A DNA stretch of 64,000 bases from the NCBI GenBank assembly GCA_019744815.1, contig JAIEUA010000001.1:62001-126000 (forward strand), given 5' to 3'. Shown here piece after piece: positions 1 to 64,000 of this stretch (positions are counted from its first letter, which is position 1; every line of letters starts with the position of its first letter). The translations under genes and the position numbers were made by a program. Under the pieces are notes generated by a model. That model worked only from the letters and a program-made list of their open reading frames with translations, was not told the origin of the DNA and did not search any database. Source of the stretch: Phycisphaerales bacterium (lineage in GTDB: Bacteria; Planctomycetota; Phycisphaerae; Phycisphaerales; UBA1924).

Positions 1-373
1 AGATGCCGGCGAGCTGCACGAGCTTGGGGTTGCGATCGCTCGCCCGCTCGCCGAAGTAGGCCCGCATCCAGAAGTAGAAGATGCGGAGATACGCGACGAT
101 GACGCCGCCGGTGAGCACCAGCAGCGTCGCGATCCAAGGCCAGTCGCTCTTGCCGTCGGCGAGCGTGAGGCAGTGGGTGCGGGGCATGTAGTGCCCGTCG
201 CCGGTGAAGAAATCGAGCCAGGGGATGCCCACCGCGGACGGGGCGTTCGCGACCGCCGCATCGTGGCATGTCTCTTGGCCGCGGGCCGCGCCGGCGAGCG
301 TTGCGGCGGCCACGGCCGCCATCAAGGCGGCGGTCGATCGCTTGGCGGCGAGGATTGTGCGATCGATCCACAT
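1..373 (-). CDS. N-terminal part of a membrane protein (partial)
   Basis: The gene starts with ATG at 373 and runs off the left edge, leaving about 124 residues. The first 33 residues form a basic, then Ala-rich hydrophobic segment ending in ARG-QE, which looks like a signal peptide. A short periplasmic stretch holds two cysteines (in ETCHD and RTHCL), followed by a membrane helix around residues 83-102 and an aromatic, basic segment (FYFWMRAYFGE). I have a vague memory of similar N-termini in planctomycete sensor proteins with PAS, GGDEF or histidine kinase domains. The output domain is not in the window, so no function is assigned. Confidence 0.6.
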   Translation of the reverse strand, partial: MWIDRTILAAKRSTAALMAAVAAATLAGAARGQETCHDAAVANAPSAVGIPWLDFFTGDGHYMPRTHCLTLADGKSDWPWIATLLVLTGGVIVAYLRIFYFWMRAYFGERASDRNPKLVQLAGI

Positions 374-524
374 ACTCCGACCCTCCGTGCAGCCCCGAGT
401 CCCGCACGCCTATCGGATGTCTGGAGGGAGGAATCTCTCGGAAGTTCGGAACAGCCGGTCCCAGGACAGCCGCAGGCAACATTGCTGACCGGAGGTCACC
501 AGCTTGCCCATCTTGCCAGGCGGT

Positions 525-2723
525 TCAGAAGGGGCACCACAGAGCCTCGTACGCCGCCGCGAAAAGCACAAAGTCGGCGTCGTCGACGAAGCGGTCCCCG
601 GTGATATCGCCGGGGCAACCGACGGGCATGCCCGGCGTGCCGCAATCCAGAAGCTCGTACATGGCGGCGAACTGCACGAAATCCGTGTCGTCCACGAATC
701 GGTCGGCGTTGAAGTCGCCGCGACACGGCGGGGGCGGAAGTCGCAGGAAGAGCACCTCGTTGAGATGAATCGTCTCGTTGTCGATCGATACCGCTTGCCC
801 GTTGCTGGTCGCGGAGGCGGACATGAAGCCCAGAACGTCAAGAGGGCCGTTGGTGGTGGTGACGTACACCGCGTCGGCCGGGAGCGCGAAGAGCGTTGTT
901 GGTCCCAGGCCGCCGAAGCGGGTGTCCTTGGCCCAACCGAACTGCTTCAGCGTGCCCTTGAACCCGTTCGAGCCCGCGCCCCACATCGGGGAGTTGAGGG
1001 GCGAGCCGGAGAGATTTAGGAACATCCACGCGGTGGTGTTCGAAACGTTGTATCGCAGCGGCGGGAAGTCGATGATCGTGAACACGATCGCGCCCACGGC
1101 ATCGGCCGGGATCTCCAGCCCGGCGAGCATGCCGCTCGCGCTCAAGCCCGGCACGATCCCCGCGATCGCCGCCCCGCCGCTGAGGTTCGCCAAGTACTGC
1201 GTGCGGGGCGAGCCTGCGAAGAACGGATTGGCGTCGGTCGGCGCTTCCAGGATCGCCACGCTGCCGTTGATCGCGCCCGGGGAGTAGGCATCGGCGACGT
1301 GGGCACCGACCTGCAGGCGCCCGTTCGCGCCGCGAGCATCGCCGGCGGAGTTCTTGCCGCCCTGGACGTTCACGCTGGCGACAAAGTCGAACTCGGTCGC
1401 GAGGGCGCGGATGGTGCCGCCCGCGCCGCCGCCGGCCTTGCCCCCGGGCGCACCGTCGCCACCCGCCCCGCCGCTGCCGCCGTTGCCCCCCAGCCCACCG
1501 CTGCCGCCGGAGCCCGAGCCACTCACGCCGAAGCCTCCGAAGAGCCCAAAGTTGCCCGATCCGCCGCCGAACTGCAAGCCGCCGCCGGCGGTGGGATTCG
1601 ATGGCTGCGTGGCGTCGCTGCCAACCGCGGTGAGCGCACCGCGCACGGTGCCGCGGCCGAGGACGGTGATGTCGAGCGCTCCCGCGCCCGCGCCGCCGCG
1701 TGCGCCCGCGCCGCCAACACCGCCGTTGCTCGCGGCCGATCCGCTTCCGCCGCCGCCGCCGGTGCCTCCTTTCGCGCCGACGTTGCACGCGGTGCCGCCT
1801 CCGCCACCACCACCACCTCCGCCGCCACCACCGCCGCCCCGTCCGCCCGCGCCACCACCGCCTCCTCCGCCACCACCTCCGCCGCCGTTGCCGCCGATGA
1901 AGAGCGCCTCGGCGTTGGTGATCACAGTCGCGTTCGCACCTTCGGAGCCGGTGACGCCGAAGCCGCCGTCGCCCCCGGCTTGGCCGTTCCAGCCGCCAGC
2001 GCCGTTGGAGCCGCTGCCGGCGAAGGACATCGCGCCGAAGCCGAAGAACCCGCCGCCACCACCGACGCCACCGAAGCCGCCGGGCGCACCGCCGCCACCG
2101 CCGCCGCCGGTTCCGCCGCTGGCCGCGCCAGAAGATTGTCCGAAGCCCAGGCCGCCCGCGCTGGCGTTGCCACCTTTCGCGCCGCTCCCGCCGTCGCCGC
2201 CGTTCTGTCCCTGCGATCCCGCGGCACCGGAGAACCCAGCGAACCCGCCCGAGGTGCCGCAGACGCCTTTGTTCCCGCCGTTGCCGAAGTTGCCACCGCT
2301 GCCGCCCAGCGGCAGCAGGATCGACGCCTGCCCCGCCGCACCGGCGACGCCCGCGCTGCCCGCCGCGCCGCCGCCCGGGCCAGGCGTCGCGCCGCTCGCC
2401 GAGGCGTTCCACGAGCTGCCCGCGCCCATGACCAGGTTGTTGCCCACGAGAATGCGGCACGGCCTCGAGCCGGTGATCGTCACCGACTGATGCGCGGGCA
2501 GCACAAGGTCGCCCTTGATCGCGAAGACCGCGACACCGTTGTCGAGATACGCGCGGAACGCGGTACCGTTGAAGGAGGACGACAGGCCATCGGTGTCGCC
2601 GGTGATGGTCTGCGTCGTCGTGTTGATGACAACCTGAGCGTGTGCGGCACCGGCCGCGCCGGCGAGCGCCAGCGCGAGCCCGCACCACCGACCACGCTGT
2701 CGGACGCCGACACGACACCGCAT
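525..2723 (-). CDS. Glycine-rich secreted protein with C-terminal GC-type dockerin-like tag
   Basis: The protein has 732 residues. ATG at 2723 is preferred over a longer ORF because it follows GGGGAGAG and begins a clear signal peptide (residues 1-29, ending AGAAHA). A short N-terminal beta-type domain (VVINTTTQTITGD) is followed by a very long low-complexity region of GG, GA and GS with runs of nine or more glycines. A C-terminal domain of about 170 residues contains RTQYLANLSGG. The tag is the last 65 residues or so, with two DxNxDxxVDDxDF halves, and ends WCPF, one residue beyond the usual LCP. It is a paralog of the gene at 17408-19576: both begin with INTT..TISGD, then GSRP and a glycine desert. 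It is probably an extracellular or surface structural protein, but its role is unknown. The G+C-rich repeat gives long proline-rich antisense ORFs that are shadows. Confidence 0.85.
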   Translation of the reverse strand: MRCRVGVRQRGRWCGLALALAGAAGAAHAQVVINTTTQTITGDTDGLSSSFNGTAFRAYLDNGVAVFAIKGDLVLPAHQSVTITGSRPCRILVGNNLVMGAGSSWNASASGATPGPGGGAAGSAGVAGAAGQASILLPLGGSGGNFGNGGNKGVCGTSGGFAGFSGAAGSQGQNGGDGGSGAKGGNASAGGLGFGQSSGAASGGTGGGGGGGAPGGFGGVGGGGGFFGFGAMSFAGSGSNGAGGWNGQAGGDGGFGVTGSEGANATVITNAEALFIGGNGGGGGGGGGGGGAGGRGGGGGGGGGGGGGGGTACNVGAKGGTGGGGGSGSAASNGGVGGAGARGGAGAGALDITVLGRGTVRGALTAVGSDATQPSNPTAGGGLQFGGGSGNFGLFGGFGVSGSGSGGSGGLGGNGGSGGAGGDGAPGGKAGGGAGGTIRALATEFDFVASVNVQGGKNSAGDARGANGRLQVGAHVADAYSPGAINGSVAILEAPTDANPFFAGSPRTQYLANLSGGAAIAGIVPGLSASGMLAGLEIPADAVGAIVFTIIDFPPLRYNVSNTTAWMFLNLSGSPLNSPMWGAGSNGFKGTLKQFGWAKDTRFGGLGPTTLFALPADAVYVTTTNGPLDVLGFMSASATSNGQAVSIDNETIHLNEVLFLRLPPPPCRGDFNADRFVDDTDFVQFAAMYELLDCGTPGMPVGCPGDITGDRFVDDADFVLFAAAYEALWCPF

Positions 2724-2833
2724 CGCGCACTCTCCCCTGCGGCCCCCCCACCACCATCCACTTGCACGACCCGCCACGAAACCCGGCAGTCCCACGCACC
2801 GCGACGCGTTGAGCGAGTCTACCGCAGACCAAC

Positions 2834-2863
2834 GAAAAACCGCCCCGCAATCTGCGGGGCGGC
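2834..2863 (-). terminator. Rho-independent terminator after the metzincin gene
   Basis: Read on the minus strand, CCGCCCCGC and GCGGGGCGG form a stem around ATTGC and are followed by TTTTTCG. It lies about 40 bases past the protease stop codon. Confidence 0.8.
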
Positions 2864-2903
2864 GAGCGAATCGCTGGTTACCGGAACTGCATGCCGCGTG
2901 GCC

Positions 2904-5285
2904 TTACGGGCAAAGCACCTCGTTGTACGCCAGGACGAAGAGCTGGAAATCCAGATCGTCGACGAAGCGGTCGTTGTCGAGATCGCACGGGCAATCGGGC
3001 AGCGTGCCGCCGGCTCCGACCGTCGAGCGGGCACCGCCGCCGCCCGGGTCGATGATGTCGCAGACGAGCTCGTCGTACGCGACGACAAAGATCTGGAAGT
3101 CGAGATCGTCGACCAGGCCGTCGCCGTTGAAGTCGGCGTCGCAGGGCGGGAGGATGTTCTGATCGAGGAAGGCGATGGCCTCGCTCGAAGGACAGCCGGT
3201 CGCGATCGAGATGTCGTGGGCGGATTCGTCGGCGTCGAGCACGATCCGGTACTTGAGCTTCGCCCAGTCGTTGTGGCCGTTGAGCGTCTGGCCCGGCGAA
3301 GGGCCGGTGGTGCCGGCGATCCCCGCGGCTGGCGGCAGGAAGTTGAGATCCGCCGCGCTCGAGGCAATCCGCCCGTTGGCGTTGAAGTCGGTCGGTCGGC
3401 CGTCGAGCTTGACAAGCCGCATCCCGCGGGCGAGGTCGGGACCGACGCCGTAGGGCATGGAGTAGTTGCGATACTGGCTGGACGCAATGCCACCCGCCTC
3501 GTCCAGCGACTGTTCCAGCATCGGCGCCAACTCTTCGCGGGAGTAATCGAGCGTCCAGAAGCGGCTGCTCCAGCGCATCGGGTGGGCGAGTGCGTAGTTC
3601 ATGATGCTCGGGTAGTTGGGCTTGCCCTGGAACGACGCGCCGGCGGGCGTGTCGGTGCGGCCGCCGTGATAGAGCCCCAGGGTGTGCCCGAACTCGTGCA
3701 TGAAGGTGGCGGCGCGATCGTCGGAATCGCGGAAGCCGTCATTGAAGATCGCCGCGGCGAAATCGACCACGAAATCGTTGCCTCCGATCTCGCCGATCCC
3801 GTTGAAGGGGGTGGCGTTGGCGAGGAACTGGATGCCGTCGTAGATCAGGCAGTAGCGGAACACCTTGGCCTTGGCCTTCAGGATGTTGGCCGCATTGGAA
3901 TCACCACGCTCGGCGACGGTGCCGAAGTGCGCTTGCTTCGATGCCTTGAACCCCTCGGGGAAGTCGCCGAACGAGATCGCGTTCGGCAACAGCACGTTGG
4001 TCTCGTCGCGCACGATGTGAAGATGGATGCCGGTGGTGTTGTCGGGGTTGGTCACCGGCGCGTTGTCGAAGGCGAGGAGCAGTTTCGAGACTTCGGCGTC
4101 CGCGAGCGGGATGGTGCCGGCGTCGACCTCGACGAAGAGGTCCTTGTGGTCGGGTCGGGCGCCCAGGTCGTAGGGCTTGAAGTCGATGACGCCGTCCCGG
4201 TTCACATCAATGCCGCCGTTCTCGGATTCCCAGCGGTCGAGCAGCCCGTCGCCGTCGGTGTCGATATCGACCTGGATCTTCATGCGGAAGATGTGCCCGG
4301 TGTTGTCGCGCGGGTCCTCGGCGTAGCCGACGATCCAGCCGGTCTCGCTTGCAGCGTCGGCGTCGAAGAGCGTCGGGACAAAGCCGAGAAACGCGCCGAT
4401 CTCGTCGTCGAGGTTGTGCCGCACGCCGTTCTTGATCACCCAGACCTTGCCGTCGCACTCGGGGCTGCACAGGCCGCGATCGGAGCCGATGATCTGCCCG
4501 TCGAGCGTCACCGCGAGCGCGCGGCTGCTGTTGCCGGTCTCCGACGCAATGAAGCGCTCGATCCCGCCGACGACCGCGAGCCCCTCGCTGGGAGCATCGG
4601 GATCGGAGAAGTAGCGGTAGCCGCACCAATCGCCCTTGCTGTTCACAAAGGTGACCCGCGCCCCGGCGCCGCCAAAGCTGCCCAGGTTCACCGGCGATCC
4701 GAAACGGGTCTTGAAGACCACCGACTCGGGCCCGCTGAAGAAGTCCGATCCCCACACGCGGCCTTCTTCGTCGATGAGCCTCCAGCGGGCATCGGGTGGC
4801 AATTCGGTGGTGCCGTTCTCGTCGAGCCGCACGTCCACCTCGATGCCGCTGGCCGGGAAGCTTCGCCCGACCATCCAACCCCTGTTGTTGATGTCGTAGA
4901 GCGCGAGGCGTGTGAAGATGTCGAACGGGGAGCGGTTCTGGCCGCGGATGCCGAAGGGCGGGAACTTCTGAAACGACCCACCGACACAGACGCCCAGATC
5001 GTTCATGCCGTTGAGCGTGACGTCGAACCCACCGTTGTACGGCGCGTTCTGGAAGTAGCGGAACTCCTGAAAGATGAAACCACCGTAGTAGCCGCAGAAA
5101 TCGCCGTTCGCGTTCACGGCGGTGGTGATGACAAAGCCCTGATTCTGGAAGATCGGAAGGAACTCAAAGGAGTCGATGACGATGTTCGGTGTCGGATCGG
5201 CGGAAGCCAAGGGTGCGAGCGGACCACCCGAAGCCGCGATGACCATTCCGACCGTTCCAACGCCCGAAAACAACGACCACTTCAT
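2904..5285 (-). CDS. Secreted metzincin-type metalloprotease with GC-type dockerin-like tag
   Basis: The protein has 793 residues. ATG at 5285 follows GGAGG, and a signal peptide covers about residues 1-29. The N-terminal 330 residues contain repeated 'NxxGDxCGY' motifs resembling HAF-type repeats of exoproteins. The catalytic signature HEFGHTLGLYH begins at residue 530, giving the three zinc histidines H530, H534 and H540 and the catalytic Glu531. SIMNY about 30 residues later supplies the Met-turn (M562). That combination defines metzincins. The tag fills the last 90 residues or so, with DFQIF and DFQLF halves separated by an unusually long Gly-rich linker, and ends VLCP. The enzyme should be exported and should cleave protein substrates. 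Its substrate, and whether the tag docks it onto a partner, cannot be told from sequence. Confidence 0.88.
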   Translation of the reverse strand: MKWSLFSGVGTVGMVIAASGGPLAPLASADPTPNIVIDSFEFLPIFQNQGFVITTAVNANGDFCGYYGGFIFQEFRYFQNAPYNGGFDVTLNGMNDLGVCVGGSFQKFPPFGIRGQNRSPFDIFTRLALYDINNRGWMVGRSFPASGIEVDVRLDENGTTELPPDARWRLIDEEGRVWGSDFFSGPESVVFKTRFGSPVNLGSFGGAGARVTFVNSKGDWCGYRYFSDPDAPSEGLAVVGGIERFIASETGNSSRALAVTLDGQIIGSDRGLCSPECDGKVWVIKNGVRHNLDDEIGAFLGFVPTLFDADAASETGWIVGYAEDPRDNTGHIFRMKIQVDIDTDGDGLLDRWESENGGIDVNRDGVIDFKPYDLGARPDHKDLFVEVDAGTIPLADAEVSKLLLAFDNAPVTNPDNTTGIHLHIVRDETNVLLPNAISFGDFPEGFKASKQAHFGTVAERGDSNAANILKAKAKVFRYCLIYDGIQFLANATPFNGIGEIGGNDFVVDFAAAIFNDGFRDSDDRAATFMHEFGHTLGLYHGGRTDTPAGASFQGKPNYPSIMNYALAHPMRWSSRFWTLDYSREELAPMLEQSLDEAGGIASSQYRNYSMPYGVGPDLARGMRLVKLDGRPTDFNANGRIASSAADLNFLPPAAGIAGTTGPSPGQTLNGHNDWAKLKYRIVLDADESAHDISIATGCPSSEAIAFLDQNILPPCDADFNGDGLVDDLDFQIFVVAYDELVCDIIDPGGGGARSTVGAGGTLPDCPCDLDNDRFVDDLDFQLFVLAYNEVLCP

Positions 5286-5388
5286 GCAGGACCTCCGCCC
5301 GTGAGGTCGCGATCCTACCGGCTTCTTTCACAATTCCCAAGAAGTTTCCGGAGAATCCGAGGGCCGAATGCCCCCCCGCTTTGGACGC

Positions 5389-8300
5389 TTACGGACACAG
5401 CAGCTCGTCATAGGCGTTGGCAAAGAACACGAAGTCGGCGTCATCCACAAACAAGTCCGCGTTCAGATCCGCCGGGCAACCGGAGGGCATGGCGGGATCG
5501 GCGCAGTCGAGGATGTTGTACGCGGCCGCGAAGATCACGAAGTCCGCGTCGTCCACCACGGTGTCGTCGTTCAGATCGGCTGGGCAAGGCGGCGGCAGCT
5601 GGATCACGTTGGCGGGCACGTCGATCGTGCCGTTGTTGATCAACGTCTTGTAGTAGATGCGGGAGCAGCCGGTGTTGACGAGCCGCGCGCCCGCGTCGAC
5701 CTGGAGGGTGTCCACATAGATCGCTTCGCAGCCGCTCAGCCCGTCGTTGTCGCGGGCGTCGACGATTCGAACGACGGAGGGAAACTCGACCTGCAGATTC
5801 TTGATCGGATAGCGCCCGGGCTGAGAGACGTTGAGGCCGCCGAGCGTGGGGCCGAGATCGGTGCTCATCGCCTCGAACGTCTGCTCCGCACCCGTGGCCG
5901 CGAAGCGAATAGTCGCGTCGTTGGCGACAAACCGGCTGGAGCTGTCGATCGCGGCGTCAAAGGAACCGCTCAGGCGCACCGTTGCATTGCCGAAAACCGT
6001 GAAGCTCGCGTGGGCGTCGATGCTGACGCGCGGCGTGTTGAACTGCACATCGGCACCGGAGTACACACGCATCTGGCCGAAGAGGGACACGCCGGTGGCG
6101 ATGGAGAGCGTGCTCGCGCCGTAGATGCGGGCCGTGCTGCGGGAGCCAAGAAGCATACTCTGGCTGCTGACTTTGTTGTTGCCCAGCAGGACAATCGTGC
6201 CGAACACATCAAGCGCGCTCCCGGCGGTGAGGGACGAGATTGACTGCAGCATCACCGATGCCTCAGAGGGCCAGCGGACGTCTCCCGCGGCGGTGAGGCC
6301 GATGGCGCGTGCGCCCGTGTCGATCGCAGCGATCGAACGCCAAGCGAGTTCGCTGGCGGAGAGCGACTGACCGGAGGCGAGGGGCGTGAGCGCAGCGGCG
6401 ACGGATGGATACGTCGCGTCGGGATTAAGGTTGTTCTTGGCCCAACGGGAGTCCTCGACGGCGAATGACGCGCTGTTGTACGCAGGGGTGCTGATGTACG
6501 CAGCGCCGCGACCGGCAGCAGAGTCGATGCTGGTCATGGGCGCACCGACAACAAACGCTGAGCCGCTGAGCGCGACCGAGCGGCCGTACTGGTTGCCCGG
6601 GGCACCTTCTGCCGGGGCGTGACGAGCGACCTGCGACCAGGTGGTGCCGCTGCGGCTGAAGACGTAGGCACAACCGGGAATGTTGGTCGTGCCGTTGGCC
6701 TGGTAGGGAGCGCCGACCAGCGCGGTATCGGTATTGAGCGCGACCGACGCACCGAAGCCAGCGTTTGCCGCGCCGTCAATCGGCGCGAGCTTCGCGACCT
6801 GGTTCCAGAATGAGCCGGCGCGGGTGAAGATGTAGGCGGCACCCTGGCTGGTGTTGGCACCGATGCTCTTGTTGGGCGCGCCGACGAGAGCGGTGTCGCC
6901 GGAGACAGCGAGGGACGCCCCGAAGAAATCAGAGGACGCGCCGTCGGACGCGGAGAGCACAGATCGCTCGGTCCACGCGGCGTCCGAGCCGGTGAAGGCC
7001 CACACGGCCCCCTTGCTCGAGAACAGCGGGGCGCCGACCAGCAGGTTGGTGCCGGAGATCGATACCGACGATCCGAAGTAGCTGAACGATGAGCCGCCGG
7101 AAGCGGTCAGCTTGGCTCTCTGCGGCCAGGTGCCGTTCAGGGCCTGCACGAAGACGTAGGCGGCACCCTGATTCTGATTCGCCCCGACGGTCGATGTCGG
7201 CGAGCCGACCACGGCGGTGGTTCCGGAGATGGAGACCGACGAACCGAAGGATCCGGTGCTCGCGGCATCGGACGCGACAAGTTTGGCCCTCTGCACCCAG
7301 GCGACGCTGGGCGACGTCACGCGGCTGAAGAGGTACGCGGAACCCTTTCCGTTGTTGGCGGAGCGCGCACCGATCACCGCGTTCGTGCCGGAGATCGCGA
7401 CGGCGTTGGCAAAGCCATCAAGCGCGACGCCGTCGGCCGCGGAGATGCGGGCTTCCTGAATCCAGGAGTCGCCGGAGCGAACGAAGAGATAGGCGGAACC
7501 CTGATTCCAGTTCGCGCCGACCGCATCTTTGGGCGCGCCGATGATGGCGAAGTCGCCCGAGACCGACACGGACGAGCCCAACTGGTCGTTGGCGATGCCG
7601 TCGCTCGCGAGCAAGCGAAGGTCGCTGCCGATCCACGCACTGCCGACGCGAGAGAACGTCCATGCGGACCCGCGCAGCGTGCCGGCAATGAGATCGCCCG
7701 GCGTTCCCACCACCGCGGTGTCACCGGAGATCGCTACTGCAGCCCCGAACTCGCCGCTCTCCGTGCCACCGGGCGCGAAGAGCTGGGCCTGCTGCGTCCA
7801 GGTTGTTCCGGAGCGCGTGAAGACGCACGCGGAACCCTGGGCGAGCCGCGTCCCGACGGTGTCGAAGCTGGCTCCCACGACCACGGAATCACCGGCCATG
7901 GCGACGGAGGTTCCGAACTGATCGAAATCGGATCGGTCGGGAGCGACGAGTTTGCCCTGATTGGACCAGGTTCCCGCCGAGCGAACGAAGACGTACGCCG
8001 CGCCGGTGCTCGCGTCCGTGCCGGGAGCACCGACGGCGATGGTCTCCTGGGCGATGGCGACGCTCGCGCCGAAATCGGCACCGGTGAGGGTGTCCGGACT
8101 CGCGACCCGAGCCTGCTGACTCCAGACGTTCCCGGATCGCGTGAAGATGTACGCCGCACCGGTGGCCGAGGCTGGCAGATTCTTCGCGACCGGAGCGCCG
8201 ACAACGAGGGTGCCGTCGCCGAGCGAAACGGATGTGCCGAAGCGATCACCCATCGTCGTGTCGAGGCCGGCGACCTTGGCGATCTGACCCCAGTTCGACC

Positions 8301-8880
8301 CGCTGCGCTGGAAGATGTAGGCGGAGCCGCCGCTGGGGGTGAGGGCCCCCACCGCAATGGTGTCTGCAAACAGAGAGACCGATGTTCCGAAATTGTCGGG
8401 CGCGGCACCATCGGATGCGGTCAGCCGTGCTTCCTGCTGCCAGACCGTGCCGCTCCGGCGGAAGACGTACGCGGCGCCCCGAAAGCTGTTGGTGCCGTTC
8501 GCGCCGACGACGATGGTGTCGCCGAAGATGGAGACCGAGTTGCCAAAGAGCCCATCTCCTTGCGGATCGCTGGGAATCAGGCTGGATTCGAGCGACCAGC
8601 CCGTGCCCGTCCATCGATAGACGTACGCACCGCCGGAGCTGCGACCGAAGGCCGACACACCCTGGCGGCCCACGACCATCGTGTCGCCATCGACCGCGAT
8701 CGAGGATCCAAACCGGTCGAGCGTGGTGGCGTCGGGTGCGACAAGCTGGATCGGCGTCGACCGCTGCGCCCACGCCGGATTTGCGGCGAACCCAACCAGC
8801 AGCAGCGTGCCAAGGCGTGCCAGCTTCGAAGCGCCGACGCGACGCGAGAACGAGAACGGACTGTTGAGCGTTGAAATCAT
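5389..8880 (-). CDS. Secreted FG-GAP-like repeat protein with GC-type dockerin-like tag
   Basis: The protein has 1163 residues. ATG at 8880 has AGGGAG upstream and starts a signal peptide ending NPAWAQ; the longer ORF upstream has no such features. Residues 40-730 hold about 13 copies of a unit of roughly 50 residues: FGxSVAxSGDTxxVGAP, then GAAYVFxRSGxxW, then a K/RLxASD turn, as in FG-GAP or integrin-type propellers. A beta-rich section follows, with EAMSTDLGP, CEAIYVDTLQVDAGA and YYKTLINNGTID, which is shared with the proteins at 12445 and 19734. The tag halves are DFVIF and DFVFF, and the protein ends ELLCP. It is likely extracellular or on the cell surface. No catalytic motif is visible, so an adhesive or structural role is inferred only from architecture. 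Confidence 0.87.
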   Translation of the reverse strand: MISTLNSPFSFSRRVGASKLARLGTLLLVGFAANPAWAQRSTPIQLVAPDATTLDRFGSSIAVDGDTMVVGRQGVSAFGRSSGGAYVYRWTGTGWSLESSLIPSDPQGDGLFGNSVSIFGDTIVVGANGTNSFRGAAYVFRRSGTVWQQEARLTASDGAAPDNFGTSVSLFADTIAVGALTPSGGSAYIFQRSGSNWGQIAKVAGLDTTMGDRFGTSVSLGDGTLVVGAPVAKNLPASATGAAYIFTRSGNVWSQQARVASPDTLTGADFGASVAIAQETIAVGAPGTDASTGAAYVFVRSAGTWSNQGKLVAPDRSDFDQFGTSVAMAGDSVVVGASFDTVGTRLAQGSACVFTRSGTTWTQQAQLFAPGGTESGEFGAAVAISGDTAVVGTPGDLIAGTLRGSAWTFSRVGSAWIGSDLRLLASDGIANDQLGSSVSVSGDFAIIGAPKDAVGANWNQGSAYLFVRSGDSWIQEARISAADGVALDGFANAVAISGTNAVIGARSANNGKGSAYLFSRVTSPSVAWVQRAKLVASDAASTGSFGSSVSISGTTAVVGSPTSTVGANQNQGAAYVFVQALNGTWPQRAKLTASGGSSFSYFGSSVSISGTNLLVGAPLFSSKGAVWAFTGSDAAWTERSVLSASDGASSDFFGASLAVSGDTALVGAPNKSIGANTSQGAAYIFTRAGSFWNQVAKLAPIDGAANAGFGASVALNTDTALVGAPYQANGTTNIPGCAYVFSRSGTTWSQVARHAPAEGAPGNQYGRSVALSGSAFVVGAPMTSIDSAAGRGAAYISTPAYNSASFAVEDSRWAKNNLNPDATYPSVAAALTPLASGQSLSASELAWRSIAAIDTGARAIGLTAAGDVRWPSEASVMLQSISSLTAGSALDVFGTIVLLGNNKVSSQSMLLGSRSTARIYGASTLSIATGVSLFGQMRVYSGADVQFNTPRVSIDAHASFTVFGNATVRLSGSFDAAIDSSSRFVANDATIRFAATGAEQTFEAMSTDLGPTLGGLNVSQPGRYPIKNLQVEFPSVVRIVDARDNDGLSGCEAIYVDTLQVDAGARLVNTGCSRIYYKTLINNGTIDVPANVIQLPPPCPADLNDDTVVDDADFVIFAAAYNILDCADPAMPSGCPADLNADLFVDDADFVFFANAYDELLCP

Positions 8881-9152
8881 GGTGAGACTCCCTGAGCGAA
8901 CAGCAACGGGTGCCAACGGCGACCGACGCCGGATGACCATCCGAAAAGCGCCGGCAAAACACGACATGTCGCGCGGAGAACGGGAGGGATCTCGCGAAGA
9001 AGGCCGGCTGTTTGGTTTCTGGGTGGAGCGGGAAAGCCCGGGGGCATCGGCCGAGGCTCGGTGGCGAGTGGGCGAATGGGCCATTTGTGGCCAGACGATG
9101 GACGGAGGGTCGCCGGAGGTGCCCGAACTGCCTTGCGGCGGCCGCTTTTCCC

Positions 9153-9158
9153 TACAAT
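9153..9158 (+). promoter_or_regulatory. Possible -10 element placing the ECF sigma mRNA start at its ATG
   Basis: TACAAT lies six bases before the ATG at 9165. There is no Shine-Dalgarno sequence, and the -35 region is weak. If used, transcription would begin at about the start codon, giving a leaderless mRNA. Confidence 0.35.
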
Positions 9159-9164
9159 GGGGTG

Positions 9165-9827
9165 ATGTCTTCTTCCGGGGGGCCACGATCCCCCAAGCGA
9201 TCTGCCGCAAACCCCGTCGATGTCACGCGACTGCTGGACGCGGCGGGACGAGGCGATGCGGAAGCGGCGTCGCAGCTCATCGAGGCGATCTACGCGGAAC
9301 TGCGCGAGCTTGCCGCGGCCCAACTCGCGCGAACGCCTCCGGGCAACACCTTGCAGCCGACCGCGCTGGTGCACGAGGCCTATTTCAAGCTCATGGGCGG
9401 GAAGGACGGAGGGGGCTTGAAGTTCGAGGGGCGCGCGCACTTCTTCGGCGCGGCCTCGCGGGCGATGCGCGATATCTTGGTGGATCAGTCCCGGCGAAAG
9501 GCAGCGGCCAAGCACGGCGGGGGCCGACAGCGGCTCGACCTGACGTCGCTCGATCGTCTGCCCCTGGTGGGCGAGACGCGGGACGACCTGCCGGACCTGG
9601 ATCGGGCGCTGCGGAAACTCGAGAGCGAGCTGCCGCGGAAAGCGGAGATTGTGTTTCTTCGGTACTTCACGGGACTGACGATCGAGCAGGTCGCTGAGGT
9701 GCTCGGCTTAACGACGCGCACGGTCAACCGCGACTGGCTCTTTGCAAAGGCCTGGCTGCAACGTGAGCTTGAGCAATGTGAACTTGAACAGCGTGCAGCG
9801 GAAAGCGAGCCGTCCGATGGCGGATGA
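9165..9827 (+). CDS. RNA polymerase ECF-type sigma factor (TIGR02999-like)
   Basis: The protein has 220 residues. ATG at 9165 matches the usual family length; the upstream in-frame extension is low-complexity and unconvincing. The sigma-2 region covers about residues 15-100, with the family hallmarks TLQPTALVHEAYFKL and FFGAASRAMRDILVDQSR, and recruits core polymerase to the -10 element. The sigma-4 helix-turn-helix is near residues 165-205 (RYFTGLTIEQVAEVLGLTTRTVNRDW). This is the ECF group common in Planctomycetota, Acidobacteriota and Myxococcota, where it usually sits next to a Ser/Thr kinase, as here. The next gene starts inside its last codons. No anti-sigma factor is seen, so control by the kinase is the likely arrangement. 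The targets may include the flanking secreted-protein genes, but that is inference. Confidence 0.93.
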   Translation: MSSSGGPRSPKRSAANPVDVTRLLDAAGRGDAEAASQLIEAIYAELRELAAAQLARTPPGNTLQPTALVHEAYFKLMGGKDGGGLKFEGRAHFFGAASRAMRDILVDQSRRKAAAKHGGGRQRLDLTSLDRLPLVGETRDDLPDLDRALRKLESELPRKAEIVFLRYFTGLTIEQVAEVLGLTTRTVNRDWLFAKAWLQRELEQCELEQRAAESEPSDGG

Positions 9828-12417
9828 TGGCGTGCGGCAGGAGCGCATCGAAGAGCTGTTTCACGACGTGCTCGAGTTGCCAGAAGCGGAACGCGCGGCG
9901 CGGCTTCGACAGCGAGCCGCAGGGGACGCGGACCTCGAGCGCGAAGTAGCCGAGCTGATCCGATGTCTCGGATCGGCACCCGCGCACCTGGAGACCCCGG
10001 CGATCCAGCCGGCAGACCCCGTGGGCGAGCAGCTCGGCTCTTTCCGCATCATCCGCCAGCTCGGCGAGGGCGGGATGGGCAAGGTGTACGAGGCCGAACA
10101 GACGTTCCCCCGCCGGAGCGTGGCGCTGAAGGTGATTCACGCCGGGCTCGCGAGCGAAGCGATGCGCAAGCGCTTCGAGTTTGAGGCCAATGCGCTGGCG
10201 CAGCTTCACCATCCGGGGATCGCGCAGGTCTACGAGGCGGGCTTCTTCGCCACGGGCCGATCGGGCGTGCTGGCGGATCGGCTCCCGTACTTTGCCATGG
10301 AGCTCATTTCCGGCGTGCCGCTGGATCGATTCGCGGAAGGGCTCTCGACGGGTCGCGTGCTCGAGTTGATGGCGCAGGTTGCCGACGCTGTGCAGCACGC
10401 ACATCAGCGCGGGATCATTCACCGCGATCTCAAGCCGGGAAACATTCTCGTGGAAGGCGAGGGCGCGTCGGCGCGGGCGCGGATTCTGGACTTCGGCGTG
10501 GCGCGGCTGGTTTCGGAATCGGGTAGCGATCGGACGCTCGTGACCCAGGCCGGCCAGATCGTGGGCACCATCGCCTACATGGCGCCGGAGCAGGTGCTCG
10601 GTGCCGACATCGACACGCGGATCGATGTGTACGCGCTGGGAGTGATTCTGTATCAGCTGCTCGCGGGCAGACTCCCGCACGCGACGGGAGACAGCAGCCT
10701 GCTGGAGGCGGCGCGCCAGATCGCGGAAGAGGACGCCCCATCGCTGGACACGGTGCGGCGCGACCTGCGCGGCGATATCGCGACGATTGTCGCCAAGGCG
10801 ATGGATCGGGACCGAGACCGGCGTTACTCGTCCGCGGCGGAGCTGGCCGCGGACCTGCGCCGGGTGCTGAGCGATCAACCGATCGCGGCCCGCCCGGCCA
10901 CGCCGTGGTACCTGATGCGGACGTTTGCCCGCCGGCATCGGGGGCTGGTCGCCTCCGCGGGGATTGTCGGGGCGTTGGTCGTCGCCTCCGCGGTCGGCAT
11001 GGGCGTTCTGTACCTGCGCGAGCAGGAGCAGCGTCGCGTCGCCGATGCGGCCTTGAAGCGGGCCAATCGGGAGATGGAGCGGCAGAAGGCGACGCTCTCG
11101 TTCCTGGTGGACGACGCGTTCGGCGCCGCATCACCGGACAGGAAAGGGATGGGGCTACGGGTCGTCGATGTTCTCGATGATGCGAGCCGTGCGGTTCCGA
11201 CGCGGTTTGCCGATGATCCGGCGCTCCGCGCGTACATGCGGGTGCAGCTCGGCAATCTGCTGAGCGCCATCGCCCAGCACGACAAGGCCGTTCCGCTGCT
11301 CAACGAGGCGCTCGCGGAAGCGCCCCCGGACGATGTCGCGACGCGGATCGGTGCGTACTACCAACTCGGCGAGTGCGACGTGTACCAAGGCAGGCTCGAC
11401 AGCGCTCTGGCGAACTTCCGGCGCGCGGTCGAACTGGCGGAACAGAACAACGGCGCGCCGGCGAGAGCATGGAACGACGCCCGACTCGGCGTTGGGTATG
11501 TTCTCCAGATCCAAGGGCGGCTCGACGAAGCAGAGCCCCTTCTGCGCGAGCTGGTCGCACAGGACGGCTCATCGGGCGCAGAGCGAGCTGAATTTCCGAT
11601 AGACGCGCGGCTGGCCCTCATCAACTGCCTCTCTCAGCGCACGGGAAAGGATGCTGACATCGATCGGCTGTTCACGGAAGCCGTGGCGACAGTGCGTGCA
11701 AAGCACCTGGAGGACACACCGACGGGGATCGACACGCTGCACAATTGGGCGGGAAGGCTGATCCGCACCGGGCGTGCCAGCGAGGCGCTCCCGTTTGCGC
11801 TGCAAGCCCGAGATAGCGCGGAACGGATCTATCCACCGAATCACGTCCGTGTTGCGCACGCGAACAGCATGGCGGGAAACGTGCTGGTGCGGGCGGGGCG
11901 CAACGAAGAGGGCAAGGCTGCCTTTGCGAAGGGTGCGGCGATCCTTGAGGCCGAGAACGACGAGACGCAGTTTGTCATCGAACAGAGCCGCGGCCACGCG
12001 GTGATCCTCTATTCACGCGCGCAAGACCCGGTCGCGGCGCGGGAGGCGTTCGCGGGATGGCTTCGCTGCCGCATGCTGGTAGCGGGAGCCGACGAGGGAG
12101 AAGGCGTGGCGCGACGGACGCGGGAGTACCTCGACCTGCTGGCGAAGGCCGGCATGCGGCCGGAGGAGAGAGAGGCCGCACTCGATGCGTTTGTGGAGGA
12201 CTGCGGCGTGCGGTACGGGCCGGAGTCGCCGCGCCGGGCCCGGCTGTTTGCGAATCTGGCGCGCGGGCTGATGCCGCTGTCGGAGTCGCGCGCGGCGCAG
12301 GGAAAGCTGCTCCTCGATCAGGCGGAGAAGGCGCTCCCGTACTCAGAACGCAAAGAAGAAGATGCGGCGGTCATTCGGGCGGCGAGAGAACCGGCACGGC
12401 CGCCGGACGGCTCGTGA
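9817..12417 (+). CDS. Membrane-anchored Ser/Thr protein kinase with C-terminal TPR-like region
   Basis: The protein has 866 residues. ATG at 9817 overlaps the sigma factor stop by 11 bases, which suggests translational coupling. The kinase domain covers about residues 75-345, with the glycine loop LGEGGMGKVYEA from residue 82, the lysine motif VALKVIH, catalytic HRDLKPGN at 202-209, DFG at 225-227 and GTIAYMAPEQ. All key residues are intact, so it should be active. A single membrane helix spans about 376-400 after a basic ARRHRG stretch. The outer part, about 460 residues, is helical with TPR-like spacing (LGNLLSAIAQHDKAVPLLNEAL, YYQLGECDVYQGRLDSALANFRRAVELA) and is probably a ligand or partner sensor. 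Kinases of this layout often pair with the ECF group encoded upstream. Confidence 0.93.
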   Translation: MADDGVRQERIEELFHDVLELPEAERAARLRQRAAGDADLEREVAELIRCLGSAPAHLETPAIQPADPVGEQLGSFRIIRQLGEGGMGKVYEAEQTFPRRSVALKVIHAGLASEAMRKRFEFEANALAQLHHPGIAQVYEAGFFATGRSGVLADRLPYFAMELISGVPLDRFAEGLSTGRVLELMAQVADAVQHAHQRGIIHRDLKPGNILVEGEGASARARILDFGVARLVSESGSDRTLVTQAGQIVGTIAYMAPEQVLGADIDTRIDVYALGVILYQLLAGRLPHATGDSSLLEAARQIAEEDAPSLDTVRRDLRGDIATIVAKAMDRDRDRRYSSAAELAADLRRVLSDQPIAARPATPWYLMRTFARRHRGLVASAGIVGALVVASAVGMGVLYLREQEQRRVADAALKRANREMERQKATLSFLVDDAFGAASPDRKGMGLRVVDVLDDASRAVPTRFADDPALRAYMRVQLGNLLSAIAQHDKAVPLLNEALAEAPPDDVATRIGAYYQLGECDVYQGRLDSALANFRRAVELAEQNNGAPARAWNDARLGVGYVLQIQGRLDEAEPLLRELVAQDGSSGAERAEFPIDARLALINCLSQRTGKDADIDRLFTEAVATVRAKHLEDTPTGIDTLHNWAGRLIRTGRASEALPFALQARDSAERIYPPNHVRVAHANSMAGNVLVRAGRNEEGKAAFAKGAAILEAENDETQFVIEQSRGHAVILYSRAQDPVAAREAFAGWLRCRMLVAGADEGEGVARRTREYLDLLAKAGMRPEEREAALDAFVEDCGVRYGPESPRRARLFANLARGLMPLSESRAAQGKLLLDQAEKALPYSERKEEDAAVIRAAREPARPPDGS

Positions 12418-12444
12418 CACGATCGCGGCGTCCGAACTCGACAT

Positions 12445-15400
12445 TCACGGACACAGCAACTCGTTGTAGGCGTTGGCGAAAAGCACGAAGTCTGCGTCGT
12501 CCACGAACAAGTCCGCGTTCAGGTCCGCCGGGCAACCGGGGGCCATGGCAGGATCGGCGCAGTCAAGGATGTTGTACGCCGTGGCGAAGATCACGAAGTC
12601 GGCGTCGTCCACGAGCGTGTCCCCGTTCAGATCGCCCGGGCACGGCGGCGCGAGCGGGATCACATTCGCGGGGAAGTCGATCGTGCCGTTGTTGATCAGC
12701 GTGTTGTAGTAGATGCGGCAGGCGGGGTTGATGAGCCGGCTGTAGGTATCGATCTGGAGCGTGTCGACATAGATCGCCTCGCACGAGCCCTGGCCCAGGC
12801 CGTCGTTGTCGTGGTTGTCCACCAGGCGAACGAGGCTGGTCACCTGGCCGATGCGGAGCGTGCCGATCGGGTAGTGGCCCGGGAAGTTGCGGTTCAGCCC
12901 GGTTGCGCTCGGGCCGACGTCTCTGGACATCACTTCCAGGGTCTGCTCCGTCAACACGGGAAATCCGTTCTCGAACTGCAGCGTCGCCTGGCTCAGGTCG
13001 TAACGAGTGTTGTTGTTGAGAGCGCTGTCGAAGTTGCCTTCCATTCGGAACGTCGCGCCAGCCACCGGCAGCTTGAGCGTGGCTTCCGGAGCCAGCGTCA
13101 GGTCGCCCCAGACTTCGAGCTTCGGGGCCGCGGACGGGCAGCTGGGGCATGCCGCGCCGATGAACGTGCCGTTGTTGATGAAGGATCCCTGCACGAGGAA
13201 CGTGCCGCTCGCGTTGGTCGTGGCGGCGGCGTTGTTGACATAGGACGCTTCGAACGTGGATGTTCCCTGGCTGCTCAACGAAGCGGCATTGGTGAACGAG
13301 GGGGTGTTCACCGTTGTATTGGTGAGCGAGCACACCGCGTTGTTGGTCAGCCCACCGAAGGATTCGATCACCAGCGGACTCTGCGCTGTGAGATCGTCAT
13401 GGAGCACCACGGCACCGGCCGCGGAGAGGCGAGACCCGGGATCGAGCTGCGCCGGGCCATCGAACTGCACCTGGGACCCGTTGATGCTGAGCCAGGCGCC
13501 CGTGAAGAGACGAAGGCTGCCGCGGGAGCCGAGACGGAAGGAATCCGCCAAGATGGTTGCCGCCTGATTGCCCGTGACGCTCAGGGGCCCGAAGATCTCG
13601 GCGACGCTGCCGGAGGGTGCGATCAGCGTCGATGACCCGCCGAGCACGAGCGCGGTGGTTGATGGGGTCCGGATGTCGGCGCCGCTCCTCAGCGTGAGAT
13701 CGCGGCCGGCGGTATCGAGCGACGCCGCGGTGCGCCACGCGGCCTCGGTGGCGGTGATCTGCTGGCCGGTGGTCGCGGGCGACACGGCCGCGCCAAGGGT
13801 GGAATACCCCACGGCGGTGTCGTCGTTGCGTGCAAAGGAAAGGTCCTGGGCCACCACGTTGAAGACCCATGCCGAGCCCTGGTTGGTGTTCGCCCCGACA
13901 TCGACGCCGTAGGCGCCCGCGATGACGTAGTCGCCGGAAAGGGCGACGCTGAACCCGAAACGGTCCAGTGCGCCCCCGCCGTCGGGCGCGGTCAGCTTGG
14001 TGCGCTCGGTCCATGCGGAAACGACGCGCGAGAAGACATAGGCCGAACCCCGGTTGACGTTCGCACCGATGTCGTCGAGGTCGGCGCCGATGACCGCGGT
14101 ATCGCCCGAGAGAGCGACGCTCCTGCCGAAGGTATCGCTTGCCGCGCCATCGGATGCGGTGAGCTTGGCCTGCTGGGTCCACGTCGTGCCGGAACGGACG
14201 AAGATGTACGCCGCACCCTGGCTGGAGTTGGTGCCCTGGGCGCCTGCGATGGCGGTGTTGCCCGAGAGAGCGACGGAGGAGCCGAAGAAATCGCTCGCGG
14301 CGCCGTCGGATGCGGTGAGTTTGGCCTGCTGCGTCCAGGTCGTGCCGGAGCGGACAAAGACATAGGCCGAGCCCTGATCGGCGTTGGCACCAAGATTGTC
14401 GTTGCTGGCCCCGACGACGGCGGTGTTCCCATCGAGGGCGACGGACCAGCCAAAGAAATCGGCCGCCGCGCCATCGGAGGCTGTGATCTTGGCCTGCTGC
14501 GTCCACGTCGTGCCGGAGCGGACAAAGACGTAGGCCGAGCCTCGGTCGGCGTTGGTGCTGATGTCGTCGCCATAGGCGCCGATGATCGCGGTATCGCCCG
14601 AGATGGCGGCGGCGTAGCCGAAGAAATCGCTGGCTGCGCCGTCGGACGCGGTGAGCTTGGCCTGCTGCGTCCAGGTCGTGCCGGAGCGGACAAAGACGTA
14701 CGCGGAACCCTGATTGCTGTTGGCGCCAACATCGTCGCCGTAGGCGCCGACGATCGCCGTATCGCCGGAGATGGCGACGGAGGTGCCCAAAAAGTCTCCC
14801 AGGGCGCTGTCGGATGCGGTGAGCTGCGTCTGCTGGATCCAGGACATTCCGGAGCGGACATACACGTACGCCGAGCCCTGCTGGCTGCTCGTCAGAGTGC
14901 GGTTGGACGCGCCGACGATGGCGGTATCGCCAGAGATGGCGACGGAGTACCCGTAGAAATCGCCCGCCGCGCCGTCGGAGGCAACAAGCTGCCGGTCGGC
15001 CCCGATCCATGCGGGGCCCACCCGGGAGAAGATCCACACCGAGCCCTGGTTCAGGTTGGCGCCGACGTCATCAAGGGGGACACCGACCATCGCGGTGTCG
15101 CCAGAGACGGCAACACTGGTACCGAACCCGTCGCTCGCGGCGCCGTCCGGCGCGATCAGCTTCGCTTGCTGCGTCCAGGTCGCGCCGGAACGGACAAAGA
15201 CATATGCGGAGCCTTGGTCGGCGTTGCTGCCCACATCATCGTTGCTCGCGCCGACAATGGCGGTGTTGCCGGAAATGGCGAGAGAACTGGCGAAAGAATC
15301 CCCTGCTGCTCCATCGGAAGCCGTCAGCTTGGCCTGCTGGCTCCAGGTGGTTCCCGAGCGAACAAAGACGTACGCCGAGCCCTGGTCGGCGTTCGCGCCG

Positions 15401-16227
15401 ACATCGTCAGAACGCGCACCCACCATCGCGGTGTCGCCCGAGATGACGACCTGATCACCAAGCCGGTCGAACGCCGCGCCGTCGGAAGCGGTCAGTTTGG
15501 CTTGCTCGCTCCAGGTTGTTCCCGAGCGCACGAAGACATAGGCCGCACCCTGATCCGTGTTGGCGCCGACCTCGCTGCGATACGAGCCGACAATCGCGGT
15601 GTCGCCCGAAACAGAGACCGACTTTCCGAACCAGTCGGCCGCGGCGCCGTCGGCGGCGATAAGTCGAGCCTGCTGGGTCCATGTCGTGCCCGAGCGCACA
15701 AAGATGGACGCGGAGCCTTGATAGGGGTTCACGCCGATCGTGTCGGCGTAGCAACCAGCGATCACGGTGTTGCCGGAAATGCCGACGCTGAATCCAAAGA
15801 ACCGGTCTGCCGCGCCGCCGGAATCGGTGAGCGTGGCCTGATAGGTCCAGGTCGTCCCTGTGCGAACGTAGACATAGACCGCCCCCTGTAAGTTGTTAGC
15901 GCCCACGGTGTCGTAGTCCGCTCCCACGACCGCGGTGTCGCCGGATATCGCGACGGAGATGCCGAAGTCTCTGACTATGCTCGGGCCGGGGGCGGTCAGT
16001 GTCGCCTCAAGCACCCATGCGGAGCCGGCCCAGCGATAGACATGCGCGGACTCGCTTTTACCGCCAAGAATCATGGTGTCGCCGTCGATCGCCATCGAGT
16101 TACCAACTCCCCCGCCGCCCGGACCTGCCGGGTCCAGCAACTGCAGCGGCGTGGAACGCTGGGCGAGCGCCGGAAGTGCAAGCAGAACCGCCGCGAGCGC
16201 GGCGAACAGCGGGATCCGAACGAGCAT
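12445..16227 (-). CDS. Secreted FG-GAP-like repeat protein with GC-type dockerin-like tag
   Basis: The protein has 1260 residues. ATG at 16227 has AGGAGG seven bases upstream and begins a clean signal peptide (MLVRIPLFAALAAVLLALP). About 13 nearly identical units follow, each close to 50 residues (VRSGTTWTQQAKLTASDGA, FFGxSVAISGDTAIVGA, DVGANxDQGSAYVF). The units are so alike in DNA that recent duplication or gene conversion is likely. Next comes a beta-rich region, including a stretch of NNAxxTxNxSGTF type and CPSCPSAAP, then EVMSRDVGP and CEAIYVDTLQIDTYS, shared with the paralogs at 5389 and 19734. The tag halves are DFVIF and DFVLF, ending ELLCP. It converges with the kinase gene, with 27 bases between the stop codons. 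Extracellular location is inferred; the function is unknown. Confidence 0.87.
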   Translation of the reverse strand: MLVRIPLFAALAAVLLALPALAQRSTPLQLLDPAGPGGGGVGNSMAIDGDTMILGGKSESAHVYRWAGSAWVLEATLTAPGPSIVRDFGISVAISGDTAVVGADYDTVGANNLQGAVYVYVRTGTTWTYQATLTDSGGAADRFFGFSVGISGNTVIAGCYADTIGVNPYQGSASIFVRSGTTWTQQARLIAADGAAADWFGKSVSVSGDTAIVGSYRSEVGANTDQGAAYVFVRSGTTWSEQAKLTASDGAAFDRLGDQVVISGDTAMVGARSDDVGANADQGSAYVFVRSGTTWSQQAKLTASDGAAGDSFASSLAISGNTAIVGASNDDVGSNADQGSAYVFVRSGATWTQQAKLIAPDGAASDGFGTSVAVSGDTAMVGVPLDDVGANLNQGSVWIFSRVGPAWIGADRQLVASDGAAGDFYGYSVAISGDTAIVGASNRTLTSSQQGSAYVYVRSGMSWIQQTQLTASDSALGDFLGTSVAISGDTAIVGAYGDDVGANSNQGSAYVFVRSGTTWTQQAKLTASDGAASDFFGYAAAISGDTAIIGAYGDDISTNADRGSAYVFVRSGTTWTQQAKITASDGAAADFFGWSVALDGNTAVVGASNDNLGANADQGSAYVFVRSGTTWTQQAKLTASDGAASDFFGSSVALSGNTAIAGAQGTNSSQGAAYIFVRSGTTWTQQAKLTASDGAASDTFGRSVALSGDTAVIGADLDDIGANVNRGSAYVFSRVVSAWTERTKLTAPDGGGALDRFGFSVALSGDYVIAGAYGVDVGANTNQGSAWVFNVVAQDLSFARNDDTAVGYSTLGAAVSPATTGQQITATEAAWRTAASLDTAGRDLTLRSGADIRTPSTTALVLGGSSTLIAPSGSVAEIFGPLSVTGNQAATILADSFRLGSRGSLRLFTGAWLSINGSQVQFDGPAQLDPGSRLSAAGAVVLHDDLTAQSPLVIESFGGLTNNAVCSLTNTTVNTPSFTNAASLSSQGTSTFEASYVNNAAATTNASGTFLVQGSFINNGTFIGAACPSCPSAAPKLEVWGDLTLAPEATLKLPVAGATFRMEGNFDSALNNNTRYDLSQATLQFENGFPVLTEQTLEVMSRDVGPSATGLNRNFPGHYPIGTLRIGQVTSLVRLVDNHDNDGLGQGSCEAIYVDTLQIDTYSRLINPACRIYYNTLINNGTIDFPANVIPLAPPCPGDLNGDTLVDDADFVIFATAYNILDCADPAMAPGCPADLNADLFVDDADFVLFANAYNELLCP

Positions 16228-16423
16228 CAATGGTCCTCCTCGAGCGGGGGCGATTCTCTCACAATCGCACGGATGACGCAAGGGCGTTTTTCGACATGCC
16301 GCCGATCGTGCCCGATAACGAACGCGACGACGGCGGATCGAACCGCGTCGGCCGCACACAGCATCAGGCGATGAACCCAAGGCCGTCTTCGGATCGGCGC
16401 GCTCGACTGAGCATCGCCGGCAC

Positions 16424-17299
16424 TCAAGGGCACAGCACGGCGTCGTAGGCCACCACAAAGATCTGGAAGTCCAGGTCGTCCACTACGCCGTCGGTGTTCA
16501 AGTCCGCGCTGCAGCCGGCGGGCATCTCCGGGGCCGCGCAGAGCACCGCGTCGTACTGCACCACGAAGATCTGGAAATCGAGATCGTCCACCACGTTGTC
16601 GGCGTTGAGGTCGCTTGGGCACGACGGCGCGAACGTGAGGATGAGTTGGGCACGGCCACCCAGCGGCGGGTCGTAACTGCTGAACGCGAAGAGCGACTGC
16701 ACGCCGGGCGTGGTGGGGATCACCATCGAACCACCCAGCGCGATCGATCCGCCTCCGGAGTCGAGCAGGGCGTTGGCCGCTTGGACAAAGGCGGGAGTGA
16801 GCGTGACATCGAGCGTGGCCGGGATCGACGCCGGGTTGTCGGCGAGCGTGACCACCCGCTCGGCGTAGATCACGCCGTTGACGAAGTCGTTGTAGATGTC
16901 GAGGCGTCCGGAGAACGGCGTCGAGTCCGCCGCGAGCGCGGGGACGAACGCGGGCTGGACGTCGCGGAGGACGTACTTGCCCGGCGACACGACAAGCTGC
17001 ACGGCGTTGAAGCTGATCCGCGGCGCGAAGGTGGCGGCGATGATCCGACGTCCCTGCGGCCGCGCCTCGGGCCCGAGCGTGAAGACCGCGAAGTTTCGGA
17101 TGAAGAAGGTGTTGAGCCGCCCGCAGAGCATGTTGCCCAGCGCCGAGCCGAACGCCGCGTTGTTGCGGCCGTACTCGTCCACCGTGCCCTGGGCGGTCGC
17201 GCTGATGGTCACGGTGGTCGCCGCGCTGGCGCCGCCCGCCAGCACACCCATCGACGCCGAGACCAGCAACGCCCTGAGCGACACCCTGAGCAAAGCCAT
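16424..17299 (-). CDS. Secreted protein of unknown function with GC-type dockerin-like tag
   Basis: The protein has 291 residues. ATG at 17299 follows AAAGGGAG, and a signal peptide runs to ASA at about residue 26. The body of about 190 residues begins TTVTISATAQGTVDEYG, contains RNFAVFTLGP and a serine/aspartate pattern of an all-beta secreted domain, and ends with RAQLILTFAP directly before the tag. I recognise no enzyme motif. The layout resembles the DNRLRE/TGF-like beta domains seen in carbohydrate-binding exoproteins, but this is only an impression. The tag halves are both DFQIF, with the linker CAAPEMPAGC, and the end is AVLCP. It is the smallest intact member of the tagged set here. 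Confidence 0.8.
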   Translation of the reverse strand: MALLRVSLRALLVSASMGVLAGGASAATTVTISATAQGTVDEYGRNNAAFGSALGNMLCGRLNTFFIRNFAVFTLGPEARPQGRRIIAATFAPRISFNAVQLVVSPGKYVLRDVQPAFVPALAADSTPFSGRLDIYNDFVNGVIYAERVVTLADNPASIPATLDVTLTPAFVQAANALLDSGGGSIALGGSMVIPTTPGVQSLFAFSSYDPPLGGRAQLILTFAPSCPSDLNADNVVDDLDFQIFVVQYDAVLCAAPEMPAGCSADLNTDGVVDDLDFQIFVVAYDAVLCP

Positions 17300-17407
17300 G
17301 ATCAGCTCCCTTTGGCCCCAACCGCGGCCGCAAGCACGTGCGAGAACGAGCGTGGCTTTCCCTCACTTGAGATCGTGCGACCCGACACGATCGGTGAGAT
17401 CCGGCCG

Positions 17408-19576
17408 TTACGGGCACAGCACCGCGTCGTACGCCACCACGAAGATCGAGAAATCCTGGTCATCGACGAACAGGTCGCCGTTCACGTCGGCGCTGCACCC
17501 CGCCGGCATCGACGGGTCTGCGCAGTCGAGGATGTCGTACTGCGGAACGAAGATCGAGAAGTCGGCGTCGTCGACGAAGCCGTCGGCGTTGAGGTCCGCC
17601 GGGCACGAGCGCTCGATCAGCAGCAGAGGCGAATCCTGTCCAAAGAAGGAAGACGAGATGATCTGGTCGCGCCCTTGAATCGTTCCCCGCAGGGTCGCGA
17701 GCGAGATGTCGTACCCCGACGGGATCAGCGTGACGTAGGCCTCACCGGGCTGGAGCTTCGCCAGCAGCAGCAGACCTTGCCCGCCGAAACGCTGGTCGCG
17801 ACGCCACGACAGGTCCTGCAACCCCGTGAAGAAGCCCGGGGCGCCGATGCCAATCGCGGGCATATCGATCGCGTGGATGCCCAGGTTCACGAACGCGAGC
17901 GCGGGTCTCGCCGGCGACACGATGCGGCTGTTGGGCAGGCTCGTGATGACAAAGAGTCCGGCCACCGTGCCCGACGGGAGTTCGGTGATATCGATGATGT
18001 TTTCAGCGTCGGCGCTCGCGATCCCCGCTACGGCGCCGCCCTCGCGCAACCCGGCGAGCAGCGGCGTGGTTGGTGCGCGATCGAAGTAGAAGTTCGGGGC
18101 CGTGGGGCCGGGCAGATCACGCACGGTGTCGCCCGTTGTCGGAGTGAACGAGCCGATGCGCGCGGTGCTGGCGAGCGAGACGAAGCCGGAGAGCGCGCGA
18201 ACGAGGTTGCTCCCCTGCCCGCCCTGGGCGCTGATGACCCCATCGGACATGATGAGCTCGGGGGCGTTGAACTTGATGGTGCCGCCGCCGCCTCCGCTGG
18301 AGTTGCCGCCGTTGCCGCCACCGCCGCCGCGACCGCCGGCGCCGCCGGTACCGCCCGGCCCGCCGGGTCCGCCGGGCCCGGAGCCGGCGTTGCCGGGCAG
18401 ACCGGGATCACCGGGCGAACCGGATTGCACCGGCGCGCCGGTGAGCCCCTGGAAGCCGAACGTGTTCTCGCCGGGCGCGTCGCCGCCCTTGGCGAGTGCC
18501 GAGCCGGCGAAGAAGATGCGCCCGAGTGAAGCGAGTTCGAACGCGCCGCCGCCGCCGCCGCCGGAGAATCCGAGGCCGCCCTTGCCGCCAAGGCCGCCCG
18601 CGCCGCCGGGTCCGCCGGCGCCTCCCGCGCCGCCCTGACCACCGGGAACGCACGAGGTCGCGCCGCCACCGCCGCCGCTGCCTCCGGTGCCGCCGCGCCC
18701 GCCGAAGCCGCCCGCACCACCTCCACCACCGCCGCCACCGCCGCCGCCGCCGTTCCCGGCGTAGAGATCCCAATTGGGTGCCAGCACATTCAACGTGAGA
18801 GGCGTGGCGTCACCGCCGGTGCTGCCGGTGCCGCCGGTCTTGCCGTTCTCGCCGGGCGAGCCGTGTCCTCCGGTGCCGCCGCCTCCGCCGTTGGTGAACC
18901 CGCCGGGACCGCCGCCCCCGGGTAGGCCGCCGGGGGCCACGCTGACCACGAACGGTCCACCCTGCGCGGTGCTGCCGCCGGATCCGCCGCGGCTGAGCCC
19001 ACCCAGACGACCGAAGCCCAGGCCGCCGTCGGCTCCCGGGGCACCCGGGCTCCCCGTGTTGCCGGATTGCGGCAAGATCTGGGCGGCGCCACCGGTCTGA
19101 CCGCTCGCGCCCGAGCCCCCGTTGGCAAAGATGCACGCGATCGGCTGTCCTCCCGCACCACCGGCGGTCCTGTTGTTGTTGGGCGGGGTGTTCGGGCTGG
19201 AGTTGGCTCCGGCACCGCCGGCTCCGCCCGAACCGCCCGCGCCACCCCCGGCCGCACCCGTGCGTCCCACGGCGCTCGCGTCGATGGTCGCGCCCGAGAC
19301 GACCAGATCGCCCCCGACCAGCATGCGCAGCGGGCGGGAACCGACGATCTTGACCTTGCGACCCACACCCAGCGTCAGATCGCCCCGCACGAACACCAGC
19401 ATCACCTCGCCCTGCGTGGTGCTCTGGACCGCGGTCGTGAAGGGGACGCCGTCGAGCGTGCCGTTGACCACGCGGTCGCCACTGATGGTGACATCGGTGG
19501 TGTTGATCATGGTCTGTGCCGAAGCGCTGCCGGCGAGCGCCAGGAGCGCGACAACGCTGATTCGAGTCCGTGGCAT
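17408..19576 (-). CDS. Glycine-rich secreted protein with GC-type dockerin-like tag
   Basis: The protein has 722 residues. ATG at 19576 follows AAGGGGAT, with a signal peptide ending GSASAQ at residue 21. The N-terminal domain (MINTTDVTISGDRVVNG, then VKIVGSRPLRMLVGGDLVVSG) is paralogous to that at 525-2723. It is followed by about 330 residues of GG, GA, GP and GS repeats. A C-terminal beta domain includes PAIGIGAPGFFTGLQDL and WRRDQRFGGQGLLLLAKL; the latter matches WAKDTRFGGLG in the paralog. The tag halves are both DFSIF and the protein ends AVLCP. The glycine region recalls PGRS and collagen-like surface proteins in composition only. A structural extracellular role is plausible but not shown. 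Confidence 0.85.
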   Translation of the reverse strand: MPRTRISVVALLALAGSASAQTMINTTDVTISGDRVVNGTLDGVPFTTAVQSTTQGEVMLVFVRGDLTLGVGRKVKIVGSRPLRMLVGGDLVVSGATIDASAVGRTGAAGGGAGGSGGAGGAGANSSPNTPPNNNRTAGGAGGQPIACIFANGGSGASGQTGGAAQILPQSGNTGSPGAPGADGGLGFGRLGGLSRGGSGGSTAQGGPFVVSVAPGGLPGGGGPGGFTNGGGGGTGGHGSPGENGKTGGTGSTGGDATPLTLNVLAPNWDLYAGNGGGGGGGGGGGGAGGFGGRGGTGGSGGGGGATSCVPGGQGGAGGAGGPGGAGGLGGKGGLGFSGGGGGGAFELASLGRIFFAGSALAKGGDAPGENTFGFQGLTGAPVQSGSPGDPGLPGNAGSGPGGPGGPGGTGGAGGRGGGGGNGGNSSGGGGGTIKFNAPELIMSDGVISAQGGQGSNLVRALSGFVSLASTARIGSFTPTTGDTVRDLPGPTAPNFYFDRAPTTPLLAGLREGGAVAGIASADAENIIDITELPSGTVAGLFVITSLPNSRIVSPARPALAFVNLGIHAIDMPAIGIGAPGFFTGLQDLSWRRDQRFGGQGLLLLAKLQPGEAYVTLIPSGYDISLATLRGTIQGRDQIISSSFFGQDSPLLLIERSCPADLNADGFVDDADFSIFVPQYDILDCADPSMPAGCSADVNGDLFVDDQDFSIFVVAYDAVLCP

Positions 19577-19733
19577 ACCGATCCCCTTCCGAACGTTCGC
19601 GACGCGTCCTCATACGCACAGTCGCGGGAACATCGGCGGGACCGGAGGGGGCCGACCCTCACGGATTCTCGAAGATTTTTCGCCCCTCCCCCCACCCCCT
19701 GGGGAATGTGGTCCGGAGCCGACTGCTGGTCTT

Positions 19734-22700
19734 CTACGGACAGAGGACCGCGTCGTACGCCACCACGAAGATCGAGAAATCCTGGTCATCCACGAGCAAG
19801 TCGCTGTTCAGATCAGCGCTGCAACCCGACGGCATGCCCGCGTCGGCGCAGTCGAGCACGTCGTACTGAACGACGAAGATCGAAAAATCGGCGTCGTCGA
19901 CGAGGCCGTCGCTGTTCAGGTCGGCCGGGCACGGGCCGTAGAGCCGCAGCACGTTGGGGAGCGTGGCAATCGTGCCGCGCTTGGTGATGGTCTTGTAGTA
20001 CACGCGGCAGGCGGGTGCGTTGAGCACGGCCCCGCTCTCGATGACGAGGTTGTTGACGTACACGGCTTCGCAGGCGGATTGGCCCAGCGTGTCGTTGTCG
20101 CGGTTGTCGACGATGGTCACGATGGTCGGCTGGCTCGGATTGCCAGGGCCGATCTTGAGCGTGCCGATGGGGAAGGAGCCGGCGAGCGCGGGGTTGAGGG
20201 CGGAGACGGCTTGTCCGCGATCCGTGGACATCGCTTCGAGTGTGAAGCCGCCCCGGCCGTTGAGCTGGAGCGTGGACTGATTCATCGCGTAGCGGCTGTT
20301 GAGGTTGATGGCGCAGTCGAAGCTACCGGCGGTGCGGACGATCGTGCCGGGCGACGGCGTGAGCGTGGAGGCCGCGTCCATGCTGATGCCGCCGGTGGTG
20401 AAGATGGTCTGGGTCGCGCGATCCTCGAAGGGCGGGGCGTAGAGACCCAGCGGGTCGCTCGCGGCCGAGAGCGCGGAGCGTGCGGCGACGCTACCGATGA
20501 TGGTGCCGCTGTTGGCGAGCGTGCCGAAGACGGTGAGCGTGCCGCTGAAAACGGTCACGGTGCCGCCGGCCTGGTTGGTGAAGTTGCCGATGACCTGGGT
20601 GTTGGCGTCGATGTCAAAGAGGCCCGCGTTGGTGACGGGCGCCGCGATATCGCCGTAGCCGGAGAATTGAGCGCCCGCCGAGTTGGTGACGCTGGTCGCG
20701 GCGACGACGCCGCCGAGGAGCGTGAGCGTGCCGTTCTGGTTCAGGGCTCCGACGCTGAGCGTGGCATTGGGCAGGATGGTGGCGCTGCCGCCAAAGACCG
20801 GGCTGGGCGGGGTGATGGTGAGCGTGGCGCCGACGCCGACGTTCAGAGTCGAAGGAAGATCGAGGTTGAGCGTGCCGGCGCTGATGCGGCTGTTGGCGCC
20901 TGAGGGCACATCGAGCTTGTTCCAGAGCTTCATGTCCGAGGTGGAGGTCGAGAGCTCGCTGCCGTCCGCGAGGGTGATGGTGTGCAGCGCCGAGAGGAAC
21001 GGCACAACGGGGACGTTCAGTTTCGCCTCGGTATTCCCGAAGCTGAAACCGCCCGAGCGGGCGAGCGGTCCGAGCTCGGAAGCGAGGCTTTCCTTGAGCC
21101 CGGCGGCGTTGAACATGCTGGCGAGGCTGGCGTAACGGATGCCGGTGGAGTTGTTGATCGGGAACGGATCGATGCGTGGGCTGTCCTGCAGGCGACGGAA
21201 CGCGCCCTGGTTGGTGCCGCCGGGAAGGCTGATCCCGCCGCCGCCGGCGAACGTCGCGCCCCCGGCGTATCCGACGGCCTCGCCGAGATTGTCGCTCGCG
21301 TCGACGGCGCCGGGAAGGAAGAGTGTTGGGTTCGAGAGCGTGCTGCCGCTGCGGGGGAATCGGTACACGGCCCCGCCCCCGGCGTAGTTGGGCATGCCGA
21401 CCAGGATGCAATCCGATTGCACCAAGACGGACGAGCCGAACGACGCGGGGCCGGCGGTGAGCGTACCGCGGGTCACAAGATTCGAGCCGTTCCACTCGAT
21501 GCAGATGACACGGCGACCGGGGACGCTCGCCGCCGCAAACATCCCGGCGCGGGAAGAGATCACGCTGCCGAGGCTGTCGTTGTCAGACGTTCCGGTAAAC
21601 GAGCTCGCTCCGTTGTTCGCCCAGGCAGTCCCGTTCCATCGGTACAGGAAAAGCGCGCCGCGGTTGTTGATCCCGGTGGTGTCGTAGCCGGGCACGCCGA
21701 TCAAGGCGGAGTCGCCCTCGATCGCGACCGCGGCACCGAAGAAGTCGTTCGTGGAGGGGGCGGAAAGCGAGACCTTCGAGACCTGCGACCATGTGCTGCC
21801 GGATCGGGCGAAGAAGCAGGCGCTCCCCGCGCTCACCTGGTTGATAAGAGAGATGGGAATGTTGTCGTTGGGGGCTCCGATCAGGGCGCGATCGCCGCTG
21901 ATGGCGACGGACGTCCCGAAAGCATCCAACGCCGTTCCGTCGCTGGCCGTGAGCTTGGCCTGCTGCGACCAAGTCACGCCGTTGAACGTGAACACGTAGG
22001 CGGCTCCGGCACCGAATCCGGCCTGCGGGTCTTTCGGGGCGCCGACGATGATCGTGGTGCCATCGATCGCGAGCGCGGCACCGAAGTTGGCGCCTGCGGC
22101 AGGATCGGCCGGAAGCAGTTTCTGCTCGAGCACGAAGGACTCGTCCTGGAATCGGTAGACGTACGCCGCACCTTGGTCGGCACCCGCGGCGCCGTCCTCG
22201 GCCAGGGCGCCGACCACGAGCCGGATGCCATCGTTGGCCATGCGGTTGCCGAAGTTCGCGTTCTCCTGAGGCGTCGGGGGCGCGATCAGGAGGGTGCGAT
22301 TGGGCTCTCCGCTGATGCGACGGAATGCGTACGCCGCGCCGGCGCCCGTGGCCCCCGGACGGTTGTAACTGAAGCTGCCCGTGACCACGAACTGATCGCT
22401 GATGCCGACCGAGGCGCCGAAGAGGGCGCCGGCCTGGGTCTCGCTGGGCTGGAAGAGCTCGCTGGCGCTCCAGACGCCGGCGCTGCGGGTGAAGAACAGG
22501 CCCGCGCCCTGATTCGAGCCGACGATGCCGTCGTAGGTTTGCAGACCCGCGACGATCGTGTCACCCTCGATGGCGAGGGAGGTCGGGAAGAAATCGTTGA
22601 CGAGGGGGCCGGTGCGGGTGAGTTTCTGCTGCTGGGTCCACGACGCGCCGGAGCCGGTGTAGACGTAGATCGCGCCCTGGTTGCCGTTGGTGGTGAGATC

Positions 22701-23546
22701 GTTCTGGGGCGAGCCGACGGCGACGGTCCCGTTGCTGATGGCGACGCTGCGGCCGAAGGTGTCGAACGCGGTGCCGTCGCTGGGGCTGAGCGTGGCACGC
22801 TTGGTCCAGATCCCCGCGGAGCGTGTGAAGATCTGAGCGCTGCCCCGGTCGGCGAAGAACACGTCGTCCAGGGGAGCTCCGAACACCGCGGTGTCGCCCT
22901 GCAGGGCGACGCTGCTGCCGAACTGATCTCCCGCGCTCCCGTTGAGGTCGGTGATCTTCTGTTGCAACGACCAGACGCCGGCGGACTTTGTGTAGACGTA
23001 CGCCGCTCCGGCCTGCAAGCCGGTGATCGCGCCGTTCTTGAACGGGGCTCCGACCACGATGGTGTCGCCGTCGAGGTCCACGCAGGTGCCGAAGTTGTCA
23101 TTGGCCGCCGAATCGCTCGCGGTGAGTTTGGCAACCTGCGTCCAGGTGGTGCCGGTGCGCTGGAAGACGTACACCGCGCCGGCGCCGGACTTGCCGGGGA
23201 GCCCGGCGAGGTACGCGCCGACCACGGCGGTGTTGCCCTGCACCGCGACCGACCGGCCGAAGCGATCGCCCGCGACGCCGTCGCCGGCGACGAGGCGAGC
23301 CTCTTCCGTCCACGAGGAGCCGGCCCAGCGGAAGATGACGGCGGCGCCGGCATCGATCTTGCCCGCGGGGTCGTAGGTGTACGCGCCGACGATCATCGTG
23401 TCGCGGTCGACGTCGATACTCGTGCCCAGGCTGTCGGTCGTCGTCGGAGCCGAGTGCAGCATCTGCACGGGATCGATCTGCGCCGACGCGAAGGATCGGA
23501 GCAGGGAGATCAAGACAACGACACCAAGCAAGCTGCTTCGCGGCAT
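19734..23546 (-). CDS. Secreted FG-GAP-like repeat protein with GC-type dockerin-like tag
   Basis: The protein has 1270 residues. A TTG two codons upstream is possible, but ATG at 23546 has GGAG seven bases before it and begins the signal peptide (MPRSSLLGVVVLISLLRSF). Eleven or so FG-GAP-like units cover residues 30-650 and are more diverged than in the protein at 12445. A second region holds PNATLSVGALNQNGTLTLLGG and similar strand repeats suggesting a beta-helix or autotransporter-like stack. The EAMSTDRGQ and CEAVYVNNLVIESGA blocks are shared with the two paralogs. The tag halves are both DFSIF, ending AVLCP. It and the neighbour at 17408 share the S-type tag. An extracellular structural or adhesive role is inferred. 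Confidence 0.86.
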   Translation of the reverse strand: MPRSSLLGVVVLISLLRSFASAQIDPVQMLHSAPTTTDSLGTSIDVDRDTMIVGAYTYDPAGKIDAGAAVIFRWAGSSWTEEARLVAGDGVAGDRFGRSVAVQGNTAVVGAYLAGLPGKSGAGAVYVFQRTGTTWTQVAKLTASDSAANDNFGTCVDLDGDTIVVGAPFKNGAITGLQAGAAYVYTKSAGVWSLQQKITDLNGSAGDQFGSSVALQGDTAVFGAPLDDVFFADRGSAQIFTRSAGIWTKRATLSPSDGTAFDTFGRSVAISNGTVAVGSPQNDLTTNGNQGAIYVYTGSGASWTQQQKLTRTGPLVNDFFPTSLAIEGDTIVAGLQTYDGIVGSNQGAGLFFTRSAGVWSASELFQPSETQAGALFGASVGISDQFVVTGSFSYNRPGATGAGAAYAFRRISGEPNRTLLIAPPTPQENANFGNRMANDGIRLVVGALAEDGAAGADQGAAYVYRFQDESFVLEQKLLPADPAAGANFGAALAIDGTTIIVGAPKDPQAGFGAGAAYVFTFNGVTWSQQAKLTASDGTALDAFGTSVAISGDRALIGAPNDNIPISLINQVSAGSACFFARSGSTWSQVSKVSLSAPSTNDFFGAAVAIEGDSALIGVPGYDTTGINNRGALFLYRWNGTAWANNGASSFTGTSDNDSLGSVISSRAGMFAAASVPGRRVICIEWNGSNLVTRGTLTAGPASFGSSVLVQSDCILVGMPNYAGGGAVYRFPRSGSTLSNPTLFLPGAVDASDNLGEAVGYAGGATFAGGGGISLPGGTNQGAFRRLQDSPRIDPFPINNSTGIRYASLASMFNAAGLKESLASELGPLARSGGFSFGNTEAKLNVPVVPFLSALHTITLADGSELSTSTSDMKLWNKLDVPSGANSRISAGTLNLDLPSTLNVGVGATLTITPPSPVFGGSATILPNATLSVGALNQNGTLTLLGGVVAATSVTNSAGAQFSGYGDIAAPVTNAGLFDIDANTQVIGNFTNQAGGTVTVFSGTLTVFGTLANSGTIIGSVAARSALSAASDPLGLYAPPFEDRATQTIFTTGGISMDAASTLTPSPGTIVRTAGSFDCAINLNSRYAMNQSTLQLNGRGGFTLEAMSTDRGQAVSALNPALAGSFPIGTLKIGPGNPSQPTIVTIVDNRDNDTLGQSACEAVYVNNLVIESGAVLNAPACRVYYKTITKRGTIATLPNVLRLYGPCPADLNSDGLVDDADFSIFVVQYDVLDCADAGMPSGCSADLNSDLLVDDQDFSIFVVAYDAVLCP

Positions 23547-23733
23547 GGACAAGCTCCGACCGGCGGGACGGGGGGCGAGGGGGCGGAAGGCACCGGTCGG
23601 ACATTGTCTCAGACCGGGGCTGGATGATGCAAGCAGAATCGCTTAAGTGGCCGCAGTCTGGGAGCCGTGGTGTTCCCGGGCCGCCCTTATCGGGGCGTGG
23701 CCAAGGGCCCCCACGCTGGCCCCAGACGACCCA

Positions 23734-23764
23734 ATAAAAATCCCCCGCGGTCGGGCGGGGGATT
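23734..23764 (-). terminator. Rho-independent terminator after the coiled-coil membrane protein gene
   Basis: On the minus strand, ATCCCCCGC pairs with GCGGGGGAT and is followed by TTTTTATT. It lies 25 bases past the stop at 23789. Confidence 0.85.
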
Positions 23765-23788
23765 CGGGGATCACTTCGGCCATCCATC

Positions 23789-25180
23789 TCAGCGCTTGCG
23801 GCTGATCGGGGTCTGTCCCGTGAGGGTGTAGAAGCGGTTCTCGTTCAGCACCGGCAGACCCATCGCCGTCGCGCTCTTGAGCAGGTCGTTGTAGCGGTTC
23901 ACGCTGCGCTCGAGGCGGACGTACTCCTGCACGACCTCGATCGGCTGATCCACACCCGGGCGGGGCGGGAGCACCGGACGCGAGCCGAGGACGAGGAAGT
24001 CGACGTCGCCTTCGAGATCATCGACCACCTCGCCGCCCCAAGCGGTGATCATGGCGGCGATGTCGGTGCGGCCGGCGGCGGTCGGGTTGCCGACGCCCTT
24101 GGTGTCGAAGTTCCCGAAGACGACGAACTTGTAGACCTTGGCCGGATCGAAGAACGCGTTGGCGATCACGTCGCCGTTCACCAACGGGTTGCCCTTGGTC
24201 TCGCTGATGATGCGGGCGGTGCTGGTCTCGTCGCCGACGTTGATGATCTCGATGGTCGCCTTGCCGGGCTTGTAGTTCCCTTCCTCGTCGATCTTGATCG
24301 AGTTGGCGTCGTTGTAGACGGCGAAGGTCATGCCGACGACGACCTTGTGGCGGCGGCCGATGCTGAGGAAGACCTGGCGCTGGGCCGGGCTGTTGCCGAC
24401 GATGTAGCCGTCCACCAGGGCCTCTTCCGAGGTGCCGCGGGCGGTGGTCTTGCTGCGCTCGCCGCGGAGGCGGGAGATCTGATCCTCGAGGATCAGGTTC
24501 TTCTGCTGAAGGTCGGAGACGCGTCCCGAGAGCTCGGTCTCGCGGGCCTTGGCGTTGGCGATGCTGGCGTCGAACGAGGCTTGCATCTGCTCGCGGACCT
24601 TGTCGATGCCCTGGCGGTAGCCGTCGAGCTCGGTCTTGTACTTGCCGACCTCGGCGTTGAGGGCGGCGACGGTCTCGTTGTGCCGAGCGACGATGCCGGC
24701 GACGCGGTCCTGCTCGTTCTTGAGGTCGGTCTGAGCGGCCTTGCGGGCGGCGTCGTTCTGTTCGAGCTGCTTGGTCAAGTCGGCGACCTTGCCGGCCCGC
24801 TCCTGGGCGACGCGGAGCAGCGGGAGGTTGCCGGCTTCGGCGCTTTCCTTCTTGATCTGCTCGAGCAGGCGGTCGACCGAGTCGCGGCTGTTGCCGGTGA
24901 TGGCGGTCGCCAGCTCCTGGTTGGTCTTGACGAGGTAGCCGGTGAGGGACTGACCCTGGGCCTTCTTGGCGGCGTCGACCAGCTGGCGGACGTCGTCCTG
25001 CTGGCGCTCGCCGTCCTTGATGAAGTCCTTGATGCCGGACTTGGCGTCGTTGAGTTCCTTCAGGGCTCCGTTCCACTTGCCGTAGAGCACGGCGGAGGAG
25101 ATGAAGAGGCCCAGGGAGGTGATCCCGAGGAGGACAATGGCAACCCCGGTGCCGACGCTGGTGGATGTGCGACCCGCCAT
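23789..25180 (-). CDS. Membrane-anchored coiled-coil protein with BRCT-like C-terminal domain
   Basis: The protein has 463 residues. ATG at 25180 follows AGGAG; the longer ORF runs into repeat DNA and is rejected. One membrane helix lies at about residues 8-33 (GVAIVLLGITSLGLFISSAV). A long charged helix of about 190 residues follows, with heptad-like LKNEQDRVAGIVARHNETV and LQQKNLILEDQISRLRGE, which should form a coiled coil. Residues 220-345 are a beta-rich module (VDGYIVGNSPAQRQVFLSIG, VGMTFAVYND). Residues 349-405 (KFVVFGNFDTKG, DIAAMITAWGGEVVDDLEGDVDFLVLG) read like a BRCT fold: a first strand, the ITxxGGxV core and a final DxLVLG. Similar planctomycete hypothetical proteins exist in my memory, with no known role. 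It has its own terminator. Confidence 0.75.
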   Translation of the reverse strand: MAGRTSTSVGTGVAIVLLGITSLGLFISSAVLYGKWNGALKELNDAKSGIKDFIKDGERQQDDVRQLVDAAKKAQGQSLTGYLVKTNQELATAITGNSRDSVDRLLEQIKKESAEAGNLPLLRVAQERAGKVADLTKQLEQNDAARKAAQTDLKNEQDRVAGIVARHNETVAALNAEVGKYKTELDGYRQGIDKVREQMQASFDASIANAKARETELSGRVSDLQQKNLILEDQISRLRGERSKTTARGTSEEALVDGYIVGNSPAQRQVFLSIGRRHKVVVGMTFAVYNDANSIKIDEEGNYKPGKATIEIINVGDETSTARIISETKGNPLVNGDVIANAFFDPAKVYKFVVFGNFDTKGVGNPTAAGRTDIAAMITAWGGEVVDDLEGDVDFLVLGSRPVLPPRPGVDQPIEVVQEYVRLERSVNRYNDLLKSATAMGLPVLNENRFYTLTGQTPISRKR

Positions 25181-25338
25181 ACTGACTCCTGACGCCCGCG
25201 ATGCGGGGACGAAAACGATTCCCTCCCGGAGCGGCCGCTCCGCGAAGGGTCGGAAGTTTACACAGAACCCGCCCCCGACGCCGGAGCCTATTCGCAGGAT
25301 CTGGCCGACGGGTCCCGGCCCTCCTCCAGTAGGACTCC

Positions 25339-25399
25339 AGTAGGACCGGCTTCCAGCCGGTCCTGCAATCAACCAAACCGGCCGGAGGCCGGTTCTACT
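25339..25399. repeat. Paired-hairpin intergenic repeat (GACCGGCTTCCAGCCGGTC type)
   Basis: The left arm AGTAGGACCGGCTTCCAGCC (25339 on) and the right arm ending GGCCGGTTCTACT (to 25399) are an imperfect inverted repeat, and each arm also folds on itself. A partial extra copy, CCAGTAGGACT, precedes it. It ends eight bases before the GTG of the next gene. Confidence 0.7.
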
Positions 25400-25406
25400 A
25401 TCTCCC

Positions 25407-25778
25407 GTGGCCAAGAAACGCCAGATCGTGCTGATGAGAGGGGCCTTGACCGGCCTTGCCGCCCTGAGTTCGGGCTCGCGGCCCACGCGCCCCGACTCGC
25501 CCCATCAGGTCGGCCCGCTCGGCACGCCCAAAGAAGTGAAGGACATCCTCGCCCGCTACAACACGGCGCCCGACGGCTCGCCCCGGTCGGCCAGCCTGGG
25601 CACCGAGATCCTGCACGGCCCGGGCCTGATCGTCGAGCTGCCGAGCAACATGGAAGAAGTGACGCAGGCCCTGGTCACGGTCACCGACGACGACATCGCC
25701 TGGCCGGTGCTGAGCCGCATCTGCAAGGCGGTGGGCTGGAAGATGGTGGACGTGGAATCCGGCCGCGTGTTCGGGTGA
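25407..25778 (+). CDS. Small conserved hypothetical protein
   Basis: The protein has 123 residues from GTG at 25407, which has no ribosome-binding site; ATG at 25434 is an alternative. TACTAT five bases before the GTG could be a -10 box of a leaderless transcript. The first 30 residues are basic and Ala/Ser-rich. The rest (PKEVKDILARYNTAPDGSP, GPGLIVELPSNMEEVTQALV, WPVLSRICKAVGWKMVDVE) is a compact mixed alpha/beta domain with no cysteines and no recognised motif. The composition and the close spacing to the next gene (34 bases) support it as real. I recall similar planctomycete proteins only as hypothetical. No function is proposed. Confidence 0.65.
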   Translation: MAKKRQIVLMRGALTGLAALSSGSRPTRPDSPHQVGPLGTPKEVKDILARYNTAPDGSPRSASLGTEILHGPGLIVELPSNMEEVTQALVTVTDDDIAWPVLSRICKAVGWKMVDVESGRVFG

Positions 25779-25812
25779 ACCGACTTCGACCTCCAAGCAT
25801 CGGACAAGTGTC

Positions 25813-26115
25813 ATGCCCACCTACGTCTACGAAATCCTCGACAAGTCCGGCAAGCCCACCGGCGAGACCTTCGAGATTGTCCAGTCCATGAAAGAGGACG
25901 CCCTGACCAAGCATCCCAAGACCGGGCAGCCGGTCCGCCGCGCGATCGTCGCCCCGGCCATCGCCGGGCAGTGGTCGCCGATCAAAGAAAAGTCCACGCT
26001 CTCGAACAAGAACCTCGAGCGGCTGGGCTTCACCAAGTACGAGCGCAAGGGCAAGGGCTACATGGAGCGCGTCGCGGGCAAGCAGGGGCCCAAGTCGATC
26101 GCGTCGGACGAGTAA
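25813..26115 (+). CDS. FmdB-like small protein lacking the zinc-ribbon cysteines
   Basis: The protein has 100 residues. It starts MPTYVYEILDKSGKPTGE and continues FEIVQSMKEDALTKHP and GQPVRRAI, the outline of FmdB-family regulatory or zinc-ribbon proteins (MPTYEY..C..CG..FE..Q....PL..CP.CG..V.R). None of the four family cysteines is present: the usual CxxCG positions read LDKSG and the second pair reads HPKTG. The fold may persist without metal. The C-terminal half (WSPIKEKSTLSNKNLERLGF, KYERKGKGYMERVAG) is basic and may bind nucleic acid. It lies just downstream of the hypothetical gene at 25407, probably in the same transcript, and converges with queA, with seven bases between stop codons. 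Confidence 0.75.
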   Translation: MPTYVYEILDKSGKPTGETFEIVQSMKEDALTKHPKTGQPVRRAIVAPAIAGQWSPIKEKSTLSNKNLERLGFTKYERKGKGYMERVAGKQGPKSIASDE

Positions 26116-26122
26116 GGCTCGG

Positions 26123-27262
26123 CTAGGCGATCAGCATCGCGTCGCCGAAGGAATAGAACCGGTAGCCGGACGCGATCGCTTCTCGATACCGATCGATGAG
26201 GCGCTGCACACCCACCGTGCCCCGGTCTGAGAGCAGAGCCCCCACCATCGCCAGCAGCGTGCTGCGAGGCAAATGGAAGTTGGTGAGCATCCCGTCGACC
26301 CAGCGGTAGCGGTAGCCGGGGGTGATGAGCAGCCGGGTGTCGAGCGACGCGGGCGGTGCGCCCCGGTGCTGCTCGAGATGGAGGGCGTAGCTCTCGAGCG
26401 TTCGCACGCTGGTGGTGCCGACACCGATGACGCGCCGGCCCTGGGCCTTGGCACGCGTCACACGCTCGACCGAGGCCTCGGACATCGAGCACCATTCGCT
26501 GTGCATCGGGTGCTCTTCGACGATGTCGACCTCGACCGGCTTGAACGTGCCGGTGCCGACGTGCAGGGTGACCTCGACGCGTTCGACGCCGACCGCGTCG
26601 ATCGCCGCGAGCAGCTCCGGGGTGAAGTGCAGGCCCGCGGTGGGCGCCGCGACCGAGCCTTGCTGCTTGGCGTACACCGTCTGATACCGATCGCGATCGC
26701 TGGCGCGTTCCACCGGCTCGTGGGTGTGTTCGCGGGCCTTCAAGATGTACGGCGGCAGCGGCGTGTGCCCGACGCGATCGAGGATTGCCGCGGGATCCAG
26801 CGGAGAAACGCCCGGGCCGCTCGCTCCGCCATCGACCCGCACGCCGACGACCCACGCCCCGGTCTCGCTCGCGTCGCGACGCAGCGGCACGAGCGTGACC
26901 TCCGTGTCCGCGCCGTGTTCGTCGATGAGCCGGATGCTGGTGTTCTCACGCACTTTCTTGGCCCGCAGCAGAGCCGTCCATTCCCGGCCGTCGCTGCTGG
27001 CGGAGAGAAACAGGCCCTCGACCCGCCCGCCGCTGTCCTCGCGTCGGCCGACCAGCCGGGCCTGCAGCACGCGGGTGGCGTTGAAGACCAGCACGTCGCC
27101 CTGGCGGAGCAGCCTCGGAAGCTCGCGCACGATGGTGTGCTCGCGGGCGTCGCCGCTGGCGCGGTCGATGACCATGAGGCGCGCCGCGTCACGCGGGCTC
27201 GCGGGCTCCTTGGCGATGGCGGATTCGGGGAGGTCGTAGTCGAGATCGGCGGTGCGCAGCAC
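26123..27262 (-). CDS. queA: S-adenosylmethionine:tRNA ribosyltransferase-isomerase (QueA)
   Basis: The enzyme moves the ribosyl part of S-adenosylmethionine onto preQ1 at the wobble position of tRNAs (Asp, Asn, His, Tyr), making epoxyqueuosine in the queuosine pathway. GTG at 27262 puts the family start LRTADLDYDLPESAIA at the N-terminus and gives 379 residues; longer GTG starts would cross a hairpin repeat. Family blocks are intact: PRDAARLMVIDR, GDVLVFNATRVLQARL, HTPLPPYI, QTVYAKQQGSVAAPTAGLHF and HVGTGTFKPV. The last two shape the active site. The C-terminal RYRWVDGMLTNFHLPRSTLLAMVGAL is also typical. It is divergent from the acyltransferase gene at 27408. No other queuosine gene is in the window. 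Confidence 0.95.
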   Translation of the reverse strand: MLRTADLDYDLPESAIAKEPASPRDAARLMVIDRASGDAREHTIVRELPRLLRQGDVLVFNATRVLQARLVGRREDSGGRVEGLFLSASSDGREWTALLRAKKVRENTSIRLIDEHGADTEVTLVPLRRDASETGAWVVGVRVDGGASGPGVSPLDPAAILDRVGHTPLPPYILKAREHTHEPVERASDRDRYQTVYAKQQGSVAAPTAGLHFTPELLAAIDAVGVERVEVTLHVGTGTFKPVEVDIVEEHPMHSEWCSMSEASVERVTRAKAQGRRVIGVGTTSVRTLESYALHLEQHRGAPPASLDTRLLITPGYRYRWVDGMLTNFHLPRSTLLAMVGALLSDRGTVGVQRLIDRYREAIASGYRFYSFGDAMLIA

Positions 27263-27284
27263 GGGCAATGGTTGGCGCGCGAGA

Positions 27285-27380
27285 ACGAACCCCACGCGCG
27301 AGCGTGGGGCCGGTGCGACGGGATGGTCACACGCGCGCCACACGCCACCGCGGCCCTCCGCTCGCGCGGAGGGTTCGTCT
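27285..27380. repeat. Paired-hairpin repeat between queA and the acyltransferase gene
   Basis: The left arm ACGAACCCCACGC-GCGA-GCGTGGGG and the right arm CCCTCCGC-TCGC-GCGGAGGGTTCGT are inverted copies. Each forms an 8-bp hairpin with a 4-base loop. The arms differ in the stems, but pairing is kept in both (C-G to T-A and A-T to C-G changes). It lies in the divergent promoter region. Confidence 0.75.
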
Positions 27381-27407
27381 GACGACAGCCCGCGCTATTC
27401 TCTCGCA

Positions 27408-28547
27408 ATGGCCTTCAAGCACTCCACGCTGCCGATGTGGCTGCAGGACGGGATCTCGGGCGTGCTGCGTTCGACGATCACGCTGCCGCTCTCGCTCGGG
27501 CTGGGGCCGGCCGTGGGCGTTGGTCGCGGCGCGGGGCGCTTGTTCGCGAACCTGCCGTTCAACAAGCGGCACGTGCGTCGCGCGGTGCAGAATCTCGACA
27601 TCGCTTTTCCGGATTGGTCGGCCGAACGCAAGCGCGAGCTGGCGATCGCCAGCTACGAGCACCTGATGCAGCTGGGCGTCGAGCTCGCGTACACGCCCCG
27701 GCTCGTCAACCACGACGGCTGGTCGAAGCAAGTTCGGCTGGGCGACGTGTCCAAGGCGCTCACCTCGCTGCTGCGGGGCGAGCCGTGCATCCTGGTCTCT
27801 GGGCACTGCGGCAACTGGGAACTGGTGGGCTATACGGTCAGCATGCTGGGCTTCCCGATGCAGGCGGTGTACCGCCCGCTCGACCTCAAGCCACTCGACA
27901 ACTGGGTCCGCGAGAGCCGCCAGAAGCGCGGGCTCACGCTGGTGTCGAAGTTTGGTGCCGTGCGCGAGCTGCCCGAGGGGCTCCAGCGCGGCGTGCCCGC
28001 GGGCCTGGTCGCCGATCAGAACGGCGGGGACTACGGCGTCTTCGTGCCCTTCTTCGGGCGGCTCACCAGCACCTACAAATCCGTCGGCATCCTCGCGATG
28101 CAGTTCAACGCCACGGTGATCTGCGGCGTGGCCCGGCGGTTGCAACCCGGCGAGCAGCCCGATCCGTCAACCACCATCGCGACCGTGCGATCCGACGACT
28201 CCCGCGACGGCATGAACTACGTCATCGAGCTGGTCGATCAGTTCGGCCCCGCCGACTGGGAGAGCCAGCCCGATCGGCTCTACTACATCACCGCCCGCTA
28301 CCGGCGCTCGATCGAGAAGATGGTGCGTCGCTCGCCCGAGCAGTATCTGTGGATGCACCGGATCTGGCGCAGCCGCCCGCCGCACGAGCGTAAGGACCGC
28401 GAGTTCCCCGGCGCCCTGCGCGACAAGCTCGCGGCCCTGCCGTGGATGAACGAAACGGAGCTGCAGTCCATCATCGCCCGCAGCGACGAAGACCGACGCA
28501 TGATCCGCGAGAAGGAAGACCACGGCTTCCGGATCGCGGGCCAGTAA
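27408..28547 (+). CDS. Lipid A biosynthesis lauroyl/myristoyl acyltransferase-type protein (LpxL/HtrB family)
   Basis: The protein has 379 residues. It belongs to the LPLAT family that adds secondary acyl chains to lipid A precursors at the inner membrane. A hydrophobic N-terminal segment (residues 18-45, TITLPLSLGLGPAVGVGRG) anchors it. The catalytic HxxxxE motif is SGHCGNWEL, with H133 and E138 intact. Other family blocks are RRAVQNLDIAFPDWS, LVADQNGGDYGVFVPFFGR, and the C-terminal PEQYLWMHRIWRSRPP. It presumably acts on lipopolysaccharide-like lipid, consistent with a two-membrane planctomycete, but the acyl donor and substrate are not determined by sequence. The ATG has no ribosome-binding site; TATTCT lies six bases before it, so the message may be leaderless. 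Confidence 0.9.
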   Translation: MAFKHSTLPMWLQDGISGVLRSTITLPLSLGLGPAVGVGRGAGRLFANLPFNKRHVRRAVQNLDIAFPDWSAERKRELAIASYEHLMQLGVELAYTPRLVNHDGWSKQVRLGDVSKALTSLLRGEPCILVSGHCGNWELVGYTVSMLGFPMQAVYRPLDLKPLDNWVRESRQKRGLTLVSKFGAVRELPEGLQRGVPAGLVADQNGGDYGVFVPFFGRLTSTYKSVGILAMQFNATVICGVARRLQPGEQPDPSTTIATVRSDDSRDGMNYVIELVDQFGPADWESQPDRLYYITARYRRSIEKMVRRSPEQYLWMHRIWRSRPPHERKDREFPGALRDKLAALPWMNETELQSIIARSDEDRRMIREKEDHGFRIAGQ

Positions 28548-28582
28548 CGGACGATTCAAATGGTTTCAACGGCCCTTGGCGC

Positions 28583-28670
28583 CCGGGTGCCACTGCCCAG
28601 CGCTTCGCTGGGCAGTGGAGAGACGTCGATCTCACTGCCGACGCCGAGCCGTCGGCAGTGGCACCCGGTC
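28583..28670. repeat. Paired-hairpin repeat (GGGTGCCACTGCC type, copy 1)
   Basis: CGGGTGCCACTGCCCAGCGC plus TTCGCTGGGCAGTG forms a long hairpin. A second arm, CACTGCCGAC...GTCGGCAGTGGCACCCG, is inverted to it. The same sequence family recurs at 43958-44093. Confidence 0.8.
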
Positions 28671-28716
28671 ACGCGTTCGGTGCGATTGCGGCACGCCAAG
28701 GGCGTTGCACGCGGTT

Positions 28717-29892
28717 CTACTTGGTCGGGGCGGTGCTGGGTGGTGCTGCGGTGGTTGGGGTCTTCGGCGTGCTCGCCGGAGTGGGAGCGGCGGGGCTGGC
28801 CGGCTTGTTCGCGGGCTTGACAGCGGGCGCGCGGACCTTGGAAGCCAGAGCAGCGTCCAGGGCGGCACGGACATCCGGCTCCAGCCCTTCGTCCGCCGAA
28901 CGCTTCAGCATCTTGCGGGCCAGTTCGTAGCGTCCGTCGGCCTGCATGAGCACGGTCACGCTCAGCCAGCCCGACGCGCTGCCGATGCGGTTGGCGTACT
29001 CCGAGGCACGGTTCACCAGCACGCTCCGCCGCGACGACGTGAGATTCAGCAGGTCGCTGTCGAGCTCGCGGCCGGCGAGCGTCGGGTCGGCGCGATAGGC
29101 CTGGCGCATCATCGCCGCGGCGTTGTCGACCTCGCGGTTCTCGAAGAGTGCGAGGGCGAGCAACCGCATGGTGGTCACGTCCTCGTGATCTTTCTGAACG
29201 ACGTCTTTCCAAATCTTCGCCGCGTCGGCGCTGCGCCCGGCGCGGAACGCGAGCAGGCCCTTCTCGAACGCGGTGGGCTCGGGCGCCGGCGGCGGCTTCT
29301 GCGACTCCGCGCTGGGCCGGTTGGCACCCGGGACGAGGTTCGGGTCGTAGAGGTACACCACCCCACCGAACGGGCGGGGGATGAAGGCGGGAACCTGGTA
29401 CCCGTTCCAATAGACGATCCGGTTCGTGCCGTTCCACAGGACGGTGTACCCGCCCCACGGGTAGTAGCCCCAGCCCGGCGGGATCGGCTGATTCGGACTC
29501 CAGTGGTTCGGCGGCACGGTGGTCGGCGGCACCCCCGGCGAGACGATCGGCTGCGAGGGGAACGTCGGATTCGGTGTGATCAGCGGACTGGCCGCCGGGT
29601 TGCCCTTGACGTCCCACTGGCTGGGCTGGTTGGCGGCCGGGAACTGGCTCGGCGGAGCGGTGTTGGGCGCGATGGCGGGCGCGGGAGCCGGCGTCTGCTG
29701 GGAGAGGGGACGAGCGGGCGTCGGTGAGATCAGCGGCGTCGCCGACGGATTGCCCTTGGTATCCCACTGATTCGGCTGGTCCGCGCCCGGGAACTGGCTC
29801 GATTGCGCCAAGGCCAGGCCCGAGGCCAAACCCGACGACAAGGCCAAAAGTCCGACCGCCCCGAGAACGCCCAAAGGCTGTACCCTGTTCAT
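28717..29892 (-). CDS. Secreted Pro-rich protein with TPR-like C-terminal domain
   Basis: The protein has 391 residues. ATG at 29892 begins a signal peptide (NRVQPLGVLGAVGLLALSSG, cleavage near residue 29). Two copies of a motif of about 28 residues (SSQFPGADQPNQWDTKGNP / PSQFPAANQPSQWDVKGNP, each followed by a PLI-P tail) form a Pro-rich linker. A Trp/Tyr/Gly-rich segment follows (PPGWGYYPWGGYTVLWNGTN). Residues 225-345 are helical with TPR-like spacing (FEKGLLAFRAGRSADAAKIW, TTMRLLALALFENREVDNAA). The tail is Ala/Pro-rich. It is probably periplasmic or envelope-associated and interacts with other proteins. No enzyme motif is present. It is divergent from the lipoprotein gene at 30028. Confidence 0.75.
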   Translation of the reverse strand: MNRVQPLGVLGAVGLLALSSGLASGLALAQSSQFPGADQPNQWDTKGNPSATPLISPTPARPLSQQTPAPAPAIAPNTAPPSQFPAANQPSQWDVKGNPAASPLITPNPTFPSQPIVSPGVPPTTVPPNHWSPNQPIPPGWGYYPWGGYTVLWNGTNRIVYWNGYQVPAFIPRPFGGVVYLYDPNLVPGANRPSAESQKPPPAPEPTAFEKGLLAFRAGRSADAAKIWKDVVQKDHEDVTTMRLLALALFENREVDNAAAMMRQAYRADPTLAGRELDSDLLNLTSSRRSVLVNRASEYANRIGSASGWLSVTVLMQADGRYELARKMLKRSADEGLEPDVRAALDAALASKVRAPAVKPANKPASPAAPTPASTPKTPTTAAPPSTAPTK

Positions 29893-30027
29893 GGTGATCC
29901 CGTACTTTCCAAGGATGATGCCGCCCGCTCGCATATGAATGGCTCCGTCCCGCACGAGCCCTTTGTTCAACACGTCCGACCCCGCCCCCACCGCCGCCAA
30001 CCCTCCACGAGCGAATCCCGACCCCTC

Positions 30028-30894
30028 ATGAACATGAGCGTACCACACCTATCGGCCAGGGGTTCCACGATTCCCGATGCCGCTGAAAAGCAGGGCGGTT
30101 TCGCCTCCTTGCACCCGCAAACAACGCCCCGCATCGCGTTCCAGCGATCGGGATCCGTTCGCTGGTGGGCGATGGCCCTTCTGGGCACGGCGACGCTGGC
30201 CCTCAGCTCGTGCGGCGTGTTCGGTTCCTCGGTGACCCGCGACGCCACGCTCGCGTCGTTCGACAGCGGCACGGTGCTGACGCTCGAGCCCAAGTTCCAG
30301 GCCTACTACGCCGCCGATCCGAACACCGCCGACTTCTATCTCTCCGATCTGCCCGCGGAAGCGTTCGCGGACAACGCGGATCTCTCCCGCTTCTCGGGCT
30401 CCCTGGTGCACGTGCACATGTTCCTGGCGCCCAAGGCGGGCGCGACGCCGATCGCGTTCAGCGCCAACTCGGTCACGGTGCGGCACCTGATCATCGCCGA
30501 AGGACAGATGGGTCAGTACTCCGGCGGCGGGTTCCTGCTCCCATCGGGTACCGCGGGCGACTCGACCTTTGGCGGACGGCTGAAGGACGCGACGATGCGT
30601 CTGACGGCGCGCACCCCGGGGTTCGTGGATCGCCTTGGTGCGTGCGAGTTTGAGAGCGGGCTGGCGGTCCCCAAAGACGTGAGCCGCGCCAAGCGGATGG
30701 CGCTCTTGCTCGAGCGCGCGGGCGAACTCATGGTGATCAAGACCCGCCCGAAGATCCTGGGCAAGGACCAGGACGAGGCGGTGCCGGAAACGCCGGTTGA
30801 GGAAAAGCCCGTCGAGCCGACGGTCGTCCCCGCCCCGGGCGCGGAAGCCAAGAAGAACTCTGCCGCGCCCGCCAAAGAACCGCCGAAGCCCTGA
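30028..30894 (+). CDS. Putative lipoprotein of unknown function
   Basis: The protein has 288 residues from ATG at 30028 (ATG 30034 and 30172 are alternatives). A basic stretch and the hydrophobic segment WAMALLGTATLALSSC (cysteine near residue 64, or 16 from the third ATG) resemble a lipoprotein signal; the shortest start would give the more normal length. The mature part (LEPKFQAYYAADPNTADFYL, LVHVHMFLAPKAGATPI, NSVTVRHLIIAEGQMGQYSG) is a single alpha/beta domain, ending in a Glu/Pro/Lys-rich tail. The beginning DSGTVLTLEPKFQAYYAAD and the phrase ARTPGFVDRLGACEFESG look like a conserved domain, but I cannot name it. Export to the inner or outer membrane is likely. Confidence 0.7.
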   Translation: MNMSVPHLSARGSTIPDAAEKQGGFASLHPQTTPRIAFQRSGSVRWWAMALLGTATLALSSCGVFGSSVTRDATLASFDSGTVLTLEPKFQAYYAADPNTADFYLSDLPAEAFADNADLSRFSGSLVHVHMFLAPKAGATPIAFSANSVTVRHLIIAEGQMGQYSGGGFLLPSGTAGDSTFGGRLKDATMRLTARTPGFVDRLGACEFESGLAVPKDVSRAKRMALLLERAGELMVIKTRPKILGKDQDEAVPETPVEEKPVEPTVVPAPGAEAKKNSAAPAKEPPKP

Positions 30895-31025
30895 TCGACG
30901 TTGGTCGGCGACAAACACGATCGCGCTTGTGCCAGCTCGATCCCGCCCACGCCGAGACTGCTTCGCGATTGTGGAAACGTCGATCCGGATGAGTCCGCCT
31001 TGAGGTCGGCACCGAAACGCTTCGC

Positions 31026-31979
31026 ATGCCCGAAACGTCCCTTCAACCTGTCTGGATCACCCGGTGGCTCCGTGCCGCGGCCGTGTACAACCTCGCCTGG
31101 GGCGCTTGGGTTGTTCTGATGCCCAAGCATTTCTGGTCGCTCGTGGGCATGTCGGCGCCGGAGTACCTGTTTCTCTGGCAGTGCATCGGGATGATCGTCG
31201 GGGTCTACGGCATCGGCTACTGGTTCGCCGCGGGCGATGTCGCGCGGCACTGGCCGATCGTGCTGGTCGGGTTTCTCGGCAAGATCTTCGGGCCGATCGG
31301 GTTCGTGCAGGCGCACTTCATCGACGGCGCGGTGCCGCTGCGGTTTGGTTGGACGCTGATCACCAACGACCTGATCTGGTGGGTGCCGTTCGGCGCGATG
31401 CTGGTGTTTGCGTACCGCGCGCACGAGCGGGAGCGCTCGCGGCGGATCGAACGAGTCGACGACGACGTGGCGATGCTGCGCTCGGCGATGGTCGAAGACG
31501 GGCCGTCGCGGGGCGTGTCGATCGCGGCGCTCAGCGAGCAGCGGCCGGTGCTGATGGTGTTCCTGAGGCACTTGGGCTGCACGTTCTGCCGCGAGGCGGC
31601 CGCGGACCTTCGGGATCGGCGCGCGATCATCGAGGCCTCGGCGACGATCGTGGTGGTGACGATGAGCCCGCCGGCCGAGGCGCGGGCGTTTCTGACGGGC
31701 TACGGGCTTGGTGATGTGGACGTTGTGAGCGATCCAGATCGGGCGCTCTACCGCGCGATGGAGCTGCGGCGGGGAACGCTCGGGCAGCTCTTCGGGCCGC
31801 GGGTGTGGCTGCGGGGGGTCGTGGCGGGCGTGCTCGGCGGGCACTTTGTCGGCGGGCTCAAGGGCGACGGTCTGCAGATGCCGGGAGCGTTTGTGATTCG
31901 GAACGGGCGGGTGGCGGCGGCGTTCCGCCACCGCGATGCGGCGGATCGTCCGGACTACTGCGCGATGGTCATGCAGTGA
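31026..31979 (+). CDS. Fusion of a 4-helix membrane domain with a SelL/AhpC-TSA2-type thioredoxin-fold domain
   Basis: The protein has 317 residues from ATG at 31026. Residues 1-135 carry about four membrane helices (LAWGAWVVLMPKHFWSLVG, WQCIGMIVGVYGIGYWFAA, PIVLVGFLGKIFGPIGFV, LIWWVPFGAMLVFAYR). Residues 150-315 match the peroxiredoxin-like SelL (AhpC-TSA_2) fold, with the signature RHLGCTFCREAAADL and a CxxC pair at C185 and C188, then VVTMSPPAEARAFL, DPDRALYRAMEL and PGAFVIRNGRVAAAFRH. Members reduce peroxides or disulfides, and many use selenocysteine where this has cysteine. The fusion puts the redox domain on the cytoplasmic or periplasmic face of a membrane unit resembling alkyl hydroperoxide-linked or DoxX-like helices. 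The partner and substrate are unknown. Confidence 0.82.
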   Translation: MPETSLQPVWITRWLRAAAVYNLAWGAWVVLMPKHFWSLVGMSAPEYLFLWQCIGMIVGVYGIGYWFAAGDVARHWPIVLVGFLGKIFGPIGFVQAHFIDGAVPLRFGWTLITNDLIWWVPFGAMLVFAYRAHERERSRRIERVDDDVAMLRSAMVEDGPSRGVSIAALSEQRPVLMVFLRHLGCTFCREAAADLRDRRAIIEASATIVVVTMSPPAEARAFLTGYGLGDVDVVSDPDRALYRAMELRRGTLGQLFGPRVWLRGVVAGVLGGHFVGGLKGDGLQMPGAFVIRNGRVAAAFRHRDAADRPDYCAMVMQ

Positions 31980-31991
31980 GCGGACTGCCTC

Positions 31992-32090
31992 GACGAGCCC
32001 CGAGCGTGAGCGAGCGGGTGTGTGGGTTCGAAAGCAACCCACTCGCTGACGCTCGGGGCTCATTGAGGCGCGGGGCCTGGAAGGCCCCGC
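31992..32090. repeat. Inverted intergenic repeat (AGCCCCGAGCGT type) with adjacent hairpin
   Basis: ACGAGCCCCGAGCGTGAGCG at 31994 and CGCTGACGCTCGGGGCTCAT ending 32063 are inverted copies with few mismatches. The centre GGGTTCGAAAGCAACCC also folds. A separate perfect hairpin, GCGGGGCCT-GGA-AGGCCCCGC, follows at about 32070-32090. Confidence 0.7.
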
Positions 32091-32102
32091 CCCCGGCGCC
32101 AT

Positions 32103-32145
32103 GAAAAAACAAGACGCTCCTACGCGTGAGCGAGAGGAGCGTCCT
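32103..32145 (-). terminator. Terminator of the PEP-CTERM-like gene
   Basis: On the minus strand, GACGCTCCT pairs with AGGAGCGTC across CTCGCTCACGCGT, followed by TTGTTTTTT. It lies about 50 bases past the stop codon. Confidence 0.75.
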
Positions 32146-32194
32146 GCGGGCGGAAGTCCCAGGGAAGGCTGGGTCAAGAGTGACGAGGGTCGGC

Positions 32195-32917
32195 TTAGTT
32201 GCCGCGGCGGCGACGGGTGCACAGAAGACCGCCGAAGCCGGCCAGAGCCAGGGCGCCGGGGGTGGGGACCTTGATGAGCTGGTCCTGGTTGTCGCAGTGA
32301 GCGATGCCCAGGATCGCGGTGGTCTGGCCGTTGGTCTGGAGGAAGTTCAGGGCCGCGTTGTACGCCGAGGCCGCGACGCTGACGACGCCGGAGGTGAGGG
32401 CCGAGCCGTTGGTCTTCTTGGCCTTGAAGTTGCCGGTGGTGAAGCTGTTGGCGTTGATCGCGAAGTTGGAACCGGAGTAGTCGGTGACGATCTCCCAGAT
32501 GGCGAGCTGGAAGCCGGTGGCGTAGTCGGCCGACGCGTTGATGGAGTCGACGTTGGCGTCGGCGACGGCGAACAGGGCACGGATGGCGTTGGCCTTGGCC
32601 AGACCCATGGGGCTCGAGCCCGGCATGTTCTCGACCTGCTCGATGGTGTAGCTCTTGGTGGTGCTGGTGACGTACTGGTAGAGATCGGTGCAGTAGGTGC
32701 GATGCTCGCCGTTGATCCACTCGTAGCCGGCGGAGGCGTTGCTCAGCAGGTGGCGGAGCTGGCCGACGAAGACGTTCTGGTTGTTGCCGTTGAAGTTGAT
32801 GCTGAGGTTCTGACCCTGACCGGTGCCCAGGAACTTCACGTTGACGGTGGGCGAGGCCGAGGCGACGGCGGCGAAGGCGGCCAGACCCGCCAAAGCGATG
32901 ATGCTGTTCTTGTTCAT
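32195..32917 (-). CDS. PEP-CTERM-like sorted extracellular protein
   Basis: The protein has 240 residues. ATG at 32917 follows GGGAGAAAG, with a signal peptide (NKNSIIALAGLAAFAAVASA). The C-terminus VPTPGALALAGFGGLLCTRR and two more basic residues matches the PEP-CTERM layout: a Pro-containing motif, one hydrophobic helix and an Arg cluster. This is expected to be recognised by an exosortase elsewhere in the genome. The body contains TYCTDLYQYV and FQLAIWEIVTD, a pair of motifs found in many PEP-CTERM and thioester-domain-like surface proteins. The Cys and later Gln/Asn could in principle form an internal thioester, but that is speculation. It has its own terminator, so it is monocistronic. 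Confidence 0.85.
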   Translation of the reverse strand: MNKNSIIALAGLAAFAAVASASPTVNVKFLGTGQGQNLSINFNGNNQNVFVGQLRHLLSNASAGYEWINGEHRTYCTDLYQYVTSTTKSYTIEQVENMPGSSPMGLAKANAIRALFAVADANVDSINASADYATGFQLAIWEIVTDYSGSNFAINANSFTTGNFKAKKTNGSALTSGVVSVAASAYNAALNFLQTNGQTTAILGIAHCDNQDQLIKVPTPGALALAGFGGLLCTRRRRGN

Positions 32918-33243
32918 GTCTTTCTCCCATTCCCTGAGGCCGCCGGTTGATTCAACTGGCGGGCCGGTCGCTCCTTGACCGGGCTTGTCACGAGCACTCG
33001 CTCGACAGTTCAACCATGCCACGGGAATGGGGAGTGGGCCCGCATTCGCGGCTTGGAAGCAGCGAAGGTGAGTCGAGCTTGACGGGTGTCACGGTGCGGT
33101 CGTCGCAGACGGTGCAGTGTGTCGAGATTCTCGGACACGGAGCCGCGGCGCTCGTGTGGGCACCAGACGCCCGGTCTGACACCCAAAAGAAACCGCGGCC
33201 GGAGCGGCCGCGGTTGGAACACGAGCGCAACTCTTTGCTCATC
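32918..33243. other. Gene-free stretch upstream of the PEP-CTERM-like gene
   Basis: It holds the promoter region of the minus-strand gene ending at 32195 and the terminator at 33186-33215. Nothing else is recognised. GCTTGGAAGCAGCGAAGG near 33050 faintly recalls the SRP RNA core, but the rest does not fit. Confidence 0.5.
33186..33215 (-). terminator. Terminator of the disrupted tagged-protein gene
   Basis: On the minus strand, AACCGCGGCCG and CGGCCGCGGTT form an 11-bp stem around CTC, followed by TCTTTTGGG. Confidence 0.75.
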
Positions 33244-34459
33244 TCACGGGCAGAGCACGGCGTTGTACGCGACGGCGAAGATTTGGAAGTCGAGGTCGTC
33301 CACGCGTCCGTCGGTGTTCAGATCGGTACTCGTACGTACGCTGGAACGGGACCACAAACGAGAACGGTGCGGGCGTGCCGAGGATCCCGCCGTCTGCGTC
33401 GGGCAGCATCGAGAGCGCCGGGATCTGGAGAAAGCTGTCGTACACCTCGACGGCGTCGGGGCCCACGTTGCTCGCGACATCGGTGAAGAGCCCGCCTACC
33501 GGGTTGACCGAACGCGAGAGCTGCAGGTACCAGTTCCCGAAGTTCTTGGCCGCAGTCGGCCACGCGCTGTTCTCCGGCACCGTGTCGGATTCGTCGTTGC
33601 GCAGCGAGATGCCCGTGAGCGATGTGCCCGGACCGAACGAGTCCAGCTCGCCCGGTCCGACGATGGTCGCGATGGTGCGCGGATCGCGGTCGAAGGGAGT
33701 CGAGAACGTCCCGGTACCGCCGTCGGCGGTGGCGAACTCCTCGCCGACGTACAGCTTGTTGACCCCGGCCGAGAGTCGCGCGGTGTCGCGAACAAAGCCG
33801 ATGCGGATGACGGGCGCGGCGTCGGTGATGATGCCGGCGAGCGCGGACTGTCCGTTCGCGAAGGTGTGAGCGATGCCGGAGACGGCGTGCCCATCGACGA
33901 TGCCGGCGACGCCGCCGACCTGGCCGCTGTGGCGGATGGTGATGACCAGTCCGTCACCGGTGTAATAGAACGGTGTGGAGAACGTGATGGCGGGCCCGAA
34001 GCTCTCCGCGTTGGGGGCCGCGGCACCGGCGGTGAACACGCCGGCGAGCGGGCCGAAGAGTCCGTCGCGTACCTTGACCTCGGTATCCGCGACGACGTTG
34101 TCGCTGAAGGTGGAACTCATGTTCGACGCGATCCGGGCCGCCTTGGCCAAGCGGATCTCGTAGTCGGAGAAGGTGGTCGCCGCGGGTGGCCAGGCGGCCG
34201 CGACCGAAGCGTCCAGCCGGAACGCGATCGAGGTGATCACGCTGCCGACGGGGATCTGACCGAGCATGCTCTGGTTGATGATGACCTGAGAGGTGCGAGC
34301 ACCCGCTGCGAGCGGGGCCGTGCCGAGGTTGTTGCCGTCGGTCGTGTTGATCCCGGCGTCGGGAACGACGCCGGTTTCAGCGGTCTGGGCGAGAGCGGAC
34401 GGGACGCCGGCAGAGGCGCCGGCCAGCAGCGCGAGCTGCAGAGCGTTTCGAGCGTGCAT
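33244..34459 (-). pseudogene. Secreted beta-domain protein with dockerin-like tag, reading frame broken before the tag
   Basis: ATG at 34459 follows AAGGAA, with a signal peptide (residues 1-24, PSALAQ). The body has two copies of the roughly 200-residue beta domain also found five times in the protein at 34668 (GQIPVGSVITSIAFRLDAS, WPPAATTFSDYEIRLAKA, NMSSTFSDNVVADTEVKVRDG). The second copy stops abruptly at FVVPFQRTYEYR. From there the original frame reads an Arg-rich tail to 33239. A tag half, STDLNTDGRVDDLDFQIFAV ending AYNAVLCP at 33244, continues in another frame from about 33340. Compared with relatives, about 80-100 residues (the end of the beta domain and the first tag half) are missing. 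The simplest reading is a deletion not divisible by three. A sequencing error alone would not explain the missing segment. Confidence 0.75.
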
Positions 34460-34587
34460 GGATGGTTCCTTCTCTTGAAGCGCCCGATCGTCACCGGATC
34501 GTCAGCGAGCGGTGCGAACCGATCGGGCCTCCAGAACCACGCGAGAACGCCGACCAGAACGCGCCGCGCCGGGAGAGCCGCAGGTCC

Positions 34588-34620
34588 AAGAAAAAAGCCC
34601 GCGGCAGCGTGCCGCGGGCT
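34588..34620 (-). terminator. Terminator of the five-domain tagged protein gene
   Basis: On the minus strand, AGCCCGCGGCA and TGCCGCGGGCT pair around CGC, followed by TTTTTTC. It lies about 50 bases past the stop. Confidence 0.85.
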
Positions 34621-34667
34621 GAATGGAGCTCGTTCAGAGGCCCAGTGAAGGGCACATGGCAGGGCGG

Positions 34668-37600
34668 CTACGGGCAGAGCACGGCGTTGTAGGCCACGAT
34701 AAAGATCTGGAAGTCGTCGTCGTCGACGACGCGGTCGAAGTTGAAATCCCCGGGGCAGCCCAGTGCCATTCCCGCGTCGGTGCAGTCGAGGATGTTGTAA
34801 GAGAGGACAAAGGCCTGGAAGTCGAGATCGTCGACCACGCCGTCGTTGTTGAGGTCCCACGGGCAGAAGGCGTCGTCGGTGAAGGCGAAAAGCGTGGTCG
34901 GAGGCTTGCGGAAGCTGCCGGTGGCGGCGTCGGGGTTCGAGGTATCACGCACGCCCTGGATGTCCGTGACCGGGGCGCCGTCGGAAGTGGTTTCGAAAAA
35001 GCCGCTGGCCGGGCCGGTCGGAACGCTGGATCGAATCGTGAAGGCCAGGGTGCCGCCCCGGTAGACAAACGGGCGGGTAAACTGAATGAACACTCCCCAG
35101 TCCTCGCGATCGGAGGTGGAGCGCGCGGACCACGAGCCGGGTTTGAGCGTGAGCGGCCCGGAACGAACCTGAACCAGATCGGAACCGTCGTTGTTCGCGA
35201 CCGTCAGGCTCGCGGTCGCGGCCGTCTTGGGCGAGGTGCTCATCCACAGGTCGAATCGCGTGAACGAAACACCGGCTGACGGGAAGTCGGCAATGGTGCC
35301 CGGCTCCAGCCTCCAGGTCACGCCGTTGATGGTGGCGCCCACGGGAACGCCGACGGCCTCGGGGTTGTAGAGCATCTGGAACGTGCGCGAGACGCCGAAG
35401 AGATCCCGATCAAATGTCGCGGGCGTGGCGATCCGCGACTTCGGTGTGGTTCCCGCGGGGATGTACCCGAGCTGGATGGCGGCACCGCTGACGGCGAACA
35501 GGGAGCCGTTGGCTGCCGCCTTGTTGCCGAGGTTGAACGCCGCCCGGGTCGCCGTTGCCGGTCCGGCGCTCCGGAGGTTCGGACCGCCATTGTTCACGGG
35601 TGCGTGACGGATCGTGATGCACAACGAGCCGCCCTTGTACACGAAGCCCCGGTCGAAGGTGATGGTGGCGCCGAACCGGCCGGTGGAGCCAGCGGGCAAG
35701 GCACCGGGTTCCCAAGCGATGGGTCCCGATCGGACAATGGTCGCATCGGCACCGGCGTTGTCCGCGAACGTTGTGCTCATGCTCTGGGGCTGGTTGGCGG
35801 CGCTGCTGATCTCGATGGAGAGATCGTCAGCGTTCACGCCCGTCGCGCCGGGCCACGCGGCCTGTGACGAATCGGCCACCAGACTGAGCGAGGTGATCAG
35901 GCCGCCCACGGGGATGTAGCTCAATTCGGAGGCAGCGAGCAAGACCTGAAGCGTGCCTTCGCTGGACGAAGTCGGAGCGCTGGAACCGTAGATGCCGTTG
36001 AATCCGACGCCGTCCTTGAGCGAGTTGGGCACCAGGACCTGAGCGTCGGCGGAGTAGCGGGCGACGGGAACGTTGCTGATGACCGAGATGGTGGCGGCGT
36101 TCACGGTGCCGGGGTTCAATCCGCCGCGTGCAAACGGTTGGAGCGTCGTGTTGCTTCCGGTGACGGCGTCCACCTGGCCGCTGACGCCGACCGCGATGCC
36201 CTGGTTGTTGATGAGCATGTCGAGGGCACCGGCTCGGTAGGCATAGGGCTCCGCGAAGGGGATGGTCCAAGTGAAGGCCGCGGTTCCGGTCGCGGGCTTG
36301 GCGGCCATGGCGCCGGCGGGCACGCCGAGCGAACCGCTGCGAACGGTGACGGCGTCGGAGCCGCTGTTGGAGGCGACCGTGGACGACATCGTTGCGGGAG
36401 TCAGCGGGCTCCTGCTGAGGCGAACATCAAACTGCGGGTAGTTGCCCAGCGCCGGGGGCCAGGCGGTCGGCGTGTTGTTGCGGAAGCTCACCTCATTGAG
36501 CCACGTGCCCGGGCCGACGGTCTGGAACTGCTCGGGGCCGTAGAGGTACTGGCTGGTGAAGCCGATGGACCGCGCGAAGCCGACGTAGAAATCGCCGGGC
36601 ACGGTGTCGGCAAACTGCTTGAGGGCATAGATCTTGGTCACGCCGTCGCCGAAGGGGGACTGCACCGGCGGGACGAACGAAAGGCGCACGATGAAGGCGC
36701 TACCTCCTGAAGAACTGGTGGCCGTCCTGGGGGAGGCGGTCTTGCCGTTCGCAACGGCGGACCCAACGACGCAGTCGGCGAATTTCACGGGAGAGATTCC
36801 GCCGGCGCTCTGGATATCGATCGCCAATGCGCCGCCCTGATAGAGGTATGGCGTCTGGAAGTCGATGACGGGACCCCAGCCTTCGGGCGTGGTTCCGGTG
36901 TTGGCTCCGGCCGGGTAGACCCCGGCGGGCAGAAAGTACGACCCGTCCCGGACGCGCACCGCGTTGAGCTGGTTGCTCGCGTACGTGTTGCTCATGGAGG
37001 CCGGCGTGAGCGGCGATTGAGAGAGCCAGATCTCGTAGTCGGCGTTGGTCGAGTCGGCCGCCGGCCAGCCGGTTGTTTCGGCGTTGCGAAGGCGGAGCTG
37101 CATGCCGGTGATCAAACTGCCGGGCGGAACTGAGGCGAACTGGTCGGCTGCGTAGAGCGACATGTGACGCCCGTCGCTGAACGCGCCGAGCGGGATGGAG
37201 TTTTCGCTGCTGCCCGCGACGGTGTCGTTGGCGTTGGGGAGCGTGACGGCCTGGGTGTTGGGCGGGGTGATGCCCAGCCGGATGATCATCGCGCTGGTGA
37301 GAAAGCCGCTCGTTTCCGCGTTCGAGGTCGTGTTCCCGAGCGCACGGCCCACGTCCGTGGACGTGACCGCGTCGCAGTAGACGACCGTGCTGGTGCCGGT
37401 GTTGCGGAGCTCGATGACCAGCGGCCCGCCGGTGTAGGTGTACGGCGTGAAGAGGGTGATGACCGGTCCCCATCCTTCGGGGGTCGATCCGGTCGCGGCA
37501 CCGGCCGGATAGGCACCGGCCGCGAGGTTCAGTGGGCCGGAGCGGACGACCACCGGATTGGCGATGTTGTCGGCGAGCGTGGTCGAGAGCGTGGCGGGCG

Positions 37601-37931
37601 TTTTGGTCGAGCCCCCCATCTTGATCTCGTAACTGGCAATCGTCGACGCGGACGGAGGCCAGTTCGCCGACTCAGCGTTCCGCAGGCGGAGCTGGATCGA
37701 GGTGATCTTGCCGCCGATGGGAAGACCCACCAACTGGCTGGCCGGGTAGAGCACCTGAAAGGTGCCGCCGGCGCCCGCACCGATGGGGATGCTGTTGTTG
37801 GAGTCGCCCGCGATGGAAGCGTTCGTGGGGGGCACGACCTCGAAGGACTGAGCCTTCGCGAATGGCGTCAGGGACGCCAGCGCCATCAACGCCGTGCCGA
37901 CCGCTGTGTGCCAAGAAAGGTGAGTACGCAT
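34668..37931 (-). CDS. Secreted protein with five beta-domain repeats and GC-type dockerin-like tag
   Basis: The protein has 1087 residues. ATG at 37931 follows AAGGAG, with a signal peptide ending FAKAQ near residue 29. Five units of about 190-210 residues repeat the order IPxGxxITSxxLRL..., W-P-A, YEIxLSxSPxTPATMSxT, A-N...VRSGxLxLxAGxxPAG, WGPxIxFxxPYxYxGGxLxIxI. Each looks like a beta-sandwich. I do not know the family, though the style fits extracellular binding modules. The C-terminal block RKPPTTLFAFTDDAFCPWDL leads into the tag (DFQAF and DFQIF halves), which ends AVLCP. The neighbour at 33244 and the fragment at 38149 are paralogs, so this locus has expanded by duplication. The extracellular role is unknown. 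Confidence 0.86.
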   Translation of the reverse strand: MRTHLSWHTAVGTALMALASLTPFAKAQSFEVVPPTNASIAGDSNNSIPIGAGAGGTFQVLYPASQLVGLPIGGKITSIQLRLRNAESANWPPSASTIASYEIKMGGSTKTPATLSTTLADNIANPVVVRSGPLNLAAGAYPAGAATGSTPEGWGPVITLFTPYTYTGGPLVIELRNTGTSTVVYCDAVTSTDVGRALGNTTSNAETSGFLTSAMIIRLGITPPNTQAVTLPNANDTVAGSSENSIPLGAFSDGRHMSLYAADQFASVPPGSLITGMQLRLRNAETTGWPAADSTNADYEIWLSQSPLTPASMSNTYASNQLNAVRVRDGSYFLPAGVYPAGANTGTTPEGWGPVIDFQTPYLYQGGALAIDIQSAGGISPVKFADCVVGSAVANGKTASPRTATSSSGGSAFIVRLSFVPPVQSPFGDGVTKIYALKQFADTVPGDFYVGFARSIGFTSQYLYGPEQFQTVGPGTWLNEVSFRNNTPTAWPPALGNYPQFDVRLSRSPLTPATMSSTVASNSGSDAVTVRSGSLGVPAGAMAAKPATGTAAFTWTIPFAEPYAYRAGALDMLINNQGIAVGVSGQVDAVTGSNTTLQPFARGGLNPGTVNAATISVISNVPVARYSADAQVLVPNSLKDGVGFNGIYGSSAPTSSSEGTLQVLLAASELSYIPVGGLITSLSLVADSSQAAWPGATGVNADDLSIEISSAANQPQSMSTTFADNAGADATIVRSGPIAWEPGALPAGSTGRFGATITFDRGFVYKGGSLCITIRHAPVNNGGPNLRSAGPATATRAAFNLGNKAAANGSLFAVSGAAIQLGYIPAGTTPKSRIATPATFDRDLFGVSRTFQMLYNPEAVGVPVGATINGVTWRLEPGTIADFPSAGVSFTRFDLWMSTSPKTAATASLTVANNDGSDLVQVRSGPLTLKPGSWSARSTSDREDWGVFIQFTRPFVYRGGTLAFTIRSSVPTGPASGFFETTSDGAPVTDIQGVRDTSNPDAATGSFRKPPTTLFAFTDDAFCPWDLNNDGVVDDLDFQAFVLSYNILDCTDAGMALGCPGDFNFDRVVDDDDFQIFIVAYNAVLCP

Positions 37932-38090
37932 GCCAGGCTCCTTCGAGCGCCCGGCGTTCCCACGCCGAGCTTCTTCAAGACTACCGGATAACGGAGTCAG
38001 GACCAAAGGAAGAATGCGGATTTCCTGTCCATGAAACCAGATCTCGAAGGCGCCCGGGCCCGCGTGGAATACGAACACCCGGCCATCCAA

Positions 38091-38120
38091 AGAGAAACGC
38101 GAGGCCATGAGGGCCTCGCG
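38091..38120 (-). terminator. Terminator downstream of thiL and the gene fragment
   Basis: On the minus strand, CGCGAGGCC and GGCCTCGCG pair around CTCAT, followed by TTTCTCTTTGG. Confidence 0.65.
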
Positions 38121-38148
38121 CGGGGAGTGCGGCTGCGCCATTGTTTGA

Positions 38149-38429
38149 CGGGCAGACCACGGCGTTGTACGACCGGACGAAGGGCAGGAAGTCGTCGTCG
38201 TTGACGATGCCGTCGTTGTTGAGATCGGCGGGTCAGATGGCGTCGTCGGTGAAGGCGAATCGAGCGGCGAGGGCACCCAAGCCCGAGCGGACGGTCGCGA
38301 CGTCCGGGCTGGTGGTGTTGCGCCCACCAGCGGCTCCGAGGTTGTGGACGTCGAGCAGCTGAGCCGATCCCCCGTTGGCGGTGATCGCGCCGGCACGGAT
38401 GGTCATGACGATCGGGCCGCCACGAGAAG
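38149..38429 (-). pseudogene. 3' fragment of a tagged beta-domain protein gene, with a stop in place of a tag cysteine
   Basis: Read on the minus strand from 38429, the frame gives SRGGPIVMTIRAG, then NTTSPDVATVRSGLGALAAR and FAFTDDAI. A TGA follows at 38235-38233, and the same frame then continues PADLNNDGIVNDDDFLPFV and ends SYNAVVCP. Relatives read FTDDAFCPWDLNNDG here, so TGA replaces the TGC codon of the first tag cysteine. The normal stop after CP is also changed (TCA). There is no start, signal peptide or upstream beta domains. The fragment begins exactly where the thiL stop lies, which makes it the relic of a truncated paralog of the gene at 34668. Confidence 0.75.
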
Positions 38430-39350
38430 CTAGTGATCCCACCCCATCGCGGCGGCGTCGAGTTCCTCGGCTTGGTGACAGATGACGCAGCCGGATCCGA
38501 CGCGCGCCGCGCCGACGCGGGTCAGGGCCGCGCCCGTGACCGGGCAGATGGGCGGCAGATCGCAACCGGCCTCGACGCACAGCAGCAACTCGTAGTCCTC
38601 GCCGTCGCCCGCCGCGACCCGCCAGTCGCTCACTCCAGCGTTTCGCGGGATCGCCGAAGCCTGCAACTCGATCCGCACGCCCGAGGCCGATGCGATGCGC
38701 GCCGCGTCGCGCCCTAAACCATCGGACACGTCGATCATCGCGTGCACGCGCTCGCCGAAGGTGTCGAGCAGCCACGCCGCCTCGCGCAGGCGGGGCTCGA
38801 AGGTGAGGTGCCGCCCGAGGCCCGTGGCGCGATCGAACGAGCCGCCCAACGCGCCAGTGACGTACACCTGATCGCCCGGCTTCGCGCCCGCGCGGGTGAC
38901 GACGTGACCGGACGGGTGGGCCACGCCAATCGCGGTCACGGTCAGCGTCAGCGGCGACGCGGCGTCGGGCATGGTTGCCAGATCGCCGCCGACCATGGGA
39001 CAGTTCCAATGCTCGGCCCATTTCTTGATCGAGACGCACAACGCGTCGGCGTCGCTCTGCGCGAAGCCCGCGGGCAGGGCGCCGGTTGCGAGCGCACACC
39101 ACGGCGTCGCGCCCATCGCGGCCAGATCCGAGATCGAGCGGGCCACGGCCTTGCGAGCAACCAGATCCAGCGGCGTGCCGGGCGCGAAGTGGCGACGCTC
39201 GATGACTTGATCGACCGTCAGCAGCATCGCGCCGCCCGGCGGACGGACCACGGCACAGTCGTCGCCGGGGCCCATGAGCACATGCGGAAACGCCGCGGGC
39301 ATGCCCACGGACCGCTCGGCGATGCGTTGAAGGAGATCGCTCTCGCGCAC
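38430..39350 (-). CDS. thiL: Thiamine-monophosphate kinase
   Basis: ThiL phosphorylates thiamine monophosphate to the active cofactor, thiamine diphosphate, in the cytoplasm. From GTG at 39350 the protein has 306 residues and starts VRESDLLQRIAERS, the usual family N-terminus. An earlier GTG at 39416 would add 22 residues of no family character. Signatures are GPGDDCAVV, TVDQVIERRHF, AVARSISDLAAMGATPWCAL, CPMVGGDLAT (metal and nucleotide site), VTGALGGSFDRATG, MIDVSDGLGRDAARIA and GDGEDYELL. It ends the gene run from the methylmalonyl-CoA block but has no pathway link to it, and a pseudogene fragment abuts its 3' end. The sequence GVRIELQASAIP is standard for the family. Confidence 0.93.
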   Translation of the reverse strand: MRESDLLQRIAERSVGMPAAFPHVLMGPGDDCAVVRPPGGAMLLTVDQVIERRHFAPGTPLDLVARKAVARSISDLAAMGATPWCALATGALPAGFAQSDADALCVSIKKWAEHWNCPMVGGDLATMPDAASPLTLTVTAIGVAHPSGHVVTRAGAKPGDQVYVTGALGGSFDRATGLGRHLTFEPRLREAAWLLDTFGERVHAMIDVSDGLGRDAARIASASGVRIELQASAIPRNAGVSDWRVAAGDGEDYELLLCVEAGCDLPPICPVTGAALTRVGAARVGSGCVICHQAEELDAAAMGWDH

Positions 39351-39449
39351 CAGGAACGGTAGCGGGCAAGCGAGGATCGCCTCAGGCGGGTGTCTCGATG
39401 GACGAAGGGAGTTCACACCGCTAGGAACGTGCTCACAGAAGGTGCTTCA

Positions 39450-39560
39450 GAAAGCGAGCCGGGGCGTCCTCGCCCCGTGCGAAGAGGCTCGCGTTGCTGG
39501 CGGAACGCAGAGAATCCGTGTGCGTATAGCCCCGGGGCGAGGACGCCCCGGCTCGCTTTC
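39450..39560. repeat. Perfect 28-bp inverted repeat (GAAAGCGAGCCGGGGCG type)
   Basis: The arms at 39450-39477 and 39533-39560 are exact reverse complements. Each arm contains the internal palindrome CGGGGCGTCCTCGCCCCG. The 55-base centre is unrelated to neighbouring genes. It lies just past the biotinyl carrier stop at 39566. Confidence 0.85.
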
Positions 39561-39565
39561 GCGTT

Positions 39566-40060
39566 CTACCCGATCCGCGCCAGCACCTGGCCCGGCTTCA
39601 CCGCTTCGCCCTTCTTGATCAGAACATCGCGCACCGTGCCGGCCAGCAACGATCGGATCGAGCCCGCGAACGCTTGCTCGCCGGTCGAGACTAGCTTCGA
39701 CACCTCGAGCACCACGAGTGAATCGCCGACCTTGATCGCGTCGCCGATCTTCACACGCACCTCGCCGACGGTGCCGGAGACCGGTGCGCACACCTCGCCG
39801 GGCTTGCCTTCGGAGACTTGGTGCCAGCCCTTCGCGTCCACTTTGGGGTCGGGCTTGGGATCGGCCTTGTGCTCACCTTTGGCCTCGGCCTTGGTCTCGA
39901 TCACCGCGGCGGGCTTGCCGTCTGGTTTGCTTTCCAGTTTCGCTGCGGGCGTGGGCTTGAGAACCGGTGCCGCCGGAGCGGCCGCGGTCGGCAGCGCGGC
40001 ATCGAGCATCTCGACCTCCACGTCGTACTTCTTGCCCTCGACGGTGATACGCATCTTCAT
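39566..40060 (-). CDS. Biotinyl (BCCP-like) carrier subunit of an acyl-CoA carboxylase or decarboxylase
   Basis: The protein has 164 residues, with ATG at 40060 after GGAG. The N-terminus MKMRITVEGKKYDVEVEMLD matches carrier subunits of methylmalonyl/propionyl-CoA biotin enzymes. A long Ala/Lys/Pro hinge (residues 24-85) follows. The last 75 residues form a biotinyl domain (VCAPVSGTVGEVRVKIGDAI, VKPGQVLARIG). The modified lysine should be K122, in VLEVSKLVS. Nearly all family members have AMKM here, so both flanking methionines are replaced. It could still be biotinylated, be lipoylated, or be unmodified; the position 42 residues from the end fits either domain type. It sits 410 bases downstream of the carboxyltransferase gene and is probably its partner. 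Confidence 0.85.
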   Translation of the reverse strand: MKMRITVEGKKYDVEVEMLDAALPTAAAPAAPVLKPTPAAKLESKPDGKPAAVIETKAEAKGEHKADPKPDPKVDAKGWHQVSEGKPGEVCAPVSGTVGEVRVKIGDAIKVGDSLVVLEVSKLVSTGEQAFAGSIRSLLAGTVRDVLIKKGEAVKPGQVLARIG

Positions 40061-40298
40061 GGCAGGCTCCGATCCAGTGGGCTTCGGTCGATGGTGTTGC
40101 GACGCGGCGCGTGCATCGACCTCACCTGCGAACGGCTGTCGCTCAGCCAGCTCGCGCGGGTATCGCGTTCATCCAGCGGCGTGATCCACGTCGCCCGCGC
40201 CCGCGGGCCGCAAGCCGCGGCCACCGCGGCGGCGATCACGACGACGTGCTCGGGGGGAATTGCGGTGATGGTTGGGGCTGCGTTCATGGTCATTCGAT

Positions 40299-40465
40299 TT
40301 TCACCACAGAGGCACAGAGGCACAGAGAGGAAGATTTGGGAAAGGCAAAGAGAGTCGGATGCCGCTCTCAATCGCGCAAGGCGTGGGGCACCCCCGCTTC
40401 ATCCTCGAATCACATTGTCTTTCCCCAACTCTCCTCTCTGTGCCTCTGTGTCTCCGTGGTAAATC
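40299..40465. repeat. Long imperfect inverted repeat with ACAGAGGC periodicity
   Basis: The left arm at about 40299-40350 (TTTCACCACAGAGGCACAGA, then GGCACAGAGAGGAAGATTTG) is inverted at about 40414-40465 (TCTCTGTGCCTCTGTGTCTC). The 63-base centre has its own hairpin, GTGGGG/CACCCC. The arms show 9-base periodicity. It fills most of the 410-base gap between the carboxyltransferase and the carrier gene (40061-40470); the rest of that gap holds no recognisable gene. Confidence 0.8.
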
Positions 40466-40470
40466 CTTCT

Positions 40471-42114
40471 TCAAAGCGGGATCAACCCGTGCTTCTTCTC
40501 CGGCCGCAGCTCGCGCTTGTTCTTGAGCACGTGCAGCGACATGGCGATGAATCGACGCGTCTCGCTGGGTTCGATCACGTCGTCGACCATCCGCCGCCCC
40601 GCGGCGACGTACGGGTTGCTAAACGTGTTGCGGTACAGGGCGACCAGCTCGGCCTTCTTGGCGTTCTTGTCGGTGGCCTCGCTGATCTCCTTCTTGAAGA
40701 TCACCTCGGCGGCGCCCTCGGCGCCCATCACCGCGATCTCGGCGGTGGGCCACGCGGCGACCGAGTCGGCGCCCAAATCCTTGCTCGCCATCGCGACGTA
40801 CGCGCCGCCGAAGGCCTTGCGGACGATGACCGTGATCTTCGGCACGGTGGCCGCGGAGTAGGAGAAGAGCAGCTTGGCGCCGTGACGGATGATCCCGCCG
40901 TACTCCTGCTGCACACCGGGGAAGTAGCCGGGCGTGTCGACGAGCGTGACGATCGGGACGTTGAAGGCGTTGCAGAAGCGGATGAAGCGCGAGGCCTTGT
41001 CCGACGAGTCGATGTCGAGGGCTCCCGCCTTCACGCCCGGGTTATTCGCGACGATGCCGACGCTGTGCCCGTTGATGCGAGCAAAGCCGATGATGACGCT
41101 GCCCGCGAACCCGGCCTGCACTTCCAGGAAGTCGGCGCGGTCCACCAGCAGGTTGATCACTTTGTGCATGTCGTACGTGAACCGCGCGTCGTTCGGAAGC
41201 ACCTCGTTCAGCGCGGGCACGCTGCCCGGGGCTTCATCCGGCGCCACGAACGGCGGGTCCTCCGCGTTGTTCGCAGGCAGGAAGCTCAGCAGCTTGCGGC
41301 AGATCTTGGTCGCTTCGATGTCGTTGTCGGCGATGAAGTGGATGTTGCCCGAGTAATGCATGTGCGCCTCGGCGCCGCCGAGCTGCTCGGCGGTCACATC
41401 CTCGCGCGTCACCTGCTTGATCACGTTGGGCCCGGTGATGAACATCTGGGCACGGCGGGTCTGGATGACAAAGTCGGTCAGCGCCGGGCTGTACGCCGCC
41501 CCGCCCGCGCACGGGCCGCAGATGAGCGAGATCTGCGGCACCACACCCGACAGCAGCGTGTTGTGATAGAAGATCTTGCCGTAGCCCGAGAGCGAATCAA
41601 TGCCTTCCTGGATGCGAGCACCGCCGGAATCGTTCACGAAGACGAACGGCGAGCCGGTCTTGAGGCTCGTCCGCATCATCTCCACGATCTTCTCGGCGTG
41701 CGCCTCGCCCACCGCGCCGCCGCCGACGGTGAAATCCTGGCTGGCGAAATGGACCGTGCGGCCATCAATGCGACCCGAGCCGGTCACCACGCCGTCGGCG
41801 GGCAGGTCCTTGCCGGTCATGCCAAAGAGCGTGCAGCGGTGGGTCGCAAAGCCGTAGCGCTCCTGGAACGATCCGGCGTCAATCAGCGCGTCGATGCGTT
41901 CGCGGGCGGTGAGATTGCCCGAGGCGTGCAGCTTGGCGATGCGCTCGGCCCCGCCGCCGAGGGCGACCTTCTCGCGCTTGACCTTCAGCTCGCTCAAGCG
42001 GTCGTTCATGGTGACGACGTTGCTGCCCTTGGGCGGGCCCGAGACCGCGGGTGCGGCGGGGTTGGCTGCTGGATTCGCGGCCTGATTGCTCGGAGAGACA
42101 TTCGAGGTGGTCAC
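40471..42114 (-). CDS. Acyl-CoA carboxyltransferase beta subunit (propionyl-CoA carboxylase / methylmalonyl-CoA decarboxylase type)
   Basis: The protein has 547 residues. GTG at 42114 follows AAAGGA; ATG at 42010 is an alternative, because the first 40 residues are a low-complexity Asn/Ala/Pro lead. The two crotonase-like halves are complete. The N-terminal half has GGGAVGEAHAEKI and NDSGGARIQEG, with the oxyanion-hole segment GPCAGGAAYSPALTDFV. The C-terminal half has DTPGYFPGVQQEYGGIIRHG and VRKAFGGAYVAMASKDLGAD. It transfers the carboxyl group between carboxybiotin and propionyl-CoA. No biotin carboxylase subunit and no membrane decarboxylase subunit is present, so direction cannot be fixed. 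Clustering with epimerase and mutase indicates propionyl-CoA as substrate. Confidence 0.93.
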   Translation of the reverse strand: MTTSNVSPSNQAANPAANPAAPAVSGPPKGSNVVTMNDRLSELKVKREKVALGGGAERIAKLHASGNLTARERIDALIDAGSFQERYGFATHRCTLFGMTGKDLPADGVVTGSGRIDGRTVHFASQDFTVGGGAVGEAHAEKIVEMMRTSLKTGSPFVFVNDSGGARIQEGIDSLSGYGKIFYHNTLLSGVVPQISLICGPCAGGAAYSPALTDFVIQTRRAQMFITGPNVIKQVTREDVTAEQLGGAEAHMHYSGNIHFIADNDIEATKICRKLLSFLPANNAEDPPFVAPDEAPGSVPALNEVLPNDARFTYDMHKVINLLVDRADFLEVQAGFAGSVIIGFARINGHSVGIVANNPGVKAGALDIDSSDKASRFIRFCNAFNVPIVTLVDTPGYFPGVQQEYGGIIRHGAKLLFSYSAATVPKITVIVRKAFGGAYVAMASKDLGADSVAAWPTAEIAVMGAEGAAEVIFKKEISEATDKNAKKAELVALYRNTFSNPYVAAGRRMVDDVIEPSETRRFIAMSLHVLKNKRELRPEKKHGLIPL

Positions 42115-42152
42115 GGCGAGCGTCCTTTCGGGTCGTGCATGTTCAAGCGTGT

Positions 42153-42665
42153 TCAGGCGGCGTGGCCGGTGCACGGGCCATTCCCGTTGCGGCGGGGTTC
42201 GCACAACTCGGTGAGCACGCCGTTGGAAGCCTTGGAATGCAGGAAGGCGATCAGCGAGCCGTGGGCACCCGCCCGCGGATACTCGTCGATGAGCCGCACG
42301 CCCGCCTGATGCAGAGCGGTGAGGCGACCGGCGATGTCAGAGACGGTGTAGGCGATGTGGTGCAAGCCCTCGCCGCGCTTCTCGATGAACTGGGCGATGG
42401 GTGATTCCGGGCTGGTGGGTTCCAACAGCTCGAGCCGCACCGGGTTGTCGGTCGGCCCCAGGGCGTAGAAGGCAACCCGGACCTTCTGGCTCTTCACTTC
42501 TTCGATGCACTCAAACCGGGCACCGAGCACGCCCTCGTAGAACCCACGCTGCTCGTCGAGCGAGCGGACCGCGATCCCGATGTGGTTCACTCCCTTGGCG
42601 GCGACCGGCGAGGCGATCGCCGCGGCAGTGCCCCCCGGGTTGACAACGGCTTCAGGGCTGTTCAT
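42153..42665 (-). CDS. mce: Methylmalonyl-CoA epimerase
   Basis: The enzyme interconverts (S)- and (R)-methylmalonyl-CoA. ATG at 42665 follows AAAGGA, giving 170 residues. After a 35-residue Ala/Pro/Val lead, the vicinal-oxygen-chelate fold is complete: KGVNHIGIAVRSLDEQRGFY, VRVAFYALGPTDNPVRLELL, GEGLHHIAYTVSDI, and a C-terminal GVLTELCEP. The metal ligands His (NHIGIA), His (LHHIAY) and Glu (LTELCE), with a Glu in LLEPTS, are all there. A promoter-like TTGATT-17-TATATT lies upstream, and the carboxyltransferase gene starts 38 bases after its stop. The carrier gene probably follows in the same transcript. Confidence 0.95.
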   Translation of the reverse strand: MNSPEAVVNPGGTAAAIASPVAAKGVNHIGIAVRSLDEQRGFYEGVLGARFECIEEVKSQKVRVAFYALGPTDNPVRLELLEPTSPESPIAQFIEKRGEGLHHIAYTVSDIAGRLTALHQAGVRLIDEYPRAGAHGSLIAFLHSKASNGVLTELCEPRRNGNGPCTGHAA

Positions 42666-42722
42666 TGATCTGGTCCTTTCGAACTGTGTTTCCCCGAATA
42701 CACGAATCGTCTCGACGCTGTC

Positions 42723-42751
42723 AATATATGACCAAGCGATCAGCAAATCAA
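42723..42751 (-). promoter_or_regulatory. Sigma-70-like promoter for mce
   Basis: TTGATT (42751-42746) and TATATT (42728-42723) are separated by 17 bases, with the -10 box 57 bases before the mce ATG. The surrounding DNA is unusually A+T-rich for this window. Confidence 0.65.
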
Positions 42752-42808
42752 GAATCAACGTGCATTTTGCTTCCTTTGGGCATTCAATGATGTTTTTATG
42801 GGACGTTT

Positions 42809-43915
42809 TTATTTCGACGCTTGTAGCCTGATCGCTATCTCGCGCAAGACGGCCTCTGCCGCACGCTCCGCCGCGACCACCGGCGGCACGCTTGCGTTCT
42901 GCACCTCGTGCTCAGCCTCGGCCAGGATCGCCCGCGCCTCGGGGCTCTCGGTCAGGCGTCGGTGCAGGTGCTCCTCGAGCAGGGCGTGCATCCAGCGGAG
43001 GTCTTGGGTGCGACGCAGCTCGGCGAGCCGGCCGCTGGAACGAAGCGTGTCGACGCGCTGGCGGATGCGATCCCAGATCTCCACCACGCCCACGCCGCTG
43101 ACGGCGGAGCAGGTCGTCACCGGCACGCTCCAGTTGGGGTCGCGGTGCTGGAAGAGCCGCACCGCGGCCGCGTACTCACTGGCAGCCAGCTTGGCGCGGC
43201 GTTCGTTGTCGCCGTCGGCTTTGTTCACCGCGATCATGTCGACGAGTTCCAGGATGCCGCGCTTGATGCCCTGCAGCTCGTCGCCCGCGCCCGCGATCAT
43301 GATCGCGAGGAAGAAGTCGGACATCTCCGCGACCTGCGTCTCGGACTGACCCACCCCCACCGTCTCGATCAGTACCACGTCGAACCCCGCGGCCTCGCAG
43401 AGCAGCATCGACTCCCGCGTCTTGCGGGCCACGCCGCCGAGCGCACCGCTGCTGGGCGAGGGGCGAATGAACGCGTTGGGATGCGCCGACAATCTCGCCA
43501 TGCGAGTGCGATCGCCCAGGATCGAGCCGCCGGAGATGTTGCTGGATGGATCGACCGCGAGCACCGCGACCTTGTGCCCGCGATCGGCGAGCGTGACGCC
43601 GAGGCGCTCGATGAAGGTGGACTTGCCCGCGCCCGGCACGCCGGTGATACCGACGCGGATGGAGCCGCCGGTCTTCTTGAGCACCCGGGCGAGCAGTTCG
43701 CGGGCCAGAGGCTCGTGCTCGGGATTCACCGACTCGATCAACGAGAGCGCCCGGCCCAGCACGGCCCGATCGGCGCGAACCACGCCGTGCTCGTAGTCAT
43801 CGAGCGTCAGCACGCGACGCTTGGCGATCGGCTTATTCGACGCGACGGAGGCGGGCGGCATCGCTCCGGCGGCCTTGTCGACCGAGAGCCCGAACTTGTC
43901 AGAAGAGTTCGTCAT
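42809..43915 (-). CDS. meaB: MeaB/ArgK-type GTPase, methylmalonyl-CoA mutase chaperone
   Basis: The protein has 368 residues. MeaB gates cobalamin loading and protects methylmalonyl-CoA mutase, using GTP. The P-loop GVPGAGKST has K98. Further G-protein motifs are VDPSSNISGGSILGDRTRM, the DVVLIETVGVGQSE switch region and NKAD (guanine specificity). The C-terminal helical dimerisation arm is full length (LRWMHALLEEHLHRRLTESP). ATG at 43915 lacks a good ribosome-binding site. It lies downstream of mutB, separated by a 195-base gap that contains a paired-hairpin repeat, and upstream of the mce promoter. Co-orientation with mutA and mutB supports a shared role. Confidence 0.96.
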   Translation of the reverse strand: MTNSSDKFGLSVDKAAGAMPPASVASNKPIAKRRVLTLDDYEHGVVRADRAVLGRALSLIESVNPEHEPLARELLARVLKKTGGSIRVGITGVPGAGKSTFIERLGVTLADRGHKVAVLAVDPSSNISGGSILGDRTRMARLSAHPNAFIRPSPSSGALGGVARKTRESMLLCEAAGFDVVLIETVGVGQSETQVAEMSDFFLAIMIAGAGDELQGIKRGILELVDMIAVNKADGDNERRAKLAASEYAAAVRLFQHRDPNWSVPVTTCSAVSGVGVVEIWDRIRQRVDTLRSSGRLAELRRTQDLRWMHALLEEHLHRRLTESPEARAILAEAEHEVQNASVPPVVAAERAAEAVLREIAIRLQASK

Positions 43916-43957
43916 GCATCCACTCGATCAAGTCACGTACAACCGTCGGCCACAGAT

Positions 43958-44093
43958 TCGGGTGCCACTGCCGAGCGCTTCGCTCGGCAGTGCGGGTACA
44001 CCGTGCGCCCCGGTCACTTGCCGTCATTGTCTCACATGTTCCAGACCAGCGGCCTTTCACTGCCCAGCGAAGCGCTGGGCAGTGGCACCCCGG
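43958..44093. repeat. Paired-hairpin repeat (GGGTGCCACTGCC type, copy 2) between mutB and meaB
   Basis: The left arm CACTGCCGAGCG-CTT-CGCTCGGCAGTG is a perfect 12-bp hairpin, preceded by CGGGTGC. The right arm, at about 44059-44093, is the inverted copy with G/C swapped in both strands of the stem, so pairing is kept. It is the same family as 28583-28670. Confidence 0.82.
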
Positions 44094-44110
44094 GTTGGTC
44101 GTGTTGCGGC

Positions 44111-46297
44111 TCACGCGCTCGCCTTCTCGATGGCATCCAGGACTTTCAGTGCCGCGTCGGGGATCACCGTGCCCGGGCCGAAGACCGCGGCGACGCCCAT
44201 GTTGAGCAGCGTCGGGTAGTCCTGCGGCGGGATCACGCCGCCGACCACGATCGCGATGTCCGGCCGCCCGGCCTTCTCGAGCGCGGCCTTGAGCGCCGGC
44301 ACCAGCGTGAGGTGGCCCGCCGCCAGCGATGACACGCCGACGACGTGCACGTCGTTCTCGACCGCCTGGCGAGCGACTTCCTCGGGCGTCTGGAAAAGCG
44401 GACCGATGTCCACATCGAAGCCCAGATCGGCGTACGCGCTAGCGACGACTTTCTGGCCGCGGTCGTGGCCGTCCTGACCGACCTTGGCGATCAGGATGCG
44501 GGGGCGGCGGCCTTCGCGCTTCTCGAAAGCCTGCACGCGGGTCTTGCACTCTTCGAAGAGCTTGCTGGCATCGCCCATCTGTCCAGCGTACACGCCGCGG
44601 ATGGAGCGGACCGAGGCTTCGTGACGGCCGTAGACGTTCTCCAGTGCCATTGAGATCTCTCCCACGGTGGCCATCGCTCGGGCGGCGTCGACGGCGAGTT
44701 CGAGCAGGTTGCCGGTGTTGTTCTTCGCCGCAGCGGTGAGCGCCGCGAGGGCGGCCTCGGTCTTCTTGGTATCGCGCTCGGCCCGCAGCTTCTTGAGCCG
44801 CGTGATCTGGGCTTCGCGCACCTTGGTGTTGTCGATCTTCAAGACATCGACCTGATCCTCGGTGCCGGGCTTGAAGCGGTTGACGCCGACAACGGCCTGT
44901 GTGCCGGAATCAATGCGGGCCTGGGTGCGTGCCGCGGCTTCTTCGATGCGGAGCTTGGGGATGCCCGCCTCGATCGCCTTGGCCATGCCGCCGTGGTCTT
45001 CGACTTCGAGGATCAGATCCCACGCTCGCTTGGCAAGCTCGTGCGTCAATCGCTCGACGTAGTACGAGCCGCCCCAAGGGTCGATGACGCGGCAGGTGTC
45101 GGTTTCCATCTGCAGGAACAGCTGCGTGTTGCGGGCGATGCGTGCCGAGAAATCCGTCGGCAACGCCAGTGCCTCGTCGAGCGCGTTGGTGTGCAGGCTC
45201 TGCGTGTGTCCCTGCGTGGCGGCCATCGCCTCGATGCAGGTGCGGACGACGTTGTTGTAGACGTCCTGTGCGGTGAGGCTCCAGCCGCTGGTCTGGCTGT
45301 GGGTGCGGAGCGACATGCTCTTGGCCGACTTGGGGTTGAAGGACTTGATGATCTTGGCCCACAGCAACCGAGCGGCCCTCATCTTGGCGACTTCCATGAA
45401 GAAGTTCATGCCGATGGCCCAGAAGAAGCTGAGCCGCGGAGCGAAGTCGTCGACGTTCAAGCCGCGGGCGACGCCGGTGCGCACATACTCGAGCCCGTCG
45501 GCGAGGGTGTACGCGAGCTCGATGTCGGCGGTGGCGCCGGCCTCCTGCATGTGGTAGCCGCTGATCGAGATGCTGTTGAACTTGGGCATCCGCTTGGCGC
45601 AGTACTCAAACACGTCGCCGATGATCCGCATCGAGGGCAGGGGCGGATAGATGTAGGTGTTGCGGACCATGAACTCTTTGAGAATGTCGTTCTGGATCGT
45701 GCCCGCGAGCTGCTCGGGTTTCACGCCCTGCTCCTCCGCGGCGACGATGTACATCGCCATCACCGGCAGGACCGCGCCGTTCATGGTCATGCTCACGCTG
45801 ATCTGATCGAGCGGGATCGAGTCAAAGAGCGTCCGCATGTCGAGCACGCTGTCGAGGGCCACGCCCGCCATGCCCACGTCGCCGGCCACACGCGGATGGT
45901 CGCTGTCGTAGCCGCGGTGGGTGGCGAGATCGAAGGCGACGGAAAGACCCTTCTGTCCGGCCGCGAGATTGCGCTTGTAGAACGCGTTGCTCGCCTCGGC
46001 GGTGCTGAAGCCCGCGTACTGGCGCACGGTCCACGGCTTGAGCGTGTACATCGTCGCGTACGGCCCGCGCACGAACGGCGGCAAACCCGGGAACGAATCC
46101 AGATGCTGGATGCCGACGAGATCCTCGGCGCTGTACTCGGGCTTCACGTCGATCTGCTCGGGCGTGTGCCAGAGCAGGTCGGACATCTTCTTGCCTGTGA
46201 AGCGCTCAACGCGGGCGGCCCAGGTGTCCGTGCTTGCGTCGCCTGTGCACTTGGAGCCAAGAGCCACGCTGGCGAAATTGGGGATCGTCGTGCTCAT
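44111..46297 (-). CDS. mutB: Methylmalonyl-CoA mutase, large (cobalamin-binding) subunit
   Basis: The protein has 728 residues, the normal family length. It catalyses B12-dependent rearrangement of (R)-methylmalonyl-CoA to succinyl-CoA. The N-terminal TIM barrel has [71 protein letters not shown] and [12 protein letters not shown]. The C-terminal domain binds cobalamin through the motif DGHDRG (ligand His611), with GVSSLAAGH and [10 protein letters not shown]. All key residues are present. Its ATG overlaps the mutA stop (ATGA), giving tight translational coupling. meaB follows downstream. Confidence 0.98.
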
Positions 46298-48549
46298 GAC
46301 ATCGCTCCTTCGGCGCTCAGCAGCTCGCTCAGCACCTTCACCACATCACACTTCACGAAGATGAACCGATCCACGCCCGCGGTGCGGTACGCGGCTTCCT
46401 TATCGCCGGGGTTGCCGGCGACCACCACGGTCTTCGCGCCCGCGCGGTGCAGGGCGGGCGCCAGCTCGGGCACGGCCGTCTCGTAGAGCGCATCGGTCGA
46501 GCAGATCACCGCGAGATCGCAGCCAGAAGCCTTGAAAGCCTCGACCGCTTCGGGAGTCCTTGCGAAGCCGTCGCTGGCAAGCGTCTCGAAGCCGCCGGCC
46601 TCGAAGAGGTTCTTCGCGAAGTTCGTTCGCGGGAGATGCTGGGCCGGTGAGCCCATGCTGACCAGAAACGCCCGCGGACGGTGGCCGTGGGCCTTGGCGT
46701 AATCGTCGCTGGCGTCGCGGAGGTTCTCGAACGCCTCGGCAAACGGGTGCGGCGCGATGGCGGCCTTGAGATCGACGCCAGCGGATCCGTTCCAGAGCGA
46801 GCGGGCCATCTGCCCGATCGTCGCGCCGGCCTTGGCCGCGGCGAAGATCTGGGCCGAGCGTTCGCCGGGCGTGCCCGAGACCGCGAGGGAGAACGCGCCT
46901 TCGCGTCGGCGCGACTTCATCCGTTCGATGGCCGCGGCCCGGATCGGCGGCAGAGCAAAGTTCGCCGGACGCACCGGCTCCTCACCCGCGTGGGGGAAGT
47001 CGCTCACGCCGATGATCGCGTCCTTGCGGAGCGCGATGTTCTTCGCCCGCGGCTCGTAGGCGCTGTCGATCTGCTCGTGCACCCAGCCCTCGGCGAGCGA
47101 CTTGGCCATCCCGCCGCGGGCCTCGATCGACTGCAAGATCACCCACGCCTTCTCGGCGAGCTCGTTAGTGAGGTTGTCGAGGTACCAACTACCTCCCGCG
47201 GGGTCGCAGACGCGGTGCAGGTGCGATTCGGACTGCAGGATGTGATGGGTGTTGCGGGCGACGCGGCGGGCGAGGGCCGAGGGCAGGCCCAACGCCGCAT
47301 CGAACGGCACGCTGCCGATCGCGTCGGCTCCCGCGACGGCCGCGGCATAAACGCACGCGGTATTGCGGAGGATGTTCACCCACGGGTCGCGGCTGGTGAT
47401 GACGCGCTTGCTGGTGCGCACGTGCATCCGCATCGCGGTCGATTCGTCGAGCGTCCCGCCACTGGCTTCCAGCACCCGCGCCCACAGGCGGCGTGCGGCC
47501 CGGAGCTTCGCGATCGCCAGGAAGAACGACGTGCCCACCGCGAAGGAGAAGACCATCTGCTTCGCCGCGGCATCGACGCTCAGCCCGGCCGCGGTCATCG
47601 CTCGCAGGTATTCGAGGGCGGTCGCCATCGAGAAGGCGAGGTCCTGCGTCGCGGTCGCGCCCGCGTGGTGGTACGGCGCGGTGCCGACGCGGATGGAGCG
47701 TGCCGCGGGAAGGGCTTTGGAGGTGTACGCGGCGAGGTCGGCCGCGAGCGACAGGCCAGTCTCGATGGAGTACGGCAGGTGACCATCGCGGGCGAGCACG
47801 GCCAGCGGATCGGCGTTGAACCAGCCGCGCCGCTTCTCGGGAGCGATCTTGCGGCGATCCCACAACGCACTCAGCAACGCCGCCCCGGGCGTGAACGCGG
47901 CGCCGGCTTCGAGGCCGACGACGATCATGTCGAGATAGACGCCATCGAACGCGTCATCAAAGTCCGCGGCATCCGACAGCGAGCAGCCGTCGCTGGCGAC
48001 GAGTGCGCCGGCCTTGGCGTCATCCGGATCGAGCCCCGCCCGCCCCGCGGCGTCGAGCCGCAGGATGATCGAGGTCACGCCGAACTGCAGGTCCTCGAGC
48101 ATCGCCTCTCGCACGCCCGAGATCGACGGCTCGCTGCGTTCCTGGCGGATGTCCCAGCCGCACTGGGTCAGACCCAAGGGCGACGCCCCCCGCGTGAACG
48201 GTGCCGCACCCGAATGTTCGGCCGGGGCCGGCGGCAACTCCGCGCGTGTATAAAGAGGTTTGAGGTACACCCCCTCGTAGGTGTGGGTGATCAGCTTCTT
48301 CTCGAACGGCGCCCCGGCGAGGTCCTTGTCCACCAGCGCCCGCCACGCCTCGGGGGTGGGGGTCTTCAGCCCAGGGAAGTCGGCGATCAGGTCGAGTTCG
48401 CGCGGCAGCGTGCCGGGCTTGGCTGCGGCGGCGGAGTTCACCGGCGCGGCAGAGGGAGCCGAAGCGGGCGCGCTCGCGACCTTGGGATCGGGATTAGAAG
48501 ACTTCCCGGTGGGATGATTCGGCTTCTTTGCGGTGGGTCCGGACGGCAT
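46294..48549 (-). CDS. mutA: Methylmalonyl-CoA mutase, small subunit
   Basis: The protein has 751 residues. ATG at 48549 follows GGAGG, and a 50-residue Pro/Ala/Ser lead precedes the domain. It is homologous to the barrel of MutB ([73 protein letters not shown]) but lacks the substrate-closing residues. Its C-terminal flavodoxin-like domain has no DxHxxG motif, as expected for the non-catalytic partner ([20 protein letters not shown]). It heads the mutA-mutB-meaB run. A promoter-like TTGAAA-16-TACAAT lies upstream in the gap shared with the divergent CoA-transferase gene. Confidence 0.96.
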
Positions 48550-48624
48550 AAGGACGCCTCCATCGCTCGAATCACTCGAAATTTTCAGCCTTCGCTGCAC
48601 AACCCGGGTGCTTCGGCTAGCATC

Positions 48625-48652
48625 ATTGTAGATACGTCGGTCGTCTTTTCAA
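48625..48652 (-). promoter_or_regulatory. Sigma-70-like promoter for mutA
   Basis: TTGAAA (48652-48647) and TACAAT (48630-48625) are separated by 16 bases. The -10 box ends 75 bases before the mutA ATG. Confidence 0.6.
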
Positions 48653-48692
48653 CCGGTTTGAGTTCTGATTTCGGAAAGAAGCACACCGGTTG
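48650..48692. promoter_or_regulatory. Candidate operator: CAACCGGT inverted repeat in the mutA / CoA-transferase gap
   Basis: CAACCGGT at 48650-48657 and ACCGGTTG at 48685-48692 are exact inverted half-sites, 35 bases centre to centre. The left one overlaps the proposed -35 box of mutA. No regulator gene is adjacent. Confidence 0.35.
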
Positions 48693-48770
48693 GCGACCCC
48701 GAGCAGGCCCGTTGGGGGCTTGATGGGGGGCGAGAGAGCCGGGGCGTGGTGGTGGGGGCTGGAGGTGTGT

Positions 48771-50051
48771 ATGCCCGCACGTTGCTCGGTTGAGGAAGCC
48801 GTCTCGTTCGTCAAGAGCGGGATGAACGTCTTTGTCCACGGCTCGGCGGCCACCCCGGCCCCGCTGCTCGACGCCCTGTCTCGACGCACCGACCTGTCCG
48901 GCATTCGCGTCTATCACCTGCACACCGAGGGTGCCGACTCCTTCGTGGCCAAGGAGGCCGCGGGACGCATCTTCTCCAATTCCTTCTTCACCGGCCCGGC
49001 GGCCCGTGCCGCCATCGCCGACGGACGGGCGGACTTCATCCCGGTCTTCCTGTCGGACATCCCCGGCCTGTTCAAGTCGGGCCGCATCAAGCTCGATGTC
49101 GCGCTGGTGCAGCTCTCACCCGCCGACTCGCACGGCCTGTGCACGCTGGGAACGTCGGTCGACGCCGCCCGGGCCGCCGTCGACACCGCCAAGATGGTGA
49201 TCGCCGAGGTGAACGCCCGCATGCCGCGGACCCACGGCGACGGCGCGGTGCCGCTCTCCAAGCTCCACGCCTACGCCGAGACCGATCGCGCCCTGCCGAA
49301 TCACCCGCCCGGTGAAGAGAGCAGCGTCGAAGGCCGCATCGGCGAACTGGTGGCCAACCTTGTCGAAGACGGCTCCACGCTGCAGATGGGCATCGGCGCG
49401 ATCCCCGACGCGGTGCTGTCGCGCCTCAAGAACAAGCGCGATCTGGGCGTGCACACCGAGATGTTCAGCGACCGGCTGATCGATCTGGTCGAGTGCGGCG
49501 CGGTGAACAACTCCAAGAAATCGATCTACCCGGGCCGCATCGTGACCAGCTTTGTCAGCGGCTCCAAGCGGCTCTACGACTTTGTCGACGACAACCGCCT
49601 GGTCGAGTTCCACCCCTGCGACCACACCAACGACACGGCGTTGATCCGCCGCAACCCCAAGGTGGTTGCCATCAACTCCGCGCTCGAGGTTGATCTCACC
49701 GGTCAGGTGTGTGCGGACTCGATCGGGCACAAGATCTACTCCGGCATCGGCGGACAGATGGACTTCATCCGCGGCTCGGCGTTGTCCGCCGGCGGCAAGC
49801 CCATCATCGCCCTGCCGGCGACCGCGGCCGGTGGCAAGATCAGCCGCATCTCGGGCGAATTGACGCCTGGCGCCGGCGTTGTGACCACCCGCGGCCACGT
49901 GCACTGGGTGGTCACCGAGTACGGCGCGGTCGATCTCTACGGCCTCTCGCTCCGCCAACGCGGCGAGGCGTTGATCTCCATCGCCCACCCCGACTTCCGC
50001 GGCGAACTGAAGAAGAAGCTCGCGGCGGTCCGGCACGTGGCCGTGGGCTAA
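48771..50051 (+). CDS. Acetyl-CoA hydrolase/transferase family CoA-transferase
   Basis: The protein has 426 residues. ATG at 48771 follows GGAGG at good spacing and gives the normal family N-terminus (CSVEEAVSFVKSGMNVFVHG). It resembles 4-hydroxybutyrate and acetate/succinate CoA-transferases, which exchange CoA through a glutamyl-CoA intermediate. The catalytic glutamate is E230, in LGVHTEMFSD. Other blocks are LQMGIGAIPDAVL, CGAVNNSKKSIYPG, GIGGQMDFIRGSALSAGG and a C-terminal TEYGAVDLYGLSLRQRGEAL. Lying divergent from the mutase genes, it may move CoA between succinyl-CoA and propionate or acetate, closing a succinate-propionate route. The exact acyl substrates cannot be read from sequence. 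Confidence 0.92.
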   Translation: MPARCSVEEAVSFVKSGMNVFVHGSAATPAPLLDALSRRTDLSGIRVYHLHTEGADSFVAKEAAGRIFSNSFFTGPAARAAIADGRADFIPVFLSDIPGLFKSGRIKLDVALVQLSPADSHGLCTLGTSVDAARAAVDTAKMVIAEVNARMPRTHGDGAVPLSKLHAYAETDRALPNHPPGEESSVEGRIGELVANLVEDGSTLQMGIGAIPDAVLSRLKNKRDLGVHTEMFSDRLIDLVECGAVNNSKKSIYPGRIVTSFVSGSKRLYDFVDDNRLVEFHPCDHTNDTALIRRNPKVVAINSALEVDLTGQVCADSIGHKIYSGIGGQMDFIRGSALSAGGKPIIALPATAAGGKISRISGELTPGAGVVTTRGHVHWVVTEYGAVDLYGLSLRQRGEALISIAHPDFRGELKKKLAAVRHVAVG

Positions 50052-50078
50052 GCCCCCGAAGCCGCCATCGGGACCCCG

Positions 50079-50098
50079 CCGGGCTTGGAAAAGCCCGG
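50079..50098 (+). terminator. Hairpin between the CoA-transferase and sua5-type genes
   Basis: CCGGGCTT-GGAA-AAGCCCGG is a perfect 8-bp stem with a GNRA loop, extended by partial C/G pairing to about 50074-50104. There is no T-run, so termination is uncertain. A TTG start at 50085 would lie inside the stem. Confidence 0.4.
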
Positions 50099-50111
50099 GG
50101 GCGGACCCCTC

Positions 50112-51278
50112 GTGCGAAGCGGCGCGGAACTTGTCATACTCCGGCCCTTGGGAGATGTACTGCCATCCCGACCCAGGGGTGGGGAGGCCGCTGTCGCCGC
50201 GCTGGTCGAGCGCGCCGCGTCGCAGCTTGATTCCGGTCAACTCGTGGTGCTGCCGACCGAAACCGTCTATGGCGCCGCGGCATCGACCACCTCTCCAGAC
50301 GCCCTCGCCGCTCTTCGCGCTCTGCAATCCAATCCCGGAAACACCTGGCACACACACGATCGCCAGCGCGTGATCGAGGCCGCTGGGCTGCGGCACCCCG
50401 CCCATCTCCGCATGCTCGATCGCCTGACCCCCGGCGGCGTGCGATTCCTCATCGACTCCGACGTCACCCGCGTGGGCCAGGAACCCGATGGCCTCTTCTG
50501 TCTCGACGGCTGTTTGTGCGTCCGGATCCCGGATCACCCGTTCACCAACGCGGTGCTCGCCGCGGCGAAGTCTCCGATCACCATCGGACGCGTGCCGTCG
50601 TTCATCAGCAGCACCGGGCGTTCGCTCGACGCGGCCGATCTTCCCGCCGCCCTCGACCGGGCCGGGATCGCGCTGGCGATCAACGACGGCCCGACCCGGC
50701 TGGGCAGCACCTCGACCCCGATCCAGCTCACCCGAGCAGGGGGGTATCGGGTCCTGGGCGACGGTGCCGTCGACCGGCGAACAATCGATGCAGCAATGCG
50801 ACGCGTGATTCTCTTTGTCTGCAGCGGGAACACCTGCCGGAGCCCGATGGCCGAGGCGATCGCGCGCGACTTCTTCGAGAAAGCCCCGCCCAGCAACATG
50901 CCGCTGGTCGCGCTCTCCGCGGGCACCACGGCCTTCGACGGCGACGGCGCCACGGCCGAGGGCGATCAGGCTCTTCGTCACCTCGGCATCACCCCACGCC
51001 CCCACCGCTCTCGGTTGCTCACCCGCGAGATGATCCAGGAGGCCGAGGCGGTCTTCGCCATGACCAAGGGTCACCGCGCCACGATCCTGAACATGGTGCC
51101 CGAGGCCAAGGACAAGGTCGAATTGCTCGCCCCCTCGGGCAAAGACATCCCCGATCCCATCGGCTCCGGGCTCGAGGTCTACATCTCAACCGCCGAGGCG
51201 ATCCGCGCCGGTATCCTTCACCGCCTCAGAGAACGCAACCTCGTCGAGACCGAATCTCGACCCGGAGTCTCACGATGA
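50112..51278 (+). CDS. Fusion of Sua5/TsaC-type threonylcarbamoyl-AMP synthase with a low-molecular-weight protein phosphatase
   Basis: From GTG at 50112 the protein has 388 residues; the start is uncertain. Residues 25-225 are a Sua5/YrdC domain (VLPTETVYGAAASTTSPDAL, LDRLTPGGVRFLI, LCVRIPDHPF), which makes threonylcarbamoyl-AMP for tRNA t6A. The usual K-R/GRP(x)NPL region reads RALQSNPGNTWHTHD and the SAN(x)SG region reads FISSTGRSLDAAD, so the synthase site is diverged. Residues 230-380 are a low-molecular-weight phosphatase with an intact P-loop (FVCSGNTCRSPMAEA, C237 and R243) and the acid loop DIPDPIG. Relatives include arginine phosphatase YwlE. The stop overlaps the rpiB start (ATGA). 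The order matches ywlC-ywlE-ywlF in Bacillus. Confidence 0.88.
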   Translation: MRSGAELVILRPLGDVLPSRPRGGEAAVAALVERAASQLDSGQLVVLPTETVYGAAASTTSPDALAALRALQSNPGNTWHTHDRQRVIEAAGLRHPAHLRMLDRLTPGGVRFLIDSDVTRVGQEPDGLFCLDGCLCVRIPDHPFTNAVLAAAKSPITIGRVPSFISSTGRSLDAADLPAALDRAGIALAINDGPTRLGSTSTPIQLTRAGGYRVLGDGAVDRRTIDAAMRRVILFVCSGNTCRSPMAEAIARDFFEKAPPSNMPLVALSAGTTAFDGDGATAEGDQALRHLGITPRPHRSRLLTREMIQEAEAVFAMTKGHRATILNMVPEAKDKVELLAPSGKDIPDPIGSGLEVYISTAEAIRAGILHRLRERNLVETESRPGVSR

Positions 51279-51739
51279 AGATCGCTCTCGGCGCCGACCA
51301 CCGCGGCGTCACCGCCATCAAGCTCCTCGCCGAGAAGCTCTCCCGTGAGGGACACACCGTCGAGATCGTCGGCGACGCCTCCGGCCAGCCCACCGACTAC
51401 CCCGAGCCCGCCTTCAAGGTCGGCAGCAAGGTCGCCGCCGGCGCCAGCGACCTGGGTGTTCTGATCTGCGGCACCGGCGTCGGCATGTCGATCGCCGCCA
51501 ACAAGGTCCACGGCGTGCGTGCCGCCAACGTCCACGACGAGCTCACCGCCCAGCTCAGCCGCAGCCACAACAACGCCAACGTCCTCTGCCTCTCCGCCGA
51601 TCTCCTCGGCCAGCGCCTCATCGAGAAGATCGTCGAAGAGTGGATCGCCACGCCCTTCCAGGGTGGGCGTCACACCCGCCGCGTCGAGAAGATCGTGGCC
51701 ATCGAGCACGGCAAGGACCCGGCCAGCGTGAAGGAATAA
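51275..51739 (+). CDS. rpiB: Ribose-5-phosphate isomerase B
   Basis: The protein has 154 residues and interconverts ribose 5-phosphate and ribulose 5-phosphate in the pentose phosphate pathway. The N-terminal MKIALGADHRGV, the active-site CGTGVGMSIAANKVHGVRAA (catalytic Cys in ICGTG), and the later SRSHNNANVLCLSADLLG are all typical. Its ATG overlaps the stop of the upstream fusion gene by the ATGA junction, so the two are co-translated. A hairpin at 51742-51768 lies immediately downstream. Confidence 0.97.
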   Translation: MKIALGADHRGVTAIKLLAEKLSREGHTVEIVGDASGQPTDYPEPAFKVGSKVAAGASDLGVLICGTGVGMSIAANKVHGVRAANVHDELTAQLSRSHNNANVLCLSADLLGQRLIEKIVEEWIATPFQGGRHTRRVEKIVAIEHGKDPASVKE

Positions 51740-51741
51740 CC

Positions 51742-51768
51742 GGGCAACGGACCTGTTGGTCCGTGCCC
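51742..51768 (+). terminator. Hairpin after rpiB
   Basis: GGGCAACGGACC-TGTT-GGTCCGTGCCC pairs along 11 bases with one bulged A. No T-run follows, so it may be a Rho-dependent end or an mRNA 3' stabiliser. Confidence 0.45.
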
Positions 51769-51937
51769 CAGGGGGTTCGGCCCGGGATCCGCAGACGAGG
51801 ATGAACCTCCCGTCCCCCGGAACGTCTAAATGAGCGGTTCGCACCCGACGCCCCCGCTCTCGCGGGATGGCCGCCGACGCTGTACGATCTGTCTTCTCTG
51901 GCCGCCTTCCCGCGGCCGTCCCCTGCTCGGAGGTTCC

Positions 51938-53254
51938 ATGCTGCTCGCTCGCCTTGCTCTGTGTGCCGGTCTCGCCCTGGCTTCGATGTCGGTGCTCGCG
52001 TCGTACGACCCGGTCCGCAAGGGCGCCGGCGAGTCGCGGGCCAAGCTGAACGCCATGGAGCGCAAGCCCTTCGACTTCGGGCTTCTCTCCAAGCTCTCGG
52101 ATTGGAAGAACGGCGCCGCCCCCACCGCGCAGGCTCTCGACGGCAAGGTCGTCTTGATCGTCACCTACTCCGACTGGTACAAGCCCGCCGCCCGCGGGCT
52201 CTCGATCGCCCGCAAGGCCCTCGAGGCCTACGGCAAAGACGGCCTGATCGTCATCGCCGCGCACAACCCCGAGGGCTGGAAGGACGCGGCCAAGCCCGCC
52301 GGCCCCGCCGGCGCGACCATGCTGCTGGCGCACGACGAGAAGGGCGAGCTCCGCAAGGCGCTCCTGAGCGCGCAGGATCCCAACTTCTACCTCGTGGACC
52401 GCGCCGGCCAGCTTCGTTTCGCCGACGTCGCGAACGAATCGGTCGAGGACGCGATCAAGGCGCTCATCGCCGAGAAGCGTGACGAGGCCGCGACTCTGAA
52501 CGAGCGCGAGGCGGCCGAGAAGCTGGCCAAGGCCCGCGAGGAGGCCAAGACCGCGTCGATCAACCAGGACGCCGAGCTGCTCAAGAACCTGCCCGAGCTC
52601 CCCTTCCCGGCCCCGAGCGAGAAGGACTACAAGGACGCCAAGTGGCCCGAGCTGCCCAAGCGGCAGAACCGAAGCGAAGAGGCCGAGCCCGAGAAGAGGC
52701 TCACGCTCCCTCAGGCCGGCTGGGTCCCGCAGCAGCCCCTGACCACCGGACGGGCCATCCTGATGTACTTCTGGCACCCGGCGTGGAACGCCACGTTCGA
52801 GCAGATGCAGCCCTACGCCGATCTGCTGCAGCGCCAGTTCCAGCGCGACGTGGTCGTCATCGGCGCCCTGACCAACCTGGAGCGCCTGGGCGAGCAGGGC
52901 GACACCCAGAACCTGACCGACGCCGAGAAGGCCAAGCGCAATCTCACCGCCGATTCCGCCATGCAGCGGATCAACGAGTTCCGCTCGGTGCGCAAGTACG
53001 AGCACACCATGGTCTCGGACCTCAGCGGCTCGCTGCTGCAGCAGGCCACCAGCGACCGCACCATCCCGCTCCCCTACGTCGCGATCGCCTCCAGCGACGG
53101 CGTGATCCGCTGGTGGGGCTTCGCTGGCGCCACAGAGGCCAAGGGCGCCCTCGACCGCATCCTCGATGTCGACCCCGGCATCAAGGCCCGCCGCAAGGTC
53201 GAAGCCGACTACATCAAGACCATCAAGAAGTCCGGCGCCGCCGACAAGAAGTAA
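51938..53254 (+). CDS. Secreted protein with two cysteine-free thioredoxin-like domains
   Basis: The protein has 438 residues. ATG at 51938 follows CGGAGG, with a signal peptide (LLARLALCAGLALASMSVLA). Residues 50-190 read as a thioredoxin-like fold (GKVVLIVTYSDWYKPAARGL, LIVIAAHNPEG, FYLVDRAGQLRFADV). The WCxPC position is WYKP, without cysteines. A charged helix of about 60 residues (LNEREAAEKLAKAREEAKT) links to a second similar domain (ILMYFWHPAWNATFEQMQ, DVVVIGALTNLE, YVAIASSDGVIRWWG), also without the CxxC pair. It probably has a structural or binding role rather than redox activity. It is followed four bases later by trmL, probably one transcript. Confidence 0.75.
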   Translation: MLLARLALCAGLALASMSVLASYDPVRKGAGESRAKLNAMERKPFDFGLLSKLSDWKNGAAPTAQALDGKVVLIVTYSDWYKPAARGLSIARKALEAYGKDGLIVIAAHNPEGWKDAAKPAGPAGATMLLAHDEKGELRKALLSAQDPNFYLVDRAGQLRFADVANESVEDAIKALIAEKRDEAATLNEREAAEKLAKAREEAKTASINQDAELLKNLPELPFPAPSEKDYKDAKWPELPKRQNRSEEAEPEKRLTLPQAGWVPQQPLTTGRAILMYFWHPAWNATFEQMQPYADLLQRQFQRDVVVIGALTNLERLGEQGDTQNLTDAEKAKRNLTADSAMQRINEFRSVRKYEHTMVSDLSGSLLQQATSDRTIPLPYVAIASSDGVIRWWGFAGATEAKGALDRILDVDPGIKARRKVEADYIKTIKKSGAADKK

Positions 53255-53258
53255 CCGC

Positions 53259-53768
53259 GTGCCCGCCGACGCCCCCCCGCTGCTGCACATCGTCCTGCAC
53301 GAGCCCGAGATCCCCAACAACACCGGGAACATCGGCCGGACGGCGATGGTGTTGGGCTGCTCGCTGCACCTGATCGAGCCGCTGGGCTTCGACGTCAGCG
53401 AGAAGGCCTGCCGCCGCGCCGGGCTCGACTACTGGCCGCGTTTGGGTGTGAAGCAGCACGCGAGCTGGGATGCGTTCGTGGCCAGCGAATCTCCCCCGCG
53501 TCTGTGGTTCTTCTCCGCTCACGCCACCAGGAGCGTCTTCGACGCCGACCTCCGGCGCGGCGACTACCTGGTCTTCGGCAAGGAAACCGCCGGCCTTCCC
53601 GAGCCGCTGCTGACCCGCTTCGCCGATCGGTGTCTGCGCTTCCCGATGGTGCCGGGCGAGCGCGGGCTCAACCTCGCGACCGCCGTGTGCGCCGCGGCGT
53701 ATGAGGGCGTGCGGCAGATGACCGCGCGGGGCGAGCTCAACGTCCGCGACGGGATCATCCACGCGTGA
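53259..53768 (+). CDS. trmL: tRNA (cytidine/uridine-2'-O-)-methyltransferase TrmL (SPOUT family)
   Basis: The protein has 169 residues from GTG at 53259, four bases after the upstream stop. TrmL methylates the ribose at wobble position 34 of certain leucine tRNAs. Three SPOUT motifs form the knotted S-adenosylmethionine site: PEIPNNTGNIGRTAM, the middle VFGKETAGLPEPLL, and the last VPGERGLNLATAV. The length and motif order match E. coli YibK. The spacing to the preceding gene suggests co-expression, but I see no functional link. Confidence 0.95.
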   Translation: MPADAPPLLHIVLHEPEIPNNTGNIGRTAMVLGCSLHLIEPLGFDVSEKACRRAGLDYWPRLGVKQHASWDAFVASESPPRLWFFSAHATRSVFDADLRRGDYLVFGKETAGLPEPLLTRFADRCLRFPMVPGERGLNLATAVCAAAYEGVRQMTARGELNVRDGIIHA

Positions 53769-53886
53769 CGCCGCGTCCCGCGTGGTGTTTCTGCAAACAG
53801 CGTGAAGTGTCGGTGATTTCTGGCCCTCCCGCCGCACCGCGCCGCAACGGCCGCCGGTATCCCGCTCGACTGTCCTCCTTCGAGCG

Positions 53887-53923
53887 GGCCCGGACGCGAA
53901 AGCGTGCGGGCCTGATGGTTTTT
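53887..53923 (+). terminator. Rho-independent terminator after trmL
   Basis: GGCCCGGACGC-GAAA-GCGTGCGGGCC forms a near-perfect stem with a tetraloop, followed by TGATGGTTTTT. It lies about 120 bases past the stop. Confidence 0.7.
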
Positions 53924-53934
53924 GGGAAAGGCGG

Positions 53935-54206
53935 TTCACCGCGGAGGACGCAGAGAACGCGGAGGAAGGCAATCGAACAGAAAGACCATTGACCACAGAG
54001 AGCACAGAGAGCACGGAGCAGAACAGGAAAGGGAACGGGCGGAACCGGACTTGCTTGAAGTGCAAGTTGAGGCGCTCCCGTCCTCATGCCTCTTTTCCAA
54101 TTGCTTTTCCTCTCTGTGCTCTCTGTGCTCTCTGTGGTCAATTGTCTTTCTCCGGATTCCGTAGTGAACGGCCTTCCTCCGCGTTCTCTGCGTCCTCCGC
54201 GGTGAA
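53935..54206. repeat. Nested inverted-repeat element with a perfect 36-bp outer repeat
   Basis: The outer arms, 53935-53970 and 54171-54206, are exact 36-bp reverse complements (TTCACCGCGGAGGACGCAGA and onward). Inside them lies a second pair, about 53980-54018 and 54112-54150, nearly exact over 39 bp, with the ACCACAGAGAGCACAGAGAG periodicity seen also at 40299-40465. At the centre, ACTTGC-TTGAAGT-GCAAGT folds again. No convincing protein is encoded. It looks like one repeat element inserted within another, or a small mobile element without genes. Confidence 0.85.
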
Positions 54207-54221
54207 AAACTTCCCACCAAC

Positions 54222-54509
54222 GAAAACCGCCCGCGAGCCTTTCGGCTTCGAGCGGGCGGCATGTCGGGCCTGAAGTCGTGCGGGAAGACCTTCAGGCCCT
54301 GGCGCGGGCGTGTGGCACTTCGGGCTCGTCTCGCGGGGAGATTCGCCGAAGTCGAGTCGGCCGGCGCGGCGGAACACACGCGCCGGGCCCCTCGAATCCG
54401 CGGCGAGCGCTCTCGCGCCGGCCGCTGCTTGTCTCTCGCCCTCGCTATGGCTCGGGCCTCTGCAACCGTCGTCCTCAAACGGCCCGCCGGTTGTCACGCT
54501 CGGCGGGCC
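54222..54509 (-). ncRNA. Possible structured RNA ending in a terminator (speculative)
   Basis: Three strong hairpins lie within 290 bases: 54481-54509 (9-bp stem GGCCCGCCG), 54267-54298 (GGCCTGAAG/CTTCAGGCC, 9 bp) and 54222-54260. On the minus strand the last forms a GC stem (CCGCCCGC with GCGGGCGG) followed by TTTTCG, a terminator with no minus-strand gene close by. No ORF here has convincing coding character. The family is not recognised, and it does not match tmRNA, RNase P, 6S or SRP RNA landmarks. Confidence 0.22.
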
Positions 54510-55354
54510 ACCCCTCCTCACACTCTCTCCCCCTCAAGCCCACTCTCCTCGACCCTCTGCCGGCCGCCACACAAGTCACCCGAACACACCCAACCTGCAC
54601 GAGCGCGGCCGGAACAACGCACCCCACCCACAACTCCCTTCAACGCACCCAACCCTCACGAGTTCTTCGCCTCCTTGCGCCAATCACACACGCCGCGGTG
54701 AGCTTGAGCGTGCCCTCGCCAGGGCGGTCGAACAAGCAAGAGCACAGGTCCGTCGCGGCGGAACGCGGCGCCGTTGCCGCGTGATCGGTCCGAGTCCTCA
54801 CCCCTGCACAAAGCCATGCACCAAGCCATGCACCAAACCATGCACAAACCCTCCATCGCGCACACCTGTTCTCGCTTCCACCGGCGGGGCGGGCGTGAGC
54901 CAACCTTGCGGAACACGCGGTCGGCGCGCTCCGAAGCACACGAGCAACGGGATGGGAGGGGGATCCCGCGAGCTTCTGGAGCTCTCTCGCCGATCGCCGG
55001 CCCGGGACGCTGGGAAGAAACGCATTCCCGGGTCACACGCTCAGCGAGAGAGCGGGATGTCGAAGACATCCGAATGTTCACTTGTCGAACGCATCCATCA
55101 CGAGACGCTGATGACTCACGTTCCCGAGTTTCGTCGATGTCGTAGAGTCGGATTCGAGGGTCCGCAAAGCACCGGTAGTCTTCGAGAAGGAGCCGTACCT
55201 GAGCAGGTCGGGCGGCTTGGGAGAACGCCCGAGACACCAAACGTTTCGCAGCTCTCGGGGGAGGGTTCCTCGAAATCGACAACGCGATCGCCTCTGCGTG
55301 TCGTTTTCAGGACCGCATTTTCTCGGATCAAGATCGGCGAATTCTGCAAGCCGG
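54510..55354. other. Gene-free stretch with a 12-bp tandem repeat
   Basis: Only low-complexity, Arg/Ser/Pro-rich ORFs are present, on both strands. The one clear feature is four tandem 12-bp units (TGCACCAAGCCA type) at 54805-54852. The segment also lies upstream of nothing on the plus strand and downstream of the minus-strand gene ending at 55355. Confidence 0.55.
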
Positions 55355-55873
55355 CTAGGCGTCCCGGCGCCCCAGGCTCTCCTCAACCTCTCCGCGAAGC
55401 TCGAGCAGAGCTCCCGCGATCTTCTTGATCTTCCTTCGCAACACCTCGTCGTCGTCGGTCAGAACCGAATCGAGATCATCCGCGGCTCGCACCACCTCGG
55501 TCATCGCGTCGACGACGCGGTGGGCCCGCTCGAGACGGATGGACTTCGCGGTGTTGGACGCCGCGGCCGCGATGGAATCCACACGCTTGTTGAGCGCGGT
55601 CAACGCTCCCGTTCGCCGCGCGATCTCCCCGTTCGCGTCCGCGGCCGTCTCGCTGACGATGGTGTCGATGGCCTCGTTGGCGAGATCGTCCAACGCACGA
55701 ATCTCAGCAGTGTTCGGATTCGACTTGCGCACGAACTCCAGCAAGCGATGGGCGGCCGCTTGGCGTCCGTCCGCGTCGTCCTTCGCCGCGGCCGAGCTGG
55801 CGTCCTTGAGAATCTCCTGCAGCTTGGACTTCCACCCGTCGTACGTCTTGATGTTGTTGAACTCGTTCGCCAT
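55355..55873 (-). CDS. Helical protein of unknown function
   Basis: The protein has 172 residues, with ATG at 55873 after GGGAGGG. It has no signal peptide or membrane helix. It is almost wholly alpha-helical and charged (YDGWKSKLQEILKDASSAAA, RALDDLANEAIDTIVSETAA, LERAHRVVDAMTEVVRAADD, RRKIKKIAGALLELRGEVEE). It looks like a cytoplasmic helical bundle or coiled coil. It lies 42 bases after the lipoprotein gene at 55916, so they are likely co-transcribed and may act together, one inside and one at the envelope. I recognise no family. Confidence 0.72.
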   Translation of the reverse strand: MANEFNNIKTYDGWKSKLQEILKDASSAAAKDDADGRQAAAHRLLEFVRKSNPNTAEIRALDDLANEAIDTIVSETAADANGEIARRTGALTALNKRVDSIAAAASNTAKSIRLERAHRVVDAMTEVVRAADDLDSVLTDDDEVLRRKIKKIAGALLELRGEVEESLGRRDA

Positions 55874-55915
55874 GTTCCCTCCCGAAAAAGCCGACCTGCG
55901 ATCGGATTCGTGCGG

Positions 55916-56866
55916 CTACTTCCTTCGGAGTTCCTTGATTCGGTTGCCCAGGTCGCGGATCTCAACCGCGGCGTCGATCAGCGATTCGACGCTCACGGGC
56001 TGACGCTCGCGCAGCGCGTCGGCCACCGACCGGTGTGCCGCGCTCCACTTCGCGACGCCCGATCGAACCGCTTCGATCAGCTCCAACGTGGCGCGGGCCT
56101 TCTCCTGGTTCGCCTGGTCCAGGGCCTCAAACTTCTCGTTGGCACGCTCCGCCGGAGCCGCCAGGCGGTCCAGCTCGGCCAGCTCGGACCGTTCTGCCGG
56201 CGACAGGGCCTGAAGACCCTTGTTGCGTAGCTCCGTTCTGCGGGTGTTCACGCCGGCAAGGAAACTCGATACCTCTTCCCAGCCGTCCGAGTTGAGATTC
56301 TGCTCCCGCTTGATTCTCACCGCCCCGACCAGCATGCGAAGATTCGGCGCGTCTTGGGTGATGATCTCCGCGATCTTGTCGACCACGGGCTGGGCGCGGG
56401 TCATCGCTTCCTCCAGGCTGGCGGCCCCGCGAACGAGCGCGATCTGGCCGTACACAAAGGACGCGACATCGATCCCCACCGCGACGCCCGCGCCCGCCGC
56501 GGGGTTCACGATGCCCGCCGCACCGGCGAGCACTTCCAGCTTGTCGCCGAGCGCCTTGGCTTGAGTTCTGGCGTCCTTGGTGGCCTGGACGATCGCCACG
56601 AGAGACTCCGAGTACTGGATCATCCCGTTCATGGCCCGGTTGCGCTCGTCCCAACTGGTTGCAAAGGTCGACGCGTGCTGAGCCAGGCTCGGCTCGGACT
56701 GCAGATCCTCCCGAACCTGTTTGCCGGCCACCTTGACCGCCGACGCAAACTCCCGCGAGCTTGTCGCGAACGGCGTGACATCGGGCAACGCGGTGCACCC
56801 GATGGGTGCCAAAGTCAGGCACAGCACCGCCAGCAACGACAGGCACGACCACAATCGCTTTCGCAT
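55916..56866 (-). CDS. Helical lipoprotein of unknown function
   Basis: The protein has 316 residues. ATG at 56866 follows GGGAGGG. The N-terminus LWSCLSLLAVLCLTLAPIGC is a lipoprotein signal with the modified Cys at residue 24. The mature protein is helical (FASAVKVAGKQVREDLQSEP, IQYSESLVAIVQATKDARTQ). It has one hydrophobic, Gly/Ala-rich segment at residues 115-137 (AGAAGIVNPAAGAGVAVGID) that might insert in a membrane. The C-terminal half is charged and coiled-coil-like (ELDRLAAPAERANEKFEALD). No enzyme motif is visible. It is the first gene of a probable two-gene unit with that at 55355. Confidence 0.75.
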   Translation of the reverse strand: MRKRLWSCLSLLAVLCLTLAPIGCTALPDVTPFATSSREFASAVKVAGKQVREDLQSEPSLAQHASTFATSWDERNRAMNGMIQYSESLVAIVQATKDARTQAKALGDKLEVLAGAAGIVNPAAGAGVAVGIDVASFVYGQIALVRGAASLEEAMTRAQPVVDKIAEIITQDAPNLRMLVGAVRIKREQNLNSDGWEEVSSFLAGVNTRRTELRNKGLQALSPAERSELAELDRLAAPAERANEKFEALDQANQEKARATLELIEAVRSGVAKWSAAHRSVADALRERQPVSVESLIDAAVEIRDLGNRIKELRRK

Positions 56867-57020
56867 GGAACCCTCCCAACCGCGAGCCCCCAGCCGGGGC
56901 CCCGCGGGCGAGAGCCTATCAGTTGCCTCCAGATGAAACGAGAGGGTTTCTCACGTCGGCGTGCGAGAAAGTCATAGCCGCAGGCCGCGGCGGGACTTGG
57001 CCGCGGAACCGGCCGCGTTC

Positions 57021-57971
57021 TCAGGTGCCCGGGCCTGTGCCGCCGACGACCAGCGCCGCGCCGACCCAGCCGCTGTGGCGTGCCCACATCAGGGCCAGCG
57101 TCATGGCTCCAAACAGGATTCCTGCAAGCTGGAAGGGACGGTCACGGGTGGCGAGGATGGTGGGATCGTCGTACGTCCCGCGTTCCAGCAGCACGATGGC
57201 GCGGAGCAGGGCGTAGGTCGCGGGCAGGATCGTGAGCCAGAGCAGATTGAACCCGAGCTGGTACTTGTCCTGTTGGTTCTGGACGTAGCCGGCGTAGGTG
57301 ACGAGCGAGACGACGGCGGTGACGACCACGGTCAGGCGCAGCAGTTCATCGGTGTAACCGGCCTGCACGCCGCGGGCCTGCGTCGCGCCCTCTCCGCCCA
57401 GCAGGCGACGCTCGCCCAGCCGCTTGCCAAAGGCCAGGAACATCGCCAGGAAGAACGTGGTGTTGAGCAGCCAGGTCGTAGGAGAGACTCCGACGGCGGC
57501 GCACCCGACGAGCACGCGGAGCACAAAGCCCACCGAGAGGCTCACCACATCGGCGATGACGATGTGCTTGAGGACGGCGGAGTACGCCATTACATTGATC
57601 ACATAGATGCCCACACCGGCGAGCGTCCAGATCGCGAGCCGGGGGGGCATGAAGAACAACGCGACGCCGCAGAGCGCGAGCAGAACACCGGCGAACGCGA
57701 TCGCGAGCACCGGCGAGACCCGTCCGGAGGCGATCGGGCGGTGCATCTTGCGCGGGTGCTTGCGGTCCGCCGGAGCGTCGAGCAAATCGTTCACGATGTA
57801 ACACGCGCTGGACGCGAGGGAGAAGACCACCAGCGCCAAGGCGAGCGAGAGCCAGCCGGTGGCGAGGTTCCATTTCCCGTCGGCCAGGCCGTAGGCCGGG
57901 CCCAGGAGCAGAAAGACACCCTTGGACCATTGAGCTGGCCGGGCGAGTCGGATGAGGTCAAGGGCCGGCAT
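57021..57971 (-). CDS. UbiA-family prenyltransferase, decaprenyl-phosphate phosphoribosyltransferase-like
   Basis: The protein has 316 residues. ATG at 57971 gives the family N-terminus (ALDLIRLARPAQWSKGVFLL). Seven to nine membrane helices are predicted. The first Asp motif, NDLLDAPADRKHPRK with N61, D62, D65 and D69, leads into RPIASG, the form typical of the UbiA branch that joins 5-phosphoribosyl diphosphate to polyprenyl phosphate. The second Asp region reads YTDELLRL near residue 215, weaker than usual. This suggests synthesis of a lipid-linked pentose for an envelope sugar. It is divergent from a polytopic protein at 58151 that could use such a donor; that link is inference. Confidence 0.87.
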   Translation of the reverse strand: MPALDLIRLARPAQWSKGVFLLLGPAYGLADGKWNLATGWLSLALALVVFSLASSACYIVNDLLDAPADRKHPRKMHRPIASGRVSPVLAIAFAGVLLALCGVALFFMPPRLAIWTLAGVGIYVINVMAYSAVLKHIVIADVVSLSVGFVLRVLVGCAAVGVSPTTWLLNTTFFLAMFLAFGKRLGERRLLGGEGATQARGVQAGYTDELLRLTVVVTAVVSLVTYAGYVQNQQDKYQLGFNLLWLTILPATYALLRAIVLLERGTYDDPTILATRDRPFQLAGILFGAMTLALMWARHSGWVGAALVVGGTGPGT

Positions 57972-58150
57972 GGGTGCAGGGAGTATCGGCTGAATACGCC
58001 CAAAGAGTGCGGCGGGGTCGGTCGGGCGGGGCCGGGGCGGGGTGTGGTGGGCTGTGGTGGGGGTCCGGATCGTGTTACAGTTGGCGGTTCGGGTTCCGGG
58101 CAAGAAGCCGAGGCCCCGTTCTCCCGATGAGGTTCCTTCTCAGGACAGGC

Positions 58151-59587
58151 ATGGACCAAAGCCTTGGATTCTCGACCGGACGGTACCGACGCAGCGTGCT
58201 CGCGGCCACGCTGGGCGTTCCCGCGGTCTTTGCGCTGATCGCATGGCCCATGATCGCCACCGGGCTGAACAAAGGCCGCGGCGCCGCCGACTCGCTGAAC
58301 TATCACGAGAAGGCCATCCGCACCTTCATCCAGCAGTGGCCCCATCCCGACCTGTCGGACTATCTCTCCGCGACCACGCCGGGCTATCACCTGCTGCTCG
58401 CCGCCTTCGGGAAGTTCATCAGCGACTCGCGCATGTCGATGCAGTTCGCGTCGTCGTTGATCACGATCGCGCTCTTCGCGACCATCGCGTCGGCCGCCGC
58501 GTGGCGGATGCGCCGCTACGTCAACGCCGGGGGCGTGATCTGCATCTGTCTCCCGCTGATGGCGTCGATGTACGTTCTCTCCTCGGGCGTGTGGCTGCTG
58601 CCAGACAACGCCGCGTGGCTGGGCGTGCTCGCGATGCTCTTGCTCACGCTCCGGCGCAGCCAGGGGCTGATTGTCTGGCTCACCGCCGGCGCGGTGATGC
58701 TGGCGCTGTTGTTCATGCGGCAAAACCACCTCTGGGCCGCCGGGCTCGTCTGGGTCGGCGCCTGGCTCGGACCGGGCCCCGCCCGCAGCGAATCCCCGCT
58801 CTTTCAGCGACAGGACATCGGCGGGCTCATCATCCCCCGCCTGCTCCGCACCTTGATCGCGATCGCGTTCACCGCGCCCGCGTTCCTGGTCATCTGGGGC
58901 TTCCACTCCAAATGGAACGGGCTGGTGCCGCCGTCGTTCAACGACATGCACGGCGTTGGGATCCAGTGGGCCACGCCTCCCTTCGTGCTCGCCTTGGTCG
59001 GCATCGTCGGCTGGTTCTACGTCGCGTTCTGGTGGGAGTCGCTGCGCAAGCTCGTGAACGAGCAAGCGTGGATCGCGTTCCTCGCCGCGATCGTCGGGCT
59101 GGTGCTGGGTGTGTTGCCGGAGACGACTCCCGATCGTGCCGCCGGTCGCGCGACGGGGTTGTGGCACGTGGTCCGCAAAACGCCGCAGATCGCGGATCAC
59201 ATCTCGGTGCTCATCGCGTTCTTGTCGATGATGGGCGCGGTGGTGCTGGTGGGCTGGCTGCGGGCGATCAACCCGCGCAGCCGCTGGATCATGCTCGCGG
59301 CGATGGTGGGATTCATCACCGCCAACAGCTTCAACCCGCAGCTCTGGCAGCGCTACCACGAGCCCTTCGTGCTCATCTGGACCATCGTGTGCGCGTCGCT
59401 GGCGGTGTGGAGCGGCGAACGCCTCGAAGGCCCGACCCGCCGGGTCGCGATCTTCGGGCCCGCGATCCTCGCGCTCATGCTCGGCTACGTCAGCTTCCGC
59501 GGGATCTTCATCCAGGGCGTCGAAGCCACCGACGGCGGCTTCCGTCCCGGCCACGTCGAACCCTCGGGGCTGGACCGCTCCGAGTGA
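58151..59587 (+). CDS. Polytopic membrane protein, GT-C glycosyltransferase-like
   Basis: The protein has 478 residues. ATG at 58151 follows AGGACAGG. About ten membrane helices are visible. The first loop after helix 1 carries SLNYHEKAIRTFIQQWPHPD and TTPGYHLLLAAFGK, placed as in GT-C enzymes with acidic or histidine residues in loop 1. Later FMRQNHLWAAGLVW and FNPQLWQRYHEPFVLIW recall the DIE2/ALG10 group of polyprenyl-phosphoglucose-dependent transferases. The resemblance is by motif placement only. It is divergent from the UbiA-type gene, which would make a polyprenyl-linked sugar. The protein may act in glycan or lipid glycosylation, but the substrate is unknown. Confidence 0.72.
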   Translation: MDQSLGFSTGRYRRSVLAATLGVPAVFALIAWPMIATGLNKGRGAADSLNYHEKAIRTFIQQWPHPDLSDYLSATTPGYHLLLAAFGKFISDSRMSMQFASSLITIALFATIASAAAWRMRRYVNAGGVICICLPLMASMYVLSSGVWLLPDNAAWLGVLAMLLLTLRRSQGLIVWLTAGAVMLALLFMRQNHLWAAGLVWVGAWLGPGPARSESPLFQRQDIGGLIIPRLLRTLIAIAFTAPAFLVIWGFHSKWNGLVPPSFNDMHGVGIQWATPPFVLALVGIVGWFYVAFWWESLRKLVNEQAWIAFLAAIVGLVLGVLPETTPDRAAGRATGLWHVVRKTPQIADHISVLIAFLSMMGAVVLVGWLRAINPRSRWIMLAAMVGFITANSFNPQLWQRYHEPFVLIWTIVCASLAVWSGERLEGPTRRVAIFGPAILALMLGYVSFRGIFIQGVEATDGGFRPGHVEPSGLDRSE

Positions 59588-59775
59588 ATCTCGAACAGCC
59601 GCGCACCACGCCGGCGCAGGCCTCATAAACAGCCCAACCGGAATGCCCTGGTTTGCTCGCTTTTGCGGGCGATTCCCGTTTCCGCGATGCAATACCGCGC
59701 CGGCGGCGTCGTTGAGCGTGCGGTGTGGAACAGCAATCAAACGCCGCGGCACGCCGCGGGAATGGAGTGAACAAC

Positions 59776-60954
59776 ATGGCTCGCAACTCGAACTCAATCC
59801 ACCGCCTGCTCTCGATCGCCGCTCTGGTCGTCGTCAGCGGCACCGCCGCGGCGCTCGCCGAGCCGCCGGCCGACAAGAACAACGACCCCGCGCTCCGCGG
59901 CCCCGCGGTCCGCGACGGCGGCGTGCCCGGCATGAAGCGCCACTTCGGTGAAGGCGGCGACATGAAGGAACGCATGGGCGGGCGCCTCCCGCCGCAGGCC
60001 TTCGTTCGCGCTCTCGAAGCCGTGCGCGGCGAGAACGTCGATGCCAGCGTCCGACTCACCCCCGAGCAGGACCAGAAGATCCGCGGCATCATGGACAACT
60101 TCCGCGACTCGATGCAGAAGTTCCACGAAGAACACAAGGCCGAGTTCGAGGCCCTCCGCCCCCAGCGCGGTGAAGGTCCGCGCGGCGAAGGCCCGCGCGG
60201 TAAGGGCGGGCCTCGCGGCCCGCACGCGCCGCAGGGTGACGGCGCTCCCGAAGCTCAGCGCAACGCCCCGGCCGAGAACAAGCCCGAAGCCGGCGCTCCC
60301 AAGCCCGACGCCGCCCGTCGTCAGAAGTTCGAAGAGCTGATGGCCCAAGCCCCCAAGCCCGAGGACGCGCAGGCCGCGGTCTTCAACGTGCTCACTGACG
60401 CCCAGAAGCCGCTGGTGCAGGCCCGCCTCGAAGAGATCAAGAAGGACATGGCCGAGCGCCGCCTCGAAGGTCCGGCCCGCGAGTTCGTGCACCGCAAGCT
60501 CGCCGACGGCAAGCGCAAGGTCGCACCGCCCGGCAAGGAAGAGGGCCGCGGCGAAGCACGCCGCGAGTTCAACCCCGACAACCTGCCGCCCAAGCTCAAG
60601 GAAAAGCTCGACAGCATGACGCCCGAGGAAAAGGCCGATGCGATCAAGCAGTTCCGTGAACGCATGGCCGAGCGTCGTGGTCCTGGTGGCCCCGGCGAAC
60701 GCCGAGGCCCCGGTGGTCCCGGCGGCCCGGGCATGGAGAAGCTGCTCGAGAAGTTGACGCCCGAGCAGAAGGCCGAGCTCGAGTCGATGTCACCCGAGGA
60801 ACGCCGCGACCTCTTCCGCAAGCTGCGTGAGAGCGCGATCGAGAAGGGCGAGATCCGGCCCGGCCCGCCCCCGGGCGAAGGACGTCGCGGCCACCGCCCG
60901 CCCCCGCCGCCGCGTGATGGCGAGAAGGTTCCGCCGCCGCCCAAGGACGAGTGA
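59776..60954 (+). CDS. Secreted Gly/Pro/charged protein with LTxxQ-like motifs
   Basis: The protein has 392 residues. ATG at 59776 follows GGAG, with a signal peptide ending AALAEPP near residue 28. Helical segments contain LTPEQDQKIRGIMDNFRDSM, LTDAQKPLVQARLEEIKKDM and LTPEQKAELESMSPEERRDL, all in the style of the Spy/CpxP LTxxQ helical chaperones. They are separated by disordered, Gly/Arg/Pro-rich linkers (EGPRGEGPRGKGGPRGP and RGPGGPGERRGPGGPGGPG). A periplasmic chaperone or metal-binding role is conceivable; histidines are few. It has its own terminator at 60996. Confidence 0.72.
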   Translation: MARNSNSIHRLLSIAALVVVSGTAAALAEPPADKNNDPALRGPAVRDGGVPGMKRHFGEGGDMKERMGGRLPPQAFVRALEAVRGENVDASVRLTPEQDQKIRGIMDNFRDSMQKFHEEHKAEFEALRPQRGEGPRGEGPRGKGGPRGPHAPQGDGAPEAQRNAPAENKPEAGAPKPDAARRQKFEELMAQAPKPEDAQAAVFNVLTDAQKPLVQARLEEIKKDMAERRLEGPAREFVHRKLADGKRKVAPPGKEEGRGEARREFNPDNLPPKLKEKLDSMTPEEKADAIKQFRERMAERRGPGGPGERRGPGGPGGPGMEKLLEKLTPEQKAELESMSPEERRDLFRKLRESAIEKGEIRPGPPPGEGRRGHRPPPPPRDGEKVPPPPKDE

Positions 60955-60995
60955 AACAAGCCCCGTTGGATGAATCAACCACAGCCCGCGAAGCT

Positions 60996-61038
60996 GCCCG
61001 CCGGATCGGCCCCGTGTCGATCCGGCGGGCGTGTTTTT
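60996..61038 (+). terminator. Strong Rho-independent terminator after the LTxxQ-like gene
   Basis: GCCCGCCGGATCG and CGATCCGGCGGGC form a 13-bp stem around GCCCCGTGT, followed by GTGTTTTTG. Because the stem is symmetric, it is read on the plus strand from the T-run. Confidence 0.9.
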
Positions 61039-61039
61039 G

Positions 61040-61399
61040 ACGCGGGCAGAGCCAAAACACCGTACAAACAAGAAACATCAGAACAAATCTACGGATTTCC
61101 AGCCAAAAAACCGGACCGGGCGGCTTCAGAAATCGTAAAGGTTCGTAGTGACGACCGATAAATAGTTATCATCCACTGATCTCTCTCTCCTCCAGCGGGG
61201 CACTGTCTAGCGATGGTGCCCTGCTTGTTTGTGGGGATCCGGTGAAATTCAGACTTTTCTCTTGACGCCGAGACACGCTGTTGATCCGCGCGGGTTGCGG
61301 CGCTTCTTCCGCGGCGGCCCGCCGGCGCGGCCATCGCCCTGGGGTCCCTCGCTCTCCATCGGCACGCGCGGCAGCCCCGTCGCCCGCGAACGATTCGCC
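61040..61399. other. A+T-richer gene-free stretch upstream of the TsaE fusion
   Basis: It contains a relatively A+T-rich island (about 61040-61260). GGGCAC-TGTCTAGCGATG-GTGCCC at 61198-61221 is followed by TGCTTGTTTG, a terminator-like hairpin. A small transcript ending there is possible. The last 140 bases are G+C-rich leader of the next gene without a recognised site. Confidence 0.4.
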
Positions 61400-62071
61400 A
61401 TGCCCAGCGTCGTCCGGGAGAGCACGAGCACGCACTACACCGCCGCTTTCGCCGCGGGCGTCGCGGGCGTGCTGGTCGAGGGCGACGTGATCCGCCTCGA
61501 GGGCGACCTGGGCGCCGGGAAGACAACCTTCGTGCGGGCTCTGGCCGCGGCGCTGGGTGTGCCCGGCGCGCTGGTAAGCAGCCCGACATTCGTGTTCATC
61601 AACGATTACCCGCTGCCCACCCCCGTCCGCGGGATCACGCATCTCGCGCACGTCGACGCTTACCGCCTCCGCGGCTCTGACGAGATTGAGTCGCTGGGTT
61701 GGGATCGCATCATGCTCCCCGGCCGCGCCGCCACGGGGCATGTGGTGCTGTGCGAATGGCCGAGTCGCATCGACGACGCGCTGCCGAGCCAGGATTCGTG
61801 CGTTGTGATCTCGCTCGAAGCCGTCGGCGAGCAGGAGCGCCGGATCACCGTCACGCTGCCCGAATCGACCGCGGACCGCCCGGGCGTCTCGGCGCTGCTG
61901 GAGCGCGAGCCGATCCGCTGCCCCGCCACCGGTGTTTGGGTCGAACCGACGCGGCCTTCCTATCCCTTTGCCGGCGAGCGCGAACGACTCGCGGACCTGC
62001 ACAAGTGGTTCAGCGGCGCGTACACCATCAGCCGCGACATCCGCGCGGACGATCTGGACGCGGAGCGGTGA
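61400..62071 (+). CDS. tsaE: TsaE ATPase fused to a degenerate YacG-like tail
   Basis: The protein has 223 residues from ATG at 61400; upstream frame is leader. Residues 1-165 are TsaE, the ATPase needed with TsaB and TsaD for t6A37 in tRNA. It has the Walker A GDLGAGKTT (K41), SSPTFVFINDYP, HVDAYRLRG, and CEWPSR before a final beta part. Residues 172-223 (CPATGVWVEPTRPSYPFAGE, RERLADLHKWFSGAYTISRD) follow the outline of YacG, a small zinc protein that inhibits gyrase: CPxCG...RPFCSxRCxxxDLxxWxxGxYxI. Only the first of the four zinc cysteines remains. I infer a fusion with a metal-free YacG remnant. Confidence 0.87.
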   Translation: MPSVVRESTSTHYTAAFAAGVAGVLVEGDVIRLEGDLGAGKTTFVRALAAALGVPGALVSSPTFVFINDYPLPTPVRGITHLAHVDAYRLRGSDEIESLGWDRIMLPGRAATGHVVLCEWPSRIDDALPSQDSCVVISLEAVGEQERRITVTLPESTADRPGVSALLEREPIRCPATGVWVEPTRPSYPFAGERERLADLHKWFSGAYTISRDIRADDLDAER

Positions 62072-62079
62072 ACGATTTC

Positions 62080-62112
62080 GGATGTTGGATGGTGGATGTT
62101 GGATGTTGGATC
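62080..62112. repeat. Short tandem repeat GGATGTTGGAT
   Basis: GGATGTTGGATGGTGGATGT followed by TGGATGTTGGAT, three to four imperfect units of about 10 bases. It lies nine bases past the TsaE stop codon. Confidence 0.75.
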
Positions 62113-62141
62113 GCTGCGGGCTCGTGCGTCTTTTCCGCGTT

Positions 62142-62253
62142 GGTGCCATCAATCCGCGGCTGCTCGGAGCCGCGCGACTGTTGCGTCTGGAACCACCCGC
62201 ATCTCACCGCAACCGCATCAGTCGCGCCGCCGAGCCGGCGGACTGATGGCACC
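62142..62253. repeat. Paired-hairpin repeat (GGTGCCATCA type)
   Basis: GGTGCCATCAATCCGCGGCT at 62142 and its inverted copy ending GGACTGATGGCACCC at 62253 flank a 60-base centre. Each arm also folds: GCGGCT/AGCCGC on the left, CGCCG/CGGCG on the right. Confidence 0.65.
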
Positions 62254-62371
62254 CGGCGGACCGCCGAAGTGGTGTGCAGGAATCCACAGCAATGAACCTC
62301 AACGAGCCCTGCCGCGCTGCATGCGTCCATCCCCCGCGGAATCGGCCGCCGGGCGTTTCAGGAGCTCGGTC

Positions 62372-63301
62372 ATGCGCACACTCGTGGGAACTCTGGTCGC
62401 CGTCGCTTCGCTCTCCATCGTGGGGTTGCTCGGTGGCTGCACGACCGCAACACGGAGCGGGAACACCGCTGCCGCCCCCCACGCCTCCGATCCCATCATC
62501 GAGCCCGAAGCCTTCGCCGCGTCGCTCGATCGCGCCGACAGCCGGCGTGTGCTGCTCGATTGCCGCAAGGCGGAAGACTTTGCGCCGACCAACATCACGG
62601 GCTCGCGGCGGGTGGACCTCGCCGAGTGGAGCAAGAAGAGCCGCTCGCCCGGCGGGCTCGATGACGCCGCGGGCTGGTCGGATCGCATCGGCGCTCTGGG
62701 CATCTCCGACGCAAGCGTGGTCTACGTCTACGACGCCGGCGGCATGACCGACGCCGCCCGCGTCTGGTTCCTGCTCCAGCGCTTCGGCGTCCGCGACATC
62801 CGCGTCGTCAACGGCGGGTGGAAAAACCTGCAGCCGCTACTCACTGAGAAACACCTCCAGCACGGCACCTCATCCGCCTTCGCGCCCACCACCTTCGCCG
62901 CCCGCGTCGGCGGCACGATCGGCGTCACCAGCCGCGAAGACCTGAAAGACATCGCCGCCAAGAAGTCCATGGCCGTGCTCGACGTCCGCACCACCGACGA
63001 GTACACCGGCAAGAGCGCCAAAGAGGGCGACCGCGGCGGGCACGTCCCCACCGCGACCAACCTCCCCCACCGCGACATGCTCGACGAGAACGGCCGCCTC
63101 CGCGCCGCCACCGACCTCAAGCAGATGCTGGGCGGCAAGAGCCTGAAGCAGAACGATGAAGTCGTGGTCTACTGCCAGTCCGGCGGCCGCGCGTCGCTCG
63201 CCGCCCTGGCCGCCGTGCGGGCCGGGTACACGAACGTCTCCAACTACTACATGTCGATGGGAGAGTGGTTGGAGGACGAGACGTGTCCGATTCAGCGATG
63301 A
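62372..63301 (+). CDS. Lipoprotein with two rhodanese domains
   Basis: The protein has 309 residues. ATG at 62372 follows CAGGAG, and the signal LVGTLVAVASLSIVGLLGGC is a lipoprotein signal with Cys at residue 22. The first rhodanese domain (RRVLLDCRKAEDFAPTNITG, VVYVYDAGGMTDAARVWFLL) lacks the catalytic cysteine, as usual for the N-terminal domain of sulfurtransferases. The second has VLDVRTTDEYTGK, then VVYCQSGGRAS with active Cys268, and ends MSMGEWLEDETCPIQR. It should transfer sulfane sulfur (thiosulfate or 3-mercaptopyruvate type) while anchored in the envelope. It converges with the MauE-like gene. Confidence 0.92.
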   Translation: MRTLVGTLVAVASLSIVGLLGGCTTATRSGNTAAAPHASDPIIEPEAFAASLDRADSRRVLLDCRKAEDFAPTNITGSRRVDLAEWSKKSRSPGGLDDAAGWSDRIGALGISDASVVYVYDAGGMTDAARVWFLLQRFGVRDIRVVNGGWKNLQPLLTEKHLQHGTSSAFAPTTFAARVGGTIGVTSREDLKDIAAKKSMAVLDVRTTDEYTGKSAKEGDRGGHVPTATNLPHRDMLDENGRLRAATDLKQMLGGKSLKQNDEVVVYCQSGGRASLAALAAVRAGYTNVSNYYMSMGEWLEDETCPIQR

Positions 63302-63370
63302 GGAACCCTCTGCAAAAGCGCCCAAAAACACAATGGAACTTGGAATCGGCGACGAGATGGCAATCCGAAC

Positions 63371-63907
63371 TCATTTGCGTGACGGGTAGACTTCCGTCCG
63401 ACCGACCACGCATTGCGTTTCGGATTTGTCGCTTGCAGGCCTGTCGGGTTCGCGCCGTCGCGGTAAATCGTCAGCGAAAGCAAGCACTCGACCAGACAAC
63501 AACAATGCAATCGCCGTGACCGCATTCTCAAGCACGATGGGCCACCAGGACTCAACGATACCGCGCCGAAGCCCACAACCGCAACCTGCCTTTCCGGAAG
63601 CGTTTGTCCATCCTGCAATCGTCGCGTATCCAAACAATACCATGAAAACGGCAGCTAAGACCAGCGCTGCTCTGTGTCGCCGACTGGACGCACACAACAT
63701 GGCGATAGCAATCGCCGAGGCGGATATCTCGGTCCACGGAATGATGGCAACAACTCCACCACGGAGACTAGACGGGATGAGCTGGTGCTCGGCGACTGCC
63801 GCTGCGAACTCGCTTGGATTCAGTAGTTTACTGAGCCCGGATAAGAGCAGTCCAACCGCCGCAAGCAGCGTAACTACAGTGGCGACCTTGTGCACGATTC
63901 GTTTCAT
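63371..63907 (-). CDS. MauE/DoxX-like membrane protein
   Basis: The protein has 178 residues from ATG at 63907. Four membrane helices are apparent, with VGLLLSGLSKLLNPSEFAAA, the loop HQLIPSSL and PWTEISASAIAIAM after it, then GCGCGL before helix 4. This is the MauE layout: MauE is a quinone-linked or thiol-disulfide membrane protein needed for methylamine dehydrogenase disulfides. Many relatives sit with thioredoxin-like proteins and serve other exported proteins. Its ATG overlaps the stop of an incomplete upstream gene (ATGA junction), so the two are translationally coupled. The C-terminus is Arg/Asp/Pro-rich. Confidence 0.82.
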   Translation of the reverse strand: MKRIVHKVATVVTLLAAVGLLLSGLSKLLNPSEFAAAVAEHQLIPSSLRGGVVAIIPWTEISASAIAIAMLCASSRRHRAALVLAAVFMVLFGYATIAGWTNASGKAGCGCGLRRGIVESWWPIVLENAVTAIALLLSGRVLAFADDLPRRREPDRPASDKSETQCVVGRTEVYPSRK

Positions 63908-64000
63908 GCAGTCGCACGGCGGCGCAGCCAGAATCCGCCTCCTATCGCGATGCACACGATCCCTGCAATCACAACCGACCAGTTGTTCGCTGATGATCGT
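63904..64000 (-). CDS. C-terminal end of a gene with a membrane-anchor tail (partial)
   Basis: On the minus strand, a frame enters at the right edge and ends at TGA 63906-63904. It encodes NNWSVVIAGIVCIAIGGGFW plus LRRRATA. The hydrophobic helix then an Arg cluster resembles a sorting or tail-anchor signal of an exported protein. Its TGA overlaps the start of the MauE-like gene. The main domain lies outside the window. Confidence 0.55.
   Translation of the reverse strand, partial: RSSANNWSVVIAGIVCIAIGGGFWLRRRATA

Follow-up and report, generated by a model that had tools for sequence, protein, structure and literature searches.

The window analysed here, a stretch of 64,000 nt of DNA, encodes on its reverse strand eight proteins ending in a small two-part tag, as do well over a hundred apparently exported proteins of this genome. 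We numbered each half of the tag as 25 columns, column 14 being the residue directly after the DDxDF motif. Naming each protein by the position of its stop, column 14 is V in both halves of the tags of 525 (534–716; halves 642–716 and 534–608; column-14 codons 675–677 and 567–569), 5389 (5395–5577; halves 5503–5577 and 5395–5469) and 12445 (12451–12633; halves 12559–12633 and 12451–12525). It is S in both halves of 17408 (17414–17596; halves 17522–17596 and 17414–17488) and 19734 (19740–19922; halves 19848–19922 and 19740–19814), and Q in both halves of 2904 (2910–3134, with a long linker; halves 3060–3134 and 2910–2984; column-14 codons 3093–3095 and 2943–2945), 16424 (16430–16612; halves 16538–16612 and 16430–16504) and 34668 (34674–34856; halves 34782–34856 and 34674–34748). 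The initial annotation had described this agreement in all eight tags, together with a Q at column 14 of a lone half ending at 33244, and both observations hold. The lone half (33250–33324, reverse strand) lies in a different frame from the long open reading frame at 33239–34459, and a second remnant, absent from that annotation, is a single half with L at column 14 (38152–38226, reverse strand), where a profile match at 38161–38253 contains a stop; the coordinates of both remnants come from arithmetic on the frame listing. A domain scan of the eight tagged proteins found FG-GAP repeats in three (5389, 12445 and 19734) and metallopeptidase matches under the cut-off in one, and listed no glycoside hydrolase among these eight. 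Because the tags of 5389 and 12445 are near-identical, as are those of 17408 and 19734, the window holds fewer than eight independent cases. At the genome-wide match rate of 0.61, eight matches out of eight have a probability of about 0.02, and the window therefore appears cleaner than the genome.

By prediction, the tag is a duplicated calcium-binding loop and helix with a dockerin fold: an AlphaFold2 model made from the sequence of the 12445 tag (pLDDT 93.9) has helices at 14–26 and 50–62. Structural comparison was with solved structures, and all 21 rows returned by VIA were dockerin-containing entries, the closest being the type II dockerin of B. cellulosolvens (2y3n_B, DocCel48; best Z 8.5, 56 residues, 1.6 A); the best Foldseek E-value was 0.026, with none at or below 0.001. 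Column 14 aligns with Met21 of DocCel48, which, in the parts of the published account drawn on here, occupies a hydrophobic cohesin pocket and faces Ile54, the M21A/I54A variant having an affinity close to wild type (PMC8063739). Against the Pfam Dockerin profile (PF00404, gathering cut-off 22.9 bits), the window tags fall below the cut-off (13.6–14.7 bits in three of the eight proteins, none listed in the other five), and genome-wide 12 of the 16 matches over it coincide with tags. The GC-type dockerin domain NF041540 gave at least 134 weak matches in this genome at E <= 10, none reaching its cut-off of 29 bits (best 27.2; four window tags 15.2–20.4), and we therefore treat the tags as a divergent relative of that family rather than as members; tags from other genera of the same taxonomic family do exceed the cut-off (49.5 and 71.5 bits). 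Two other types of C-terminal tag were searched for: PEP-CTERM (PF07589) had five matches in the genome, none coinciding with listed tags, and the type IX sorting tag Por_Secre_tail (PF18962) had no match in the genome.

To place the window tags in context, we assembled 177 two-half tags from the window and from 73 stretches chosen from the PF00404 and NF041540 match lists and from a further candidate list (of which 150 of 258 candidates were scored); the latter two lists include some repeated or partial matches. Halves were paired by taking the last two half matches that scored at least 8 bits and were separated by <60 residues. The initial half profile was derived from the window tags, and another seven segments were excluded for lacking two usable halves. 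Column 14 was identical in 108 of the 177 tags and different in 69 (e.g. S/Q, Q/S, Q/T and V/Q), so the earlier statement that the letter never differs within one protein fails genome-wide. The match is nonetheless far over the chance level obtained by shuffling halves (mean 47.1, sd 5.06, maximum 68 in 20,000 shuffles). The same holds in six relatives (165 of 273 tags vs 107.5 shuffled) and in the same-genus genome G051, where we kept 90 tags from stretches around the best listed of 105 reported matches (57 identical vs 42.9 shuffled, maximum 55 in 20,000). The loci in the relatives were retrieved with patterns; because one pattern requires a half to have V, Q or S at column 14, residue composition is biased, although the way halves are paired is not. 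V faced Q, S or T far less often than expected in our genome (10 vs 67.1), in the relatives (37 vs 87.5) and in G051 (10 vs 20.4). The effect reaches beyond V against the rest, since tags with only Q or S were identical in 39 of 48 cases (25.1 expected) and tags with V in neither half also matched in excess (41 of 91 vs 24.2 in our genome; 39 of 92 vs 15.5 in relatives plus G051). By excess mutual information, the column-14 pair (14a–14b) ranks first of 625 inter-half column pairs, both in our genome and in the pooled relatives; in relatives plus G051, predicting that 14b equals 14a (0.61) was not better than predicting V (0.64). As a separate observation, neighbouring tagged genes (<5 kb apart) shared the class of the first half (V, polar or other) in 46 of 83 pairs (33.9 expected, sd 4.4), a weak effect as regards any relation of class to operon or protein type.

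The match is not confined to column 14. Agreement between halves in our genome, expressed as kappa, was 0.47 at column 14, 0.32 at 17, 0.28 at 21, 0.27 at 23, 0.24 at 11 and 0.15 at 18, and within 0.03 of zero at columns 2, 4, 6, 22 and 24, which had no excess inter-half identity. The modelled helices cover columns 10–22, and columns 11, 14, 17, 18 and 21 fall within 60 degrees of column 14 (by arithmetic, at 100 degrees per residue), on one side of the predicted helix. Further matching columns are 7 in the relatives (z 4.1), 15 weakly in our genome (z 2.9) and 23, beyond the helix end (z 5.4, our genome). Column 14 is not foremost everywhere: kappa is higher at 17, 21 and 23 in G051, and the z-score of column 17 exceeds that of column 14 in JAFEBO and JAFLCN. 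Such a pattern might arise if the column-14 residues or their surroundings were in contact within the tag, directly or through a common partner, and the halves had co-adapted for folding or stability. Dockerin helices are antiparallel neighbours in the parts of PMC8063739 drawn on, column 23 matches although it lies outside the helix, and a structural origin is clear for other couplings between halves: in our genome Thr at 8b accompanies loss of the Cys at 25a, and this Cys and the one before the second half are both present in 145 tags, both absent in 24 and mixed in 8. Compensation of size inside the tag would, however, prefer Q facing S, the reverse of the identity seen in the tags with only Q or S. 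Moreover, the matched columns are the counterparts of cohesin contacts in published complexes, as far as the excerpted accounts go, whereas columns 13, 16 and 20, which belong to the conserved core, are invariant between tags. We therefore regard internal packing as an unlikely cause of the match, and selection on a docking surface as the better account.

A match of this kind could also have been inherited rather than maintained, if many proteins had received copies of a small number of founder tags, by chance V/V, Q/Q or S/S. Many tags are indeed similar, several in the window are near-copies, neighbouring genes share a class as given above, and in matched pairs the changes at columns 2, 4 and 6 are also coupled, though mildly (odds ratios 2.0–2.3). 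Against such descent, the match survives thinning to tags of <70% identity (n = 138; identity in 61 vs 30 expected, 14a–14b second of 625), and it survives exchange among nearest tags: drawing 14b from one of the ten tags with the most similar off-face columns gave 61.3 matches (sd 5.5, maximum 79) vs the 108 observed, and similar exchange in relatives plus G051 gave 165.3 vs 222. We also assessed coupled change by matched homologous pairs, rather than on a tree, in a set that did not include G051 and from which 12 of 450 tags were left out (bodies <80 residues). Among 158 pairs with homologous bodies, each tag used once, column 14 had changed in both halves in 51, in one half in 41 and in neither in 66 (odds ratio 8.05, p = 1.5e-9, the lowest p of the columns tested). 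Homologous proteins have switched both halves from Q/Q to V/V (43% identity over 1090 residues), from V/V to S/S and from V/V to Q/Q. Codon usage at column 14 likewise speaks against inheritance, since codons differ as often as chance predicts: the same codon was used in 40 of 67 matched V tags (36.5 expected), 22 of 25 Q tags (22.2) and 7 of 14 S tags (5.2), with five of the 14 S/S tags pairing TCN with AGY. Taken together, these results make chance inheritance from founders improbable.

The same codons bear on the other alternative raised in the initial annotation, namely that the two halves evolve in concert; the mechanism would be recombination or gene conversion between them. This process would yield matched halves, and in our genome the codons of V8 (z 4.2) and D10 (z 2.3) do match more often than chance predicts, as do those of F16 (z 3.0) in G051. 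Third-position agreement is also slightly higher within tags than between them (0.610 vs 0.574, matched residues included), a comparison that is not decisive because silent and replacement differences are mixed. Homogenisation of whole halves is disfavoured by the variable off-face columns 2, 4, 6, 22 and 24, which lack excess identity, and by codons at columns 1, 12, 13, 14, 16 and 20, which are at or near chance in our genome (z -0.5 to 1.4). In addition, 24 of the 35 closest differing protein pairs (>=60% identity) had changed in one half alone. The column-14 match is thus at the level of the protein and not of the codon; DNA homogenisation of the halves is unlikely, and we consider concerted evolution a very improbable source of the match.

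We propose, and hold to be probable, that the tags are divergent dockerin-type modules whose two-fold-symmetric receptor face is kept alike in both halves, allowing a dual binding mode. The tags would be C-terminal modules of two loops and two helices on apparently exported proteins, with halves related by an internal two-fold axis. Columns 11, 14, 17, 18 and 21 of each half would form a docking surface on one side of the helix, which may bind a cohesin-like receptor, and selection would hold this surface alike in the halves so that a tag could dock in either of two orientations. Its residues would vary from tag to tag (V-type or Q/S-type) and from genus to genus. The earlier suggestion of a pairing or specificity code therefore stands in part: a selected match between halves is supported because column 14 gives the strongest of the 625 pairs in our genome, acts at the protein rather than the codon level and aligns with a cohesin-contact position, whereas the claim that the letter never differs within one protein was wrong. 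In the 69 tags mismatched at column 14 the other face columns match little (kappa 0.06 at 17, 0.00 at 18, 0.12 at 21 and 0.18 at 11), and full dual-mode binding would therefore not be expected of many tags. It is possible, though less likely than the shared face itself, that the V-type face and the Q/S-type face act as distinct addresses. Within one genome, a single reversible symmetric tag would then carry several docking specificities that exclude one another, its readers would be a receptor family not yet recognised, and proteins would change destination as both halves changed step by step via asymmetric intermediates (S/V, Q/S). If so, a Gram-negative-type bacterium would sort many surface or secreted proteins by a small residue code. 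More generally, an orphan tag on well over a hundred proteins per genome becomes a testable docking module with its face, residues and expected symmetry named, and paralogues of a single genome offer a route to the receptor faces of duplicated domains for which no partner is known, as well as a basis for a receptor hunt.

A dockerin-like system that is not cellulosomal has been described in the same phylum, the cohesin/dockerin proteins of the 'Planctosome' of freshwater Planctomycetes (available parts of PMC6461901). HYR/cohesin/dockerin-like proteins resembling these occur in some family genomes (L188-L190). In contrast, a planctomycete cohesin profile built from four cohesin-like modules matched 4 of 61 family genomes and neither our genome nor G051. 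Of the four genomes with such cohesins, three contain a single tag match and one contains four; as a receptor lead, L186-L190 were set aside, their genomes having few or no tag matches. Pfam Cohesin (PF00963) matched in 5 of the 61 family genomes and had no match at E <= 1 in our own, which is 91.8% complete and in which a divergent cohesin could be missed. The GC-type dockerin NF041540 shares the C-terminal position, the two halves and the layout of our tags, which differ in that the window tags mostly finish with Cys-Pro instead of Gly-Cys and in that, in most tags, column 25 is followed by a lengthened linker (about 11 residues) carrying an additional pair of cysteines. Two further genera of the same taxonomic family have bona fide GC-type tags, 19 in G060 and 17 in G045 fitting a strict pattern among 40 tails. 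Column 14 is L/L in 18 of the 19 and F/F in 16 of the 17, and all 17 G045 tags have unlike residues in their two halves at columns 15 and 18.

The primary reports of dual binding are reportedly those of Carvalho 2007 and Pinheiro 2008. Matched recognition residues in both repeats, and the resulting dual-binding mode, are established for cellulosomes in the parts of PMC8063739, PMC4582956 and PMC5429695 on which we draw. The initial annotation's remark that such matching was undescribed thus applies to the planctomycete tag family only, for which we found no account: among the matches listed in the open-access literature, none described symmetric halves in divergent GC-type-dockerin relatives. 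Like our tags, the cellulosomal dual-binding dockerins (C. thermocellum and C. cellulolyticum type I, B. cellulosolvens type II DocCel48 and R. flavefaciens group 4) consist of two loop-helix repeats, and in these partial sources the two repeats tend to have like residues on the recognition face, which vary between groups or species. In our family this likeness is statistical and does not extend to every tag. Unlike them, our genome has no recognised cohesin, most tags carry four conserved cysteines, the window bodies scanned are not cellulases, the residue is polymorphic across one genome and the strongest matched column is 14, not 10 or 11 (column 10 being Asp in 353 of 354 halves of our genome). 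The usual recognition positions given in the accessible text of PMC4582956 are 10, 11, 17, 18 and 22, of which column 22 is unmatched here, while 14 and 21 are off that list. The dockerin contacts reported for R. flavefaciens (Ile39, Ser40, Val43, Leu44, Met46, Gln47, Ala50 and Lys54; excerpts of PMC5429695) would correspond to columns 10, 11, 14, 15, 17, 18, 21 and 25 if its 'positions 11 and 15' are our columns 10 and 14, and would then take in all five face columns. In the same excerpts, alanine at Val43 lowers affinity about 100-fold, and Gln80, the symmetry mate of Val43, is said to prevent the second orientation (PMC5429695). In R. flavefaciens group 1 dockerins, which have a single binding mode, the position that probably corresponds to our column 14 would be decisive, V/Q across the repeats being given as the cause; here, in contrast, V and Q rarely face each other (4 of 177 tags of our genome) and matched tags prevail.

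The source genome is a 4.11-Mb draft, in which the window is contig C2 62001-126000, and we compared its tags with those of Phycisphaerales/Planctomycetota MAGs. All eight tagged proteins of the window end in two halves of the pattern D-x-N-x-D-x-x-V-D-D-x-D-F-[14]-x-F, and six of them have a signal-peptide-like N-terminus as judged by eye. With the first Asp of a half counted as column 1, the residue following DDxDF is column 14. The initial annotation had read one and the same letter at this column in both halves of each of the eight tags, and a Q in the lone half ending at 33244; these readings were all correct on re-reading. About 130-160 source-genome matches were listed for NCBIfam NF041540 and as many for a profile built from the window tags, and 73 of its stretches together with the window yielded 177 tags with two readable halves. 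The test proposed earlier, genome-wide tag extraction with shuffling of the halves, bore out the agreement: column 14 was identical in 108 of 177 tags, versus 47.1 (sd 5.06, maximum 68) in 20,000 shuffles of the second halves. The matches comprised 67 V/V, 25 Q/Q, 14 S/S, one L/L and one T/T. However, the claim that the letter never differs within one protein fails genome-wide, with 69 of the 177 tags mismatched, among them (in either order) Q/S 9, S/T 8, Q/T 5, V/Q 4, V/S 3 and V/T 3. V facing Q, S or T was scarce (10 seen versus 67.1 expected), yet mismatches of some kind were frequent, and the column-14 match is therefore a strong preference rather than a law. One-half tags also occur: locus L068 holds a paralogue pair (frames beginning at 10273 and 11346), each combining Q at column 14 with Trp at column 19, and a remnant with L at column 14 adjoins gene 34668-38396 at window 38152-38253 (-), where the profile match contains a stop.

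Agreement between the halves was unevenly distributed over the columns. In the source genome, kappa was 0.47 at column 14, 0.32 at 17, 0.28 at 21, 0.27 at 23, 0.24 at 11 and 0.15 at 18, and within 0.03 of zero at columns 2, 4, 6, 22 and 24; columns 7 and 15 matched weakly, and 13, 16 and 20 were near-invariant. The helix in the tag model spans columns 10-22, and on a helical wheel columns 11, 14, 17, 18 and 21 lie within 60 degrees of column 14; the exception is column 23, which matches though it lies beyond the helix end. At least four of these five face columns were identical in 51 of 177 source-genome tags (10.5 shuffled), 25 of 90 in the same-genus genome G051 (6.5) and 47 of 273 in the relatives (12.1). 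By excess information, column 14 of the first half with column 14 of the second ranked top of 625 inter-half column pairs in the source genome and the pooled relatives.

Column 14 was identical in 165 of 273 tags (74 loci) from six relatives, versus 107.5 by shuffling, and in 57 of 90 from G051, versus 42.9. It was the strongest column in the source genome and in the pooled relatives, but in G051 its kappa (0.30) was exceeded at columns 17 (0.49), 21 (0.49) and 23 (0.50), and in two relatives column 17 had the higher z. In the relatives and G051, where V is common, guessing the second half from the first was right in 0.61, versus 0.64 for a constant guess of V; despite this lack of predictive gain, the match there still lay above every control. 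Thus, the match between the halves is real, replicated and mostly limited to the putative docking face.

Shared ancestry and exchange between halves were weighed as sources of this agreement. Thinning at <70% identity left 138 of 450 tags, with column 14 identical in 61 versus 30 expected and the column-14 pair ranking second of 625. When 158 pairs of proteins with homologous bodies were compared, each tag entering only once, column 14 had changed in no half in 66, one half in 41 and both halves in 51 (odds ratio 8.05, p 1.5e-9), followed by column 17 (odds ratio 5.3, p 6.8e-7). The coupled change at columns 2, 4 and 6 (odds ratios 2.0-2.3, p 0.007-0.036) is probably background from unequal pair divergence. 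When pairs were close (identity of at least 60%), 24 of the 35 that had changed were altered in one half alone, so the halves move stepwise; a homologue of the 19734 protein, with 80% identity over 1187 residues, carries S/V where the window protein has S/S. Codons at matched column 14 agreed at chance level, and 5 of 14 S/S tags encode one Ser by TCN and the other by AGY. Codons matched above chance at V8 and D10 in the source genome and F16 in G051; for column-8 Val, the source-genome halves agreed in 93 of 149 versus 69.5 (z 4.2), an excess absent from G051. This leaves room for occasional exchange between halves, which is no explanation for column 14.

Tag class also varied among related proteins. 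The FG-GAP proteins of the window (5389 V/V, 12445 V/V, 19734 S/S) and the Q/Q-tagged L095 protein, 43% identical over 1090 residues to one of them, have related bodies and different tag classes. Source-genome tagged genes <5 kb apart shared the first-half class (V, polar or other) in 46 of 83 pairs, versus 33.9 (sd 4.4), and beyond the window 28 tagged genes are packed into about 63 kb (L047-L050; G000:C2:394000-457000).

The source-genome tags score below the NF041540 cut-off, and those of two other genera in the family score above it. The latter, GC-type tags follow the same principle of matched halves with residues other than those of the source genome, near-fixed within each genome (L/L in 18 of 19 in G060, F/F in 16 of 17 in G045); in G045, columns 15 and 18 are unlike between halves in 17 of 17. 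From the scores and the shared principle, we regard the source-genome tags as divergent relatives of the GC-type dockerin, for which an open-access literature text search found no paper by name. Cys 25 of the first half and the Cys before the second were both present in 145 source-genome tags, both absent in 24 and mixed in 8; this joint presence or loss suggests that they pair as a disulfide. A short-linker subclass (e.g. L064, L072 and L080) lacks both and tends to Thr rather than Val at column 8 of the second half; column 25 of the first half with column 8 of the second is the second strongest inter-half coupling. At L057 (G000:C7:254892-256418) and L096 (G000:C10:36368-40441), a match to Pfam Dockerin_1, different in type, lies upstream of the C-terminal tag.

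Profile searches recognised no cohesin in the source genome or G051, and family genomes with planctomycete cohesins have few tag matches. In the latter, the large L188, L189 and L190 proteins carry a cohesin-like module and a further dockerin-like module near the C-terminus, resembling the 'planctosome' proteins described in the literature. The tag receptor would be either a very divergent cohesin or something different.

A Foldseek search of solved structures with the tag model (pLDDT 93.9) gave none at E <= 0.001; the model's best matches in a structural comparison are nevertheless solved dockerins, with 2y3n_B on top (Z 8.5, 1.6 A, 56 residues). In the sequence alignment, column 14 falls on Met21 of 2y3n_B, and 11, 17 and 18 on Ala18, Ala24 and Gln25. 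According to the portions of PMC8063739 consulted, Met21 sits in a hydrophobic cohesin pocket, dual binding was shown, and M21A/I54A hardly altered affinity. The usual dockerin recognition positions in the extract of PMC4582956 (10, 11, 17, 18 and 22) overlap the matched columns in part, but column 22 is unmatched in these tags. The 'positions 11 and 15' of PMC5429695 would be our columns 10 and 14, since Ser40 would land on column 12, a Ca-binding one, if they were not; so numbered, the contacts listed in its available text (Ile39, Ser40, Val43, Leu44, Met46, Gln47, Ala50 and Lys54) would take in columns 11, 14, 17, 18 and 21. We consider it probable that the matched face forms a two-fold-symmetric recognition surface, like that of dual-binding-mode dockerins, which is the best-supported mechanism; a role of V, Q and S as separate addresses is a more doubtful possibility. 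The same text of PMC5429695 gives an affinity loss of about 100-fold for Val43 to alanine and attributes single-mode binding to the Gln at the symmetry mate of this Val: that dockerin sets V against Q between its halves, whereas the same contrast is rare within a tag of the source genome.
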